This document shows, in pieces, positions 1 to 40,705 of a DNA stretch of 40,705 nt. A model generated the notes under the pieces. The model saw only the letters and a program-made list of their open reading frames with translations, had not been told where the DNA came from and ran no database searches. Source of the DNA: a virus; the IMG/VR virus record IMGVR_UViG_3300034374_007556, positions 1 to 40,705 of that record; one strand, written 5' to 3'. The position numbers and the translations under genes are program-made. Position 1 is the stretch's first letter. The number at the start of each line of letters is the position of its first letter.

Positions 1-1193
1 ACATAACCAGAACCGTCGTTGGCAAATGCACCCTCAATTGCGATGTAGGTTGCAACGTCGCTGCTCGAATGGTTGACGCGGCCCTGCAAGCCGTCAATTC
101 CGCCGAACATCGTGTTCTGGTTCAGCGTGAAGGCGTTAACAATCACGTTCAGCGTCAACTCGTCCGAGATGCCGAACGGCCACGCTGCACGAGCCTTAAT
201 CGTGTAGGTGCCAGGGGTGTTCTCGATGCCCGCAACAGTTCCAGCCGATGCGGCGGCGTTGTAAACGCCGGCGGTGCCGGTGTAGTCGTAAAAGGCGTAG
301 CTGACACCCACCAAGTCGGAATCAACTGAAAGAGTCGTGCTCCACAGCTGGCCCTGGTCGACTGGAGCGGGATCGGAACCACTAAGAATCGGCTTGCGGA
401 TGTAACCCGCCTCTTCTGCTAAAGGACGGCTGTTGATTTCAAGCTTTTGGTCTGTGGTGTTGTACGAGAGCACAGCATCGCCCAGGTAGAGCGAATTGTT
501 ATTCAAGTACAGATCACGCCATTTGTTGGTAGGGGAGCCCAGGTCGCGGGTCGCGTCGCCGTCGGGAATCAGGTCGCTGTTGACGCTGGTGGTCACGCTC
601 AGCTGATCGGCGGTCAGCGTGGTGCCGTCAAACGTGACGTTCGGGCTGCCAGCAAACGCTCCAGCGTTATTGAATTGGACTTGGGTGTCGGCGCCGCCAG
701 GGACTCCAGAACCGCCGCTGCTAACGACTTCGGGTTCGTAGGCGGTGACTGCAGTGACAAGCGTCGGGAAGTCACCCACAGGGACTTCAAACTTGTTCCG
801 TGAGGCTTCGCGGGCTGCTGTGATGCGGGCTGGGCGGAAACTGACGGTGCCTTCGACGCCGTCCACATACAACGTGATTAGATCGCTGCCGATGTCCAGG
901 TTGGCCAGCGCGTTCGGGTTGATCAGCAGCAAATCGGCCAGTGGCTCGGACATGCCGGCTGTACGCATGGAGACGTACAACGTGTTGGCCGCTCCAGTCG
1001 CCAGGTTGATGAAGGGACCTGGGGCGGATGTTTCCAGGCCGATTACATCGGGCTCGTTTATTAAACTAAAGTAGATGCCTGGTGTACCAGAGAACTGACC
1101 CGAGGCGACGGTAAACAGTTTGCAGTACGCGACGCTCGAACCATTAACCTTTCGGCCTGGAACGATCTCGTGATACGCCAGATTGAAGCTCAC
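1..1193 (-). CDS. Large adhesin/tail-fibre-like structural protein, N-terminal 397 codons (runs off left edge)
   Basis: A single minus-strand frame stays open from a GTG at 1191-1193 to the window edge with no stop (397 codons), so the C-terminus lies outside. The frame has a stop two codons before the GTG, which fixes the start region, although no good ribosome binding site is visible. The N-terminus reads VSFNLAYHEIVPGRK. Around residues 165-185 it has GGADTQVQFNNAG, and around 210-225 DATRDLGSPTNKWRDLYL; both resemble motifs I associate with cyanophage fibre and structural proteins. A probable Ig-like stretch (YTIKARAAWPFG) follows, then a segment that may begin a lectin-like domain. It is the last visible gene of the packaging/portal strand. 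Virion surface or fibre function is inferred; the open frame is seen directly. Confidence 0.8.
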   Translation of the reverse strand, partial: MSFNLAYHEIVPGRKVNGSSVAYCKLFTVASGQFSGTPGIYFSLINEPDVIGLETSAPGPFINLATGAANTLYVSMRTAGMSEPLADLLLINPNALANLDIGSDLITLYVDGVEGTVSFRPARITAAREASRNKFEVPVGDFPTLVTAVTAYEPEVVSSGGSGVPGGADTQVQFNNAGAFAGSPNVTFDGTTLTADQLSVTTSVNSDLIPDGDATRDLGSPTNKWRDLYLNNNSLYLGDAVLSYNTTDQKLEINSRPLAEEAGYIRKPILSGSDPAPVDQGQLWSTTLSVDSDLVGVSYAFYDYTGTAGVYNAAASAGTVAGIENTPGTYTIKARAAWPFGISDELTLNVIVNAFTLNQNTMFGGIDGLQGRVNHSSSDVATYIAIEGAFANDGSGY

Positions 1194-1250
1194 GGCTCAT
1201 GGCAAGAAACGCTAAGCCAAGCTTAACGGCCCTATTTCGAGCCAGGGCTT

Positions 1251-1502
1251 CTACTTTTTTGTATCTGAATTGCTGGTCCAGGGGGCGTGAATGCTCATGC
1301 CCCCTCCAAGCAAACGGCTGTCGCCCGTTTGTAACTCTTCGTCAATTGGCTCATCAACGACAACAGGGCCTGCTGCTTCTGGCTGGGTTTTATGCCAGTC
1401 CTCGACGGCACGGTCCAGGCGGGGTTTGAGGGTGGCTTGGAACTTGAAGTCCTTTGCCGCTTGGTGGACGTGGTCGCGCCAATCCCTCGTGCTGTATCGC
1501 AC
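1251..1502 (-). CDS. Small hypothetical protein
   Basis: An 83-residue frame with a GTG start (MRYSTRDWRDHVHQ), charged and soluble, with no membrane segment or recognised domain. It starts just downstream of the small membrane protein gene that ends at 1517 and is followed by the large structural gene starting at 1193, so it is probably co-transcribed. The frame is open further upstream, so the true start could be slightly earlier. Function is unknown. Confidence 0.5.
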   Translation of the reverse strand: MRYSTRDWRDHVHQAAKDFKFQATLKPRLDRAVEDWHKTQPEAAGPVVVDEPIDEELQTGDSRLLGGGMSIHAPWTSNSDTKK

Positions 1503-1516
1503 CAGCCAGGTTGTGG

Positions 1517-1657
1517 TCAGGACTTTTTTCGGGAGATGGCGTTGAGGAGGCTGATAACCAGTTGGATCCAGCTGTTGCTGCGGATGGGCAGCAGGGTCAG
1601 GATTTCGCTCCCGGCGGCAGCCAGGATTGCGACGACAGCGATAGTGGTGGCGTCCAT
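1517..1657 (-). CDS. Small one-pass membrane protein (46 aa)
   Basis: ATG at 1655-1657 to TGA at 1517-1519. The product starts MDATTIAVVAILAAAGSEIL and ends NAISRKKS. Residues 5-20 form a hydrophobic helix, a second hydrophobic stretch follows (SWIQLVISLL), and the tail is basic. Similar tiny proteins occur beside lysis or portal genes in cyanophages, so a holin-like or membrane accessory role is possible, but this is inference. A perfect 12-bp palindrome, AGAAGTACTTCT, lies directly before the start codon (1659-1670). Confidence 0.6.
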   Translation of the reverse strand: MDATTIAVVAILAAAGSEILTLLPIRSNSWIQLVISLLNAISRKKS

Positions 1658-1681
1658 TAGAAGTACTTCTCTAGGTACAGC

Positions 1682-1951
1682 TTATTGGGTTAGTTCTCTC
1701 TTTAGGTGTTCTAGTAGCGCTTTTTCGTGTGGCTGCATCCCGGCGCGATCTTTAAGCTCCAGCTCGAAAACCCGGAGGCGCACGGTGCGTAAATACACCT
1801 CGTCCACCATGCTCCGCACTTCAGACGTCTTCGCATAGCGCATTTCCACGCCTAAAACAGCGCCGGTCAACGTCACAAACAGGCCGATCCCGATCGCAAA
1901 CGATTCAAGACCTAATAATGTACTATTCTGGCCTTGGTTCGGGGGTTCCAT
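1682..1951 (-). CDS. Small membrane protein with a charged C-terminal helix (89 aa)
   Basis: I take the ATG at 1949-1951, giving MEPPNQGQNSTLLGLESF. The longer frame upstream merely overlaps the portal gene and has no sign of being coding. Residues 15-38 (SFAIGIGLFVTLTGAVLG) are one transmembrane helix; the remaining roughly 50 residues are highly charged and probably helical (VFELELKDRAG, EHLKRELTQ). The start overlaps the portal 3' end by 29 bases, implying translational coupling. An N-terminal anchor with a helical cytoplasmic or periplasmic part would suit a lysis accessory protein, but no family was recognised. Confidence 0.65.
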   Translation of the reverse strand: MEPPNQGQNSTLLGLESFAIGIGLFVTLTGAVLGVEMRYAKTSEVRSMVDEVYLRTVRLRVFELELKDRAGMQPHEKALLEHLKRELTQ

Positions 1952-3359
1952 TGCGCTCTTCGCGTAAGCGTTGGATGAGGGAGACCTCCTCCCCGACATC
2001 CAAGTTATCGGGAAGAACTTCACCCCGTTGGAGCACCCGAAGGAATGTTTCGTCCGACAAACCTCCACGAGCGTTGATCTCGTTAAGAACTGCAACGTCC
2101 TGACCGATCAGACGGTAGAAATCAAACTCCCGATCCAGCACGATTCTCGGGGCTTCAACTCCCAAATACGCCGCTGCTAGCGCAAATGCCTCGTTTAGGG
2201 CGCTTTCAAGCTCTAAAGACAGGATTGCTAGGACACTATTGGCTTGGGCTTGGTCGACGCGCTTGGCGTCTGCTGACTCGCCCACAAATTTTTGACCGAG
2301 CAGCTTGGTTACGCCGAGCGTTGCCATCTGTTGCTCAAGTTGCTCAATTTCGGCGCTCTGAGACGCAAAACTGCTCGCGTCTGACTGGATGTAGTAAGCC
2401 TTGTGGCCCGGCTCCATCGAAATACCGTAGTTGGGACCAACCGATGCGCTAGATGCGTCCTCGTCCCAGCCCTCAAGCACCAATGTCGGCATTGCCGCGA
2501 TGTGCAAAGCGTGGATTAGGTCGGCTTGGCGCTGGTAATGCGTGATGTTCAGGGAGGCGATGTCCTGGAGCGGCGGTTTGCTCAGCAGCATCCCCTCACG
2601 GGACGCGTAAATCGGCACTAGCGGAATTTCTTCGATGCTCAGAGTGCCGCTGGTCACCACGTTCTCTTCTGGGGTGCCCTCCCCACGCTCGTATGTCTCA
2701 AAACGACCGGGGTAAATCACGGTCATTTGCTCGATCTTGTCCTCGCCAAACTTGCCCGCTGGACGGGTGATCACCTGGTAAATCCGCACCTGCGAAAGTG
2801 GGGCGCTGGGAAGCGTGTTTTCCTGCCGCCAACCCCAAATCTGTGGGGCGTCAATGTGGTTGAAGTACGGGCGGCGGCTAAGCGCTCGCTCCTCCGCCAG
2901 CGTTAGCGCTCCAGGGGCGTTGGGGTAGTCGACCAAAATGGCGCTGTGCCCGTAGGTCAGCGTCGAAATCATGGCGCGACGGGCGTATTCGTTTATCGAA
3001 GAGCCCAGACCGTCGACGTTACGGGCAAAATCTTGCCAGTACTCGTCCCCAAGCACACGGATTGGACGGCGCAGGACTAGGCCGGCGGCGTTCTCGATGA
3101 TCCGGATCGTGAATGGTGAGAGGACGCTGCGCCGAATACGCGCTTTCCAGGCTTCCTCGTCCTCGCGGGGCTCTTGAGGCAGGTAGATCGGGGCGTTTAG
3201 ACGGATCCAGTCGCTGCCGTTCGTTACGGCTTCCATGATTCGCCAGCCGTCCGACATCGCTGCGACGTCGTTGTCCCGGTAAAACGGGTCGTCGGTTGCC
3301 GTTGACCCAGACAGATACCCGGAATACGCTGTATTGCTAAACGCAGGGCCTGGATACAC
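1923..3359 (-). CDS. Portal protein (DUF4055-like)
   Basis: Forms the dodecameric ring at the capsid vertex through which DNA enters and leaves. It resembles the DUF4055 portal family: a conserved early block (AMSDGWRIMEAVTNGSDWI, then EAWKARIRRSVLSPFTIRII) and AGLVLRRPIRVLG, followed by a long alpha/beta body and a helical C-terminus (ESADAKRVDQAQANSVLAIL). It lies directly downstream of the large terminase gene, the usual packaging order. The frame extends back to a TTG at 3416 that overlaps the terminase stop, but those extra residues (MVINSCCCKLLLTKSRS) do not look like portal sequence. I therefore prefer the GTG at 3357-3359; the start is uncertain. The gene overlaps the downstream small membrane gene by 29 bases. 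Confidence 0.85.
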   Translation of the reverse strand: MYPGPAFSNTAYSGYLSGSTATDDPFYRDNDVAAMSDGWRIMEAVTNGSDWIRLNAPIYLPQEPREDEEAWKARIRRSVLSPFTIRIIENAAGLVLRRPIRVLGDEYWQDFARNVDGLGSSINEYARRAMISTLTYGHSAILVDYPNAPGALTLAEERALSRRPYFNHIDAPQIWGWRQENTLPSAPLSQVRIYQVITRPAGKFGEDKIEQMTVIYPGRFETYERGEGTPEENVVTSGTLSIEEIPLVPIYASREGMLLSKPPLQDIASLNITHYQRQADLIHALHIAAMPTLVLEGWDEDASSASVGPNYGISMEPGHKAYYIQSDASSFASQSAEIEQLEQQMATLGVTKLLGQKFVGESADAKRVDQAQANSVLAILSLELESALNEAFALAAAYLGVEAPRIVLDREFDFYRLIGQDVAVLNEINARGGLSDETFLRVLQRGEVLPDNLDVGEEVSLIQRLREERNGTPEPRPE

Positions 3360-3409
3360 GGCTATCGACCTGGATTTTGTTAGTAGCAGCTTACAGCAGC
3401 ACGAGTTGA

Positions 3410-4657
3410 TTACCAAACTCGATAGCTAGTGCCGCCCGATTGGGTGCTTTTGTTTAAGTTGAATTTCATCAGACATAGGTAGCCGAGAGCATCGAACAAA
3501 TGGTCTACCCCAAGCTTCTTGTTGGGCATCCCGTTGGCGTCGTAGGTAAGGGTGCGCAAGGATTTAATCGTTTCCTTGCAACGGGGGTGAATCTTGAGAC
3601 GCCGGACGTCATTACTGTCTAATACAGCCGTGTTGACACAGTTCACCTTGTCCCGGACTTTCCAGGGAGAGCGGGGACTGCTTACCTTTATGCCGCCCTT
3701 GCGAAGAATAGCGTGGTCCGTTAAACCAACACCAGCTGTCTTCCTGGCTGCACCAGTCGGATCGGGTGATACGTCCTTACGACGCTCCAGGCCGAATTTT
3801 TCGTTGATGGCCTCGACCATTTCCCATGTTGTCGAGTTGACCATAACAATTTCGTCGAAGATGTGGAGTTCATCTTCTACTCGAACTGCGCAAACACAGC
3901 TCATATTATCAATGTTAAAGTCCAAGCCGAGGTAAAGGGTGAGTTCGGGGATGTCCTTGACGGTTTTGTCGATGTTGTCTTCGGAGAAGTTGACGGCGAC
4001 GAGGCCGGAAAGGTTCTCGAAGGAGGCTTCGAACTCTTGGCGAAAGGTGCGGGGGTCGAGTTGGGAGCGGGCGGCTTCGACTTCCTCGGCTGGGACGTTG
4101 CCGCCTTCAATCGTGGTATAAGACCAGCGCTTCCATAATCCGCTTGGGTCTTCTTCCGCGTAGCACCACAGGTCGTAAAACCAGCTCGCCGTTCCATCCG
4201 GCGTTGAAATGAATAAGGCCCAGCCCTGCTTGTCGGCTAGCGCGGGGCGGAGCACTTCGAACCAGACGCCGGGGTCCATAAAGGCAGCTTCGTCCAGCAC
4301 CACGCCGCTCAAACTGCGACCGCGAAGCGCCATGGCGTTTTCGGTTCCTTTCAGCTCGATAGTTGATCCATTTACGAGTTCGAGCTTGAGGTCCGTTTCG
4401 TTTTTCGCTTTTATCCACGCTTTGGGCACCAGTTGTTTGAGGACCTTCCAGGCGATGTCTTTCGCCATGCGGTAGGTGGGGGCGCAATAGAAGAAGGTTT
4501 CGCCCGGTTTGTCGATGGCACCGCGTAGGAGTTCGATGCAGGAGAGATACGATTTGCCGAAACGGCGGCCTGCTACAAGGACCCTAAAGCGCTCGCGGCT
4601 GTTGAATACTGCGCCTTGCGCTTTTCGTAGCGTTAGTTCTGCCGTTCCAGCAGGCAT
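3410..4657 (-). CDS. terL: Terminase large subunit (packaging ATPase-nuclease)
   Basis: The DNA-packaging motor, 415 residues, the usual length for this class. The ATPase Walker A is at residues 28-36 (VAGRRFGKS) and Walker B near 118-124 (GVVLDEA), with the coupling motif ISTPDGTASWFYD after it. The RNase H-like nuclease follows, with acidic residues in LGLDFN (about 243), DPTGAARKT (about 301) and GVDHLFDALGYL (about 384). It starts with ATG immediately after the stop of the upstream small gene at 4658, and its end overlaps the extended portal frame. The group has a late promoter candidate at 5237-5247. Confidence 0.95.
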   Translation of the reverse strand: MPAGTAELTLRKAQGAVFNSRERFRVLVAGRRFGKSYLSCIELLRGAIDKPGETFFYCAPTYRMAKDIAWKVLKQLVPKAWIKAKNETDLKLELVNGSTIELKGTENAMALRGRSLSGVVLDEAAFMDPGVWFEVLRPALADKQGWALFISTPDGTASWFYDLWCYAEEDPSGLWKRWSYTTIEGGNVPAEEVEAARSQLDPRTFRQEFEASFENLSGLVAVNFSEDNIDKTVKDIPELTLYLGLDFNIDNMSCVCAVRVEDELHIFDEIVMVNSTTWEMVEAINEKFGLERRKDVSPDPTGAARKTAGVGLTDHAILRKGGIKVSSPRSPWKVRDKVNCVNTAVLDSNDVRRLKIHPRCKETIKSLRTLTYDANGMPNKKLGVDHLFDALGYLCLMKFNLNKSTQSGGTSYRVW

Positions 4658-5020
4658 TTAGGTGAGGAGGGCGAGGAGTCCGGCTAAGCATACAAGGGCT
4701 AGCACAGAAGAGATGATGTAGGCGGTGTGGTCGGTGGGGTCGAGGCGTTGTGGCGCGGGGCGAGTCTGTTGGGGTGGCTGATACGTGATCGGTTCGGGGA
4801 CGGGGCGAACTGGGTCTGGAGAAACTATGCGCAGGGTTGAGACGCTGGTGGGTTGGCGGTACACCGGAAGGGATGAGTTTCGGCGCATGTGCGGACTTAC
4901 CCAGACGATCTTTCCGTTTGACATGCGGCGGTAGTGGCCGCGCACCAGGCTGGGGCCGGTCTTTCGGGTGCGGGTGCGCCAGGTGGTGCGCCAGCCCCAA
5001 CTGCGTCTGCGGTAGCCCAT
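4658..5020 (-). CDS. Small basic protein with a C-terminal membrane helix
   Basis: 120 residues. The N-terminus is very basic (MGYRRRSWGWRTTWRTRTRK). It is followed by VRGHYRRMSNGKIVWVSPHM, which resembles a short motif of phage and cyanobacterial small proteins in which RGHYR and W-V-x-PH are conserved. The middle is proline-rich, and the last 20 residues (IISSVLALVCLAGLLALLT) form a transmembrane helix. The ATG overlaps the upstream stop (TAATG) and the stop abuts the terminase ATG. The function is unknown; membrane anchoring is supported by sequence. Confidence 0.65.
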   Translation of the reverse strand: MGYRRRSWGWRTTWRTRTRKTGPSLVRGHYRRMSNGKIVWVSPHMRRNSSLPVYRQPTSVSTLRIVSPDPVRPVPEPITYQPPQQTRPAPQRLDPTDHTAYIISSVLALVCLAGLLALLT

Positions 5021-5205
5021 TAGTTGCGGCGCTCCAGGCAGGTGGTGGTGTACTTGGTGGGTTGGGTGCAGGTTGTGGTGATGCGCGTGGGGGTGCTTCG
5101 GGTGGTGGGGGTGCAGTAGTTGCCGTAGCGGTAGTAGCCCGGTGGGCAGAGGCCCTGGCCGCTCCAGGGCACTGCTGTTTGGGCGAGTAGCACAATAGCC
5201 AACAT
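5020..5205 (-). CDS. Short secreted or membrane-anchored cysteine-containing peptide
   Basis: 61 residues. It begins with a hydrophobic signal-like segment (MLAIVLLAQTAVPWSG), then CPPGYYRYGNYCTPT, a two-cysteine motif found in short secreted cyanobacterial proteins, and a Thr/Arg-rich tail. It is the first gene of the terminase-portal transcription unit, about 30 bases after a promoter candidate. The overlap with the next gene is one base (TAATG). Its role is not known. Confidence 0.55.
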   Translation of the reverse strand: MLAIVLLAQTAVPWSGQGLCPPGYYRYGNYCTPTTRSTPTRITTTCTQPTKYTTTCLERRN

Positions 5206-5236
5206 TGTGATGCTGTATTTTTGGGGGGCTTGTTTT

Positions 5237-5247
5237 AGCGTAGCACA
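5237..5247 (-). promoter_or_regulatory. Extended -10 promoter for the terminase/portal unit
   Basis: On the minus strand the bases read TGTGCTACGCT: the TGn extended -10 plus hexamer TACGCT (5237-5242). It lies about 30 bases upstream of the first gene of the packaging unit (start 5205) and is divergent from the plus-strand promoter at 5266. No clear -35 is visible. Confidence 0.6.
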
Positions 5248-5265
5248 GAATGAACCCCTCCCCCC

Positions 5266-5276
5266 TGTGCTAGGAT
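5266..5276 (+). promoter_or_regulatory. Extended -10 promoter (plus strand)
   Basis: TGTGCTAGGAT, with -10 hexamer TAGGAT at 5271-5276. It is the plus-strand partner of the divergent pair at 5237-5276. Only a 21-codon GTG frame precedes the second promoter at 5379, so this promoter may drive a leader or the gene at 5416. Confidence 0.5.
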
Positions 5277-5378
5277 AGACAAGAAGCCAGTTGTATCAGT
5301 AGGTTCCCTACCCGCCACTGTGCCACACAAGAAACCGACCACCACCCCCGCTTCGGCCGCCCCGATCCCGCCAATCCC

Positions 5379-5388
5379 GTGCTAGGGT
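5379..5388 (+). promoter_or_regulatory. Extended -10 promoter for the gene at 5416
   Basis: CGTGCTAGGGT, with -10 hexamer TAGGGT at 5383-5388. It is spaced 28 bases from the ATG at 5416 and is a second copy of the promoter motif at 5266. Confidence 0.55.
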
Positions 5389-5415
5389 AAAGGGGCAAAC
5401 GGTTCACCCAAGGCC

Positions 5416-5619
5416 ATGCTCTTCAAAGTTGTTGTCAGCCTCATCGATCGCAGCAACCGCCCCAGCGGTGCGATCATCGGGTTCTCTTACAACGTGCAGG
5501 CAGAATCAGCAGAGCAAGCCGAGGCCATGGCGACAGCACGCACAAACCAGCTCCATCAGCCTGGCCTTTACTTCATCGAATCAGTAAAAGACGTAACTCC
5601 TACAGTCTCTCGCTACTGA
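5416..5619 (+). CDS. Small hypothetical protein (67 aa)
   Basis: A compact alpha/beta-looking protein: MLFKVVVSLIDRSNRPSG, then SYNVQAESAEQAEAMATARTN and LYFIESVKDVTP. The pattern of strand, strand, helix with EQAEAMA, strand is typical of small phage early proteins that I cannot assign. It forms a complete transcription unit of its own: promoters at 5266 and 5379 and a strong terminator at 5634-5661. Confidence 0.7.
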   Translation: MLFKVVVSLIDRSNRPSGAIIGFSYNVQAESAEQAEAMATARTNQLHQPGLYFIESVKDVTPTVSRY

Positions 5620-5633
5620 TCAACAGCAAAACA

Positions 5634-5661
5634 AAAGCCCCGCAACTGCGGGGCCTTTTTT
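5634..5661 (+). terminator. Rho-independent terminator
   Basis: Stem GCCCCGC (5637-5643), loop AACT, stem GCGGGGC (5648-5654), then C and a run of six T. It is preceded by four A, so it may also work for the convergent minus-strand gene ending at 5666. Confidence 0.9.
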
Positions 5662-5665
5662 GTGC

Positions 5666-6073
5666 TCAATCTTCGATCTTGATGTTCAGGTTGGGAACGT
5701 TAATCTCTAGCGCCTGCTGACCCTCTCCTGCTGCCCTGCCGATAGCGTCCATCAGCTGAGCCGCTGATGTCAACTGGTTCTTGCGCAGCGCTTGGTTCAC
5801 GGCTCGGAACCTCATGGACATGAGACGTGCAAGTATAGTCTCACGTTCCAGCTCGAAATCTTGCTGGTTCATTGCGCACACCGCTCGCCAGTCACGCCAG
5901 GCCGTGGTTTCTGCGATGCTTTCACGTTCAGCGTGCTCTAAGACCAGCTGACGGCAAGGCAGGCCACTGAGCTGGGCTTTGTACAGCCTTTTCTGCCGCG
6001 CTTCAATCACGGCGTCTGGGTTCCTTTTACCGAAGGGTCTCTGGGTTCCTTTCAGTTCTTCAGACTCACTCAC
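5666..6073 (-). CDS. Helix-turn-helix protein, candidate terminase small subunit
   Basis: 135 residues with a GTG start. The N-terminal half has a DNA-binding-like helix set (RQLVLEHAERESIAETTAWRDWRAV). The C-terminal half has a helical oligomerisation-like region (ILARLMSMRFRAVNQALRKN, then SAAQLMDAIGRAAGE) of the type seen in small terminase subunits. It ends in an acidic tail (NLNIKIED). It lies on the same strand as the large terminase but is separated from that unit by divergent promoters at 5237-5388. The small-terminase role is inferred from architecture and position. A generic HTH regulator is the alternative. Confidence 0.5.
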   Translation of the reverse strand: MSESEELKGTQRPFGKRNPDAVIEARQKRLYKAQLSGLPCRQLVLEHAERESIAETTAWRDWRAVCAMNQQDFELERETILARLMSMRFRAVNQALRKNQLTSAAQLMDAIGRAAGEGQQALEINVPNLNIKIED

Positions 6074-6118
6074 AACGCGCCGGCTGATTTAGGTTCAATC
6101 TACCCAAAAGCACAGCAA

Positions 6119-6145
6119 CAAAAAAGCCCACCTGAGCGGTGGGCC
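6119..6145 (-). terminator. Rho-independent terminator (minus strand)
   Basis: On the minus strand: GCCCACC, loop GCTCA, GGTGGGC (6126-6144), followed by six T (6120-6125). It ends the unit of the gene at 6170-6520 and insulates the gene starting at 6073. Confidence 0.85.
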
Positions 6146-6169
6146 GTGAGGCGAGCGCAGCGAGCCTCA

Positions 6170-6520
6170 CTAGGCGGCGACCAGCTGCAGCGCTGCTGCC
6201 GCACGCTCTACGAACTCGGCAGCCTGGCGACGACTGAGCGAACCAGCAGCCTCATCCTTCGCCAGCGAGGCCTGAATCCTGAGGTTTTCAATCAACGCAT
6301 CGGCCAACAGCGTGCCGCTGTAGGCGTCGACCCGCAGGACGTCGCGATCACCGCCGAACTTGCCACGTTCCAGGCTGATCCCGTTCAGGCCAACCCAGAG
6401 CGTGTCGGATTCTTCAATCCGGAACATCCGTTCTGTGACGTGCTCGGTGGTGGGTTCTTGCGTGCCACCACTGCGAACGGTAGTGGTTTCGATGATGCGG
6501 GGCTGGTGGAGGTTTGCCAT
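6170..6520 (-). CDS. Hypothetical early protein (116 aa)
   Basis: It starts MANLHQPRIIETTTVRSG after a good ribosome binding site (AGGAG, 9 bases before the ATG). The middle is predicted beta-rich (MFRIEESDTLWVGLNGISL), and the C-terminus is an alanine-rich helix (RRQAAEFVERAAAALQLVAA). No family was recognised. It is monocistronic, with its own promoter (6580-6590), a 5'-UTR hairpin and a terminator. The leader around the RBS (CCATAGGAGAA) is nearly identical to that of the small gene at 7259-7387, suggesting shared control or duplication of the leader. Confidence 0.7.
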   Translation of the reverse strand: MANLHQPRIIETTTVRSGGTQEPTTEHVTERMFRIEESDTLWVGLNGISLERGKFGGDRDVLRVDAYSGTLLADALIENLRIQASLAKDEAAGSLSRRQAAEFVERAAAALQLVAA

Positions 6521-6548
6521 GGGTTTTCTCCTATGGGTGGGGAAGGAT

Positions 6549-6570
6549 GCGAGCCGGGCTCTCGGCTCGC
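6549..6570 (-). promoter_or_regulatory. 5'-UTR hairpin upstream of the 6170-6520 gene
   Basis: A perfect 8-bp stem, GCGAGCCG and CGGCTCGC, with a 6-base loop, lies between the -10 at 6580-6585 and the ribosome binding site near 6530. Being within the first 20 or so transcribed bases, it could stabilise the mRNA 5' end or affect translation. Confidence 0.55.
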
Positions 6571-6579
6571 TTGATCTGT

Positions 6580-6590
6580 ACTGTAGCAGA
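6580..6590 (-). promoter_or_regulatory. Extended -10 promoter for the 6170-6520 gene
   Basis: The minus strand reads TCTGCTACAGT, with -10 TACAGT (6580-6585) and TGn directly before it. The 5' UTR is about 55 bases and carries the hairpin at 6549-6570. Confidence 0.55.
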
Positions 6591-6614
6591 GAAGGGGCTG
6601 TGTTGCGAGAGCCG

Positions 6615-7220
6615 TCAGGCTCTCGCTTCGAGCGCAGCGAGAACCGAACGCGCCAGGTAGGTCATCGCGTGGTTGACCAGCGCGGTCTTCATGTCGTCGG
6701 GCGTTTCGACCGTGTCACCCTCCAGCAGTTGCAGCCGGCTTGTGCAGCCGAACGCGCCGCACGCTTCATCGGCCCAGTGCAACACAGAGTCTTCATTGCG
6801 ATCGTAGAAACGGATCAGGTCTCTCGTGTAGCACTGATCAAGGTTGACCCAGTCGCTCTGCTCGTAATTACAGAGCCCAGACTCGGAAGGGTCGGCGTGC
6901 TCGTAACGCTCCAGCAGTTCCGAAACGCAGTCGTCGTCACAATCCCAGTCCTCACGCTCCAGCACGTAGCGCAGCGAGTCGTAGTCGCAATCCACAGACT
7001 CCCGCTCGCACCAGCCGCGGTAGATCTCCCTGGCGGAATCGCTCAGCGATTCCCAGCCGCTGAAACACGCGCCAGGGTCGAAACGGTATTCCTGCAGGTA
7101 GCGGCTGAGCCTGGCATAGCCAGGCGATGCCGCACCTGCATGGTGCTCAGACCAAAAAAGCCACGATCCAGCCACATAATCGAAACGCTCGCAGTCAAGC
7201 GTGGCGGTTGCTAGTTGCAT
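6615..7220 (-). CDS. Acidic, aromatic-rich hypothetical protein (201 aa)
   Basis: It starts MQLATATLDCERFDYVAGSW after a clear AAGGAG ribosome binding site. The body is strikingly acidic (REDWDCDDDCVSELLERYEH) with many Trp, Tyr and Cys. The C-terminus is SVLHWADEACGAFG, then a helix (DDMKTALVNHAMTYLARS). No catalytic motif was seen. The strong acidity and early-type promoter raise the possibility of a DNA-mimic or anti-defence function, but no homology to ArdA, Ocr or a similar family is claimed. A 9-bp hairpin (GCGAGAGCC and GGCTCTCGC, 6605-6626) overlaps the stop codon and lacks a T run. Confidence 0.7.
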   Translation of the reverse strand: MQLATATLDCERFDYVAGSWLFWSEHHAGAASPGYARLSRYLQEYRFDPGACFSGWESLSDSAREIYRGWCERESVDCDYDSLRYVLEREDWDCDDDCVSELLERYEHADPSESGLCNYEQSDWVNLDQCYTRDLIRFYDRNEDSVLHWADEACGAFGCTSRLQLLEGDTVETPDDMKTALVNHAMTYLARSVLAALEARA

Positions 7221-7252
7221 TGGGTTGCTCCTTAAGGTGGGGTAGCGGGTTT

Positions 7253-7263
7253 ATTGTATCACA
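7253..7263 (-). promoter_or_regulatory. Extended -10 promoter for the acidic protein gene
   Basis: The minus strand reads TGTGATACAAT, with -10 TACAAT (7253-7258). It lies about 33 bases before the ATG at 7220 and overlaps the last codons of the small gene at 7259-7387. Confidence 0.65.
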
Positions 7264-7387
7264 CCTTAGCTACGGTGTGAGGCGCGCCAGTTTCGGCGGT
7301 GAGCTTGTCGGCAAGCTCCCACGCTGCGGTGGGATCCTGCGGCGCGGGAATCAGCTCCCACGCTCCAGCCCTGACAATCACAATCAC
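7259..7387 (-). CDS. Very small early protein (42 aa, GTG start)
   Basis: GTG at 7385-7387 preceded by AGGAG at the correct distance, ending in TGA at 7259-7261. The product begins VIVIVRAGAWELIPAPQD and continues with a helix (TAAWELADKLTAETG). It has its own promoter at 7421-7431. The stop lies inside the promoter of the next gene. The leader shares its RBS segment with the gene at 6170. Function is unknown; a strong RBS plus promoter makes translation likely. Confidence 0.6.
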   Translation of the reverse strand: MIVIVRAGAWELIPAPQDPTAAWELADKLTAETGAPHTVAKV

Positions 7388-7420
7388 GGTGTTCTCCTAT
7401 GGGTGTGGTGGAACCCTGCC

Positions 7421-7431
7421 ATCGTATCACA
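7421..7431 (-). promoter_or_regulatory. Extended -10 promoter for the 42-aa gene
   Basis: The minus strand reads TGTGATACGAT, with -10 TACGAT (7421-7426), 34 bases from the GTG start. It is a near-identical copy of the promoter at 7253-7263. Confidence 0.6.
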
Positions 7432-7510
7432 GGATCGGCTGTTTGTGGGGGCGCCAGCCCCCACGTCCCAAAATCCCCATTTCTCCCAAAATCTCCAAAA
7501 TCCCCATTTC

Positions 7511-7521
7511 TGTGATACGGT
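7511..7521 (+). promoter_or_regulatory. Extended -10 promoter for the HTH gene at 7575
   Basis: TGTGATACGGT, with -10 TACGGT at 7516-7521. It is divergent from the promoter at 7421-7431. Two imperfect direct repeats (CCCCATTTCT and AAATCTCC-type words) precede it at 7470-7510. Confidence 0.6.
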
Positions 7522-7574
7522 AGAGAGGCTTGGGCGGTAGCAGCCGCTCCAGCGTCCCAGCCACTGAGCACCCC

Positions 7575-7928
7575 ATGGCCACACAGATAGAAATTCAGCA
7601 GCGCCAGAGTTACGCGCGTTCGCTGATGGAAGCCGGGCTACCGCAGGCCCGTGTTGCAACCATGATCAGCGCACGCCACGGTGTCAGCCGCTCCAGCGCT
7701 TACCGCGACATTGAAGCGGCACACGCGGAAATGGAAGCCTGCGATCACGGGCCAGCCGCCGATGAACTAACCGCTCCAGCCCCTGAAGAAGTGGAAGCCC
7801 TGCTAGTTCACCGCTTAACCGTCGCGTGCGCAGCCGGTGAGGCTAAAGACGTCGCCGCGCTGATCAAATCCCTGGACACCGTAAAGCGCTGGCGCGGAAC
7901 GGGCCAGCCTCACAGCGCATGGGCGTAA
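7575..7928 (+). CDS. Helix-turn-helix protein, second small-terminase-like or regulatory protein
   Basis: I prefer the ATG at 7575 (MATQIEIQQRQSYARSLM) over an earlier in-frame ATG at 7530, because the promoter at 7511 leaves too little leader for the latter. Residues 18-50 contain a clear HTH (RVATMISARHGVSRSSAYRD). The C-terminal half is helical (EVEALLVHRLTVACAAGEAK, then DVAALIKSLDTVKRW). The HTH-plus-helical layout matches the gene at 5666-6073 and small terminase subunits generally. It could therefore be the small terminase instead, or a transcriptional regulator. The direction is opposite to the terminase unit. Confidence 0.6.
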   Translation: MATQIEIQQRQSYARSLMEAGLPQARVATMISARHGVSRSSAYRDIEAAHAEMEACDHGPAADELTAPAPEEVEALLVHRLTVACAAGEAKDVAALIKSLDTVKRWRGTGQPHSAWA

Positions 7929-7970
7929 GTCTCGCGCGACTCAACCTGCAAACACTTAACGATCCAGCCA

Positions 7971-8114
7971 ATGAATCCCACTGTTGCCGTGCTGAGCGGT
8001 TCCCTGATCATTCGCCTAACGCCGAAGCAGCTTCAGAACCTGCTTAAGCAATGGCAAGAGGATGGGCAGCCGGGCGATCAATTAACGTTCCAGCTGGTCA
8101 AACCTGCGCAGTGA
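7971..8114 (+). CDS. Very small protein (47 aa)
   Basis: ATG at 7971 to TGA at 8112-8114: MNPTVAVLSGSLIIRLTPKQ, then a helix (NLLKQWQEDGQPGD) and a final strand (TFQLVKPAQ). It follows the HTH gene by about 40 bases and is probably co-transcribed. Its 3' end overlaps the convergent HNH gene by 17 bases. No RBS is obvious; the bases before the ATG are the CGATCCAG octamer. Function is unknown. Confidence 0.5.
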   Translation: MNPTVAVLSGSLIIRLTPKQLQNLLKQWQEDGQPGDQLTFQLVKPAQ

Positions 8115-8574
8115 TCAGGTGCTTCGGCCGCTCCAGCTCAGCCAAGGCTGCCGCGTAGGCAGCCTGAGCCTCGGCCTGGGTGACAAAGCTCCCTAGGTAG
8201 TGGTTTTTGCCGCCATGCCGAATCCGGGCCTGCCAACGGCTGCCGTCCGGATACGCGCCAGCCCTGGCCCTGCGCGTGTTCAGCTTGTTTCGCCTATTGG
8301 TCAGCTCCCGTAGGTTCCACCAACGGTGGTTGTAGTGGTCGCGGTCGATGTGGTCGATTTCATGAATGGGCCACGCTCCAGTCATGAATGCCCAAATCAC
8401 CACCGCGTAGGGATGGCGGGCCTTGCCATGAATGGAAAGTTGGTGACTGCGCGTTGAATGGTTCCCGCGTAGCACGCGATCGTTATCGCGGCGATGTAAC
8501 GCGCCAGTCAACGGGTTGTAGCTGTACTTCTCCCAGAGATACTCGACGGGAGGCTTCTCGTTTAGAGTGCTCAT
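8098..8574 (-). CDS. HNH-AP2 endonuclease (free-standing homing-type)
   Basis: 158 residues. The HNH core is at about residues 70-96 (IHEIDHIDRDHYNHRWWNLR, then NRRN), with the paired His and Asn expected for the beta-beta-alpha metal nuclease. The C-terminus resembles an AP2 DNA-binding domain (SRWQARIRHGGKNHYLGSF, then TQAEAQAAYAAA). This arrangement is common in free-standing homing endonucleases of phages. It lies between a plus-strand small gene and the exonuclease gene. No interrupted gene or intron was found at the site, so it may be a mobile intergenic element or a nuclease used by the phage. Confidence 0.85.
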   Translation of the reverse strand: MSTLNEKPPVEYLWEKYSYNPLTGALHRRDNDRVLRGNHSTRSHQLSIHGKARHPYAVVIWAFMTGAWPIHEIDHIDRDHYNHRWWNLRELTNRRNKLNTRRARAGAYPDGSRWQARIRHGGKNHYLGSFVTQAEAQAAYAAALAELERPKHLITAQV

Positions 8575-8675
8575 GGCAATCGGGTGCTTCGGTTGTCCGG
8601 GAACGGGAGGCTGCTACCTCGCCGTTCCAGCCATTCTACATCACATGAATGGGGCTGGGTCTTGTGAGACTCGAC

Positions 8676-9488
8676 CTATGAATGGGCCAAATCCTCGAAA
8701 TACCGGATAGCCCTGTCTTGAAAGCGCGTTTCGGCTCCTCGCAGTTCCAGCTCTGAAAGGAGACGCACCTGAGGCGCTCCAGAGCGGCGCGCTACCACGA
8801 TCGCCCCAGCCTCTGGCTTGATTCCGGTGAGGTGTTTGAGCTGAAGGCTGTAAGCGCCTAGTTGGTCGATGTAGTTGGAGAGCATTTCTTCGCTTCGGGC
8901 GTTCTGGCTTGTCTTCCAGTCGCAGATCGTCAGCGTGCCAGCTACATCCACGAGGGCATCGCACGTTCCAGCCCAGCCCCCGGGGTGAAAGCCGCTGAAT
9001 TCCACCGCGTGGATAGCCGTCACGTTCTCAACGATCCAGCTCCTTAAGCCCCTTGCATAGCCTGATGCGTGCCAGGAGACCCTTGGGGCGCCCTCTAAGG
9101 CCCTTTCAAGGCCCCATTTGGTAATGGCGGGCGGGCAACGCTCCAGGCCGTCCTCACGGGCCTTCCAGACGCCTCTCTTGTTAGCGGTCTGCCTTGCCAG
9201 TTTCGCTCCGACCTTGAGGAGATACTCCGCGCTGTTGTGGGCGGTAGTACCCCTGTTCGCTGCGAGGTCGCGTTCCTGCGTCGAGCCAGGGCGTTCCAGC
9301 CACCTTGAAAGGGCTTGTTTTTGCCAATCGGGTGCTGTGGCCCCCAGGATCCGGGTTACTGAATGGAAAATTTCGCCCGTTTCGGGGTGGCTGTAGGTGC
9401 GACCTTCCTCGGAGTCGTGACGAACCAGCCTCCACTTGCGCAGCCCCGCTAATGCGTCCTGGGCGCTAGTACAAGTGTTCTCAGTCAT
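8676..9488 (-). CDS. PD-(D/E)XK exonuclease (RecB/Cas4-like)
   Basis: 270 residues. The nuclease core is GTCDALVDVAGTL followed by ICDWKTS (about 173-193), giving the D...DxK signature of the RecB-like family. An upstream helix motif, RGTTAHNSAEYLL (about 79-91), matches the conserved GxxxH segment. The role is probably processing DNA ends for recombination or replication of phage DNA. The start overlaps the upstream 58-aa gene (ATGACTGA), and the ssDNA-binding gene lies just upstream on the same strand. Together they could form a recombination pair, though no annealing protein was found. Confidence 0.85.
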   Translation of the reverse strand: MTENTCTSAQDALAGLRKWRLVRHDSEEGRTYSHPETGEIFHSVTRILGATAPDWQKQALSRWLERPGSTQERDLAANRGTTAHNSAEYLLKVGAKLARQTANKRGVWKAREDGLERCPPAITKWGLERALEGAPRVSWHASGYARGLRSWIVENVTAIHAVEFSGFHPGGWAGTCDALVDVAGTLTICDWKTSQNARSEEMLSNYIDQLGAYSLQLKHLTGIKPEAGAIVVARRSGAPQVRLLSELELRGAETRFQDRAIRYFEDLAHS

Positions 9489-9657
9489 TGATGAGGGCCT
9501 CTCCGCCCTTCGTGTGTTCTTCGATCCAGGCCTGCTGGAGTTGGTGGACTTTGGTTTCGATCAGGTGGGCGCTGGTGACCCAGCCGATCTGGTCGCCTAC
9601 CCGGACTTCAACGCTCCCGTCGTCTAGGAAGTTGGTTTCAGTGGGTGGGAGGGTCAT
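9481..9657 (-). CDS. Small protein translationally coupled to the exonuclease (58 aa)
   Basis: ATG at 9655-9657 to TGA at 9481-9483, overlapping the exonuclease start by 8 bases. The product begins MTLPPTETNFLDDGSVEVRV, then WVTSAHLIETKVHQLQQAW and an acidic end. It is probably a small beta-strand then helix protein. The overlap suggests it works with or is co-produced with the nuclease. A possible -10 (TATTAT, near 9680-9685) lies just upstream, after the ssb terminator. Confidence 0.6.
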   Translation of the reverse strand: MTLPPTETNFLDDGSVEVRVGDQIGWVTSAHLIETKVHQLQQAWIEEHTKGGEALIND

Positions 9658-9689
9658 TAGATATACGTTCCCAAACTAATAATACCTAA

Positions 9690-9717
9690 AGAGAAGGGGC
9701 CAGGCAAGCCTGACCCC
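9690..9717 (-). terminator. Terminator after the ssDNA-binding protein gene
   Basis: On the minus strand a GC-rich hairpin GGGG(T)CAGGC-TT-GCCTGGCCCC (9696-9717, one bulged base) is followed by TTCTCTTT. It comes right after tandem TAATAA stops of the gene and before the exonuclease unit. Confidence 0.65.
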
Positions 9718-9733
9718 CACCCTTGTTTAGTTA

Positions 9734-10324
9734 TTACTTAGCGCCGCCGAAGGGGTTGCCGCCTACTAGGAGCTGCTTGATGTCGTAGCCGTCTTCCTGT
9801 GCTTTAGCCCAGGCGGCGTCGATCTGATCGCGGGCTCCTTTTTTGATCGGTACGGCGCGGAGGCTGTAGCTGATCGGGGCGGTCTTGCCGTCACGTCCCA
9901 GGCTGAAGTCCCACTGGGTGAGGTCTTCGTAGTCTTCCATCGAGACGATGGAGTCCAGCTCGCGGATCAGAGTTTTCTGGGTGAACTGGACCACCTGAAT
10001 GGTCTCGGTGTCGTAGTTGTACGCGAAGAAGGCCAGGCTGAAGACGACCTTGTCGGGGGCGGTGCCCTCGAAGTTCAGGCGGCGGGTGTACTCACCCATC
10101 TCGGCGTCGATGTCGCTGGGGCTGGGCTCCTCCACGAAACGGAAGGGCTTGGCCGCGCCATCGGGTGACTCGCCCCAGACTTGCCAGAACTCCAGCGGCT
10201 CCTCGCTGACGATGTGGAAACGGGCAGGCTCGCCGTCTTTGATGTTCTTGAGGCTCAGGTAACCGCCGCTCGATTCCTTCTGAGCGGTTTGGGCTTTTCC
10301 TTTGGCTGAAAGACCGAATTTCAT
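9734..10324 (-). CDS. Probable single-stranded DNA-binding protein
   Basis: 196 residues. It begins MKFGLSAKGKAQTAQKESSG, then YLSLKNIKDGEPARFHIVSE, a beta-rich body with aromatic residues (EFWQVWGESPDG, FFAYNYDTETIQVVQF) and a final GGNPFGGAK. The layout (basic N-terminus, OB-fold-like strands rich in aromatics, flexible Gly/Pro tail) fits the SSB-like proteins of cyanobacterial siphophages. It diverges from the Prim-Pol/helicase gene, with paired promoters between, as expected for a replication switch. The tail lacks the acidic tip of bacterial SSB, so the call is moderate. Confidence 0.65.
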   Translation of the reverse strand: MKFGLSAKGKAQTAQKESSGGYLSLKNIKDGEPARFHIVSEEPLEFWQVWGESPDGAAKPFRFVEEPSPSDIDAEMGEYTRRLNFEGTAPDKVVFSLAFFAYNYDTETIQVVQFTQKTLIRELDSIVSMEDYEDLTQWDFSLGRDGKTAPISYSLRAVPIKKGARDQIDAAWAKAQEDGYDIKQLLVGGNPFGGAK

Positions 10325-10360
10325 GGTGTTGCGCTCGTCGCGCTGGTCTTGAACTCGTTC

Positions 10361-10371
10361 AAACTAGCACA
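10361..10371 (-). promoter_or_regulatory. Extended -10 promoter for the SSB gene
   Basis: The minus strand reads TGTGCTAGTTT, with -10 TAGTTT (10361-10366), 37 bases from the ATG at 10324. It is divergent from the promoter at 10395. Confidence 0.65.
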
Positions 10372-10390
10372 CGGTCAAGGGGTTGGCAAT

Positions 10391-10436
10391 GGGGCTACCA
10401 TAGAAAAAGTCCCCAGGCACCGACTGGCACCTGGGG
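10391..10436 (+). promoter_or_regulatory. Promoter and leader hairpin of the Prim-Pol/helicase gene
   Basis: GGGGCTACCAT has its -10 at 10396-10401 but lacks the TGTG part. It is followed by a hairpin with 7-bp arms CCCCAGG (10411-10417) and CCTGGGG (10430-10436). If transcription starts near 10408, the hairpin sits at the 5' end of the mRNA and translation should begin at the downstream ATG (10472), not at 10349. Confidence 0.45.
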
Positions 10437-10471
10437 AACTGAACCACTCAACTCCTCTAGGACTCTACAGC

Positions 10472-12937
10472 ATGTCATTTGAGACTGCAGTTAAGGCTTG
10501 GCCTGCTCACTGGGCCACCTGCCCCGTCTACCGGAAGGACTACACGATCCAGCGGGAGGGCAAGCCTGATTACACGAGTGACGGCAAGGTGCCCATGGCC
10601 GCCACTCGCTACCAGAAGTACGCACCAGCCCGGTCGGCGCTGAAGGCGGATCAGTACCCAGAGATCTATTCGGCGGTGGGTGTGTGGTCTGGCCAGCGGT
10701 CGGGTGGCCTGGTGGTGCTCGATGTGGACTCGAACCTCGGAGCGCTCCAGCTCAAGTGGGGTGAGGATCTGAATGGGCCGAGCTGCACCAGCACCAAACA
10801 GGCGGCGGCCAAGTTCCTGTTCATGGTTCCAGAGGATCTCTGGGACACCGTGGCGGATGTGAGCCATGAGGGTGGCGGCAAGCAGGGCTTTGAGGTGCTC
10901 TGGGGCCGCATGGCGGTGCTGGAGGGTGAATACCCCGGCAGTGAGCGCTACGGCGCTCCTGAGGGCCTCTACAGCCTCTCTGGCGACCTCTCAGCTATCC
11001 CACCTGCCCCGCAGTGGCTGATCGCCCTCATGCAGGAGTCCAAGGCCGAGAAAGACGGGCGCTCCAGCAGGAAGAGCAAGGCGCTGGATCCCTATCGCAG
11101 CCGCACTCGTGAGGATCGGGAGGTGATCGTTCAGCAGTGCCTGGACTACATACCGCCCCAGGGCATGGGGGAAGACGGCTGGTGGAAGATCGGCGCGATG
11201 GTGCACAGCGCTGACCTCGGCGATCGTGGTCTGGAGCTGTGGAGTGAGTGGAGCCAGCGGGATCAGGACTACGCAGGTGACTGGGAGAAGGGCGATCCGT
11301 GCGCCGAGCGCTGGGCCAACTTCAAGTCGGACGGCGGCTACGGCATTGGCAGCCTGATCAAGTGGGCGGATGAGTACGACCCAGCCCGCAAGCGATTTCA
11401 GGGGAACAGTGGTGCACGGATTGTGGAAGAGACGGAGGCGGCGACCGTCAGCTTCCGCCAGGACTACCTATCCGCTGAGGAGCTGATCTCCAAGGCGCTG
11501 GAGCTGGAGGAGACGATTGAGGATCCCGCTTACCTCGATCAGGCCAAGACGATCCTGGCTGCGCAGGGTGGACGGGCCAGGGAAGGTGCTCTGGCTGTTG
11601 ATCGCCTGATTGATGCTCACCTGACGTTCAAGCGCAGCAAGGGTGGGAAGCCTGCTGATGTTTCACAGTTGGATGACAGCGGCTTTGAGTACCTGATTCC
11701 GGGGATCCTGCCCAAGCCGTGGTTGCTGCTGGTTCATGCCGATGGCGGTACGGGTAAGAGCGCCATGGCCATGACCCTGTGCAAGCACGTCAGCCAGGGC
11801 AAGCCGTTCAACATTCACGGCTCGATGGTGGACGTTCCAGCCGGTCGGTGTCTCTGGCTGAATGGTGATCAGAGCGAGCGGATCACGAAGCGGCAGTTCA
11901 ACCTCATCGGCGTGGAGCGTGGGGTTGATGTGGTGGGTGAGTGGGATATGCAGTGGTATCGGCGCTTCTGTCGGATGCAGGAGGAGCGCAAGTACGACCT
12001 CGTGGTGATCGACAGCCTCGATGGCTGCAACGACTCCAACCCCTATGAGGAGAACCGGCGGGAGTATGCGCTGCCCTTGAAGCGCCTGGCGCGCCGCAAC
12101 GGAGTGGACTTTCCCGCTTGCTCGATTGTTGTGATCCACCACAACAACCGGACTGGGGGCTTCAGGGGCACCAGCGCGATCAAAGCCGCTGTGGATGAGA
12201 CCTGGAACATGCGGAAGGTAGACGCGAAGGAGTTAATGCAGATGGGGCTGCCGTTCAACAGCCGGATCATCACGGTGGAGAAGTCCAGGGATGACCGGGA
12301 GGGGCAGCAGATGGTGTTCAGCCTCATGCCGGATTACACCTACCGAATCGGTCCCATGCCGGAGTGCAAAACCCGGATTAAGGGCGACGGTCCAAATGAC
12401 TACATGCTCGACGTGCTTCGCCTGATGCGGGAGTCCGAGCTGCCTCAGTCACTCGCTGACATTCGGGACGACAGCCTCATCGGTGGCAAGCACAAGGAGC
12501 GCGCCATCAAGTACGCGCTCCAGCGGCTTGAAGCCCAGAAGCTGATCGAACGGTGCGATCCACCCACTGGGTTGAAGTTCAAGGGGCGTCCGCCGGCTTA
12601 CTACCGCGCCTTGGGTTATTCCGTTCCAGGGTTCAGGAAAAAACCCCTCGCGCAGGGGGAGTCCAATAAAAGTCTGTCTAAAGTCCAAAACCCAGTGACT
12701 GGAACGGTTTTAAACGACAAACCAGATTGTCTAAAGTCCGATTTTGTCGAAAGTCCGGGCGCTAGTACAGATGCACCAGGGACTTTAGACAAAACGGGAC
12801 TTTCGACAAAACCGTTTGTCGTTAAGAACGACTGCGCTGGAACGGATCCGAGTTTTGACGCGGATTTAGACGGACACAGGGTGGAATCGACCCAAGAGGT
12901 GATGGAGGACGCCTGGCGCTGGGTCGAAGGCAGCTAA
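10472..12937 (+). CDS. Bifunctional Prim-Pol primase and RecA-fold helicase
   Basis: An 821-residue replication protein. Residues 1-200 are a Prim-Pol domain with the metal-binding LDVDSN (D84, D86) and a GGGKQGFEVLWG segment. Residues 260-310 resemble a PriCT-2 domain (PPQGMGEDGWWKIGAMVHSA). A RecA/AAA helicase core follows: Walker A GGTGKS near 425-431, Walker B VVIDSLD near 510, and a sensor-like IVVIHHNN then GGFRGTSAIKAAVDE. The C-terminus is winged-helix-like, then a low-complexity tail. I start at the ATG at 10472 because the frame back to 10349 crosses the promoter and leader hairpin. The tail-coding DNA holds the iteron dyad at 12713-12823. Confidence 0.9.
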   Translation: MSFETAVKAWPAHWATCPVYRKDYTIQREGKPDYTSDGKVPMAATRYQKYAPARSALKADQYPEIYSAVGVWSGQRSGGLVVLDVDSNLGALQLKWGEDLNGPSCTSTKQAAAKFLFMVPEDLWDTVADVSHEGGGKQGFEVLWGRMAVLEGEYPGSERYGAPEGLYSLSGDLSAIPPAPQWLIALMQESKAEKDGRSSRKSKALDPYRSRTREDREVIVQQCLDYIPPQGMGEDGWWKIGAMVHSADLGDRGLELWSEWSQRDQDYAGDWEKGDPCAERWANFKSDGGYGIGSLIKWADEYDPARKRFQGNSGARIVEETEAATVSFRQDYLSAEELISKALELEETIEDPAYLDQAKTILAAQGGRAREGALAVDRLIDAHLTFKRSKGGKPADVSQLDDSGFEYLIPGILPKPWLLLVHADGGTGKSAMAMTLCKHVSQGKPFNIHGSMVDVPAGRCLWLNGDQSERITKRQFNLIGVERGVDVVGEWDMQWYRRFCRMQEERKYDLVVIDSLDGCNDSNPYEENRREYALPLKRLARRNGVDFPACSIVVIHHNNRTGGFRGTSAIKAAVDETWNMRKVDAKELMQMGLPFNSRIITVEKSRDDREGQQMVFSLMPDYTYRIGPMPECKTRIKGDGPNDYMLDVLRLMRESELPQSLADIRDDSLIGGKHKERAIKYALQRLEAQKLIERCDPPTGLKFKGRPPAYYRALGYSVPGFRKKPLAQGESNKSLSKVQNPVTGTVLNDKPDCLKSDFVESPGASTDAPGTLDKTGLSTKPFVVKNDCAGTDPSFDADLDGHRVESTQEVMEDAWRWVEGS
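12675..12686 (+). repeat. Isolated copy of the 12-13 bp iteron
   Basis: TGTCTAAAGTCC, identical to the core of the second iteron of the dyad that begins 41 bases downstream. It has the same orientation as the left arm and lies within the primase/helicase gene. Confidence 0.6.
12713..12823 (+). repeat. 111-bp iteron dyad, candidate replication origin or control site
   Basis: The dyad is centred on 12768. Left arm: AACGACAAAC (12713-12722), then TTGTCTAAAGTCC (12727-12739) and TTGTCGAAAGTCC (12744-12756). Right arm, inverted: GGACTTTAGACAA (12780-12792), GGACTTTCGACAA (12797-12809) and GTTTGTCGTT (12814-12823). The iterons repeat every 17 bp in both arms, with 4-bp spacers. All lie inside the low-complexity C-terminal tail of the Prim-Pol/helicase. 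Spaced inverted iterons resemble initiator-binding sites, and the local DNA looks more A/T-rich than its neighbours. Origin function is inferred. Confidence 0.7.
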
Positions 12938-12944
12938 CCGCCGG

Positions 12945-13140
12945 ATGAGCGCACAAGACCTCAAAAAGTGGCTGGACCGCTGCGGGCCCGAGGCTCCGGC
13001 CGACCCAGTGGCCGGGGAAAACGAGGTTGTACGTTTTTGGTACAACCTCAGGCGCCGGCCGCCCGGGCCCGGGGGCCCGGACAATGAAACTGAAGGCGCT
13101 CCACGCCGCTGCCTGGGACGAGTTCGACCTGGATCTCTGA
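12945..13140 (+). CDS. Small gene after the primase, possibly frameshifted
   Basis: ATG at 12945 gives MSAQDLKKWLDRCGPEAPAD, then NEVVRFWYNLRRR. The same frame continues through a terminator and a promoter to 13352, which is unlikely to be real. In the +1 frame, a short stretch beginning MKLKALHAAAWDEFDLDL (13084-13140) ends naturally just before the terminator. A shift within the G/C run at 13060-13080 would join the two into one protein of about 65 residues. Whether this is programmed frameshifting, a sequencing error or two separate peptides cannot be decided here. Confidence 0.35.
13023..13049 (+). repeat. Perfect inverted repeat (10-bp arms)
   Basis: GAGGTTGTAC (13023-13032), 7-base spacer GTTTTTG, GTACAACCTC (13040-13049). 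It is a strong RNA hairpin or protein site inside the small gene at 12945, directly before a long G/C-palindromic stretch (13051-13080). Confidence 0.85.
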
Positions 13141-13149
13141 CAGCAGAAA

Positions 13150-13180
13150 GGCGGAGCCGTAGCTCCGCCTCCCTTTGTTC
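13150..13180 (+). terminator. Terminator of the primase/helicase unit
   Basis: GGCGGAGC (13150-13157), loop CGTA, GCTCCGCC (13162-13169), then TCCCTTTGTT. An AAAG/CTTT extension of the stem adds support. It closes the plus-strand unit that begins near 10396. Confidence 0.75.
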
Positions 13181-13196
13181 TTGCGAACAGCCTGAC

Positions 13197-13237
13197 GTTA
13201 ACAATGTTAACCGAGCACGTATACAGATGTCTACGTG
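13197..13237. promoter_or_regulatory. Operator-like palindromes upstream of the KilA-N gene
   Basis: A 22-bp palindrome with one mismatch spans 13216-13237: arms CACGTATACA and TGTCTACGTG around GA. Just before it are two GTTAAC hexamers (13197-13202 and 13206-13211) separated by AAT. Both lie 60-100 bases upstream of the promoter at 13298 and look like binding sites for a dimeric regulator. Confidence 0.6.
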
Positions 13238-13297
13238 TTACTTACAGCTTGTTCGATTTAAATGCACTACAGGTTTCGGTTGTTGCCGCCTGAACCC

Positions 13298-13308
13298 AGT
13301 GCTAGCGT
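13298..13308 (+). promoter_or_regulatory. Extended -10 promoter for the KilA-N gene
   Basis: CAGTGCTAGCGT, with -10 TAGCGT at 13303-13308 and GTGC before it, about 60 bases from the ATG at 13368. It is a member of the same motif family as the other phage promoters. Confidence 0.55.
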
Positions 13309-13367
13309 ATGGGCCTGCCCGCGACAGCCTGACAGCGGCGAGGCAGGCGTAGGCGCTAAACAACTAA

Positions 13368-14321
13368 ATGACACAACTGAAGCCCGCCGACAGTTTCGTC
13401 GTGCGCTCGTGGAACGGACAGACGATCCGTATGCGAGCAGGCCGTGTTTGCCTCACTGACCTCTGCAAGGCCGGCGAAACCGGCAGCGGCAACCCAATCA
13501 GGTTTGCTCACTGGTTTGAGAGCGACGCCACTCAGCGATTTCTCCAGCACCGCTCCGCCGTTACTGGCCGAGAGGTTTTCGCAATAAGCTCGGCTATTGA
13601 CAACGCCGAAAATTCGGCACTAATCGTCCGCGAGTCAGAGCGAGGTGACGCTTGGGGCGACGAGGTGGTCTCCCTCAAACTCGCTGGCCGCCTTTGCACC
13701 GAGCTTGAGCACGAAATCTATCAGTGGTACGCGGAAACGCGAGTGTCCCAGGTGCGGGACACTCAGCCGCTTGCGTTAGCCCCTGCCCCTAATGAAGACC
13801 TGGCGTTTGCGGGCTTGGTCGCAACCATGGTGGAGAAAGTGGGAGGAAGCGCCAAAAATTCACTTGCCATAAGTTTTACGGCGCTCGCCAACAAGCACCC
13901 CGACTACAGACAGCTGTTTTTAGAAAACCAGCGTTTACTGTGCCCTTCAGCTGAAGAGTTTGTAAACCAAACTAAAATTCTGGAGGGACTGGAGAGTGAG
14001 ATAACTGAGCCCATTGTTGACCACCTTACGGCTTTAGCCAAAGAAGCAGGTTTTATAACTAAGAAAGACAAAAGACAACTTGTAAACGCACTATTGTGCC
14101 AGGCAGGTTTACAGTTTCGTACCTCAGACAAAAGGCGGGGACAGGCCCCTTACGCACTTACCAAACAAGGCGCACGGTATGCAAGGGAGGAGACGCGCCC
14201 AGCCATGTATCAAGACGACGGGGCCTGGGTTCCGCAACTTTTGTGGAATTTTCAAGAGACGTTGGCTTTTCTGATTAGCTGGATAAACAGCAACTTGCAG
14301 CCAGTCTCTAGCCGTGGTTGA
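13368..14321 (+). CDS. KilA-N domain protein (antirepressor-like)
   Basis: 317 residues. Residues about 15-60 resemble KilA-N: IRMRAGRVCLTDLCKAG, then NPIRFAHWFESDATQRFLQ. This DNA-binding fold is found in phage antirepressors and large-DNA-virus proteins. Residues 125-317 form a different region with a helical HTH-like part (KKDKRQLVNALLCQAGLQFR, KQGARYAREE). The second half looks A/T-richer than the first. A perfect 24-bp palindrome lies at the domain boundary (13741-13764) and a second copy at the stop codon (14320-14343). Regulation through the operators at 13197-13237 is plausible. Confidence 0.7.
   Translation: MTQLKPADSFVVRSWNGQTIRMRAGRVCLTDLCKAGETGSGNPIRFAHWFESDATQRFLQHRSAVTGREVFAISSAIDNAENSALIVRESERGDAWGDEVVSLKLAGRLCTELEHEIYQWYAETRVSQVRDTQPLALAPAPNEDLAFAGLVATMVEKVGGSAKNSLAISFTALANKHPDYRQLFLENQRLLCPSAEEFVNQTKILEGLESEITEPIVDHLTALAKEAGFITKKDKRQLVNALLCQAGLQFRTSDKRRGQAPYALTKQGARYAREETRPAMYQDDGAWVPQLLWNFQETLAFLISWINSNLQPVSSRG
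13741..13764. repeat. 24-bp palindrome, copy 1 (inside the KilA-N gene)
   Basis: GAGTGTCCC, spacer AGGTGC, GGGACACTC: perfect 9-bp arms. It encodes part of the linker between the KilA-N and C-terminal regions. Confidence 0.9.
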
Positions 14322-14343
14322 GTGTCCCGCACTTGGGACACTC
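14320..14343. repeat. 24-bp palindrome, copy 2 (at the KilA-N stop)
   Basis: GAGTGTCCC, spacer GCACTT, GGGACACTC, with its first bases inside the TGA stop. Its spacer is the reverse complement of copy 1's (GCACCT) except for one base. The next bases, AGCGGCC, resemble AGCCGCT after copy 1. There is no T run, so it is not an ordinary terminator. Confidence 0.9.
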
Positions 14344-14349
14344 AGCGGC

Positions 14350-14505
14350 CTACTTCCAAGGGATAGGCCCGTACTTCTCCACTAGCCCGGTGTAGATGGC
14401 GTGCTTTGGGTGGCTGTCGTGGTGGCGGCCATCCAGCCGGTACAGCTTTTCAATCCACTCGATACGACGCTCATCCTCGACGCGCCAGGCTGGTTCGTAA
14501 GCCAC
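14350..14505 (-). CDS. Small cyanophage-type protein (51 aa)
   Basis: GTG at 14503-14505 to TAG at 14350-14352. It begins VAYEPAWRVEDERRIEWIEK, followed by LYRLDGRHHDSHPKHAIYTG and LVEKYGPIPWK. The HP-x-H-x-(L/I)YTGL pattern recalls a small protein I associate with cyanophages; its function is unknown. It is the only minus-strand gene between two plus-strand ones. Its upstream region is shared with the divergent promoter at 14511. Confidence 0.6.
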   Translation of the reverse strand: MAYEPAWRVEDERRIEWIEKLYRLDGRHHDSHPKHAIYTGLVEKYGPIPWK

Positions 14506-14510
14506 AATAG

Positions 14511-14521
14511 TGTGCTAGTAT
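14511..14521 (+). promoter_or_regulatory. Extended -10 promoter for the RHH gene at 14548
   Basis: TGTGCTAGTAT, with -10 TAGTAT at 14516-14521, and the gene's GTG 27 bases downstream. It is one of the best matches to the promoter family. Confidence 0.7.
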
Positions 14522-14547
14522 GGTGTGTACCTAAAACATTTTATGTA

Positions 14548-14805
14548 GTGCGCGAGATCAAGCTCCGTCTCGAAGAACCGACCATCGCCGCGCTCGATGC
14601 TCAAGCTGCCGTTCATAACGTCAGCCGCTCTGAAGTGATCCGCAAGTGCATCAGTGAGGCCGCACCAGCTACCAAGCTCGATGCCCAGGGCTACAACCAA
14701 CTCGTGAGGGACGCCTATTCTTTTGTGGGCGGTGGAATGGATCGGCGGCAATTCGAGGGACTTGTCGCCTTTCTCTTCAACAAACTCGCAACCGTCAAGG
14801 TTTGA
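14548..14805 (+). CDS. Ribbon-helix-helix DNA-binding protein
   Basis: I use the GTG at 14548 because the promoter at 14511 excludes the earlier start. The product begins MREIKLRLEEPTIAALDAQA and continues AVHNVSRSEVIRKCISEA: a strand followed by two helices with the SRSEVIR turn typical of ribbon-helix-helix (CopG/Arc) regulators. The rest (YNQLVRDAYSFVGGGMDRRQ, then a C-terminal helix) is probably an oligomerisation part. It overlaps the convergent gene at 14795-14977. Confidence 0.75.
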   Translation: MREIKLRLEEPTIAALDAQAAVHNVSRSEVIRKCISEAAPATKLDAQGYNQLVRDAYSFVGGGMDRRQFEGLVAFLFNKLATVKV

Positions 14806-14977
14806 GCCAGCCTTGCTTGGCCATCTCGGCAACAACCTCCTGCTGGTGCTGATACAGCTGGATGGCCTGCAATGCGATACAACGCAGTTGCTCTACGTCC
14901 CGGCAGCCATCAAGCTCTCTACGCATCCGTTCCAGGGCAAATGCTGAGCTGGGACGCATTGGTCCAATGCCGTTCAC
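14795..14977 (-). CDS. Small helical protein (60 aa)
   Basis: It begins MNGIGPMRPSSAFALERMRR and continues ELDGCRDVEQLRCIALQAIQ, then LYQHQQEVVAEMAKQGWL. The product looks like a helical hairpin, with a pattern (C-x2-VEQLR...A...L..Q.EV) that resembles small proteins of cyanophages. It is convergent with the RHH gene, overlapping its last 11 bases. An ATG start is at 14975-14977. No function is known. Confidence 0.55.
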   Translation of the reverse strand: MNGIGPMRPSSAFALERMRRELDGCRDVEQLRCIALQAIQLYQHQQEVVAEMAKQGWLKP

Positions 14978-15002
14978 CCATTGTGTCAGTTGGTTTCAAG
15001 AG

Positions 15003-15197
15003 ATGGAGCATCAACAGAATCTTTACAGGGTTGTGGTCCGGGATCGGGAAACTGGCGACGAGCATCTTTGCCTTGTGCGCTGCAGTAGCAGTTGGGCTGC
15101 TGTGGTTAATTGCCTGGGGGTTGCTGACCGCGAAACTGCGCTTGTCTCTGTTGCTTCTGTCCGCGAAGCAGACGCAGAAGCAGCAGACTGCACCTAA
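15003..15197 (+). CDS. Small hypothetical protein (64 aa)
   Basis: ATG at 15003: MEHQQNLYRVVVRDRETGDE, then LCLVRCSSSWAAVVNCLGVA, ending in an acidic tail. The beta-strand-rich start and helical middle look like a real compact protein. The longer open frame upstream of it, which begins at 14862, has no such character. It ends 13 bases before the next gene, with which it is probably co-transcribed. Confidence 0.5.
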   Translation: MEHQQNLYRVVVRDRETGDEHLCLVRCSSSWAAVVNCLGVADRETALVSVASVREADAEAADCT

Positions 15198-15210
15198 GCG
15201 CTCCAGGCCG

Positions 15211-15465
15211 ATGCGAACCGTCCAGCTGACATACATGGAGTTGGAATACGCGGAGAACACCGCTGCGGTCGTGCGGTTCACGGCCTACGCAAGAGATGGA
15301 AAAGCCGAGACCGTCAGGCAGTTCGCCTATGACGATTCGCCGGCGGGTGTGCAGGACTTTGAACAGGCTGTTCAGGTCGGAGTCGCCAACGAGCTGGACA
15401 TGACGATCTTGAGCTGCTACTCGCCCGACTACTTCCCCGTGATTCAAGGAATCCTGGAGGACTGA
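15211..15465 (+). CDS. Small hypothetical protein (84 aa)
   Basis: ATG at 15211: MRTVQLTYMELEYAENTAAV, then VRFTAYARDGKAETVRQFAY and a helix (DFEQAVQVGVANELDMTIL). I use this ATG instead of the much longer upstream frame, which overlaps two other genes. The start is immediately preceded by the CGCTCCAG octamer. No family was recognised. Confidence 0.55.
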   Translation: MRTVQLTYMELEYAENTAAVVRFTAYARDGKAETVRQFAYDDSPAGVQDFEQAVQVGVANELDMTILSCYSPDYFPVIQGILED

Positions 15466-15484
15466 CCCCCATCCCCCTTGATCG

Positions 15485-15495
15485 TGTGCTACGGT
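15485..15495 (+). promoter_or_regulatory. Extended -10 promoter for the gene at 15521
   Basis: TGTGCTACGGT, with -10 TACGGT at 15490-15495. It lies 26 bases before the ATG at 15521, in the short gap after the gene ending at 15465. Confidence 0.7.
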
Positions 15496-15520
15496 ATGGG
15501 AGTTCCAACCGGAGCCACCC

Positions 15521-15778
15521 ATGCCCCAAGTTCAATTCCTCAGCGCTATCCGCAAGTTCCCCGACTGGATCGAGTTCGTTGCGGTCGTGCCTGACATGGT
15601 GCAAGTCGCACCAGCCACTCGCTGGGATCCCCCTGAGTTCGGCTCCGCGCAGTGCCGCGGCCTGCTCTCCTGGGATCCTTACGTCGATGGCGACTCTCTT
15701 GATCTGACCGATGAACAACTCGAAAGCCTTTGCCAGGACCCGTCGATCGAGTGGGAGCTGGACCCGAACGATTTTTAA
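15521..15778 (+). CDS. Small acidic hypothetical protein (85 aa)
   Basis: MPQVQFLSAIRKFPDWIEFV, then AVVPDMVQVAPATRWDPPEF and an acidic C-terminus (DLTDEQLESLCQDPSIEWEL). It has its own promoter. The bases before the ATG (GCCACCC) recur before the starts at 16717 and, less exactly, 7575, so start context may be a feature of this phage. Function is unknown. Confidence 0.65.
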   Translation: MPQVQFLSAIRKFPDWIEFVAVVPDMVQVAPATRWDPPEFGSAQCRGLLSWDPYVDGDSLDLTDEQLESLCQDPSIEWELDPNDF

Positions 15779-16004
15779 TAGCCTGCGCAGCCCTTACTTC
15801 TGGTTTGGGCTGCTTCTCTCCTACAACCTCTACGACTGGACCCAAAACCATGGCCGCTATCAAACGCATCAGCAAGTCGGCTGCGCAACAGCAGAAGAGC
15901 ATCGGGAACCCGCCAACTATCCGGGAGAAGACTGGTGCCATACCTCTCCAGCAAACCCAACCTGCCCAGACCGTTCCAGCCTCACCGAATACCCCGGACC
16001 ATGA
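15711..16004 (+). CDS. Possible small membrane protein overlapping the DUF3310 gene
   Basis: This frame contains a convincing membrane segment (SPYFWFGLLLSYNLYDW) at about 15785-15835, between the 15521 gene and the DUF3310 ATG. The part after it is low in coding character because it overlaps DUF3310. No good start codon lies just before the membrane segment; the ATG at 15711 lies inside the upstream gene. It may be a real overlapping gene with an unusual start. Confidence 0.3.
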   Translation: MNNSKAFARTRRSSGSWTRTIFNSLRSPYFWFGLLLSYNLYDWTQNHGRYQTHQQVGCATAEEHREPANYPGEDWCHTSPANPTCPDRSSLTEYPGP

Positions 16005-16212
16005 TCCGGTGGATCGTCCCAGTCACTACACGCAGGGCGACATCGAATGTCTGGACGCAATCAAGGCGTCCATGCCGCACGAGCAGTTCCTCGGCTTCCT
16101 CAAGGGGAGCGAGATGAAGTACGTCTGGCGCTACCAGCACAAGGGCGGCCTCGAAGACCTGAGGAAGGCCACCTTCTACCTGGCGCGTCTGATCTCTGAG
16201 GTGTCGGTATGA
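15850..16212 (+). CDS. DUF3310 protein (phage nucleotide-kinase-like)
   Basis: I start at ATG 15850 (MAAIKRISKSAAQQQ). After a disordered Gln/Pro-rich N-terminus, the C-terminal 70 residues form the DUF3310 domain: DRPSHYTQGDIECLDAIKAS, then FLGFLKGSEMKYVWRYQHKG and GLEDLRKATFYLARL. This domain is very common in phages and is often annotated as nucleotide kinase-like, but its biochemistry is not settled. It overlaps the next gene by four bases (ATGA). Confidence 0.85.
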   Translation: MAAIKRISKSAAQQQKSIGNPPTIREKTGAIPLQQTQPAQTVPASPNTPDHDPVDRPSHYTQGDIECLDAIKASMPHEQFLGFLKGSEMKYVWRYQHKGGLEDLRKATFYLARLISEVSV

Positions 16213-16373
16213 CTCACGAGAAATCTGACTCCAAGATCACTCTGAGCGAGCGTGGAGAAGAAGTCATTTGTGTTGACAGGGAAGGCTTTCATTACAAAGG
16301 TCAGTTCATCGCTGATGCAGGCGAAGCGCATCGCCTGTTGGTTGCGTTCCTGAAAAGGCACACCACTGTCTGA
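16209..16373 (+). CDS. Small hypothetical protein (54 aa)
   Basis: ATG at 16209 overlapping the DUF3310 stop, TGA at 16371-16373. MTHEKSDSKITLSERGEEVI, then DREGFHYKGQFIADAGEAHR and LLVAFLKRHTTV: strands followed by a C-terminal helix. The layout resembles small proteins seen near DUF3310 genes in cyanophages. The overlap implies coupled translation. Confidence 0.6.
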   Translation: MTHEKSDSKITLSERGEEVICVDREGFHYKGQFIADAGEAHRLLVAFLKRHTTV

Positions 16374-16376
16374 TCC

Positions 16377-16387
16377 TGTGCTACAAT
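16377..16387 (+). promoter_or_regulatory. Extended -10 promoter for the gene at 16411
   Basis: TGTGCTACAAT, with -10 TACAAT at 16382-16387, 24 bases before the ATG at 16411. The stop of the preceding gene is just upstream. Confidence 0.7.
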
Positions 16388-16410
16388 TCCAACGTCAACG
16401 AGGTTCATCC

Positions 16411-16665
16411 ATGGCCCACAACGACCTGTTCCTGTCCACCACACGTCCCAACTACTACGAGTTGCTGCCGCAGATCGAGGCCGCGATGGCCGATGAGGAT
16501 CGCACGATCCAGGCACGGCTTGATGCTGGCTGGGACGCTGATCCTGAGTACGGCTGGGCGTCGCCCGATGGCATCTCCGAGTCCGACTGGGAGACCGAGG
16601 GCTACCCCCTGCCTGAGGAGCCTGGCTTTGCCGAGTTCATGAAGACCTACGCACAGATCAACTGA
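16411..16665 (+). CDS. Small acidic hypothetical protein (84 aa)
   Basis: Start at ATG 16411: MAHNDLFLSTTRPNYYELLP, then a helical middle (QIEAAMADEDRTIQARLDAG) and an acidic, aromatic C-terminus (ISESDWETEGYPLPEEPGF). It is first in a unit with the DNA polymerase gene, which starts 52 bases after its stop. Function is unknown. Confidence 0.65.
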   Translation: MAHNDLFLSTTRPNYYELLPQIEAAMADEDRTIQARLDAGWDADPEYGWASPDGISESDWETEGYPLPEEPGFAEFMKTYAQIN

Positions 16666-16716
16666 TCCCGATAGATCGGTAATTCAGGTTTAACTTTCTA
16701 CATTCCGAGTCCACCC

Positions 16717-18543
16717 ATGGCCGACTACAAAGTTCTGTTCGGCGTCGAGCATCTCGACGCTGTGAACACTTGCGTCTCTCTGGCGTTCGACACAGAAACG
16801 CTCCAGCTCCAACCTGAGAAGGGGAAGCTGCGCCTCATTCAGCTTGGCTGTGAGGCGCGTAAGACCATCGTGATCATCGACTGCTTCAAGCTCGATGCCG
16901 AGGGTTGGAAGAAGCTCCGCTTGTTCTTCAGCAATGGCCAACGCTTTTGGTTGGCGCATAACGCTGTGTTTGATCTGGGCTGGCTGCAAGAGCACGACAT
17001 TTACGTCGAGGGGCGTGTGCGGTGCTCGATGATCGCCAGCCGCCTGCTCAACAATGGCGTGCCCAACATGAAGCACGGCCTCGATGCCGTCGCCAAGCGC
17101 TACCTCAAAAAGGAGCTGGACAAAGAAGAGCAGCGCTCGGACTGGAGCGGTGAGCTGTCCATCAGTCAGCTGAAATATGCGGCCGAGGATGTGATCACGC
17201 TGCTCCAGCTCGATCCAGTCCTGGATCAGCGGTTGGCGAAGGCTGCCCTGGCCAGAGCGTTTGCCATTGAGTGCAAGGCGTTGCCCGCCATGGCGCAGAT
17301 GTGGCGCACTGGCCTGCCCTGGAACGCCGAGAAGCTTCAGAAGGTCAGGGAGGACTACGAGTACGACATCGAGCAGCTGGGCAAAGACTTCGTGCGGCAG
17401 CTTGATCAGGCGCTGCCCGAAGAGCACAAGCTGCCTCGCGATCCAGACGGCTCCTTCAACTTGCGGGCTAAGACCACTGGCTCCGTGCGGCTGGGCACCA
17501 AGCAACTGGCTGGCTTCAATCTCAACAGCCCGCGGCAGTTAGTCGATAAGTTCACGGTGCTGCTGGGCCGGCCTCCGGTCGATCCGAAGACAGAACGACC
17601 CAGCGCCTCTAGGGCAGCGCTGCGTAACTACGCTGCCGACCATGAGGTGGTGCAAATCTACTTGGCCTGGAAGAAGGCTGAGAAGCGCCGCCAGATGGTT
17701 GAATCCATCCAAGACAAGCTCGGTGCTGATGGCTTTGTTCGTGCCAGTTACCTTCAGTTGGGCGCAGATACGGGGCGGATGTCCTGTATTAAGCCGAATA
17801 ATCAGCAGATTCCACGTGATGAAGCTTTCCGTTCTTGTGTGGAAGCTCCCGATGGTTGGCTCCTAGTTGATGCTGATTTCTCCGGCATGGAATTGCGCCT
17901 AGCGGCAGCTGTTGCCGAAGATCCGGTGATGACCGAAGCGTTCCAGGCTGGGCAGGACCTGCACCAACTCACAGCGGATCTGCTGGGGTGTGAGAGGCAG
18001 GTGGCTAAGTCCGCCAACTTCGGCCTGCTGTACGGCTCGGGTGCCAAGGGGCTTCGTGACTACGCCGGCGCGACTGGCATCACCATGACCATGGAGGAGG
18101 CCAAGAAAATCCGGGAGGATTGGCTAACGGCGTACCCCGGAATCCGCATGTGGCAACAGGCCAATGCCCGCGACGCTGAGAAGTCCGAGGGCAACCAGTG
18201 GGCCGAAACTCGGATTCCCATCTCCGGCTTCCGGCGCTTCCTGCCCGGTGACATGAACCGGCTGACCGTCCGTTGCAACACACCGATCCAGGGGGCTGGT
18301 GCGGCCATCCTCAAGGTGGCGCTGGCCAACCTCTGGGGTGAGGTCAAGAGCCAGGGTGAGGATGTGGTGAAGATCGCTGCTGCAGTACACGACGAGCTGT
18401 TGTTGCTGGTTCGTGAGGATCATGCGCAGTGGTGGGCCGAGCACCTAAAACGAGTGATGGAGGCGGCTGAAGCCAAGTGGTTGGGTGACATCCCGGCACT
18501 GGCTGAGCCCCAAATCGGTAAACGCTGGTCCGAGGCTCACTGA
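16717..18543 (+). CDS. Family-A DNA polymerase with 3'-5' exonuclease domain
   Basis: 608 residues, replicating phage DNA. The proofreading exonuclease has motif I FDTET (24-28), motif II HNAVFDLGWL (about 79-88) and a third motif in YAAEDVITLL. The polymerase has motif A DADFSGMELR (about 384), motif B RQVAKSANFGLLYG (about 429) and motif C AVHDELL (about 562). The O-helix position equivalent to E. coli F762 is Phe. It lacks the 5'-3' nuclease, as is common in phages. Its stop overlaps the start of the next gene (TGATG). With the Prim-Pol/helicase and SSB it forms a compact replisome. Confidence 0.95.
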   Translation: MADYKVLFGVEHLDAVNTCVSLAFDTETLQLQPEKGKLRLIQLGCEARKTIVIIDCFKLDAEGWKKLRLFFSNGQRFWLAHNAVFDLGWLQEHDIYVEGRVRCSMIASRLLNNGVPNMKHGLDAVAKRYLKKELDKEEQRSDWSGELSISQLKYAAEDVITLLQLDPVLDQRLAKAALARAFAIECKALPAMAQMWRTGLPWNAEKLQKVREDYEYDIEQLGKDFVRQLDQALPEEHKLPRDPDGSFNLRAKTTGSVRLGTKQLAGFNLNSPRQLVDKFTVLLGRPPVDPKTERPSASRAALRNYAADHEVVQIYLAWKKAEKRRQMVESIQDKLGADGFVRASYLQLGADTGRMSCIKPNNQQIPRDEAFRSCVEAPDGWLLVDADFSGMELRLAAAVAEDPVMTEAFQAGQDLHQLTADLLGCERQVAKSANFGLLYGSGAKGLRDYAGATGITMTMEEAKKIREDWLTAYPGIRMWQQANARDAEKSEGNQWAETRIPISGFRRFLPGDMNRLTVRCNTPIQGAGAAILKVALANLWGEVKSQGEDVVKIAAAVHDELLLLVREDHAQWWAEHLKRVMEAAEAKWLGDIPALAEPQIGKRWSEAH

Positions 18544-18719
18544 TGAATTGCGCCGTCTACACCGTCGAGGGTGGCTACAAGCTTCAAACCCAAGCTGGCT
18601 CGGTGTACTGCACTAGCCTGTGGGAAGCAATGGACCTTGCTTACTCTCTTGGCGAAGACTGGGCGGCAGCTGGTCCTGGAATACTTGAGCCGGGAGACGC
18701 GGTTGGCATCCACGGCTGA
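18543..18719 (+). CDS. Small protein coupled to DNA polymerase (58 aa)
   Basis: ATG at 18543 overlaps the polymerase TGA, with a stop at 18717-18719. It begins MNCAVYTVEGGYKLQTQAGS, then VYCTSLWEAMDLAYSLGEDW: two strands and a helix. It may share the polymerase transcript and be translated by re-initiation. No family is known. Confidence 0.6.
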   Translation: MNCAVYTVEGGYKLQTQAGSVYCTSLWEAMDLAYSLGEDWAAAGPGILEPGDAVGIHG

Positions 18720-18852
18720 CCTTCAGCGCGCTGCTGAGTTCTTGGAGTGGAGCCGCTACGTCAGAAAGGGCTGTGCCAAGCAACGCGGCGCTTCGCGCCG
18801 GGCGCAGCTCAATGCGTGGCGTAAGGATTTTGACGCTCCAGCCGCTTGGTAG
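18703..18852 (+). CDS. Small basic helical protein (49 aa, TTG start)
   Basis: In the frame of TTG 18703 the sequence reads LASTADLQRAAEFLEWSRYV, then KGCAKQRGASRRAQLNAWRK, a helical and very basic protein. The start overlaps the preceding stop. The frame extends further upstream with no coding character. The basic C-terminus suggests nucleic-acid binding. The start codon is uncertain, because a TTG at 18685 is also in frame. Confidence 0.45.
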   Translation: MASTADLQRAAEFLEWSRYVRKGCAKQRGASRRAQLNAWRKDFDAPAAW

Positions 18853-18876
18853 CACAGTGCTAAGATTGGTAGCACA
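18846..18876 (+). promoter_or_regulatory. Promoter with flanking direct repeats (RHH autoregulation)
   Basis: -10 TAAGAT (18861-18866) with AGTGC before it. It is flanked by two perfect 11-bp direct repeats, TTGGTAGCACA (18846-18856 and 18866-18876), spaced 20 bp, and by a palindrome TAGCAC-A-GTGCTA overlapping the -10. Two-turn spacing across the promoter is typical of ribbon-helix-helix repressor sites. The RHH gene starts at 18889. Confidence 0.7.
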
Positions 18877-18888
18877 CGAGCGCAACGC

Positions 18889-19161
18889 ATGGCTACCCGG
18901 CACGGGAATAAGAGCTACTTCCAGATCCTGCTGGATCCCAACCGGGCCGACCTGGTCATGCAGCTGTCGGACCAGGCAGGGGTTAAGCCCACCGCCTGGA
19001 TCCGTGATGCTCTTTATGAGGTGCTGAAGCGCAAGCTGCCGTCGTCTGTTTACGACGAGGCCTTGGCCAAGGACGAGGTGACCTGGCGCGAAACCGTGCG
19101 CAAACGTGTAGAAGGGCGACTGAAAAACCGAAAAGACTCGAAAGAATCCACGGAAGCCTGA
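18889..19161 (+). CDS. Ribbon-helix-helix-type DNA-binding protein
   Basis: 90 residues: MATRHGNKSYFQILLDPNRA, then DLVMQLSDQAGVKPTAWIRD and ALYEVLKRK. The N-terminal strand, followed by helices with the VKPTAWIRDALYE turn, fits a CopG-like ribbon-helix-helix regulator. The C-terminus is highly charged and helical. It probably binds the direct repeats in its own promoter (18846-18876). The ATG is 23 bases from the -10, so the transcript is nearly leaderless. Confidence 0.75.
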   Translation: MATRHGNKSYFQILLDPNRADLVMQLSDQAGVKPTAWIRDALYEVLKRKLPSSVYDEALAKDEVTWRETVRKRVEGRLKNRKDSKESTEA

Positions 19162-19167
19162 CTACAT

Positions 19168-19176
19168 TGCTACATT
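19168..19176 (+). promoter_or_regulatory. Extended -10 promoter for the sigma-factor unit
   Basis: TGCTACATT, with -10 TACATT at 19171-19176, 23 bases before the GTG at 19199. CTACATT is repeated just upstream. It lacks the full TGTG motif, so confidence is lower. Confidence 0.45.
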
Positions 19177-19198
19177 ACGGGCTGCATTTTTTCAATCC

Positions 19199-19402
19199 GT
19201 GCGCTTTGGTGTCGGTGTTCACAACCCGCCTGGCTTCTACGTTCTCGCTCCAGTCAGTGACGGTGAAGCCCGGCTGCAGCTGACCTCCATCGAAGAAGAC
19301 GCCTGCTCGTTTTCCAGCTTGATGTCTGCGATCATGTTCGCGGCCGTGGTCAAAAAAGACCACGGCTTTGGCACGCATGTCTACGTCACTGACGAGAAGT
19401 AA
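19199..19402 (+). CDS. Small protein upstream of the sigma factor (67 aa)
   Basis: It starts at GTG 19199: MRFGVGVHNPPGFYVLAPVS, then EARLQLTSIEEDACSFSSLM. The last base of its stop is the A of the sigma-factor ATG (TAATG), so the two are translationally coupled. It could be a small partner of the sigma factor, but no anti-sigma family was recognised. Confidence 0.55.
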   Translation: MRFGVGVHNPPGFYVLAPVSDGEARLQLTSIEEDACSFSSLMSAIMFAAVVKKDHGFGTHVYVTDEK

Positions 19403-20271
19403 TGGACAACCTCAGTCAGTACATCAACTCCATTGCCCGCTACCCGCTGCTGACCAAAACCCAGGAGATCATGCTGAGTCGTCAGGTTCGGGAGTGGCTC
19501 GACGCAGAGGAGCCGACGCCCCAGCAGGCCAGGATCGGTAAACGGGCTTACGAAAAGCTGATTAACTGCAACCTGCGGATCGTAGTGTCGATCGCCAAGA
19601 AGTACATGCCACGTGCCAGGCGCACGGAAATGTTGGATGTAATACAGGAGGGGAACATAGGCCTGGCGCATGGGATCAAGAAGTTCGATCCTGAGCGGGG
19701 CTATGCACTATCGACATACATCTATTGGTGGATTCGGCAGGGGATTACGCGCCACCTCAATTATCACGATCGGATGATTCGGCTGCCTTGTAATGGGGTG
19801 GATCTGCTGAACAAGCTGCGTTACTGGCTGCCGCAGTTCCAGCAAGAACATGGGCGGATGCCGACCCAGGAGGAGTACGCCGAGTATTTGGAGGTGTCAA
19901 AGGATCGGGTCAATGACTATCTGCGGCATGTCCACGACTGCACCAGTCTCGATCAGAGGGCCAGGAGCCTCTCGGATGATGGCTCTGCGCTGGTCGAGAT
20001 GATCCCAGACGAGCGTGAACACCCGATGCAGTCGCTCGAATGGGCGATCGGTGTCGGCGCTTTGGATCTGCTGCTGGATCGTCTGCCAGAGGATGATCGC
20101 GAGATCCTAAAGATGTACTACGGGATAGGCGGGCATCGCACGCACACGCTCGCGGAAATCGGTAGAACATTTGGCGTGTCCAGAGAAAGGATTCGGCAGC
20201 GGCACAGCAAGGCTGTGCTGAAGCTGAGGATCCTTTCGACTGGTGCGTCGGTCGGAGAAGTCTGCAAATGA
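19402..20271 (+). CDS. Sigma-70 factor of the SigA/group-2 type
   Basis: 289 residues, with the region 1.2-like start (LSQYINSIARYPLLTKTQEI), region 2 (NCNLRIVVSIAKKYMPRARR, then MLDVIQEGNIGLAHGIKKFD and STYIYWWIRQGITRHL), region 3, and region 4 with its HTH (LAEIGRTFGVSRERIRQRHS). This length and layout match cyanobacterial group-2 or alternative sigma factors rather than ECF types. It is probably used to direct host RNA polymerase to phage promoters, as discussed for the TGTG(C/A)TAnnnT family. It overlaps the genes on both sides. Confidence 0.9.
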   Translation: MDNLSQYINSIARYPLLTKTQEIMLSRQVREWLDAEEPTPQQARIGKRAYEKLINCNLRIVVSIAKKYMPRARRTEMLDVIQEGNIGLAHGIKKFDPERGYALSTYIYWWIRQGITRHLNYHDRMIRLPCNGVDLLNKLRYWLPQFQQEHGRMPTQEEYAEYLEVSKDRVNDYLRHVHDCTSLDQRARSLSDDGSALVEMIPDEREHPMQSLEWAIGVGALDLLLDRLPEDDREILKMYYGIGGHRTHTLAEIGRTFGVSRERIRQRHSKAVLKLRILSTGASVGEVCK

Positions 20272-20504
20272 AACAGCGTTCAACCGCCGGCTGCCCCGAG
20301 TGCGGCAGCTCCAGGAGTTCTGTCGTCTTCACGAAAGACACGGAAGACGGTCAGCGGCTACGCCGCCGCCACTGCGCCCATTGCGAGCACAAGTGGTATA
20401 CGGTCCAGCCACAGGAAAAGTCGCTGCCGCCGTGGGCTGTGACTTTCACTGGTAAAGGCTCCAAACAGCAAATTTTCTTACACCCGCAGGTCATCAATGC
20501 TTAA
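20268..20504 (+). CDS. Zinc-ribbon protein
   Basis: 78 residues: CPECGSSRSSVVFTK (first Cys pair), then RRRHCAHCEHKWYTV (second pair). This resembles the zinc finger of NrdR and of small phage transcription factors. It lacks an ATP-cone, so it is not NrdR itself. It starts four bases before the sigma-factor stop and overlaps ThyX by eight bases, so all three are translationally linked. A role in transcription, such as a co-activator of the sigma factor, is plausible but unproven. Confidence 0.75.
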   Translation: MKQRSTAGCPECGSSRSSVVFTKDTEDGQRLRRRHCAHCEHKWYTVQPQEKSLPPWAVTFTGKGSKQQIFLHPQVINA

Positions 20505-21141
20505 TCCTGTATCACTTGTCTGGGCTACGCCGGACGCAGAGAAGCTCATCGCAAAGATGGCGCGCGTTTCGAATCCAGACAATCAAGAAAACCACGAGAC
20601 GGCTCCTCGCTTGCTTCGATACCTCATCGAGCACCGTCACTGGAGTCCGTACGAGATGGCCTCGCTCTGCCTAGAGATCAAGACGGAGCGGGACATTGCC
20701 GCTCAGATCTTGCGGCACCGGAGCTTTTCGTTCCAAGAGTTCTCGACACGTTATGCCAGGACGGGGCCGGCTGAAGTTCCCAAGTGGCGGACACAGGATT
20801 TGAAGAATCGGCAGGCCAGTCACGATGACCTAGACCCCAAAATCGCTGAGCAGTTCGACTGGCAGACCTCAATACTGATGCGCAACATCTACCTGACGTA
20901 CCAGGACATGTTGAACACTGGGATTGCTAAGGAGTGTGCGCGGCGGATCCTGCCCCTCTGCACGCCGACCACCCTGTTCATGAGCGGGACATTGAGATCG
21001 TGGATCCATTACCTCGATTTGCGGTGCAGTAATGAGACTCAACTGGAGCATCGTGAGATCGCCCAGGCGGCTAAGTTGATATTCGCAGAGCAATTCCCTG
21101 TTATTGCGGAGGCTGCATGGCCATCACAGACATCCAGCTGA
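20497..21141 (+). CDS. thyX: Flavin-dependent thymidylate synthase ThyX
   Basis: It makes dTMP from dUMP with methylene-tetrahydrofolate and FAD. The ThyX signature RHRSFSFQEFSTRY is at residues 73-86, with the preceding HWSPYEMASL segment and a C-terminal helical half. The length of 214 residues is usual. It relieves nucleotide limits during phage DNA replication. The gene overlaps the zinc-ribbon gene upstream and the M15 peptidase gene downstream. Confidence 0.95.
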   Translation: MLNPVSLVWATPDAEKLIAKMARVSNPDNQENHETAPRLLRYLIEHRHWSPYEMASLCLEIKTERDIAAQILRHRSFSFQEFSTRYARTGPAEVPKWRTQDLKNRQASHDDLDPKIAEQFDWQTSILMRNIYLTYQDMLNTGIAKECARRILPLCTPTTLFMSGTLRSWIHYLDLRCSNETQLEHREIAQAAKLIFAEQFPVIAEAAWPSQTSS

Positions 21142-21725
21142 CGCCCCAGGAGTGGAAGAACTTTTGGGTTTACTTCAAGGAAGAGCCTCAGCAGGTCGAA
21201 GCAATCGAAATGCTGCGGCAGTTCGTCAATGAGGCTGACCCCACCCTCCTGACGCAAAGCGCCAGCTGGGTGCTCAAGTTCCGCGAGTCGCCCAAAGAGC
21301 CGGATGTAAGAAAACTTACGCCTGGTGCGCCGTACAGCCAGGAGGTTACGCCGAATTTCACTTACGGCGAGCTGACTCTTAACGATCCAGCCCGGAGGTT
21401 CTTGAACCAGGGGCAGTGCGACATTGCGATTGAGCTGTGTCAGTTCCTGGAAAAAGCCAGGGCGAAGTTTGGGCCGATCAAGATCACCAGTGGGCACCGC
21501 CCCAGCGGGGTCAATGCGGCGGTGGGCGGGGCGAGCAACAGTGAGCACCTGTTCAATGTCGGCTGCGGTGCTGTGGACTGTTACCCATTGAAGGGTGATG
21601 GTATGGCCTTCGAGAAGTGGGTCGATGACAACTGGCCGTATTCGGTGGGGTACGGAATGTCGTACCGGGGCTTTTGTCACATCGGGATGCGCGCTGGACG
21701 ACCCAGGGTGCGGTGGGATTACTGA
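21117..21725 (+). CDS. Zn peptidase of the M15 type (endolysin-like)
   Basis: 202 residues. The C-terminal half has the D,D-peptidase (Peptidase_M15) features: ITSGHRPSGVNAAVGG, then SEHLFNVGCGAVDCYP and GFCHIGMR, with His and Asp as zinc ligands. The N-terminal half is helical and may be a binding part. It probably cleaves host peptidoglycan at lysis. The start overlaps ThyX by 25 bases, and its stop is the last base before the small-RNA promoter. Confidence 0.85.
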   Translation: MAITDIQLTPQEWKNFWVYFKEEPQQVEAIEMLRQFVNEADPTLLTQSASWVLKFRESPKEPDVRKLTPGAPYSQEVTPNFTYGELTLNDPARRFLNQGQCDIAIELCQFLEKARAKFGPIKITSGHRPSGVNAAVGGASNSEHLFNVGCGAVDCYPLKGDGMAFEKWVDDNWPYSVGYGMSYRGFCHIGMRAGRPRVRWDY

Positions 21726-21736
21726 TGTGCTATAAT
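21726..21736 (+). promoter_or_regulatory. Consensus promoter for the candidate small RNA
   Basis: TGTGCTATAAT, with -10 TATAAT at 21731-21736. It is the only member of the promoter family with a perfect hexamer. It lies directly after the M15 stop, and no start codon with an RBS follows. Confidence 0.8.
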
Positions 21737-21742
21737 TTGGGG

Positions 21743-21835
21743 GTTCCTTTCACAAGTTTCGCAGCTGCGTGAACTGAACAGATCCCCGTCAGGATCACTG
21801 CAAGAAGGGCCGAGCCACACCGGCCCTTTTTGTTT
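21743..21835 (+). ncRNA. Candidate small RNA (about 90 nt)
   Basis: The strongest promoter of the window is followed 70 bases later by a strong terminator, with no open frame between. The transcript would have an internal hairpin around CGCAGCTGCG (near 21758-21767), a small hairpin GATCC/GGATC (21781-21796) and the terminator stem. It lies between convergent plus and minus blocks, beside the gene ending at 21838. It is not a tRNA: no acceptor stem or T-loop arrangement was found. Function is unknown. Confidence 0.6.
21805..21835 (+). terminator. Rho-independent terminator
   Basis: GGGCCG (21807-21812), 8-base loop, CGGCCC (21821-21826), then five T (21827-21831), GTTT. AAG/CTT at the stem base extends it. 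It ends the small RNA and any read-through from the plus-strand operon. Confidence 0.9.
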
Positions 21836-21837
21836 GC

Positions 21838-22179
21838 CTACCAAGGCACTCCGCTGGACTTGCTAGGTGCAAGCTTTTCTTCGATTTGGGCGTCAAGGGC
21901 GGCTTCAATCTCGGCGATTTTTTCGTCGCCGAAGTGCGCCTTAACCCAGTCAATAACGATGTCTTCGGTCAACTCGGGGTAAGGGATGCCGGTCCCTTCA
22001 GCAGGTGCTTCGAGACCGATGGAGCCATAGGCGCCAGCCTGCTCGCCATCACGGAAGTGCGTCACGGTGTAATGGACCGTGAAGACCGTTCCTAGGTGAT
22101 CAAGATTTCTCTCCATATTGGCGACTTTCCACACAGTGAAGGGGAAGTCGATTCCAGGTGCGGGGTTGGTGTCAGGCAT
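21838..22179 (-). CDS. Small cyanophage protein, paralogue of the gene at 24462
   Basis: 113 residues. It begins MPDTNPAPGIDFPFTVWKVA, then NMERNLDHLGTVFTVHYTVT, and resembles the DUF7936-like small proteins found near tail genes in cyanophages. Its C-terminus (LTEDIVIDWVKAHFGDEKIA, ending GVPW) is alignable with the C-terminus of the gene at 24462-24818 (LTPEIVTGWAEA, ending PLPW). The tail fibre gene lies between them. It is the last gene of the tail operon. Its function is unknown; a virion or fibre-assembly role is likely from position. Confidence 0.65.
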   Translation of the reverse strand: MPDTNPAPGIDFPFTVWKVANMERNLDHLGTVFTVHYTVTHFRDGEQAGAYGSIGLEAPAEGTGIPYPELTEDIVIDWVKAHFGDEKIAEIEAALDAQIEEKLAPSKSSGVPW

Positions 22180-22255
22180 GATCAGGTGCCGGTGAATTAA
22201 GACTAAGAGTGGTGCAACCTGTTGAGTAGGCCGGTTGCCCGCCTAGTGAAGGTGT

Positions 22256-22296
22256 CTAGCCAACTTCAAACTTGAGTCAAACTAGAAGTTGACTAG
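22256..22296 (-). repeat. Imperfect hairpin in the tail-fibre 3' region
   Basis: Arms CTAGCCAACTTC (22256-22267) and GAAGTTGACTAG (22285-22296), one mismatch, with a 17-base loop that contains CTTGAGTCAA. Three or more CTAG tetramers cluster here. It may be a terminator-like or processing hairpin, but no T run follows on either strand. Confidence 0.5.
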
Positions 22297-22305
22297 AAAG
22301 TAGGG

Positions 22306-24456
22306 CTACTCGCCCCAAGGAGTGAACTGCTGCAGCCCGTACTGGACTGGCACAAGTTTGGTTTCATCTCCGTCAAACGTGACATCCTCTTGTGCAATGC
22401 CAATAATCATGGACGGCGTGGCAGTGGCTTTTTGACCAATGCCAGCAACATTGGATGAGCAGATACCGTCTCCTGCTTTGATATTTCCACCGATGCCGTT
22501 ACAAAGAATATGCCCGTCACCCAGCACAAGAGCTTGGTGCAGGTTGGTTGCGCCAGTTGGACCGTTGTTCATAGATGAACCATAGGCGCCAAGAATAGTC
22601 TTTGAATTGAACGCCTGAGTTTTGCGAACTACGTATTGGATGCCTCGCTCAGTTGCCACGCCATCTTTTTGCTTGTACTCGATGGAGACTGTTTCGAGCA
22701 GAGTTCCGTATGAATAACCAGACTCGTTATCTTCATCAGGCAATATGCAAGGGTGATGAGCTGTAAACGCGCCATAAGTAACAGTACCGCCAGTAAAGGT
22801 AATAAATCCTTGGTTTGTTCCGTCGCCGTCTGCAATCTCTACAGCGTAATTTGTGCCGGTTGCATCATCTTTCCCGCACCAGATGCTCAAGCCAAAGCGA
22901 TCATTATTATCGCCATCATGCTTAGTGGTAAATGCCCAGTCGTTTGATTGATTGCTATTATGGGTAATGATTCCAGCACTGCTAATCCTCATCCGCTCCG
23001 TCGGGTTGCTCGCTCCGTCGGCGGTCGTCGAAAAGACAAGCCTGCCCGGCATGTCGTTAGCGCCGGGGGTGCCGTCTACTTCACATGTAATAAATGCACC
23101 GTTCGTGTCCATGTCGGTGCCATCAGCACCACAAAAGCGAATAACGCCTAAGTAGTCTCCGCTTTGGACTGCAGTTACGCCTCCATTTGAGTTTGCACGA
23201 GATTTTCCAAAAACAAGCTGAGGGAAAGCAAAGCTGTCTTGGTTCCGTACTATAGAAAGCGTTGATCCATTGTCTGTTATACCTTCAAGTTGAATTCTCG
23301 GGGTAAAGCCTCCTACAGTACGTGAAAGAGAAGTGCCCGCCAACAGATTACCTGCTGAGTCAATACGGAGTCGTTCGCTTGCCCCTGTTGAGAAACCAAG
23401 AGTGTTGCCTGCAGGAGCGAATAAACCATTGGCAACAGCGTCACCTGTCCCAACTGCGTTAATAGCGAAGTATTGCGCGAAAGATGAAGCCGAAACACTA
23501 GAAGAGCCAACAACATCTAATGCCTGGCTAGGGCTTGCGTTGTTGATACCCACTTTGCCGTTGCTGGCAATGCGCATCCGCTCATTTGTCCCGTCGTACC
23601 AAACATGCGCACCAGCACCGCGATAATTTAATTGACCTGAACTTGTTCCAAACCCAACTATACTCCCGCTAAGATCGTCAAAAAAGCGAATCTTGCTAAC
23701 ATCAAAACCGTTTGTGTCAATAGAATTGTCAAAAGCTAAAGACGCAGTTGGGTTAGAGGTTCCAACACCCAGTCTGCCGCTTGACGTAATGCGGACACGC
23801 TCGGAGGCGCCAACCTTAAATGCAGTAAAGTTTGCTGCATCGGTGTCGTTATTTACGATTCCAAAGCCGCCAGCTAGGTATTTAACAAAATCAATCGACG
23901 TAGTACCGGTGTCAGCAATGTTGCGAACAATCTGGCGCCAGACAATGCCGCCGCCTGCGGTAGTATTTGTAAAATCAAAATATGAATAAGCGCTTTGATT
24001 CTGAGTTACAGAAAAACGAACAGCAGAAACAGCCCCAACACCAACATTCCCGCTTGCATCAATGAATAAGCGTCCAGCTGAGTTAGTGGCGAGAGCCACG
24101 CTATTTGCGCCAGGTAGATAAACCCCGTTGGTGGGCACCGTGCTGCTGGTGGGGATGAAGCTACCAGCGGTGCTGGTGCCGGAGGCAGTGATGTTTCCGC
24201 TGCCATCAATCAGCAGGGCTTGCGATCCGCCAGTGGTAACTGCAAGTTGATCTGATTCCGGCTTGTATAGCCCGGTGTTCCCGTCGCCATCAAAAGCAAT
24301 GCCTGCAGCATCAACTGCGCCGGCTGCAGCATTCTTCAGTAGATCCGCAATGCTGATCTTCTTGGTAACGTCTGCTCCTACGTCAACAATCGGCAGCACA
24401 TCAGTGCTGACAGGATTAGTAAGCTGGGTCAGCTCAGTGATCTTTGTATTCGCCAC
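22306..24456 (-). CDS. Tail fibre protein with repeated beta motifs
   Basis: 716 residues with a GTG start. The N-terminus (MANTKITELTQLTNPVSTDV, LPIVDVGADVTKKISIADLL) is an attachment region. The centre has at least five related repeats, such as ERMRIASNGKVGI, ERVRITSSGRLGVG, ERLRIDSAGNLLAG and ERMRISSAGIITH, as in trimeric beta-helix fibres. The C-terminus (DGICSSNVAGIGQKA, then DVTFDGDETKLVPV) resembles fibre-tip modules of other phages. It probably binds the host surface. Base use seems A/T-richer than in neighbouring genes, suggesting recent exchange. Confidence 0.75.
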   Translation of the reverse strand: MANTKITELTQLTNPVSTDVLPIVDVGADVTKKISIADLLKNAAAGAVDAAGIAFDGDGNTGLYKPESDQLAVTTGGSQALLIDGSGNITASGTSTAGSFIPTSSTVPTNGVYLPGANSVALATNSAGRLFIDASGNVGVGAVSAVRFSVTQNQSAYSYFDFTNTTAGGGIVWRQIVRNIADTGTTSIDFVKYLAGGFGIVNNDTDAANFTAFKVGASERVRITSSGRLGVGTSNPTASLAFDNSIDTNGFDVSKIRFFDDLSGSIVGFGTSSGQLNYRGAGAHVWYDGTNERMRIASNGKVGINNASPSQALDVVGSSSVSASSFAQYFAINAVGTGDAVANGLFAPAGNTLGFSTGASERLRIDSAGNLLAGTSLSRTVGGFTPRIQLEGITDNGSTLSIVRNQDSFAFPQLVFGKSRANSNGGVTAVQSGDYLGVIRFCGADGTDMDTNGAFITCEVDGTPGANDMPGRLVFSTTADGASNPTERMRISSAGIITHNSNQSNDWAFTTKHDGDNNDRFGLSIWCGKDDATGTNYAVEIADGDGTNQGFITFTGGTVTYGAFTAHHPCILPDEDNESGYSYGTLLETVSIEYKQKDGVATERGIQYVVRKTQAFNSKTILGAYGSSMNNGPTGATNLHQALVLGDGHILCNGIGGNIKAGDGICSSNVAGIGQKATATPSMIIGIAQEDVTFDGDETKLVPVQYGLQQFTPWGE

Positions 24457-24461
24457 AGCGA

Positions 24462-24818
24462 TTAGGGGGCAGGCGTTAAGCCAATGCTAGCGATGCCGGG
24501 TACAAGCCAAGGAAGTGGCTTTTGCTCTTGCACGGGCTGCGCTAGTTCGGCTTCGATCTCGGTTTCCAGAACCGCGATGTCATCCGCTGCAGCAGCCTCT
24601 GCCCAACCTGTGACGATCTCGGGTGTGAGCGTGTCGTAGGGCATGAAGGCATCGGGCTCGGGGGCGGCAAAGGCTGCAGTGGCTGTCCGATAGGCGTAAC
24701 GCTGACCGTCGAAACCACAGAGTCGATACTGCACTTCCGTGAGCACATCAGGCATGGCGTCGAACTGCGTGACAACAGCAGGAGCGTTCAGCAGTTCAAG
24801 CGAGAAGGAGACAATCAT
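24462..24818 (-). CDS. Small protein paralogous to the gene at 21838
   Basis: 118 residues: MIVSFSLELLNAPAVVTQFD, then LTEVQYRLCGFDGQRYAYRT. The C-terminus (LTPEIVTGWAEAAAADDIAV, LETEIEAELAQP, PLPW) matches that of the gene at 21838-22179. It sits between the 1578-aa protein gene (4-base gap) and the fibre gene (5-base gap). It may help fibre assembly or attachment, as inferred from position. Confidence 0.65.
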   Translation of the reverse strand: MIVSFSLELLNAPAVVTQFDAMPDVLTEVQYRLCGFDGQRYAYRTATAAFAAPEPDAFMPYDTLTPEIVTGWAEAAAADDIAVLETEIEAELAQPVQEQKPLPWLVPGIASIGLTPAP

Positions 24819-24820
24819 GA

Positions 24821-27800
24821 TCAGAGCACCATGTTAAGGCGGATGATGTTGGCATTAGTGGTATCAATGCCTTGTTTGTAGCCGCGTAATTTAATGTTAA
24901 GCGCGGAGAACAGGCCAGTAGAGCTTGCTGGGTCGGCATTCTGTCCAATGTCACCAGCGCTGAGGCCACTGATGTATGTATCAAGGGCTGGGACGCCTTC
25001 ACCAGCCACATAGCGGTCTCCACCTGCTACAGAAAACCAGGTAAAATCGGTGTCACCAAAAACGCTAATGCGATCAAGATCCGCAATCAGAGTATTACCA
25101 AAGCGACTCCCCATGGAGTAGTAGTTCGCGCTTGTCGTGTTAGAAGTATAACTGCTGGCATAGTTGCCAAATTTGCCATCAAATCCCGCGCTGTCGGCGG
25201 TTCTGTTTGGCTCTCCAGTTAAATCGCTATCGAGGGCAAACTGAACCCAGTTTCTAAAAAGGCCTGCGGTAATTTTTGAGGCAGCGTTAAAGAAGGAATT
25301 AAACGCTGGCCCGGCTGTTTTCCATGCCGTATCACTTGCCGATGCGGTAGAGGTTGCAATCGCATACGAAACCGTGCCACCACTATAGTTTGAAGAAATC
25401 AACGAGAAATTAGTCCATGGATTGTTGTTTTCTGTGAAACCGCTTGCATTAAAATTGGCAAGAGTGCCCAGCCCCACTTGCATCGAGCCATTGATGTTAG
25501 TGGCTGAAGCAGGGGCGATGCACGTAGTTGCGTGGCCAGTCATCAAGTAATTTTGGGCCGTAAAATCAGGTGAAAAACGGCCGCGTGTCCTTATCTCTGA
25601 GTAATCGCGCACACCAAGACCTTCACTACTAAGGTCAACCGTACCCGTGTTAAGCTTGCTCGACATTCGCACATTACCGAAGAAACGTAGGCCATTAAGT
25701 TCAACATTATCTGCGCCTACTTCAATCATGCTATAAAGCTGAACTTCACCCCCTGGGAGGCTAAGGTCAGCTGGGCAAATAGCGCCAAAGGCACAGTTGT
25801 GCATCTTGCCACTTTTTTCAAAAACAACAGCAGCGCTGTGGCGATGCCCATACAAACGGAAGTGGCCATCGTCATCGGCTGAGATGGTTCGGATAGCGCA
25901 CGCACGCTGGAAATAGTCGAAAGCATCGTCTGGGTTATTTACAGCACTCTGCCTAAAGGCAGACGGAATCGACGCCAACGGAATGCGGTTTTCGGTGAAA
26001 AAGCTATCGGATACACGGGCTTGCGCATTGGCAAGTGTTGAGGCAAAGCCTCCAGTAATAGTCTCGGTAGCGCCCCACCAAGCAACACCAATCACAGACC
26101 CCGATTCCCTGAATCGCAAATAAAACGGGTCGGACCTCGGCACCACCAGCCTGAGAGCCGGTGTATCGCCGAACTCACAACGCATCCAAGTCAAAAAGAT
26201 AGGCTGCTTTGTTGGATCAATGTAGTTACTGAATGTTTCGGCAGACCCACCCAAGAAAGGAATGGTGCCGCCTTCGCGCTCGTCATTCAACGCAGTGTTA
26301 GCGGTCATATCCCACGCTCGCACGGCTGCGTTGGTCTTGAACTCAACGCCACCTTTTAGCTCGTAAATTCCAGGTGCGATGCGGTACTCAACGGTCGCGG
26401 TGGGTCCGTAAATGGTGTTCGCGTAAGCAACAGCCGTCTGCAAATTGCGCACACGCAGTGAAGGTACGTTAGGTGGCGTACCAGCCAGCATCTGCTCGTA
26501 GCTTGGGTTATTGCTTGATGCAGGATCGACGTAGATGTACTGCACGCCAACAGGTGCAGACACCAGACGGTTTTTGTTCTTCCAGTAGTTCAGGCCCTCA
26601 GTGGTGACTGCGTAAGGGTTGGCGTTGATCTGATTATCAGAGGATGCCGCTGCCAGGCTGTTTAGTCGATCAATCGAGGCCAGGTAGGTGGGGCCGAGAG
26701 TATCGGTTGCAGCACGATTCACATCAGGCAAGCCTGTGATGGTGCCAGAGATGTTGATGTTCTTGACGCTCAGCTCGTCCACGCTCAGCGCAGCGAACTG
26801 CGTCTGCTGGTAGTCGTCAACAGAGCTGGTGCCCAGGGACTCCACCGTCAGCGTGGCGCCGGTCTCAACATCCTCCAGGCCACGTGGCGACACGTTGAAG
26901 CCGTCTTCGTTGGAGCCCTGTGGCACAACGCGACCGCCAGCTGCGCTCGTGAAGTAGTAAGTGAATTTATTCTGCGCGCCGAGATCCTTCTGGGCTGCAG
27001 GAACGGCTTTGCTGTAGTTCAGATAGCCGGCCCATTCCCAGGCATGGCCATAGAGGCGCAACACACTGGGGCGACGGAATTCAACGGCCCAGTAGCCACG
27101 GCCAGTAGCGGCACCGCCGGTTGGAGCGTCAGGGAAATCAACGCTGCTGGCCGGATCTAGCAGACGGCTGTCAGTCGCCTTGGGCACCAATGCCGTATGC
27201 GCCTGATCTGAAGTAAAGCCCAAAGCCACGAGCAGCGCATGAACGCCCTTGTAGTCGGTGCTGCTGCGATAGCGCTCTTGGGTCGAGCCGGCGCTAGTCC
27301 AGATGGTGCTGAAGTTGATGCCCAGCGTCTGGCTGTATGGATCGGTGTCGGTGTCGGTGTCGAACGACAGGATGCGAGATTCTTGCGTGATCGGGTCTTC
27401 GGCGTTGTAGTCCGAAGGCATGTGCACGAAGGTTTCACCAAACACTGCTGCATCAGGTGCTGCCGTGGTTGTGGTCACATCGGACAGCGCTTGGTAATGC
27501 TTGTTTGCGTGACGAACGATCGTGCCAGCGGGGTAGAACGTGTCGTTGGCGTAGGTAACGGTCGGCGCCGAACGCCGCAGGGTGATCTCAGATGAAGTGG
27601 CGATGCCACCGCCGGATGTGGGCACAGAGCCAACATTGCTGACGGCGAATACTTCGCTGCCACCAGCCACCAGTTCGCGGCTGATGGCGCCATTGGTGCG
27701 AGCAGGGTCGGTCTGCAGGATGAAGTTGCGCTGCGGCAGCCGGACGGTTGCCGTGTTGTTCATCAGGATCGACACGCGCCGCTCTTCTGGCGTGCGGGTG

Positions 27801-29557
27801 TCCACCAAGCGGCGCACGTAAACGCGTTTGCCAGGCAGCAGGCTTACGCCATCAGGATCGGTGGTGGGGTCGTTGCCGGTGAAGGCCCCGGTGATATTGA
27901 TCGTGTCGGGTGCGTCGTCATCCCACGCGGCACTGCTGAGGTTTGAATACCAGGGATCGCCACTCGGATTCTCGATCCAAATCTTGGTGCCATCAGCAAG
28001 TGAGTAGCCATCACGCAGCAGAATTGCTGGGATGGTGGAAGACGACGGATCGGCGGCCAGATCAGTGGTCAGGGTGATTGCGCTAGCGGTCGCGCTTTCA
28101 ACGGTGCCTAGGTAGATCTGGCTGATGTTGCCAGTCTTTTCGCTCACATTGAGCGGCACCTTAATGTTGCGGATCGTCCAGTTGCGATCGCTGGGGAAGG
28201 AGACGGTCTTGTAGCCCTTGCTGATCGCAGCGCAGCCGCCGAAGCTGCTGTTGCTGTTGGTGATGGTGATTTCACCGCCGAGATCGGTGAAGTGGTGAAT
28301 GCCTTGGCCGATCGCAAAAATGCTCACCTCTTGGATGAAGGAGTCGTTGATCGCGACGATGTGACGGCTGAGCCGCTCGGGCTTCATCCTGATGTCGTCA
28401 GGATCAGCAGCGATGTATTGGTCGTAAGTGGTGGTGGTCCAGCCGCCTGCGCTGTAGCGCTGCCAGCAGCTCATGTCCTTCTGCAGGCTCACGCCAGTGA
28501 AGTTGGCGGTGACCATGCTGCGCAGGCCGCTTACCTTGGCGCCATCCATCCACGCGCCACCCAAGCCGTAATTGGAGCGGACCGAGCAGTTGAAGATGTA
28601 AGGCGATGCGCTGCTGGTGGTGTCCCAAGCCGGCACAGGCGATTGGGTCTGGTCGATCGGGCCGACGATCTGATACTCAGTGCCGCGCGTAACGGTCAGC
28701 GCAGAAGCCAGGTCAGCGCCATCGCCGACAGCGCTAAAGGTCTTGGCATAGAAGGCATCGAGCTCAGCTTTGCTGGCGAAGCCAAAAGCGGACAGCAGGT
28801 GGTGGCTGCGTTCTTCGCCCACCTTGTCCATGATGGTGAAGCCGAAGAAGTAGCCGGTGCCGGTGATCTTCAGCATCTCGCGGCGATTGCTGTAATCAGC
28901 CTCTTCGTCTGCGGTATCCGGCACCCAGTTGGGGCGGATGGTGACCTTGCGCAGATCAGCGCCGCACAGGGAGCAACCGCGTGGCAGCAGCACACCGCCG
29001 ACCGTGGCCGGGTTGAACTGAATCAGCTCGGCAGTGGTCGGGGTCTTGGATGTCCCCCAGCTTGTGAGGCTGGTGCTACCGCTGCCGGGGTCGTTGTAAA
29101 GCGTGTGGACGCCGGGAGCCAGCACGATACTCACGCAGTCAACATGCGCTGCGGGGTCGGTGATCGTGTACCAGTCCTTACTGGTGATGATCGCCGCCTC
29201 GATGACGGCACGGTTAATCGTGCGGAAAGGACGCTGCGGCGTGAAACCACAGGTGAGGCGCTGCTTTTCAAGGCGCTTCAGCTTGGAGTCGATGATCTCC
29301 TGCTGCGTGGCGCCAGCTTCAAACGTGTTGTAAGCACCGCCGACGAACTCATCGCTGCCGGTGTAGGGATTGACGTAAAGGGTGAATGGCGCGTTGAGCG
29401 GATCAGCCTGCGCAGAATCACCAGCAGACACAGCGGCATTGCCGGCGATCTGACGCACCAGGTCATTCAGCGCCGCAATCTGCTCGCGGAACTCGCCTTG
29501 GGTTGCGTTGATGTCGCTCAGCGAGCCGCCGTCACCGGCAAATCCAAGGCTGGCCAC
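24821..29557 (-). CDS. Very large tail structural protein, beta-helix-like
   Basis: 1578 residues with a GTG start. The N-terminus (LSDINATQGEFREQIAALND) looks helical. A long body includes NPYTGSDEFVGGAYN and GFTPQRPFRTINRAVIEAAI, typical of right-handed beta-helix (pectate-lyase-like) fibres. Further on lie a DTDTDTDPY acidic repeat and a second FRTINRA-like block (LRVRNLQTAVAYANTIYGPT). It is probably a receptor-binding or baseplate-fibre protein. No lyase catalytic site was identified. It precedes the fibre gene, so the two may form one adsorption apparatus. Confidence 0.75.
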   Translation of the reverse strand: MASLGFAGDGGSLSDINATQGEFREQIAALNDLVRQIAGNAAVSAGDSAQADPLNAPFTLYVNPYTGSDEFVGGAYNTFEAGATQQEIIDSKLKRLEKQRLTCGFTPQRPFRTINRAVIEAAIITSKDWYTITDPAAHVDCVSIVLAPGVHTLYNDPGSGSTSLTSWGTSKTPTTAELIQFNPATVGGVLLPRGCSLCGADLRKVTIRPNWVPDTADEEADYSNRREMLKITGTGYFFGFTIMDKVGEERSHHLLSAFGFASKAELDAFYAKTFSAVGDGADLASALTVTRGTEYQIVGPIDQTQSPVPAWDTTSSASPYIFNCSVRSNYGLGGAWMDGAKVSGLRSMVTANFTGVSLQKDMSCWQRYSAGGWTTTTYDQYIAADPDDIRMKPERLSRHIVAINDSFIQEVSIFAIGQGIHHFTDLGGEITITNSNSSFGGCAAISKGYKTVSFPSDRNWTIRNIKVPLNVSEKTGNISQIYLGTVESATASAITLTTDLAADPSSSTIPAILLRDGYSLADGTKIWIENPSGDPWYSNLSSAAWDDDAPDTINITGAFTGNDPTTDPDGVSLLPGKRVYVRRLVDTRTPEERRVSILMNNTATVRLPQRNFILQTDPARTNGAISRELVAGGSEVFAVSNVGSVPTSGGGIATSSEITLRRSAPTVTYANDTFYPAGTIVRHANKHYQALSDVTTTTAAPDAAVFGETFVHMPSDYNAEDPITQESRILSFDTDTDTDPYSQTLGINFSTIWTSAGSTQERYRSSTDYKGVHALLVALGFTSDQAHTALVPKATDSRLLDPASSVDFPDAPTGGAATGRGYWAVEFRRPSVLRLYGHAWEWAGYLNYSKAVPAAQKDLGAQNKFTYYFTSAAGGRVVPQGSNEDGFNVSPRGLEDVETGATLTVESLGTSSVDDYQQTQFAALSVDELSVKNINISGTITGLPDVNRAATDTLGPTYLASIDRLNSLAAASSDNQINANPYAVTTEGLNYWKNKNRLVSAPVGVQYIYVDPASSNNPSYEQMLAGTPPNVPSLRVRNLQTAVAYANTIYGPTATVEYRIAPGIYELKGGVEFKTNAAVRAWDMTANTALNDEREGGTIPFLGGSAETFSNYIDPTKQPIFLTWMRCEFGDTPALRLVVPRSDPFYLRFRESGSVIGVAWWGATETITGGFASTLANAQARVSDSFFTENRIPLASIPSAFRQSAVNNPDDAFDYFQRACAIRTISADDDGHFRLYGHRHSAAVVFEKSGKMHNCAFGAICPADLSLPGGEVQLYSMIEVGADNVELNGLRFFGNVRMSSKLNTGTVDLSSEGLGVRDYSEIRTRGRFSPDFTAQNYLMTGHATTCIAPASATNINGSMQVGLGTLANFNASGFTENNNPWTNFSLISSNYSGGTVSYAIATSTASASDTAWKTAGPAFNSFFNAASKITAGLFRNWVQFALDSDLTGEPNRTADSAGFDGKFGNYASSYTSNTTSANYYSMGSRFGNTLIADLDRISVFGDTDFTWFSVAGGDRYVAGEGVPALDTYISGLSAGDIGQNADPASSTGLFSALNIKLRGYKQGIDTTNANIIRLNMVL

Positions 29558-29587
29558 GGGCTTCCATTGGTCCTACGTGCTCTGAGT

Positions 29588-30724
29588 CTAGCCGGGGGTA
29601 ACCTTGATCTTGATTTCAGATGTTGCCACGAAATCAGCAGTGCCAGCAATAATATCGACTGCTCTTGTATTCAGCCTTGAATTTGTGAGAAGAATGTCGC
29701 ACTCGTAGTAAACCGAACCATCAATCTGGGGGTTAGGTGCATTGCGGTTTTTGTAAAGATGGAAACGCGCTTTGGTGTTGCAGTGGTTTTGAGTGAGCAA
29801 GACAAGGCGCAACAGTGCTAGGCCGTCTTCTTCACCCTCCTGAGCACGGTGATCCGCTTGGAATTGAAGCGTGCCAGCTCCACGCACCAAAGATTTTACG
29901 TGCTCACCAAAGGTTTCGCCGATCGCAGTGGTGTCAAGGCTGGTGGCGTCGATCGACATTACCCATTCCTGAAGGTCGCACTGCATCTTCCAGTTGCGGT
30001 TGGCGTCATCACACAATGCCGCGAATCCGGCAGGCAGCGTGATCACGCTCGCCAGCAACTGTTCAGATTGCAACAGCGTGAGCTCATTGAGTGATGTTGC
30101 CGCAGTGTCGATCGCTGCGGTGTACTCCGCAGCATCGTCGTAGTAGGTGACGATGAAGTTGCCGCACTTAACCTTGCTGATAGCTTTCTCTGTGCCAGAG
30201 GCAGAATGTGCCGCCGCCTCTGTAGTCCAAAGCTGAATGCGATCCAGCTCATCGCGACTCATGTAGCCATCGGCCTGCGTCGCAAGGCCGGTATTGGCGG
30301 CATTGTTGTAGAAATCTTCAAGCCCCTCCGCACCTGACAAGCCGATCAGTGCATCGCCGCTCTGGGTTACAAGCTGATCGCCGGCTTGTGTGACCAGATT
30401 GAGGGTCTCTGTGTATTGACGGTAAAAGGGGCTGGCGTCTGTATCGCCACCAACGTAAAAAGCCCGGCTGATGCCGGTATCCCAAATGCCGCCGCGATAG
30501 ATGCCATGCCCATCTGGGCAGTCGGCATAGCCATCGCCGTTGACATCAAACGGCACACCAAGCGACGACGCGATGATGATCCTGTCGCCAGTCCAGTAGC
30601 CAGGGTTGGTCAGTGAGATCGTTGTCGTGGCGCCGCCGGTGTTGATGCGAGCAGATGACAGCGCAATCGGCTCCGGGATTGCCCGGCTGATACCAAGGAC
30701 ACCACCAACGCCAAGAACTGCCAT
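29588..30724 (-). CDS. Tail-tube-like protein with an N-terminal extension
   Basis: 378 residues. The C-terminal part (WKMQCDLQEWVMSIDATSLD, TTAIGETFGEHVKSLVRGAG, TLQFQ) looks like a tail-tube core. It shares the pattern L(D/E)TT.IG....GTL.. with the next gene's ETTGIGQTDRTYTYGIRSTS. The N-terminal 190 residues are different (GYWTGDRIIIASSLGVPFDV, NGDGYADCPDGHGIYRGG). It may be a modified tube protein at the tip or a decorated tube subunit. Start ATG 30722-30724. Confidence 0.6.
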   Translation of the reverse strand: MAVLGVGGVLGISRAIPEPIALSSARINTGGATTTISLTNPGYWTGDRIIIASSLGVPFDVNGDGYADCPDGHGIYRGGIWDTGISRAFYVGGDTDASPFYRQYTETLNLVTQAGDQLVTQSGDALIGLSGAEGLEDFYNNAANTGLATQADGYMSRDELDRIQLWTTEAAAHSASGTEKAISKVKCGNFIVTYYDDAAEYTAAIDTAATSLNELTLLQSEQLLASVITLPAGFAALCDDANRNWKMQCDLQEWVMSIDATSLDTTAIGETFGEHVKSLVRGAGTLQFQADHRAQEGEEDGLALLRLVLLTQNHCNTKARFHLYKNRNAPNPQIDGSVYYECDILLTNSRLNTRAVDIIAGTADFVATSEIKIKVTPG

Positions 30725-31122
30725 CAGAAGCCACCGCTGGGTTTTCCGCTGACGTTGAAGCTGATGGGCACGCTGACCAGATCGCCAACACTGACGCTGA
30801 CACCGGCCTGAGTCACTACAACATCGCCCTCGATGGTACCGAGCGTTGTTGCGGTGTCGAGCACCAGCTTGACGTGCGAAAGCGATTCAGAATCGCTCAG
30901 CAGCGTGTTCATCACATTCCTGGTTGCTGTATCACTGGAGTCATACAGCAGCGTCCCGCTTCCGCTTGTGCTGCGGATGCCATAGGTATAGGTGCGATCG
31001 GTTTGCCCGATGCCGGTGGTTTCCAGTGGGTCGCGGCTGATGTTCAGCGATACGTCTCGAACCTTCCCGATCACGGCGCCGCCAAACTGCAGTTCAGCGG
31101 TAGCAGCAGTTTTGACGGCCAT
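30724..31122 (-). CDS. Tail-tube-like protein (small form)
   Basis: 132 residues, start ATG. MAVKTAATAELQFGGAVIGK, then VRDVSLNISRDPLETTGIGQ and VKLVLDTATTLG, ending SFNVSGKPSGGF. A compact beta-barrel-like protein with the TTGIG pattern of siphophage tube proteins. It is nested with the 378-aa gene by sharing the ATG/stop region. Its position, distal to the hub and tape measure on the operon, is unusual for a major tube gene, so it may be a tail-tip protein with the tube fold. Confidence 0.55.
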   Translation of the reverse strand: MAVKTAATAELQFGGAVIGKVRDVSLNISRDPLETTGIGQTDRTYTYGIRSTSGSGTLLYDSSDTATRNVMNTLLSDSESLSHVKLVLDTATTLGTIEGDVVVTQAGVSVSVGDLVSVPISFNVSGKPSGGF

Positions 31123-31135
31123 AGCTAGCTGGTCT

Positions 31136-31540
31136 TTAGGTCAGTCTAAGCTCAGCGACAAGCGCCACACGCACTGAAGAACGGCCCGGCGCAACGCTTT
31201 CAACCGTTGGCGGCTCTTCCGAGAAAAACCATTTCATGCCAGCGCCAGTTGATGTTGTGTTCAGCCAGCCGGTCAATGCAGCAGATGCGCCATTAAACAA
31301 CACGTCGGGAAGTGTGAGCTCAGTTGTTGCGCCCTTGGCTGAGTTGTAGGCAGCAACAATCAATCCAGCATTGTCGTCGCTGATGTTGTCGAAACTAAGC
31401 CTGAGCTGCGCCTGCGATGGCCTGCTGCCCCATAGCCGTCGTGTGGTGACACCAGATTGCGTCGTGACACCAGAGGTTGGCCAGCGCGGTGCGGTGAAGC
31501 TGCGAGCTGTTGGTTCGATGGTTGGGAACGTTACAGCCAT
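31136..31540 (-). CDS. Minor tail protein
   Basis: 134 residues from the ATG at 31538-31540, overlapping the hub stop (TGATG). MAVTFPTIEPTARSFTAPRW, then SQAQLRLSFDNISDDNAGLI and a strand-rich end (RSSVRVALVAELRLT). The aromatic and Pro-rich start followed by a strand-rich body is typical of small tail-tip proteins next to a J-like hub. No catalytic site. Confidence 0.6.
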   Translation of the reverse strand: MAVTFPTIEPTARSFTAPRWPTSGVTTQSGVTTRRLWGSRPSQAQLRLSFDNISDDNAGLIVAAYNSAKGATTELTLPDVLFNGASAALTGWLNTTSTGAGMKWFFSEEPPTVESVAPGRSSVRVALVAELRLT

Positions 31541-34500
31541 CACTCGATCACCCAGTTGCCGCCAGTATCGAAGCCGTCTGCCAGTTCCAGTACGCCAGAA
31601 GCGTTGGTCGGCATGTGGACTGCCTCAATGTTAAAGGTGCCTTCCTCGTCGGGCGTAATGCGCTCGATTTGATAAGTGCGTACCTGCGTGCTGGGTAGTT
31701 TGACGGTGAAAACAATGCCTGCGGGTGTGGCCGTGGTGCCGCCATTGCTCACGACAAGTGTCGCGTCTGCTGGCGGTGTGCCTTCAGTGCCATCCCATGC
31801 GATGACGCTATAGCTGTCATCTAGCAGCGGCTTGGTGCTGACCAAGGCGCCAGCGTCGGTGACCACACCATTGTTGAACTCGTCGTATTGCGTCTCATCC
31901 ATCGCCACGCGGATGTAGTCGCTAGGGCCGAACTTCGCCAGCGCACCTTCGTGTGTGGTGCGGAAGCTGATCGCGTGCGTTGGGATGCGGCGCATCCTGA
32001 TGATGAACTTGGCTGCGTCGATCGCGTGCTCACGGCTGGTTACGTAATCGCTCAGGTCGATCGACTCAACCGGATCGGTGGCACTGCCGCTGGCTTCACG
32101 CACCAGCACCTCACGTTCGGTTGGGAAGATGCCGGGGTTGGTCAGGTCAGTGCTGGCACGCTCCTCGCGGTAACGAACTGAGACCTGGATCGGTTCGCGC
32201 TCTTCAGGCTCCAGATATTGAAGCTTGAAGCTGCCTTCGACGATATTGCCGGCCGTGAACAGCCCTTTGATCGGCACTGCGGTGAACTGCAGCGCAGGGC
32301 GCAGGTAGAACTTGCCATCGCTCTCACCAAAGTTGAGCAGGTGCGCTGCTGCGGTATCCGCTGCCCATTGCCGCAGGTTGACGCGATCGGCCTGCACACC
32401 ATCGAAGAAATACTTCCGGGTCTGGCACCAATCGGCTGCGGCCTCGAACGCCGCTAGGTCGATCATCTCATCGGTGATCAGATCACCAGCGCCATAGGTG
32501 GCATTGGTCATCAGATCCAACAGCACATCAGGAAAGAGGTGCGTGGCGCCAACGCTCAGGCTGTTGCGCAACCTGCGGCAGGTCTTGCCGCCGGTCACGT
32601 AGCAAGAGAACTGGCCGAACTGCTGCCATTCCACCGAACTCATCACGTTGACGCCCACTAGGGCCAGGCCGTCGTAGACCGGGGTGCTGGTATTGGGCGT
32701 GATCTCATTGATGTAAACCACTTCATGCTCGGGGCCGCTGGCTGCGCTGCTCTGAGCTTCTTCGTAGACGAAGGCTTCGGCGAGCTTGCCCCAGGTGTCG
32801 AGGTAGCTGCGGTCAGAGGGGGCGCCGTAGTTTTGCGGATCGAGCTCAGGGATGCCCTTGCCGTCGCCACGCACTGCAGCGATCGAGAACTGCTCAGCGG
32901 TGCGCGGCACTGATTCGCCGTTGAAGGCGACGGTCACAGCGCCATCAGTCACCACCACCCGGCTGCTAAGTCGAGCATCGAGCACGTAGAGCGTGCCAGA
33001 GCCATTGCGCACTTCAAAACCGCTCAGCGGCTCCATCTGGAATTCCCACTGCTTGATTGAAGGCATCCCAAGCTGCACGTAATTGAATACGTTTTGCTGC
33101 GTGGCACCACGGATGCCGTAGGTGTTGCCGAGCGTGGTGAAAGCGTTGCCGCTGCCGGCTTCGCGGTAGCTGATCTTGAAAAAGCTGTAGCGCTCCTCTG
33201 TGGTGGTGATCGTGTTCGATTGGAATACGTCCACCTTGAGAGTGGAGCCGCGCTCGATGATGTCGTTCTTGCGGCTTAGGCAAGCCCGCTCATCGGCCTC
33301 GCCGTAGCTGATCGAGTCCTTGAGGTTGCAGAAGCCGTTGATGCGGATACCAAGGCGCGAGCGGATGCCGAATTCAACTGCTTGACAGGGCCGGCTGGTG
33401 GAAACGCTTGCGATGGCGCAGCGCAGCACGTGGCCGTCAACCGTGGCCACGTTGCGGAGCTCATAGGAGCCTTCGAGGTAGGTCTTGCCATCGCGCTCGA
33501 TGTTGGCCTGGGTGTTGGTGGTGACGGCGCCAGGGCGCACCGTGGTGAACACCGCCGTCACCTCCTGGCCAGAACCGGAAGACACATCAGCCTGAGACAC
33601 GAACGCCGCGTCTGTGCGGCTGGTGCAGATCGCAAGCGCCGAGCCGATCTTGTAAAGCTCGCCAGGGATGATCGCATCGTCCCAGGTCTTCTGCCGGCCA
33701 GCCACGGTGCCAGCCACGTCTGCACATGGTTCGATGTGGATCTGTGAGGCGTCGAACTTCAGGTTTTTGGTGACGGTTACGGTGCCACTGCCAGTCACGC
33801 TGGTGCCATCTTGGATCCTGAAGACAACTGGCTCGTTTGTGTTGACTGCATCAATGTCAATGTCTCCGCCCCCGCCTCCTACATCAGTGACAAACGTATA
33901 GCTAGTCCCGCCGATTGTGACAGTCTCTTTGGACTGGCTGACGCCACTCAGTGTTGCGCGTTTGATCTTCTGTTTAGATTTCGTGCGCATCCGCACCTTG
34001 ACTGTGTATTTGCAAACGGCTTCGTCATCGTCGTCCGTGACCGCCGGATTTGAAAAAGTGACACGAAACTTGCTAGCTTTTAGGACTTCAATCGCGGTAT
34101 CAATGTCGTCGCTGTTGTCATAATTGCCGAGGCCAGTGCAATTAAAGCTAAATGTTGCGTTGAGAGTGCCTTTGCCATCAGTCACGGTAACGCTATTGAT
34201 GGTAACGCTGAGCCTACTGCGCAGGTCATAAATGGTTTCGTCATCGTATTTGTAAACCCACTTGGCCCTGCTACTTTCGGTGGCCGGCTTGTTATAGCCA
34301 GAAGCGCCATCGCGAGTGATCTGCTCTTTGTCAATAGTCCACGATGCTGGGTTCGTCAGCGTGCGCAGATCACGGCTGAACTCAGTGTCCAGATCGCTGC
34401 TGGGAAACAGCTTGTAGGTGATCGTGCTGCCGACACTGCCGACACTGCCGCTCACCAGGCCGCTGCGGCTGCTGAAGTAGGTCTGCGCCTTCTTCCGCTG

Positions 34501-35427
34501 TGCCCATGCCACGTCGTCGATGCGGCACTTCACTTCCGCGTCGCCTTCGTCGCCATACGGCACCAGCTGCGCCTGCCGGCGGGGCCTAATCACCGGGTTA
34601 ACCTTGAACCCGAAATCATTGCCAATCAGCGTGTAAACGCCAAAGACCGTCTGATTGTTTGGCCTGGTGGCGCTGCAAAAGTCTGCTGCCCAGCTGCTGC
34701 CACGCCGCACCATGAACACATCAGAGCCACCTGCGTTCTGGGCATTGCCCACATCGCTTGCAGCGGCACGGCCAAAGATCTGATCAGTGGATCTGATTCG
34801 CGTGGTGAGCCCACTGCTCACACGGCCATAAACCGTGAGCCTGCTGCCGGCGCTGTTGGCGCTCAAATTACCGAAGTCGTAGCTGGCCAGCGTGTTGCCA
34901 CCTGCCGCGAAGTTCTTCAGATCAATGCCGCCGATCGGGCCCTCACCGACAAGGAAGATCGCACGCAGCAGCTGGCTGCCGCCGAGGCTGTAGATCTGGC
35001 TCCACAGCATTGGGGTGGAGACACGCACACCGCCGTAGGTGGTGCCGCTGATCGCTTCACGCAGCGCATACACCAGCGGAATGGTGCTGCCCAGCGTGGT
35101 GATGTCCTGCGTGCTGTCGAAGCCGTAGCGCGGGGTGTAGCGCTGGTTGTTGGTGATCGGTGCATCACCACGAGCGCGAGCCTGCAGCTGTGCTGGCCGC
35201 CCGCCGCCGCCTTGCTGTGCTGAAACGGATGGTTTGAGGAAGCTTGCTGCAACCTGAAAACCAATACCGATAACAGTCAGCGTAAGTGCAATGACTGTTT
35301 CAACACCAGCCACCACAGCAGGTTCCGGCTGCTCTTTTGCCCGGCGCTGTACCTCAGCCTTGAAATACAAAAACTGCTCTTCAGTTAGCCCCAGCAGTTC
35401 TGCGAGATAGCGATCAGAAGGCAGCAT
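31540..35427 (-). CDS. Tail hub/tip attachment protein (lambda J-like)
   Basis: 1295 residues. The N-terminus has a hydrophobic segment (VETVIALTLTVIGIGFQVAA). It is followed by RYTPRYGFDSTQDITTLGST, IPLVYALREAISGTTYGGVR and AIFLVGEGPIGGIDLKNFAA, which resembles the hub core of J-like tail proteins. The C-terminal third includes Fn3-like and phage-tail segments (YDGLALVGVNVMSSVEWQQF, FFDGVQADRVNLRQWAADTA). It forms the baseplate hub or central fibre and contacts the host. It lies downstream of the NlpC/P60 gene, as in lambda-type tail operons. Confidence 0.85.
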   Translation of the reverse strand: MLPSDRYLAELLGLTEEQFLYFKAEVQRRAKEQPEPAVVAGVETVIALTLTVIGIGFQVAASFLKPSVSAQQGGGGRPAQLQARARGDAPITNNQRYTPRYGFDSTQDITTLGSTIPLVYALREAISGTTYGGVRVSTPMLWSQIYSLGGSQLLRAIFLVGEGPIGGIDLKNFAAGGNTLASYDFGNLSANSAGSRLTVYGRVSSGLTTRIRSTDQIFGRAAASDVGNAQNAGGSDVFMVRRGSSWAADFCSATRPNNQTVFGVYTLIGNDFGFKVNPVIRPRRQAQLVPYGDEGDAEVKCRIDDVAWAQRKKAQTYFSSRSGLVSGSVGSVGSTITYKLFPSSDLDTEFSRDLRTLTNPASWTIDKEQITRDGASGYNKPATESSRAKWVYKYDDETIYDLRSRLSVTINSVTVTDGKGTLNATFSFNCTGLGNYDNSDDIDTAIEVLKASKFRVTFSNPAVTDDDDEAVCKYTVKVRMRTKSKQKIKRATLSGVSQSKETVTIGGTSYTFVTDVGGGGGDIDIDAVNTNEPVVFRIQDGTSVTGSGTVTVTKNLKFDASQIHIEPCADVAGTVAGRQKTWDDAIIPGELYKIGSALAICTSRTDAAFVSQADVSSGSGQEVTAVFTTVRPGAVTTNTQANIERDGKTYLEGSYELRNVATVDGHVLRCAIASVSTSRPCQAVEFGIRSRLGIRINGFCNLKDSISYGEADERACLSRKNDIIERGSTLKVDVFQSNTITTTEERYSFFKISYREAGSGNAFTTLGNTYGIRGATQQNVFNYVQLGMPSIKQWEFQMEPLSGFEVRNGSGTLYVLDARLSSRVVVTDGAVTVAFNGESVPRTAEQFSIAAVRGDGKGIPELDPQNYGAPSDRSYLDTWGKLAEAFVYEEAQSSAASGPEHEVVYINEITPNTSTPVYDGLALVGVNVMSSVEWQQFGQFSCYVTGGKTCRRLRNSLSVGATHLFPDVLLDLMTNATYGAGDLITDEMIDLAAFEAAADWCQTRKYFFDGVQADRVNLRQWAADTAAAHLLNFGESDGKFYLRPALQFTAVPIKGLFTAGNIVEGSFKLQYLEPEEREPIQVSVRYREERASTDLTNPGIFPTEREVLVREASGSATDPVESIDLSDYVTSREHAIDAAKFIIRMRRIPTHAISFRTTHEGALAKFGPSDYIRVAMDETQYDEFNNGVVTDAGALVSTKPLLDDSYSVIAWDGTEGTPPADATLVVSNGGTTATPAGIVFTVKLPSTQVRTYQIERITPDEEGTFNIEAVHMPTNASGVLELADGFDTGGNWVIE

Positions 35428-35801
35428 CAGCGGAACCTATAAAAACGAAGTTCAGGCATGAAATCAAAAGGCACCCATCTCACGCCACGGCGGTGATGCA
35501 CCAGCAAAAGCCCGTCACCAACAACGATACCGACACCTAACCCGTTAGGTCCATTGCGAAACAGCGTGACGGCGTGCTCTTCAGGATTGTCGAGTTGTAG
35601 CGTGCCATCACGCCAAAGAGTTTCCAGTTCAGCCCAGCGCTTTTGCCGTGCCATTTCCAGCCAGTAGGCGTTGAAATCTGGGTGATCTATACCAGCATCG
35701 TCGAGGATGCGCCAAACCATCAGCAGACAATCAGCCGCCTCGCCATCCTCAGGATCAGCACCGAACTGATGCGGTAGCCCGATCCAGCGCTTCCAATCCA
35801 T
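35427..35801 (-). CDS. NlpC/P60-type tail protein (lambda K-like)
   Basis: 124 residues. GADPEDGEAADCLLMVWRIL carries a Cys in the position of the NlpC/P60 nucleophile, and VGDGLLLVHHRRGVRWVPF carries the His. It is a probable cysteine peptidase at the tail tip that digests peptidoglycan or processes the tail. Its start (35801) and stop (35427, TGATG) overlap the neighbours, in the order L-like, K-like, J-like as in lambda. Confidence 0.75.
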   Translation of the reverse strand: MDWKRWIGLPHQFGADPEDGEAADCLLMVWRILDDAGIDHPDFNAYWLEMARQKRWAELETLWRDGTLQLDNPEEHAVTLFRNGPNGLGVGIVVGDGLLLVHHRRGVRWVPFDFMPELRFYRFR

Positions 35802-36274
35802 CAGCTGATCACCAGACTGCCGGTGCTAGGCAGTGCACCCACGAGCTTAGTGGTGAGGCGCCGCTTAGGGATGTCGCCTTTGGTGGCATCTAGGGGGCTG
35901 GATAATTTCAGGATGACGCGCTCAGTGTCCATTTCGTATTGCGCGACTCGCCACAACTCCGTGCGAATCAAAGCGTCATCAGCAAAGGTCTCGGGATCCA
36001 GTGATACCGTCTTGACTTCCAGCAGATAGCGATCCTCCACTGCTTCAGCGAACAGGTTGACGCTGATCGTATCGAGGCCAGCCACCAAGCTTGAATCACT
36101 GCGATCACCACCTTTACTGCCGGCACCCAGCGCGTAGGCAAACGGTGCGAACTGATAGGTCACACCGCCATAGATCCTAGGCTGGTTGATCGAAAAGTTC
36201 TGGTAGGCGTAGGCGGTTGCAACACCTGCGCTGGTGAGGAAGCGGGAGTAGTTGACGAAGGCGAAGCTGCTCAT
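35801..36274 (-). CDS. Minor tail protein (lambda L-like)
   Basis: 157 residues: MSSFAFVNYSRFLTSAGVAT, then YAYQNFSINQPRIYGGVTYQ. The later part (KTVSLDPETFADDALIRTEL, ERVILKLSSPLDATKGDIPK, RRLTTK) matches the pattern of gpL-like tail-tip proteins. It lacks the iron-sulfur cysteines of lambda gpL. It is located between tape measure and NlpC/P60. The gene starts four bases before the end of the tape measure. Confidence 0.7.
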   Translation of the reverse strand: MSSFAFVNYSRFLTSAGVATAYAYQNFSINQPRIYGGVTYQFAPFAYALGAGSKGGDRSDSSLVAGLDTISVNLFAEAVEDRYLLEVKTVSLDPETFADDALIRTELWRVAQYEMDTERVILKLSSPLDATKGDIPKRRLTTKLVGALPSTGSLVIS

Positions 36275-39200
36275 GCCATACCAACCTTTTTGCGTGTCTT
36301 AACGGAATTCTGCAGTGTGGAAAGCGTTAGCGCACGTCCGCGTTCTGCAGCTTGTACCATCCCGCGCTGATGTTGCTCGGCGGTGACGTATTCGACGCCA
36401 TTGATCACCTGAGATTCAAAGCGCACATCTAGCGGTTCGGGGTTGTTGATGGCGGCGATAGTTTCGCGTTCGCTGCGTTCGGTCATTAAGCGTTCTGTAG
36501 TTTTTGTGAATGGAATAGAAGCGGACTGCAGTTCAGAGAAGGCGGCGCTCGCCTCAGGCGACATTTCACTGCCTTGTTTTTGGAATGGAAGATCAAGAGC
36601 GCTAACACCAAGCCTTCCATCAGCGCCACGCTTAAGCGGCATGATCGCCTCAGGACCAGCCTCGCCCATGAGGCCGTTTTGCATCTCGCCACCGTTGGCG
36701 TACTTGAAGTAGGTTGGGCGGGTCACGATGCCGCCATCAGCAAAGAAGTTCGCGCCGGTGAAGCCTTCGGCAAAACCGTTGCCGCCTGGGAACTGGAACG
36801 GGCCAGTCCCGCTAAACCCGCCGAAGCCCCCGTTACCACCAGTAAGAGCTTGCAGCACAGTGAGAAAGAGCCTCTGGGCGAGCATCTGGGTGGCCATGTC
36901 GACGAACGCCTTGCCAATGTTGGCGAACATCTGACTGAACGCTTCCTCGACCGTTCCGGTCCCTGTGATGACGTTGGTGATTGCGGCACTCATGGCGCTG
37001 CTGATCTCGTCGGCGATAAAGCCGTACCTCTCAAACAGCTGCTGCTGGCGCAGCAGTGCCTGCTCTGTCTGGTCAATCTGAGATAGCCACTGGCCTTCGA
37101 GGTTGATCTTTTGCTCGGTGAGCTTGATGTTCGCGTCGAGGCTTGCAAGCTCTTCGGCACTTGCAGACGCTCCGATCTCCGCTCTCCGGGTTTGAAGATC
37201 TTGCAGCTCACGCACCAGCGGGGTCAGGGTGCTGGCGCGGCGTTCGAGCTGGTCGAACTCCTGGTTGATGCGTTCCAGCTCTTCGCCGCCAAAGGGGTTG
37301 GCGAGTTGGGCTTGGAGGCGGCCCAGCTCGTTGCCGCGGCCGGTGTTGATGTCTTCGACTGCGCGTTCGCGGTTGAGGGCGGCGATCTGTTTTTCGACCT
37401 CAAGTTCGGCCAGGCTTAGCTGAAGGATGCGGAACTTCGTCTGAGCCTGGGCTTCAAGGTTGGCTTTCTGTTGCGTGTAGATCGAAGTCAGTAGTCGCTG
37501 CTCGGCAGCGCTTAACTCGTCTGTAAGCAGCTTGCGCTGGTACTCCAAATCGAGTGCGCGACCTTCAAGCTCAAGACGGGCTTGCGCTTGAGTTAGCTGC
37601 TCGCGTATTGCAGCGGACTGCCCTTGTACTGCTGCGGTCCGCTCAACGTCTAAATCGGCGGTCTGCAGCGCCAATTTGATCAGCTCACCCTGCAGGGAAA
37701 GCACGGCGCGTTGCACGTCCAGTGCGCTTCGTCCCGCTTTGGCGGAATTCTCAGTGGCTTTGGCAAGTGCTTCCTGCCTGTCGGTAGCGAGTTGGGTCAG
37801 CTTGAGCTTGCGCGTCAGCTGGGTTAATTCGCTGCTTACGCCTTCGTTAATATCTTTCTGTAAGTCTCTTTCAAACTCCTTCTGGATGATGATCTCGCGT
37901 ATTTTGTAGACTTTGTCGTTGGTTAGATCGCCGTCTGTTTTGGCTAACTCGATCTGCGCTTCGAGTAGCCGTTTATCCTGGGCTTGGGTTTCGCTCGCAA
38001 CCTTTGTGATCTGCTCGCGCTCACGCTCCAGGCTGGCTATTTCTTGTTGGCGGGCAATGATCTGAGTAAGGATCCTCTCCTGCTCGGCAAATCCTCCTCC
38101 TGTGCCACCAAACAGCTGAGACCGGCCAGCCCGATCGAATTGAGTCGCCAGACCCTGGAGTTGCGGGTCTCCGGATGCGCGCGCAGCGCGTAGCGCGTTG
38201 GCTTGCTGCAGGGAGTTAAGAACAGCGGACAGAGGGCCTTGCAGGAACCCGGCCAGAGCCGCCCCCATCTGAGTCATGGCGATCTGCCACTGGTTCGAGA
38301 AGGCTTGGGTTTGCTCGCCGTAGCGGTCCAGGGCAGCTACACCCTCCTGGCCGATGACCCTTGCTAGTTCGCGGGCTGCGGCTTCTAAGGCAGCGCCGGC
38401 GTCAGCGGCGTCTTCAAGAGACTTGATGTACGCACCAGTCTCAGTTCCGACGAGGCCGGTCGCTTGGATAAGACGGTCGATGTCGGCGGTTAGTGGGTTA
38501 AGTGCAACGCCGATCTCAGCGGTCTTCTGGGCAAACTCGTCAATCGCTTGGCCGATAGCGCCGCCAAGGATTTGACCGCCGAATCCTCTTCCGGCAAACG
38601 AGCCGGCCAGAGAACCGAGAACGGAACCAGCCCCTCCTCCGAAGAGGAGTGGAAAGCCCACGCCTAGGGCGATACTCTCAGCTCGCTGTCCAAGCTCCCT
38701 CCCTCGCTCCTGTCTATTTCGTAGGTCGGCCAGTTTTACGGCGCGCTTAGCCAGCTCAAGCTCGCGCTGTTGTTGCTTAAGATTATTTTCACGAACAGCA
38801 CGCTGACTGTTTAGGGCTTTTGTTACGAGCCCCTCTAGCATTGCCCGCTGCTTGACCGCAGTGTTTTGAGCCAGAGCAAGTCGCAGGTAATCGCGCTCAA
38901 CCGCCAAACGTGCAGTCCTTTCACCGCCAGGAACGGGAACGCCGCCTGGGAATTGATTTGGGTTGCCGATCAAACGCTGCTGGCGCGCAGAAGCCTCACG
39001 GGCCAGTCGCCTTGAGCGGATGCTGGAGATCCTCTCTTCTAGCTCTACTTGATTGCGTAGAGCGGAGACTTTTTCGGTGGATGCGGCAAGCGCTTGCTTG
39101 TCTAACCTGTCCTGCTCCTGCTTAGCTTTTATGTTGAGCTGCTCGTTTGCTTCTATGGCGTCACGTACTGCAAGTTCTTGCAGAGCGTTTTGTACGGCTT

Positions 39201-40032
39201 GGCGATCCGTCTGCTGCTGACTTTGGAAATCCTGACGCCGCTGAGTTGTGCGGAAAGTGTTCGTGGCACGGTTCTCTACCGCTCTAGACCGTAGACCGGC
39301 TGCTTCTCGGAGTAGGTCATTCTGCGCGTCTTGTTCAGCGTTTAACCGCTGTGTTACGTTTACAAGTTTACTTGCAATTTTGGCGGCCGTCTCTGAACCA
39401 GAGTTAGTTTTATCTAGTGCGCTCTGCAGAGATCTTTGACGCCGCCCTAAGTTACTTACGGTTTCATTTAGTTCAAATATGCGGGCTCTGTAGAGTTCTA
39501 CAGCTTTCGTTGCGTCGCCCAGCTCTGCAGTGAAGTTGTTTATGTTAAGGACTGACTCTGAAAATAAGGTGTTTAGGGGCGCGCCTAGTTCTGCTGCTCT
39601 TTTGGCTAGATTTAATAAGTTTTTGGTTATGCCTAAAATTTGAGGAGCGAAAGCGACGGCCGCTGCGGTAGCGGCCGTAAGGCTTGCCGCTAACAGCGGT
39701 GCCGATCCCGCAGCTTCGAGCAGAGACTGATTTAAGCCTCCAATAGTCTGAACAGCTTTTTCTAATACACCGAAATCTATACCCGGAATCTTGCTTACGG
39801 CCGCTACAAAGGTTGTGATCGAACCAGCGGCGCCTACGTCCCGTATCAGTCTGAGTGACCTTCCGAGCCTATTTACGCTCGCGGTGACAGCGGCTACTCG
39901 GCGTTCTCCCTCAACCTGGATATTTACCCTGGTCTCGGTGATCCTGGATATAGCTCGCTCAACCTTTGCGACGCCAGCTAGCGCCTTGTCGACAGCGACG
40001 CTCAGCGAAATGTCGGCGTTGAACTGGGCCAA
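36271..40032 (-). CDS. Tail tape measure protein
   Basis: 1253 residues; sets tail length and is ejected at infection. It has a long helical and coiled-coil body (RALDLEYQRKLLTDELSAAE, LARELAAA-type repeats), membrane-active segments (LGVGFPLLFGGGAGSVLGSL, AGSFAGRGFGGQILGGAIGQ) and the C-terminal motif GEAGPEAIMPLKRG typical of tape measures. The start codon is TTG at 40030-40032, because the frame has a stop five codons upstream and no ATG near. The RBS is weak. A terminator lies 40 bases upstream, so expression may depend on read-through. Confidence 0.9.
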   Translation of the reverse strand: MAQFNADISLSVAVDKALAGVAKVERAISRITETRVNIQVEGERRVAAVTASVNRLGRSLRLIRDVGAAGSITTFVAAVSKIPGIDFGVLEKAVQTIGGLNQSLLEAAGSAPLLAASLTAATAAAVAFAPQILGITKNLLNLAKRAAELGAPLNTLFSESVLNINNFTAELGDATKAVELYRARIFELNETVSNLGRRQRSLQSALDKTNSGSETAAKIASKLVNVTQRLNAEQDAQNDLLREAAGLRSRAVENRATNTFRTTQRRQDFQSQQQTDRQAVQNALQELAVRDAIEANEQLNIKAKQEQDRLDKQALAASTEKVSALRNQVELEERISSIRSRRLAREASARQQRLIGNPNQFPGGVPVPGGERTARLAVERDYLRLALAQNTAVKQRAMLEGLVTKALNSQRAVRENNLKQQQRELELAKRAVKLADLRNRQERGRELGQRAESIALGVGFPLLFGGGAGSVLGSLAGSFAGRGFGGQILGGAIGQAIDEFAQKTAEIGVALNPLTADIDRLIQATGLVGTETGAYIKSLEDAADAGAALEAAARELARVIGQEGVAALDRYGEQTQAFSNQWQIAMTQMGAALAGFLQGPLSAVLNSLQQANALRAARASGDPQLQGLATQFDRAGRSQLFGGTGGGFAEQERILTQIIARQQEIASLEREREQITKVASETQAQDKRLLEAQIELAKTDGDLTNDKVYKIREIIIQKEFERDLQKDINEGVSSELTQLTRKLKLTQLATDRQEALAKATENSAKAGRSALDVQRAVLSLQGELIKLALQTADLDVERTAAVQGQSAAIREQLTQAQARLELEGRALDLEYQRKLLTDELSAAEQRLLTSIYTQQKANLEAQAQTKFRILQLSLAELEVEKQIAALNRERAVEDINTGRGNELGRLQAQLANPFGGEELERINQEFDQLERRASTLTPLVRELQDLQTRRAEIGASASAEELASLDANIKLTEQKINLEGQWLSQIDQTEQALLRQQQLFERYGFIADEISSAMSAAITNVITGTGTVEEAFSQMFANIGKAFVDMATQMLAQRLFLTVLQALTGGNGGFGGFSGTGPFQFPGGNGFAEGFTGANFFADGGIVTRPTYFKYANGGEMQNGLMGEAGPEAIMPLKRGADGRLGVSALDLPFQKQGSEMSPEASAAFSELQSASIPFTKTTERLMTERSERETIAAINNPEPLDVRFESQVINGVEYVTAEQHQRGMVQAAERGRALTLSTLQNSVKTRKKVGMA

Positions 40033-40073
40033 GAGTCTGAGCGCCTACCGTTCCAGCCAGTCTAGGTGGCATG

Positions 40074-40095
40074 AAAAAGCCGCCTTAGCGGCGGC
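40074..40095 (-). terminator. Terminator between tail chaperone and tape measure
   Basis: On the minus strand: GCCGCC (40095-40090), loop GCTAA, GGCGGC (40084-40079), then five T (40078-40074). The stop codon of the frameshift extension lies in the loop. It probably lowers tape-measure expression relative to the chaperones. Confidence 0.85.
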
Positions 40096-40276
40096 GTTGG
40101 GCTTTCTTCATCGCCTTTTCCTGCTCGGCGTTGAGGTGACCGAAGTACAGAGACCAAAGTAATAGTTCTTCTTCGGTCACCTCGTTGAGGAGGCGGTGGA
40201 GCGTGCAGCCAAGCTCCTTAGCGACGCCGAGGCAGAGAAGAAGCCAGCTGTCCTTGGCTAGCTCCTTAGCTGCCGC
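40085..40276 (-). CDS. Tail assembly chaperone, frameshift extension (gpT-like)
   Basis: A 63-codon frame with no start of its own, beginning inside the 3' end of the upstream chaperone gene. It reads LAKDSWLLLCLGVAKELGCT, then LHRLLNEVTEEELLLWSLYF and GHLNAEQEKA, ending in KKAQRRR. The LHRLL..(V/M)TE.EL.LW pattern is characteristic of the second part of tail assembly chaperones. It is in the +1 (or -2) frame relative to gene 40266-40613. Expression by programmed frameshift at AAA-A (40277-40280) is likely. Confidence 0.75.
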   Translation of the reverse strand, partial: AAAKELAKDSWLLLCLGVAKELGCTLHRLLNEVTEEELLLWSLYFGHLNAEQEKAMKKAQRRR

Positions 40277-40613
40277 TTTTCATGTCGAGGGGTTCTTCCT
40301 CGTCGACACCGATTACCGCCAGCATCATGGCCTGCAGGTCGGCGTCACGGATGTCGTTTTTCAAAGTCGGGATGTCGCCGGCGCTGAACAGCGGTGTGCC
40401 GTTCTCGTCTAGCGCCTTACGCACCAGCAGTTGGAGGGCGAATGCTGTCGGGTCGTCGGAGCGGGCGTCCTTTTTGGCTCGGTCACGCTCGGCGGCAGTC
40501 AGAGGCTTGACGTACATCTCCACGATGTCGCCAGTTGAAAGCTCGACAGTTTTGAGTACAGGATCAAGCCGTGCACTCTTGACCAGACGGTCGATCAGAC
40601 GTCCCGAAGCCAT
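40266..40613 (-). CDS. Tail assembly chaperone (gpG-like)
   Basis: 115 residues. MASGRLIDRLVKSARLDPVL, then a helical and acidic end (DADLQAMMLAVIGVDEEEPL). The length, position just upstream of the tape measure and the following frameshift extension identify it. It has a good RBS (AGGAG) and a promoter at 40634-40644. Its product and the extended form coat the tape measure during tail assembly. Confidence 0.8.
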   Translation of the reverse strand: MASGRLIDRLVKSARLDPVLKTVELSTGDIVEMYVKPLTAAERDRAKKDARSDDPTAFALQLLVRKALDENGTPLFSAGDIPTLKNDIRDADLQAMMLAVIGVDEEEPLDMKSGS

Positions 40614-40633
40614 AAAACTCCTAATACATTAAA

Positions 40634-40644
40634 AGTGTAGCGCA
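40634..40644 (-). promoter_or_regulatory. Promoter of the tail operon
   Basis: The minus strand reads TGCGCTACACT, with -10 TACACT (40634-40639) and TGCGC before it. It differs from the TGTGC family in one base. It is 21 bases from the ATG at 40613 and directly after a terminator. Confidence 0.55.
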
Positions 40645-40646
40645 TT

Positions 40647-40671
40647 AAAAAAGCCCCACCGAAGTGGGGCC
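40647..40671 (-). terminator. Terminator before the tail operon
   Basis: On the minus strand: GCCCCAC (40670-40664), tetraloop TTCG, GTGGGGC (40659-40653), then six T (40652-40647). The stable UUCG loop makes it a strong terminator for the upstream gene. Confidence 0.9.
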
Positions 40672-40688
40672 AAAACCCTGGGGGTTTA

Positions 40689-40705
40689 TCAGGCAATCGC
40701 GTTGC
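40689..40705 (-). CDS. 3' end of an upstream gene (last codons only)
   Basis: A minus-strand frame ends in codons for NAIA and TGA at 40689-40691, followed 18 bases later by the terminator at 40647-40671. The spacing to the terminator suggests it is the real end of the gene preceding the tail chaperones, probably a capsid or tail gene. Too short to identify. Confidence 0.3.

Follow-up and report, generated by a model that had tools for sequence, protein, structure and literature searches.

A genome-polar octamer associated with the replication genes of a clade of uncultured phages

Introduction

Over-represented words with a fixed orientation are usually discussed as a feature of host chromosomes, where Chi sites, such as GCTGGTGG of Escherichia coli, which works with RecBCD, and AGCGG of Bacillus subtilis, which works with AddAB, are host words of 5-8 bp that are enriched in the host chromosome. 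KOPS and AIMS, the strand-biased degenerate octamers that orient FtsK, are thought to be read by translocases or the replication machinery, and AIMS rise in frequency toward the terminus on both chromosome arms, switching strand at origin and terminus; polar octamers of this sort occur widely among bacterial chromosomes (PMC5993296). Among phages, the stoperators of cluster A mycobacteriophages are bound by repressor and oriented by transcription, and their many asymmetric copies have clade-specific sequences (PMC6550527). Phage primase-polymerases (PrimPols) can recognize motifs as long as 8 nt in the template (PMC8718748), and the motifs of PrimPols with a helix bundle are 3-8 nt long, e.g. 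5'-TTTGGTTA-3' for the enzyme of phage NrS-1, GTG for archaeal ORF904, which reads it through the helix bundle, and CCAAC for GP55 of phage 1706 (PMC8718748, PMC12205980).

The phage genome described here carries a word, CGNTCCAG, that shares features with all of these systems. Like Chi, it is over-represented and orientation-dependent, and its complement starts CTGG; unlike Chi, it is the word of a phage clade and shows no special enrichment in candidate hosts. With 54 forward and 12 reverse copies it is a strand-biased degenerate octamer, as are AIMS and KOPS, but in place of a rise on two arms and a change of strand there is one polarity, no flip and a sharp peak. Like stoperators, it forms tens of short asymmetric sites across a phage genome, whereas its orientation was found to follow the genome and not, as in stoperators, transcription. 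Its shortness and asymmetry recall PrimPol template sites, and a PrimPol of the archaeo-eukaryotic (AEP) type with a helix bundle (phage primase profile plus PriCT-2) is encoded in the same genome, in the module that the word follows; in contrast, massive over-representation, polarity over about half a genome and clustering at an exonuclease gene are not described for those systems in the papers cited here (PMC8718748, PMC12205980). In its action the word resembles a primase site, Chi and KOPS/AIMS, and it fits the full definition of none of the classes that could be tested. A literature search for the word itself returned no match.

Results

Abundance, direction and shape of the word

The window, i.e. 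the whole stretch of DNA that was analysed, is the 40.7 kb viral record IMGVR_UViG_3300034374_007556, for which no near match was found among deposited phages. Its genes encode a portal, terminase, HNH protein, PD-(D/E)XK exonuclease, primase-polymerase/helicase, family A polymerase, sigma factor, ThyX, endolysin and tail proteins, and it is a probable cyanobacterial phage genome.

The 54 forward copies of CGNTCCAG compare with 7.1 expected under a second-order Markov model of the window, making it the most over-represented of all one-gap octamers there; the same pattern read backwards, used as a control, occurred 4 and 3 times on the two strands. Most copies lie at 1-21.8 kb (48 forward, 10 reverse), with 6 forward and 2 reverse in the tail half, so that the original prediction, made by eye, had come close with about 45 and nine in the left half and about four forward copies in the tail, and had the 18 copies of the densest part (6.9-9.6 kb) exactly right. 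That part is devoid of reverse sites, which are found at 362, 1157 and 2565, close to the first stretch listed in Table 1, and seven times in the second enriched stretch; of the six forward sites of the tail half, one lies at 40049, beyond the tail-gene interval of Table 1. Neighboring sites in the densest stretch are 43-249 bp apart and regularly spaced (coefficient of variation 0.42 vs 0.92 at random), a regularity equalled by none of 4000 random placements.

The sequence logo of CGNTCCAG is sharp, its flanks being nearly uninformative apart from a preference for A at -1 and for S at +9, and one-mismatch variants exceed background at position 4 only. A longer consensus, a palindrome and a spaced partner were each considered and rejected, as the flanks carry little information.

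Table 1. Positions of the word and of the genes discussed in the text, in window coordinates
Feature	Position	Strand	Details
Moderately dense CGNTCCAG stretch	657..6373	+	starts 657, 990, 1411, 2131, 2907, 3783, 4643, 5030, 5160, 5844, 6366
Terminase large subunit	3410..4657	-	other terminase group in some motif-bearing phages
Densest cluster, 18 CGNTCCAG sites	6907..9529	+	starts 6907, 6955, 7164, 7361, 7545, 7689, 7772, 7960, 8086, 8129, 8374, 8623, 8775, 8964, 9032, 9139, 9292, 9522
Plus-strand ORF inside minus-strand block, three forward sites	7530..7928	+	relatives in sister group
PD-(D/E)XK exonuclease, MGME1-like; candidate reader or processing partner	8676..9488	-	Pfam PF12705, phrog_298, PDB MGME1 E 1e-14
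Clade-specific gene between exonuclease and PrimPol; tentative ssDNA-binding protein	9734..10324	-	weak OB-fold resemblance
Primase-polymerase/helicase; leading candidate reader	10349..12937	+	phage primase similarity, PriCT-2 helix bundle, AAA_25 helicase
Second enriched stretch, 19 CGNTCCAG sites	10545..21390	+	starts 10545, 10743, 11060, 11833, 12516, 12622, 14928, 15199, 15972, 16505, 16799, 17211, 17439, 17939, 18284, 18834, 19246, 20401, 21383
Family A DNA polymerase, same module	16717..18543	+	phrog_17
Tail-gene half without significant enrichment	21838..40032	.	in genes: 5 forward, 2 reverse

The word is tied to the genome strand and not to codon use

Shuffling that preserves codons left a large excess on both coding strands: minus-strand genes carry 20 copies of CGNTCCAG vs 4.2 (maximum 11 in 2000 shuffles) and plus-strand genes 18 vs 2.7 (maximum 9), while the 5 copies in tail genes are not significantly above the 3.2 of the shuffles (p 0.19). 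Reverse sites in the plus-gene block modestly exceed their null as well (7 vs 2.4, p 0.0015), and polarity there is therefore strong without being absolute. Sites occur in all three codon phases, in plus and in minus genes, and between genes. That the shuffled value for minus genes is 4.2 and not about 1 is due to in-frame sites in LER/LDR codons on the minus strand, which are partly coding. These codons supply a minority of the sites, and single-frame matches of this kind do occur in unrelated contigs; nonetheless, the view that the word arises incidentally from codon use, from protein motifs (LER) or from strand composition was rejected by the Markov, codon-preserving, frame, intergenic and cross-genome tests, and we give this explanation practically no credence. 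The original prediction, that codon use alone would not account for the word, is borne out: the ratio of observed to expected copies stays well away from 1, strand bias persists after correction for coding strand, and the evidence supports CGNTCCAG as a polar functional word.

The plus-strand ORF lying inside the minus-strand block is informative in this respect, because it keeps forward sites (12 forward and 2 reverse in this gene and its 12 relatives taken together), and the direction of the word thus tracks the genome and not transcription. This bears on the idea that the word is the binding site of a repressor, partition protein or nucleoid-type protein of the phage, which would cover the early region or shut it down in the way of mycobacteriophage stoperators. 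The large number of short asymmetric sites and their concentration in early genes would suit such a protein, and stoperators are likewise numerous, asymmetric and clade-specific (PMC6550527). They are, however, fixed relative to transcription, whereas the present word is fixed relative to the genome across both operons and the plus gene in the minus block; its core also remains the same in phages that have diverged widely, unlike repressor sites, which diversify, and no conserved cognate repressor was found. We consider a coating or silencing role quite unlikely.

Conservation in a clade of uncultured phages

Searches with the PrimPol and the terminase yielded 140 related loci, the majority of which show enrichment of the word and the polarity seen in the window. 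The uncultured phages that bear it form a clade with a GC content of about 35-63%, and their PrimPols are mostly near 45-55% identical. CGNTCCAG ranks 1-9 among one-gap octamers in 10 of 12 motif-bearing genomes; in the other two (G011 and G012) it ranks only 21 and 43, and a close variant, NGCTCCAG, leads. Specificity drifts among groups around a constant core, CGNTCCA, and this combination of an invariant core with graded tolerance at the edges is like that of a protein site. Sites also tend to be conserved at aligned positions (145 of 225 kept vs 88 expected, over 15 related contig pairs that are not fully independent), although the excess is lacking in a few pairs. Relatives have a second, broad enrichment around and past the polymerase gene and a low density in the tail region. 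The recurrence of the word in the same direction in many distant relatives indicates a real signal tied to phage replication genes.

In search of unrelated phages that carry the word, the viral collection was scanned twice for contigs with three sites. Mixed-frame contigs among the matches listed were mostly clade members, and one contig, L375, pointed to phages with a different terminase. Most of the exceptions inspected among the matches listed proved to be tandem repeats (69 bp units in L398, L405 and L324, a microsatellite in L301 and a 19 bp tandem in L305) or very GC-rich stretches, and were set aside; L203 and L355 were left without assignment.

A density peak that ends at the exonuclease start

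The original prediction had the densest cluster flanking the exonuclease gene. The cluster is there, but it does more than flank this gene, which ranks as the hottest for the word in each group of relatives. Its 68 distinct orthologues hold 213 forward sites vs 57 expected, and no reverse sites, at 19 distinct alignment positions and in three frames. Across groups A, B and C, forward density rises from left to right toward the exonuclease start codon, reaching 7.9, 4.7 and 3.4 sites per kb, respectively, and falls to 2.0, 0.5 and 0.1 at the gene start, a saw-tooth that fades leftward across about 3 kb.

Such a profile invites comparison with a Chi-like site specific to the phage, at which an end-processing helicase-nuclease, or the MGME1-like exonuclease together with a helicase, would be paused or reprogrammed on meeting the word from one side, protecting the early half or directing recombination from a fixed DNA end. 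The saw-tooth ending at the exonuclease start in all three groups, the position of the exonuclease as hottest gene, the strict polarity and the regular, saturating spacing all fit this reading, as do the GCTGG start that the complement shares with E. coli Chi and the presence of recBCD in marine Synechococcus and Prochlorococcus (PMC5101192). Against it, Pfam and PDB comparison detected no helicase domain in the MGME1-like nuclease, a DNA end or packaging site was not located, and the word does not behave as the Chi of the two small cyanobacterial genomes described below. We regard a phage Chi-like site as the main rival and a serious one, albeit on the unlikely side.

Association of the word with the replication module and not with the terminase

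Motif-bearing phages with a different terminase retain the PrimPol-helicase. Their terminase is only about 25% identical to that of the window, and two of them, G421 (49 forward, 19 reverse copies) and G422 (57 and 11), combine it with a window-type exonuclease, SSB-like protein and PrimPol. A third phage with a terminase of the same family, G423, has a distant exonuclease (29%) and PrimPol (26%), and carries the word 8 times on each strand. The presence of the word in G421 and G422 and not in G423 indicates that it goes with the replication module and not with packaging, and the terminase is an unlikely reader, since it is swapped for another group in other motif-bearing phages. An orientation signal for packaging or for another DNA translocase would be in keeping with the genome-wide polarity and with the directional nature of packaging; yet the word is present with two terminase groups instead of being co-inherited with one, survives replacement of the terminase, and is absent where a replacement terminase occurs without a close replication module. 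The probability we attach to this alternative is very low.

Within the module, the family A polymerase is 54-68% identical across the clade. The small gene between exonuclease and PrimPol is present throughout the clade, and no isolate homologue of its product was found; the predicted structure (pLDDT 82) had no significant fold match in Foldseek, the best being BRCA2/RPA, and we tentatively regard the product as a putative ssDNA-binding protein.

The word is not present wherever the PrimPol occurs. In group D (G007, L016, L018 and L020) the module is kept and the word is nearly lost, G007 having 7 forward and no reverse sites in 22 kb vs 2.8 expected, with exonuclease, PrimPol and polymerase at 51-60% identity (PrimPol 51%). 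No gene was found that is common to all motif-bearing phages and missing from both group D and G423. The exonuclease and SSB-like protein looked like the deviant module proteins of group D, but a leave-one-out control made this comparison uninformative, because the window itself deviates as much.

Probable hosts and the question of a host Chi

The exonuclease family occurs, among isolates, almost entirely in Synechococcus and Prochlorococcus phages, the closest isolated sigma factors are those of Synechococcus phages, and S-2L is among the closest isolates by terminase. Taken together, these similarities suggest that the hosts are probably cyanobacteria. A search of 390 cyanobacterial genomes for a close exonuclease homologue, meant to narrow down the host, gave only matches of about 30%.

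The word could then be a host-factor signal copied by phages, i.e. a host Chi, a KOPS/AIMS-like word or a site for some other host reader. Such a signal would have a parallel in the polar octamers (AIMS) that many bacterial chromosomes carry (PMC5993296), and the homologues of the nuclease and sigma factor suggest cyanobacterial hosts. However, strong over-representation in the host chromosome together with leading-strand bias, as in a host Chi, was found in neither genome tested from this inferred host group: in two complete small cyanobacterial genomes, a 200 kb portion of each held 66 and 42, and 52 and 39, copies on the two strands, at 1.1-1.6 times expectation and without marked skew. Counts were low in Prochlorococcus-sized genomes, and enrichment was absent in the phages S-CBS1 and S-CBS3 (both of Synechococcus), S-2L (a cyanophage), LP.2 (a Vibrio phage) and HTVC202P. 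The word is also constant in phages of 36-62% GC, which presumably have different hosts. Since the word is absent from isolated relatives and shows no special enrichment in the cyanobacterial genomes examined, it is unlikely to be a host Chi, and we reject this reading for those genomes; the Chi resemblance remarked upon in the original prediction gains no support in that sense. We judge a copied host signal in general to be decidedly improbable.

Strand composition suggests a single replication polarity

At four-fold degenerate sites the plus strand has an excess of G in three minus-gene blocks (+0.23, +0.23 and +0.25) and of +0.02 in the plus-gene block, and high-GC relatives agree with the window in this respect. 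This neutral-site skew splits into a replication-like and a coding part and never changes sign along the window, which suggests one replication polarity without a flip. Neither did the polarity of the word flip within the window or around full-length relatives, a change for which the original prediction had proposed to look.

Discussion

The account that we favour, tentatively and at less than even confidence, is that the replication module of the phage itself recognizes CGNTCCAG, with its core CGNTCCA, as a site specific to these phages, and that the word most probably serves as a template motif where the PrimPol/helicase initiates primers. The PrimPol-helicase would recognize the word on the discontinuous strand, possibly through its PriCT-2 helix bundle, and begin primers there. 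If replication runs one way round the genome, one strand would always be the discontinuous template, and the proposed fixed polarity of replication would be the reason why the sites point one way.

Several observations speak against priming. The tail half is nearly free of sites, whereas priming would be needed everywhere; the 43-249 bp spacing in the peak is far tighter than the 1-6 kb of T7 Okazaki fragments (PMC12839067); priming does not predict a peak on the exonuclease gene; and group D keeps the module nearly without the word. As priming accounts for none of these four observations, the Chi-like site keeps its weight as a competitor. The original prediction had named a primase start site or an exonuclease-modulating site as the most natural hypotheses, and these remain the most natural pair, in that the word follows the exonuclease/PrimPol/polymerase module and phage PrimPols can recognize motifs of such length (PMC8718748).

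We have also considered that the word may belong to an undescribed class of phage-encoded, genome-polar system, in which a Chi/KOPS-like signal would be read by the phage's own replisome of MGME1-like exonuclease and PrimPol-helicase, telling it the direction of travel and marking phage DNA as self, and with which the exonuclease gene is saturated; we hold this to be unlikely, though deserving of consideration.

The phage clade appears abundant in metagenomes, without a close isolate, and the word offers a handle on its replication: there are four candidate reader genes, every base of the word has been defined, and nature has provided both a loss of the word (group D) and an exchange of the terminase. 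If the word is read by the replisome, then these phages would have kept a genome-scale orientation or priming code through great divergence in base composition (GC content) and in their proteins, and over-represented polar words of the Chi, KOPS and AIMS kind could belong to a virus lineage as well.

Genome ends and gene content

Compared with the full-length, motif-bearing relatives G011 and G012, the window lacks at its ends (1 and 40705) the interval between portal and major tail protein, in which the capsid genes would be expected. The record seems to be a nearly complete genome that was opened and trimmed in this interval.

The exonuclease of the phage shows similarity to MGME1 of mitochondria, and taken together with the family A polymerase, the PrimPol-helicase and the SSB-like protein it forms a module that resembles a mitochondrial-type replisome. 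For most clade members no relative of the sigma factor was detected; distant relatives are carried by G421 and G422 (motif-bearing, with a different terminase), by G423 (same terminase family as those two) and by S-2L.

Coordinates of the features discussed
Feature	Location	Remarks
Exonuclease	window 8676-9488	
Sigma-70-type factor, complete	window 19402-20271	matches group 2 sigma factors from the Synechococcus phages S-CBS3 and S-CBS1 at 42% identity
Cluster of CGNTCCAG-type sites	L203 2350-3420	
Cluster of CGNTCCAG-type sites	L355 3590-4668	

Recurrent words in other genomes

The top-ranked word of G421 (L446-L448) is a second polar word, GTGGCNCC, with 61 copies against 8 in reverse (7.0 expected). 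The contigs L203 and L355, which apparently come from a single phage and have hardly any clade homologues, hold nine CGNTCCAG-type sites tightly clustered within about 1 kb. The related viral contigs L398, L405 and L324 carry 69-bp spaced repeats, each enclosing CTGGANCG, that are independent of the motif-bearing clade. In the first 200 kb of the small cyanobacterial chromosome G317 (L186-L195), words of the CCACCACC/GGTGGTGG type show over-representation together with strand skew, and such words are a possible Chi candidate for hosts of this kind.
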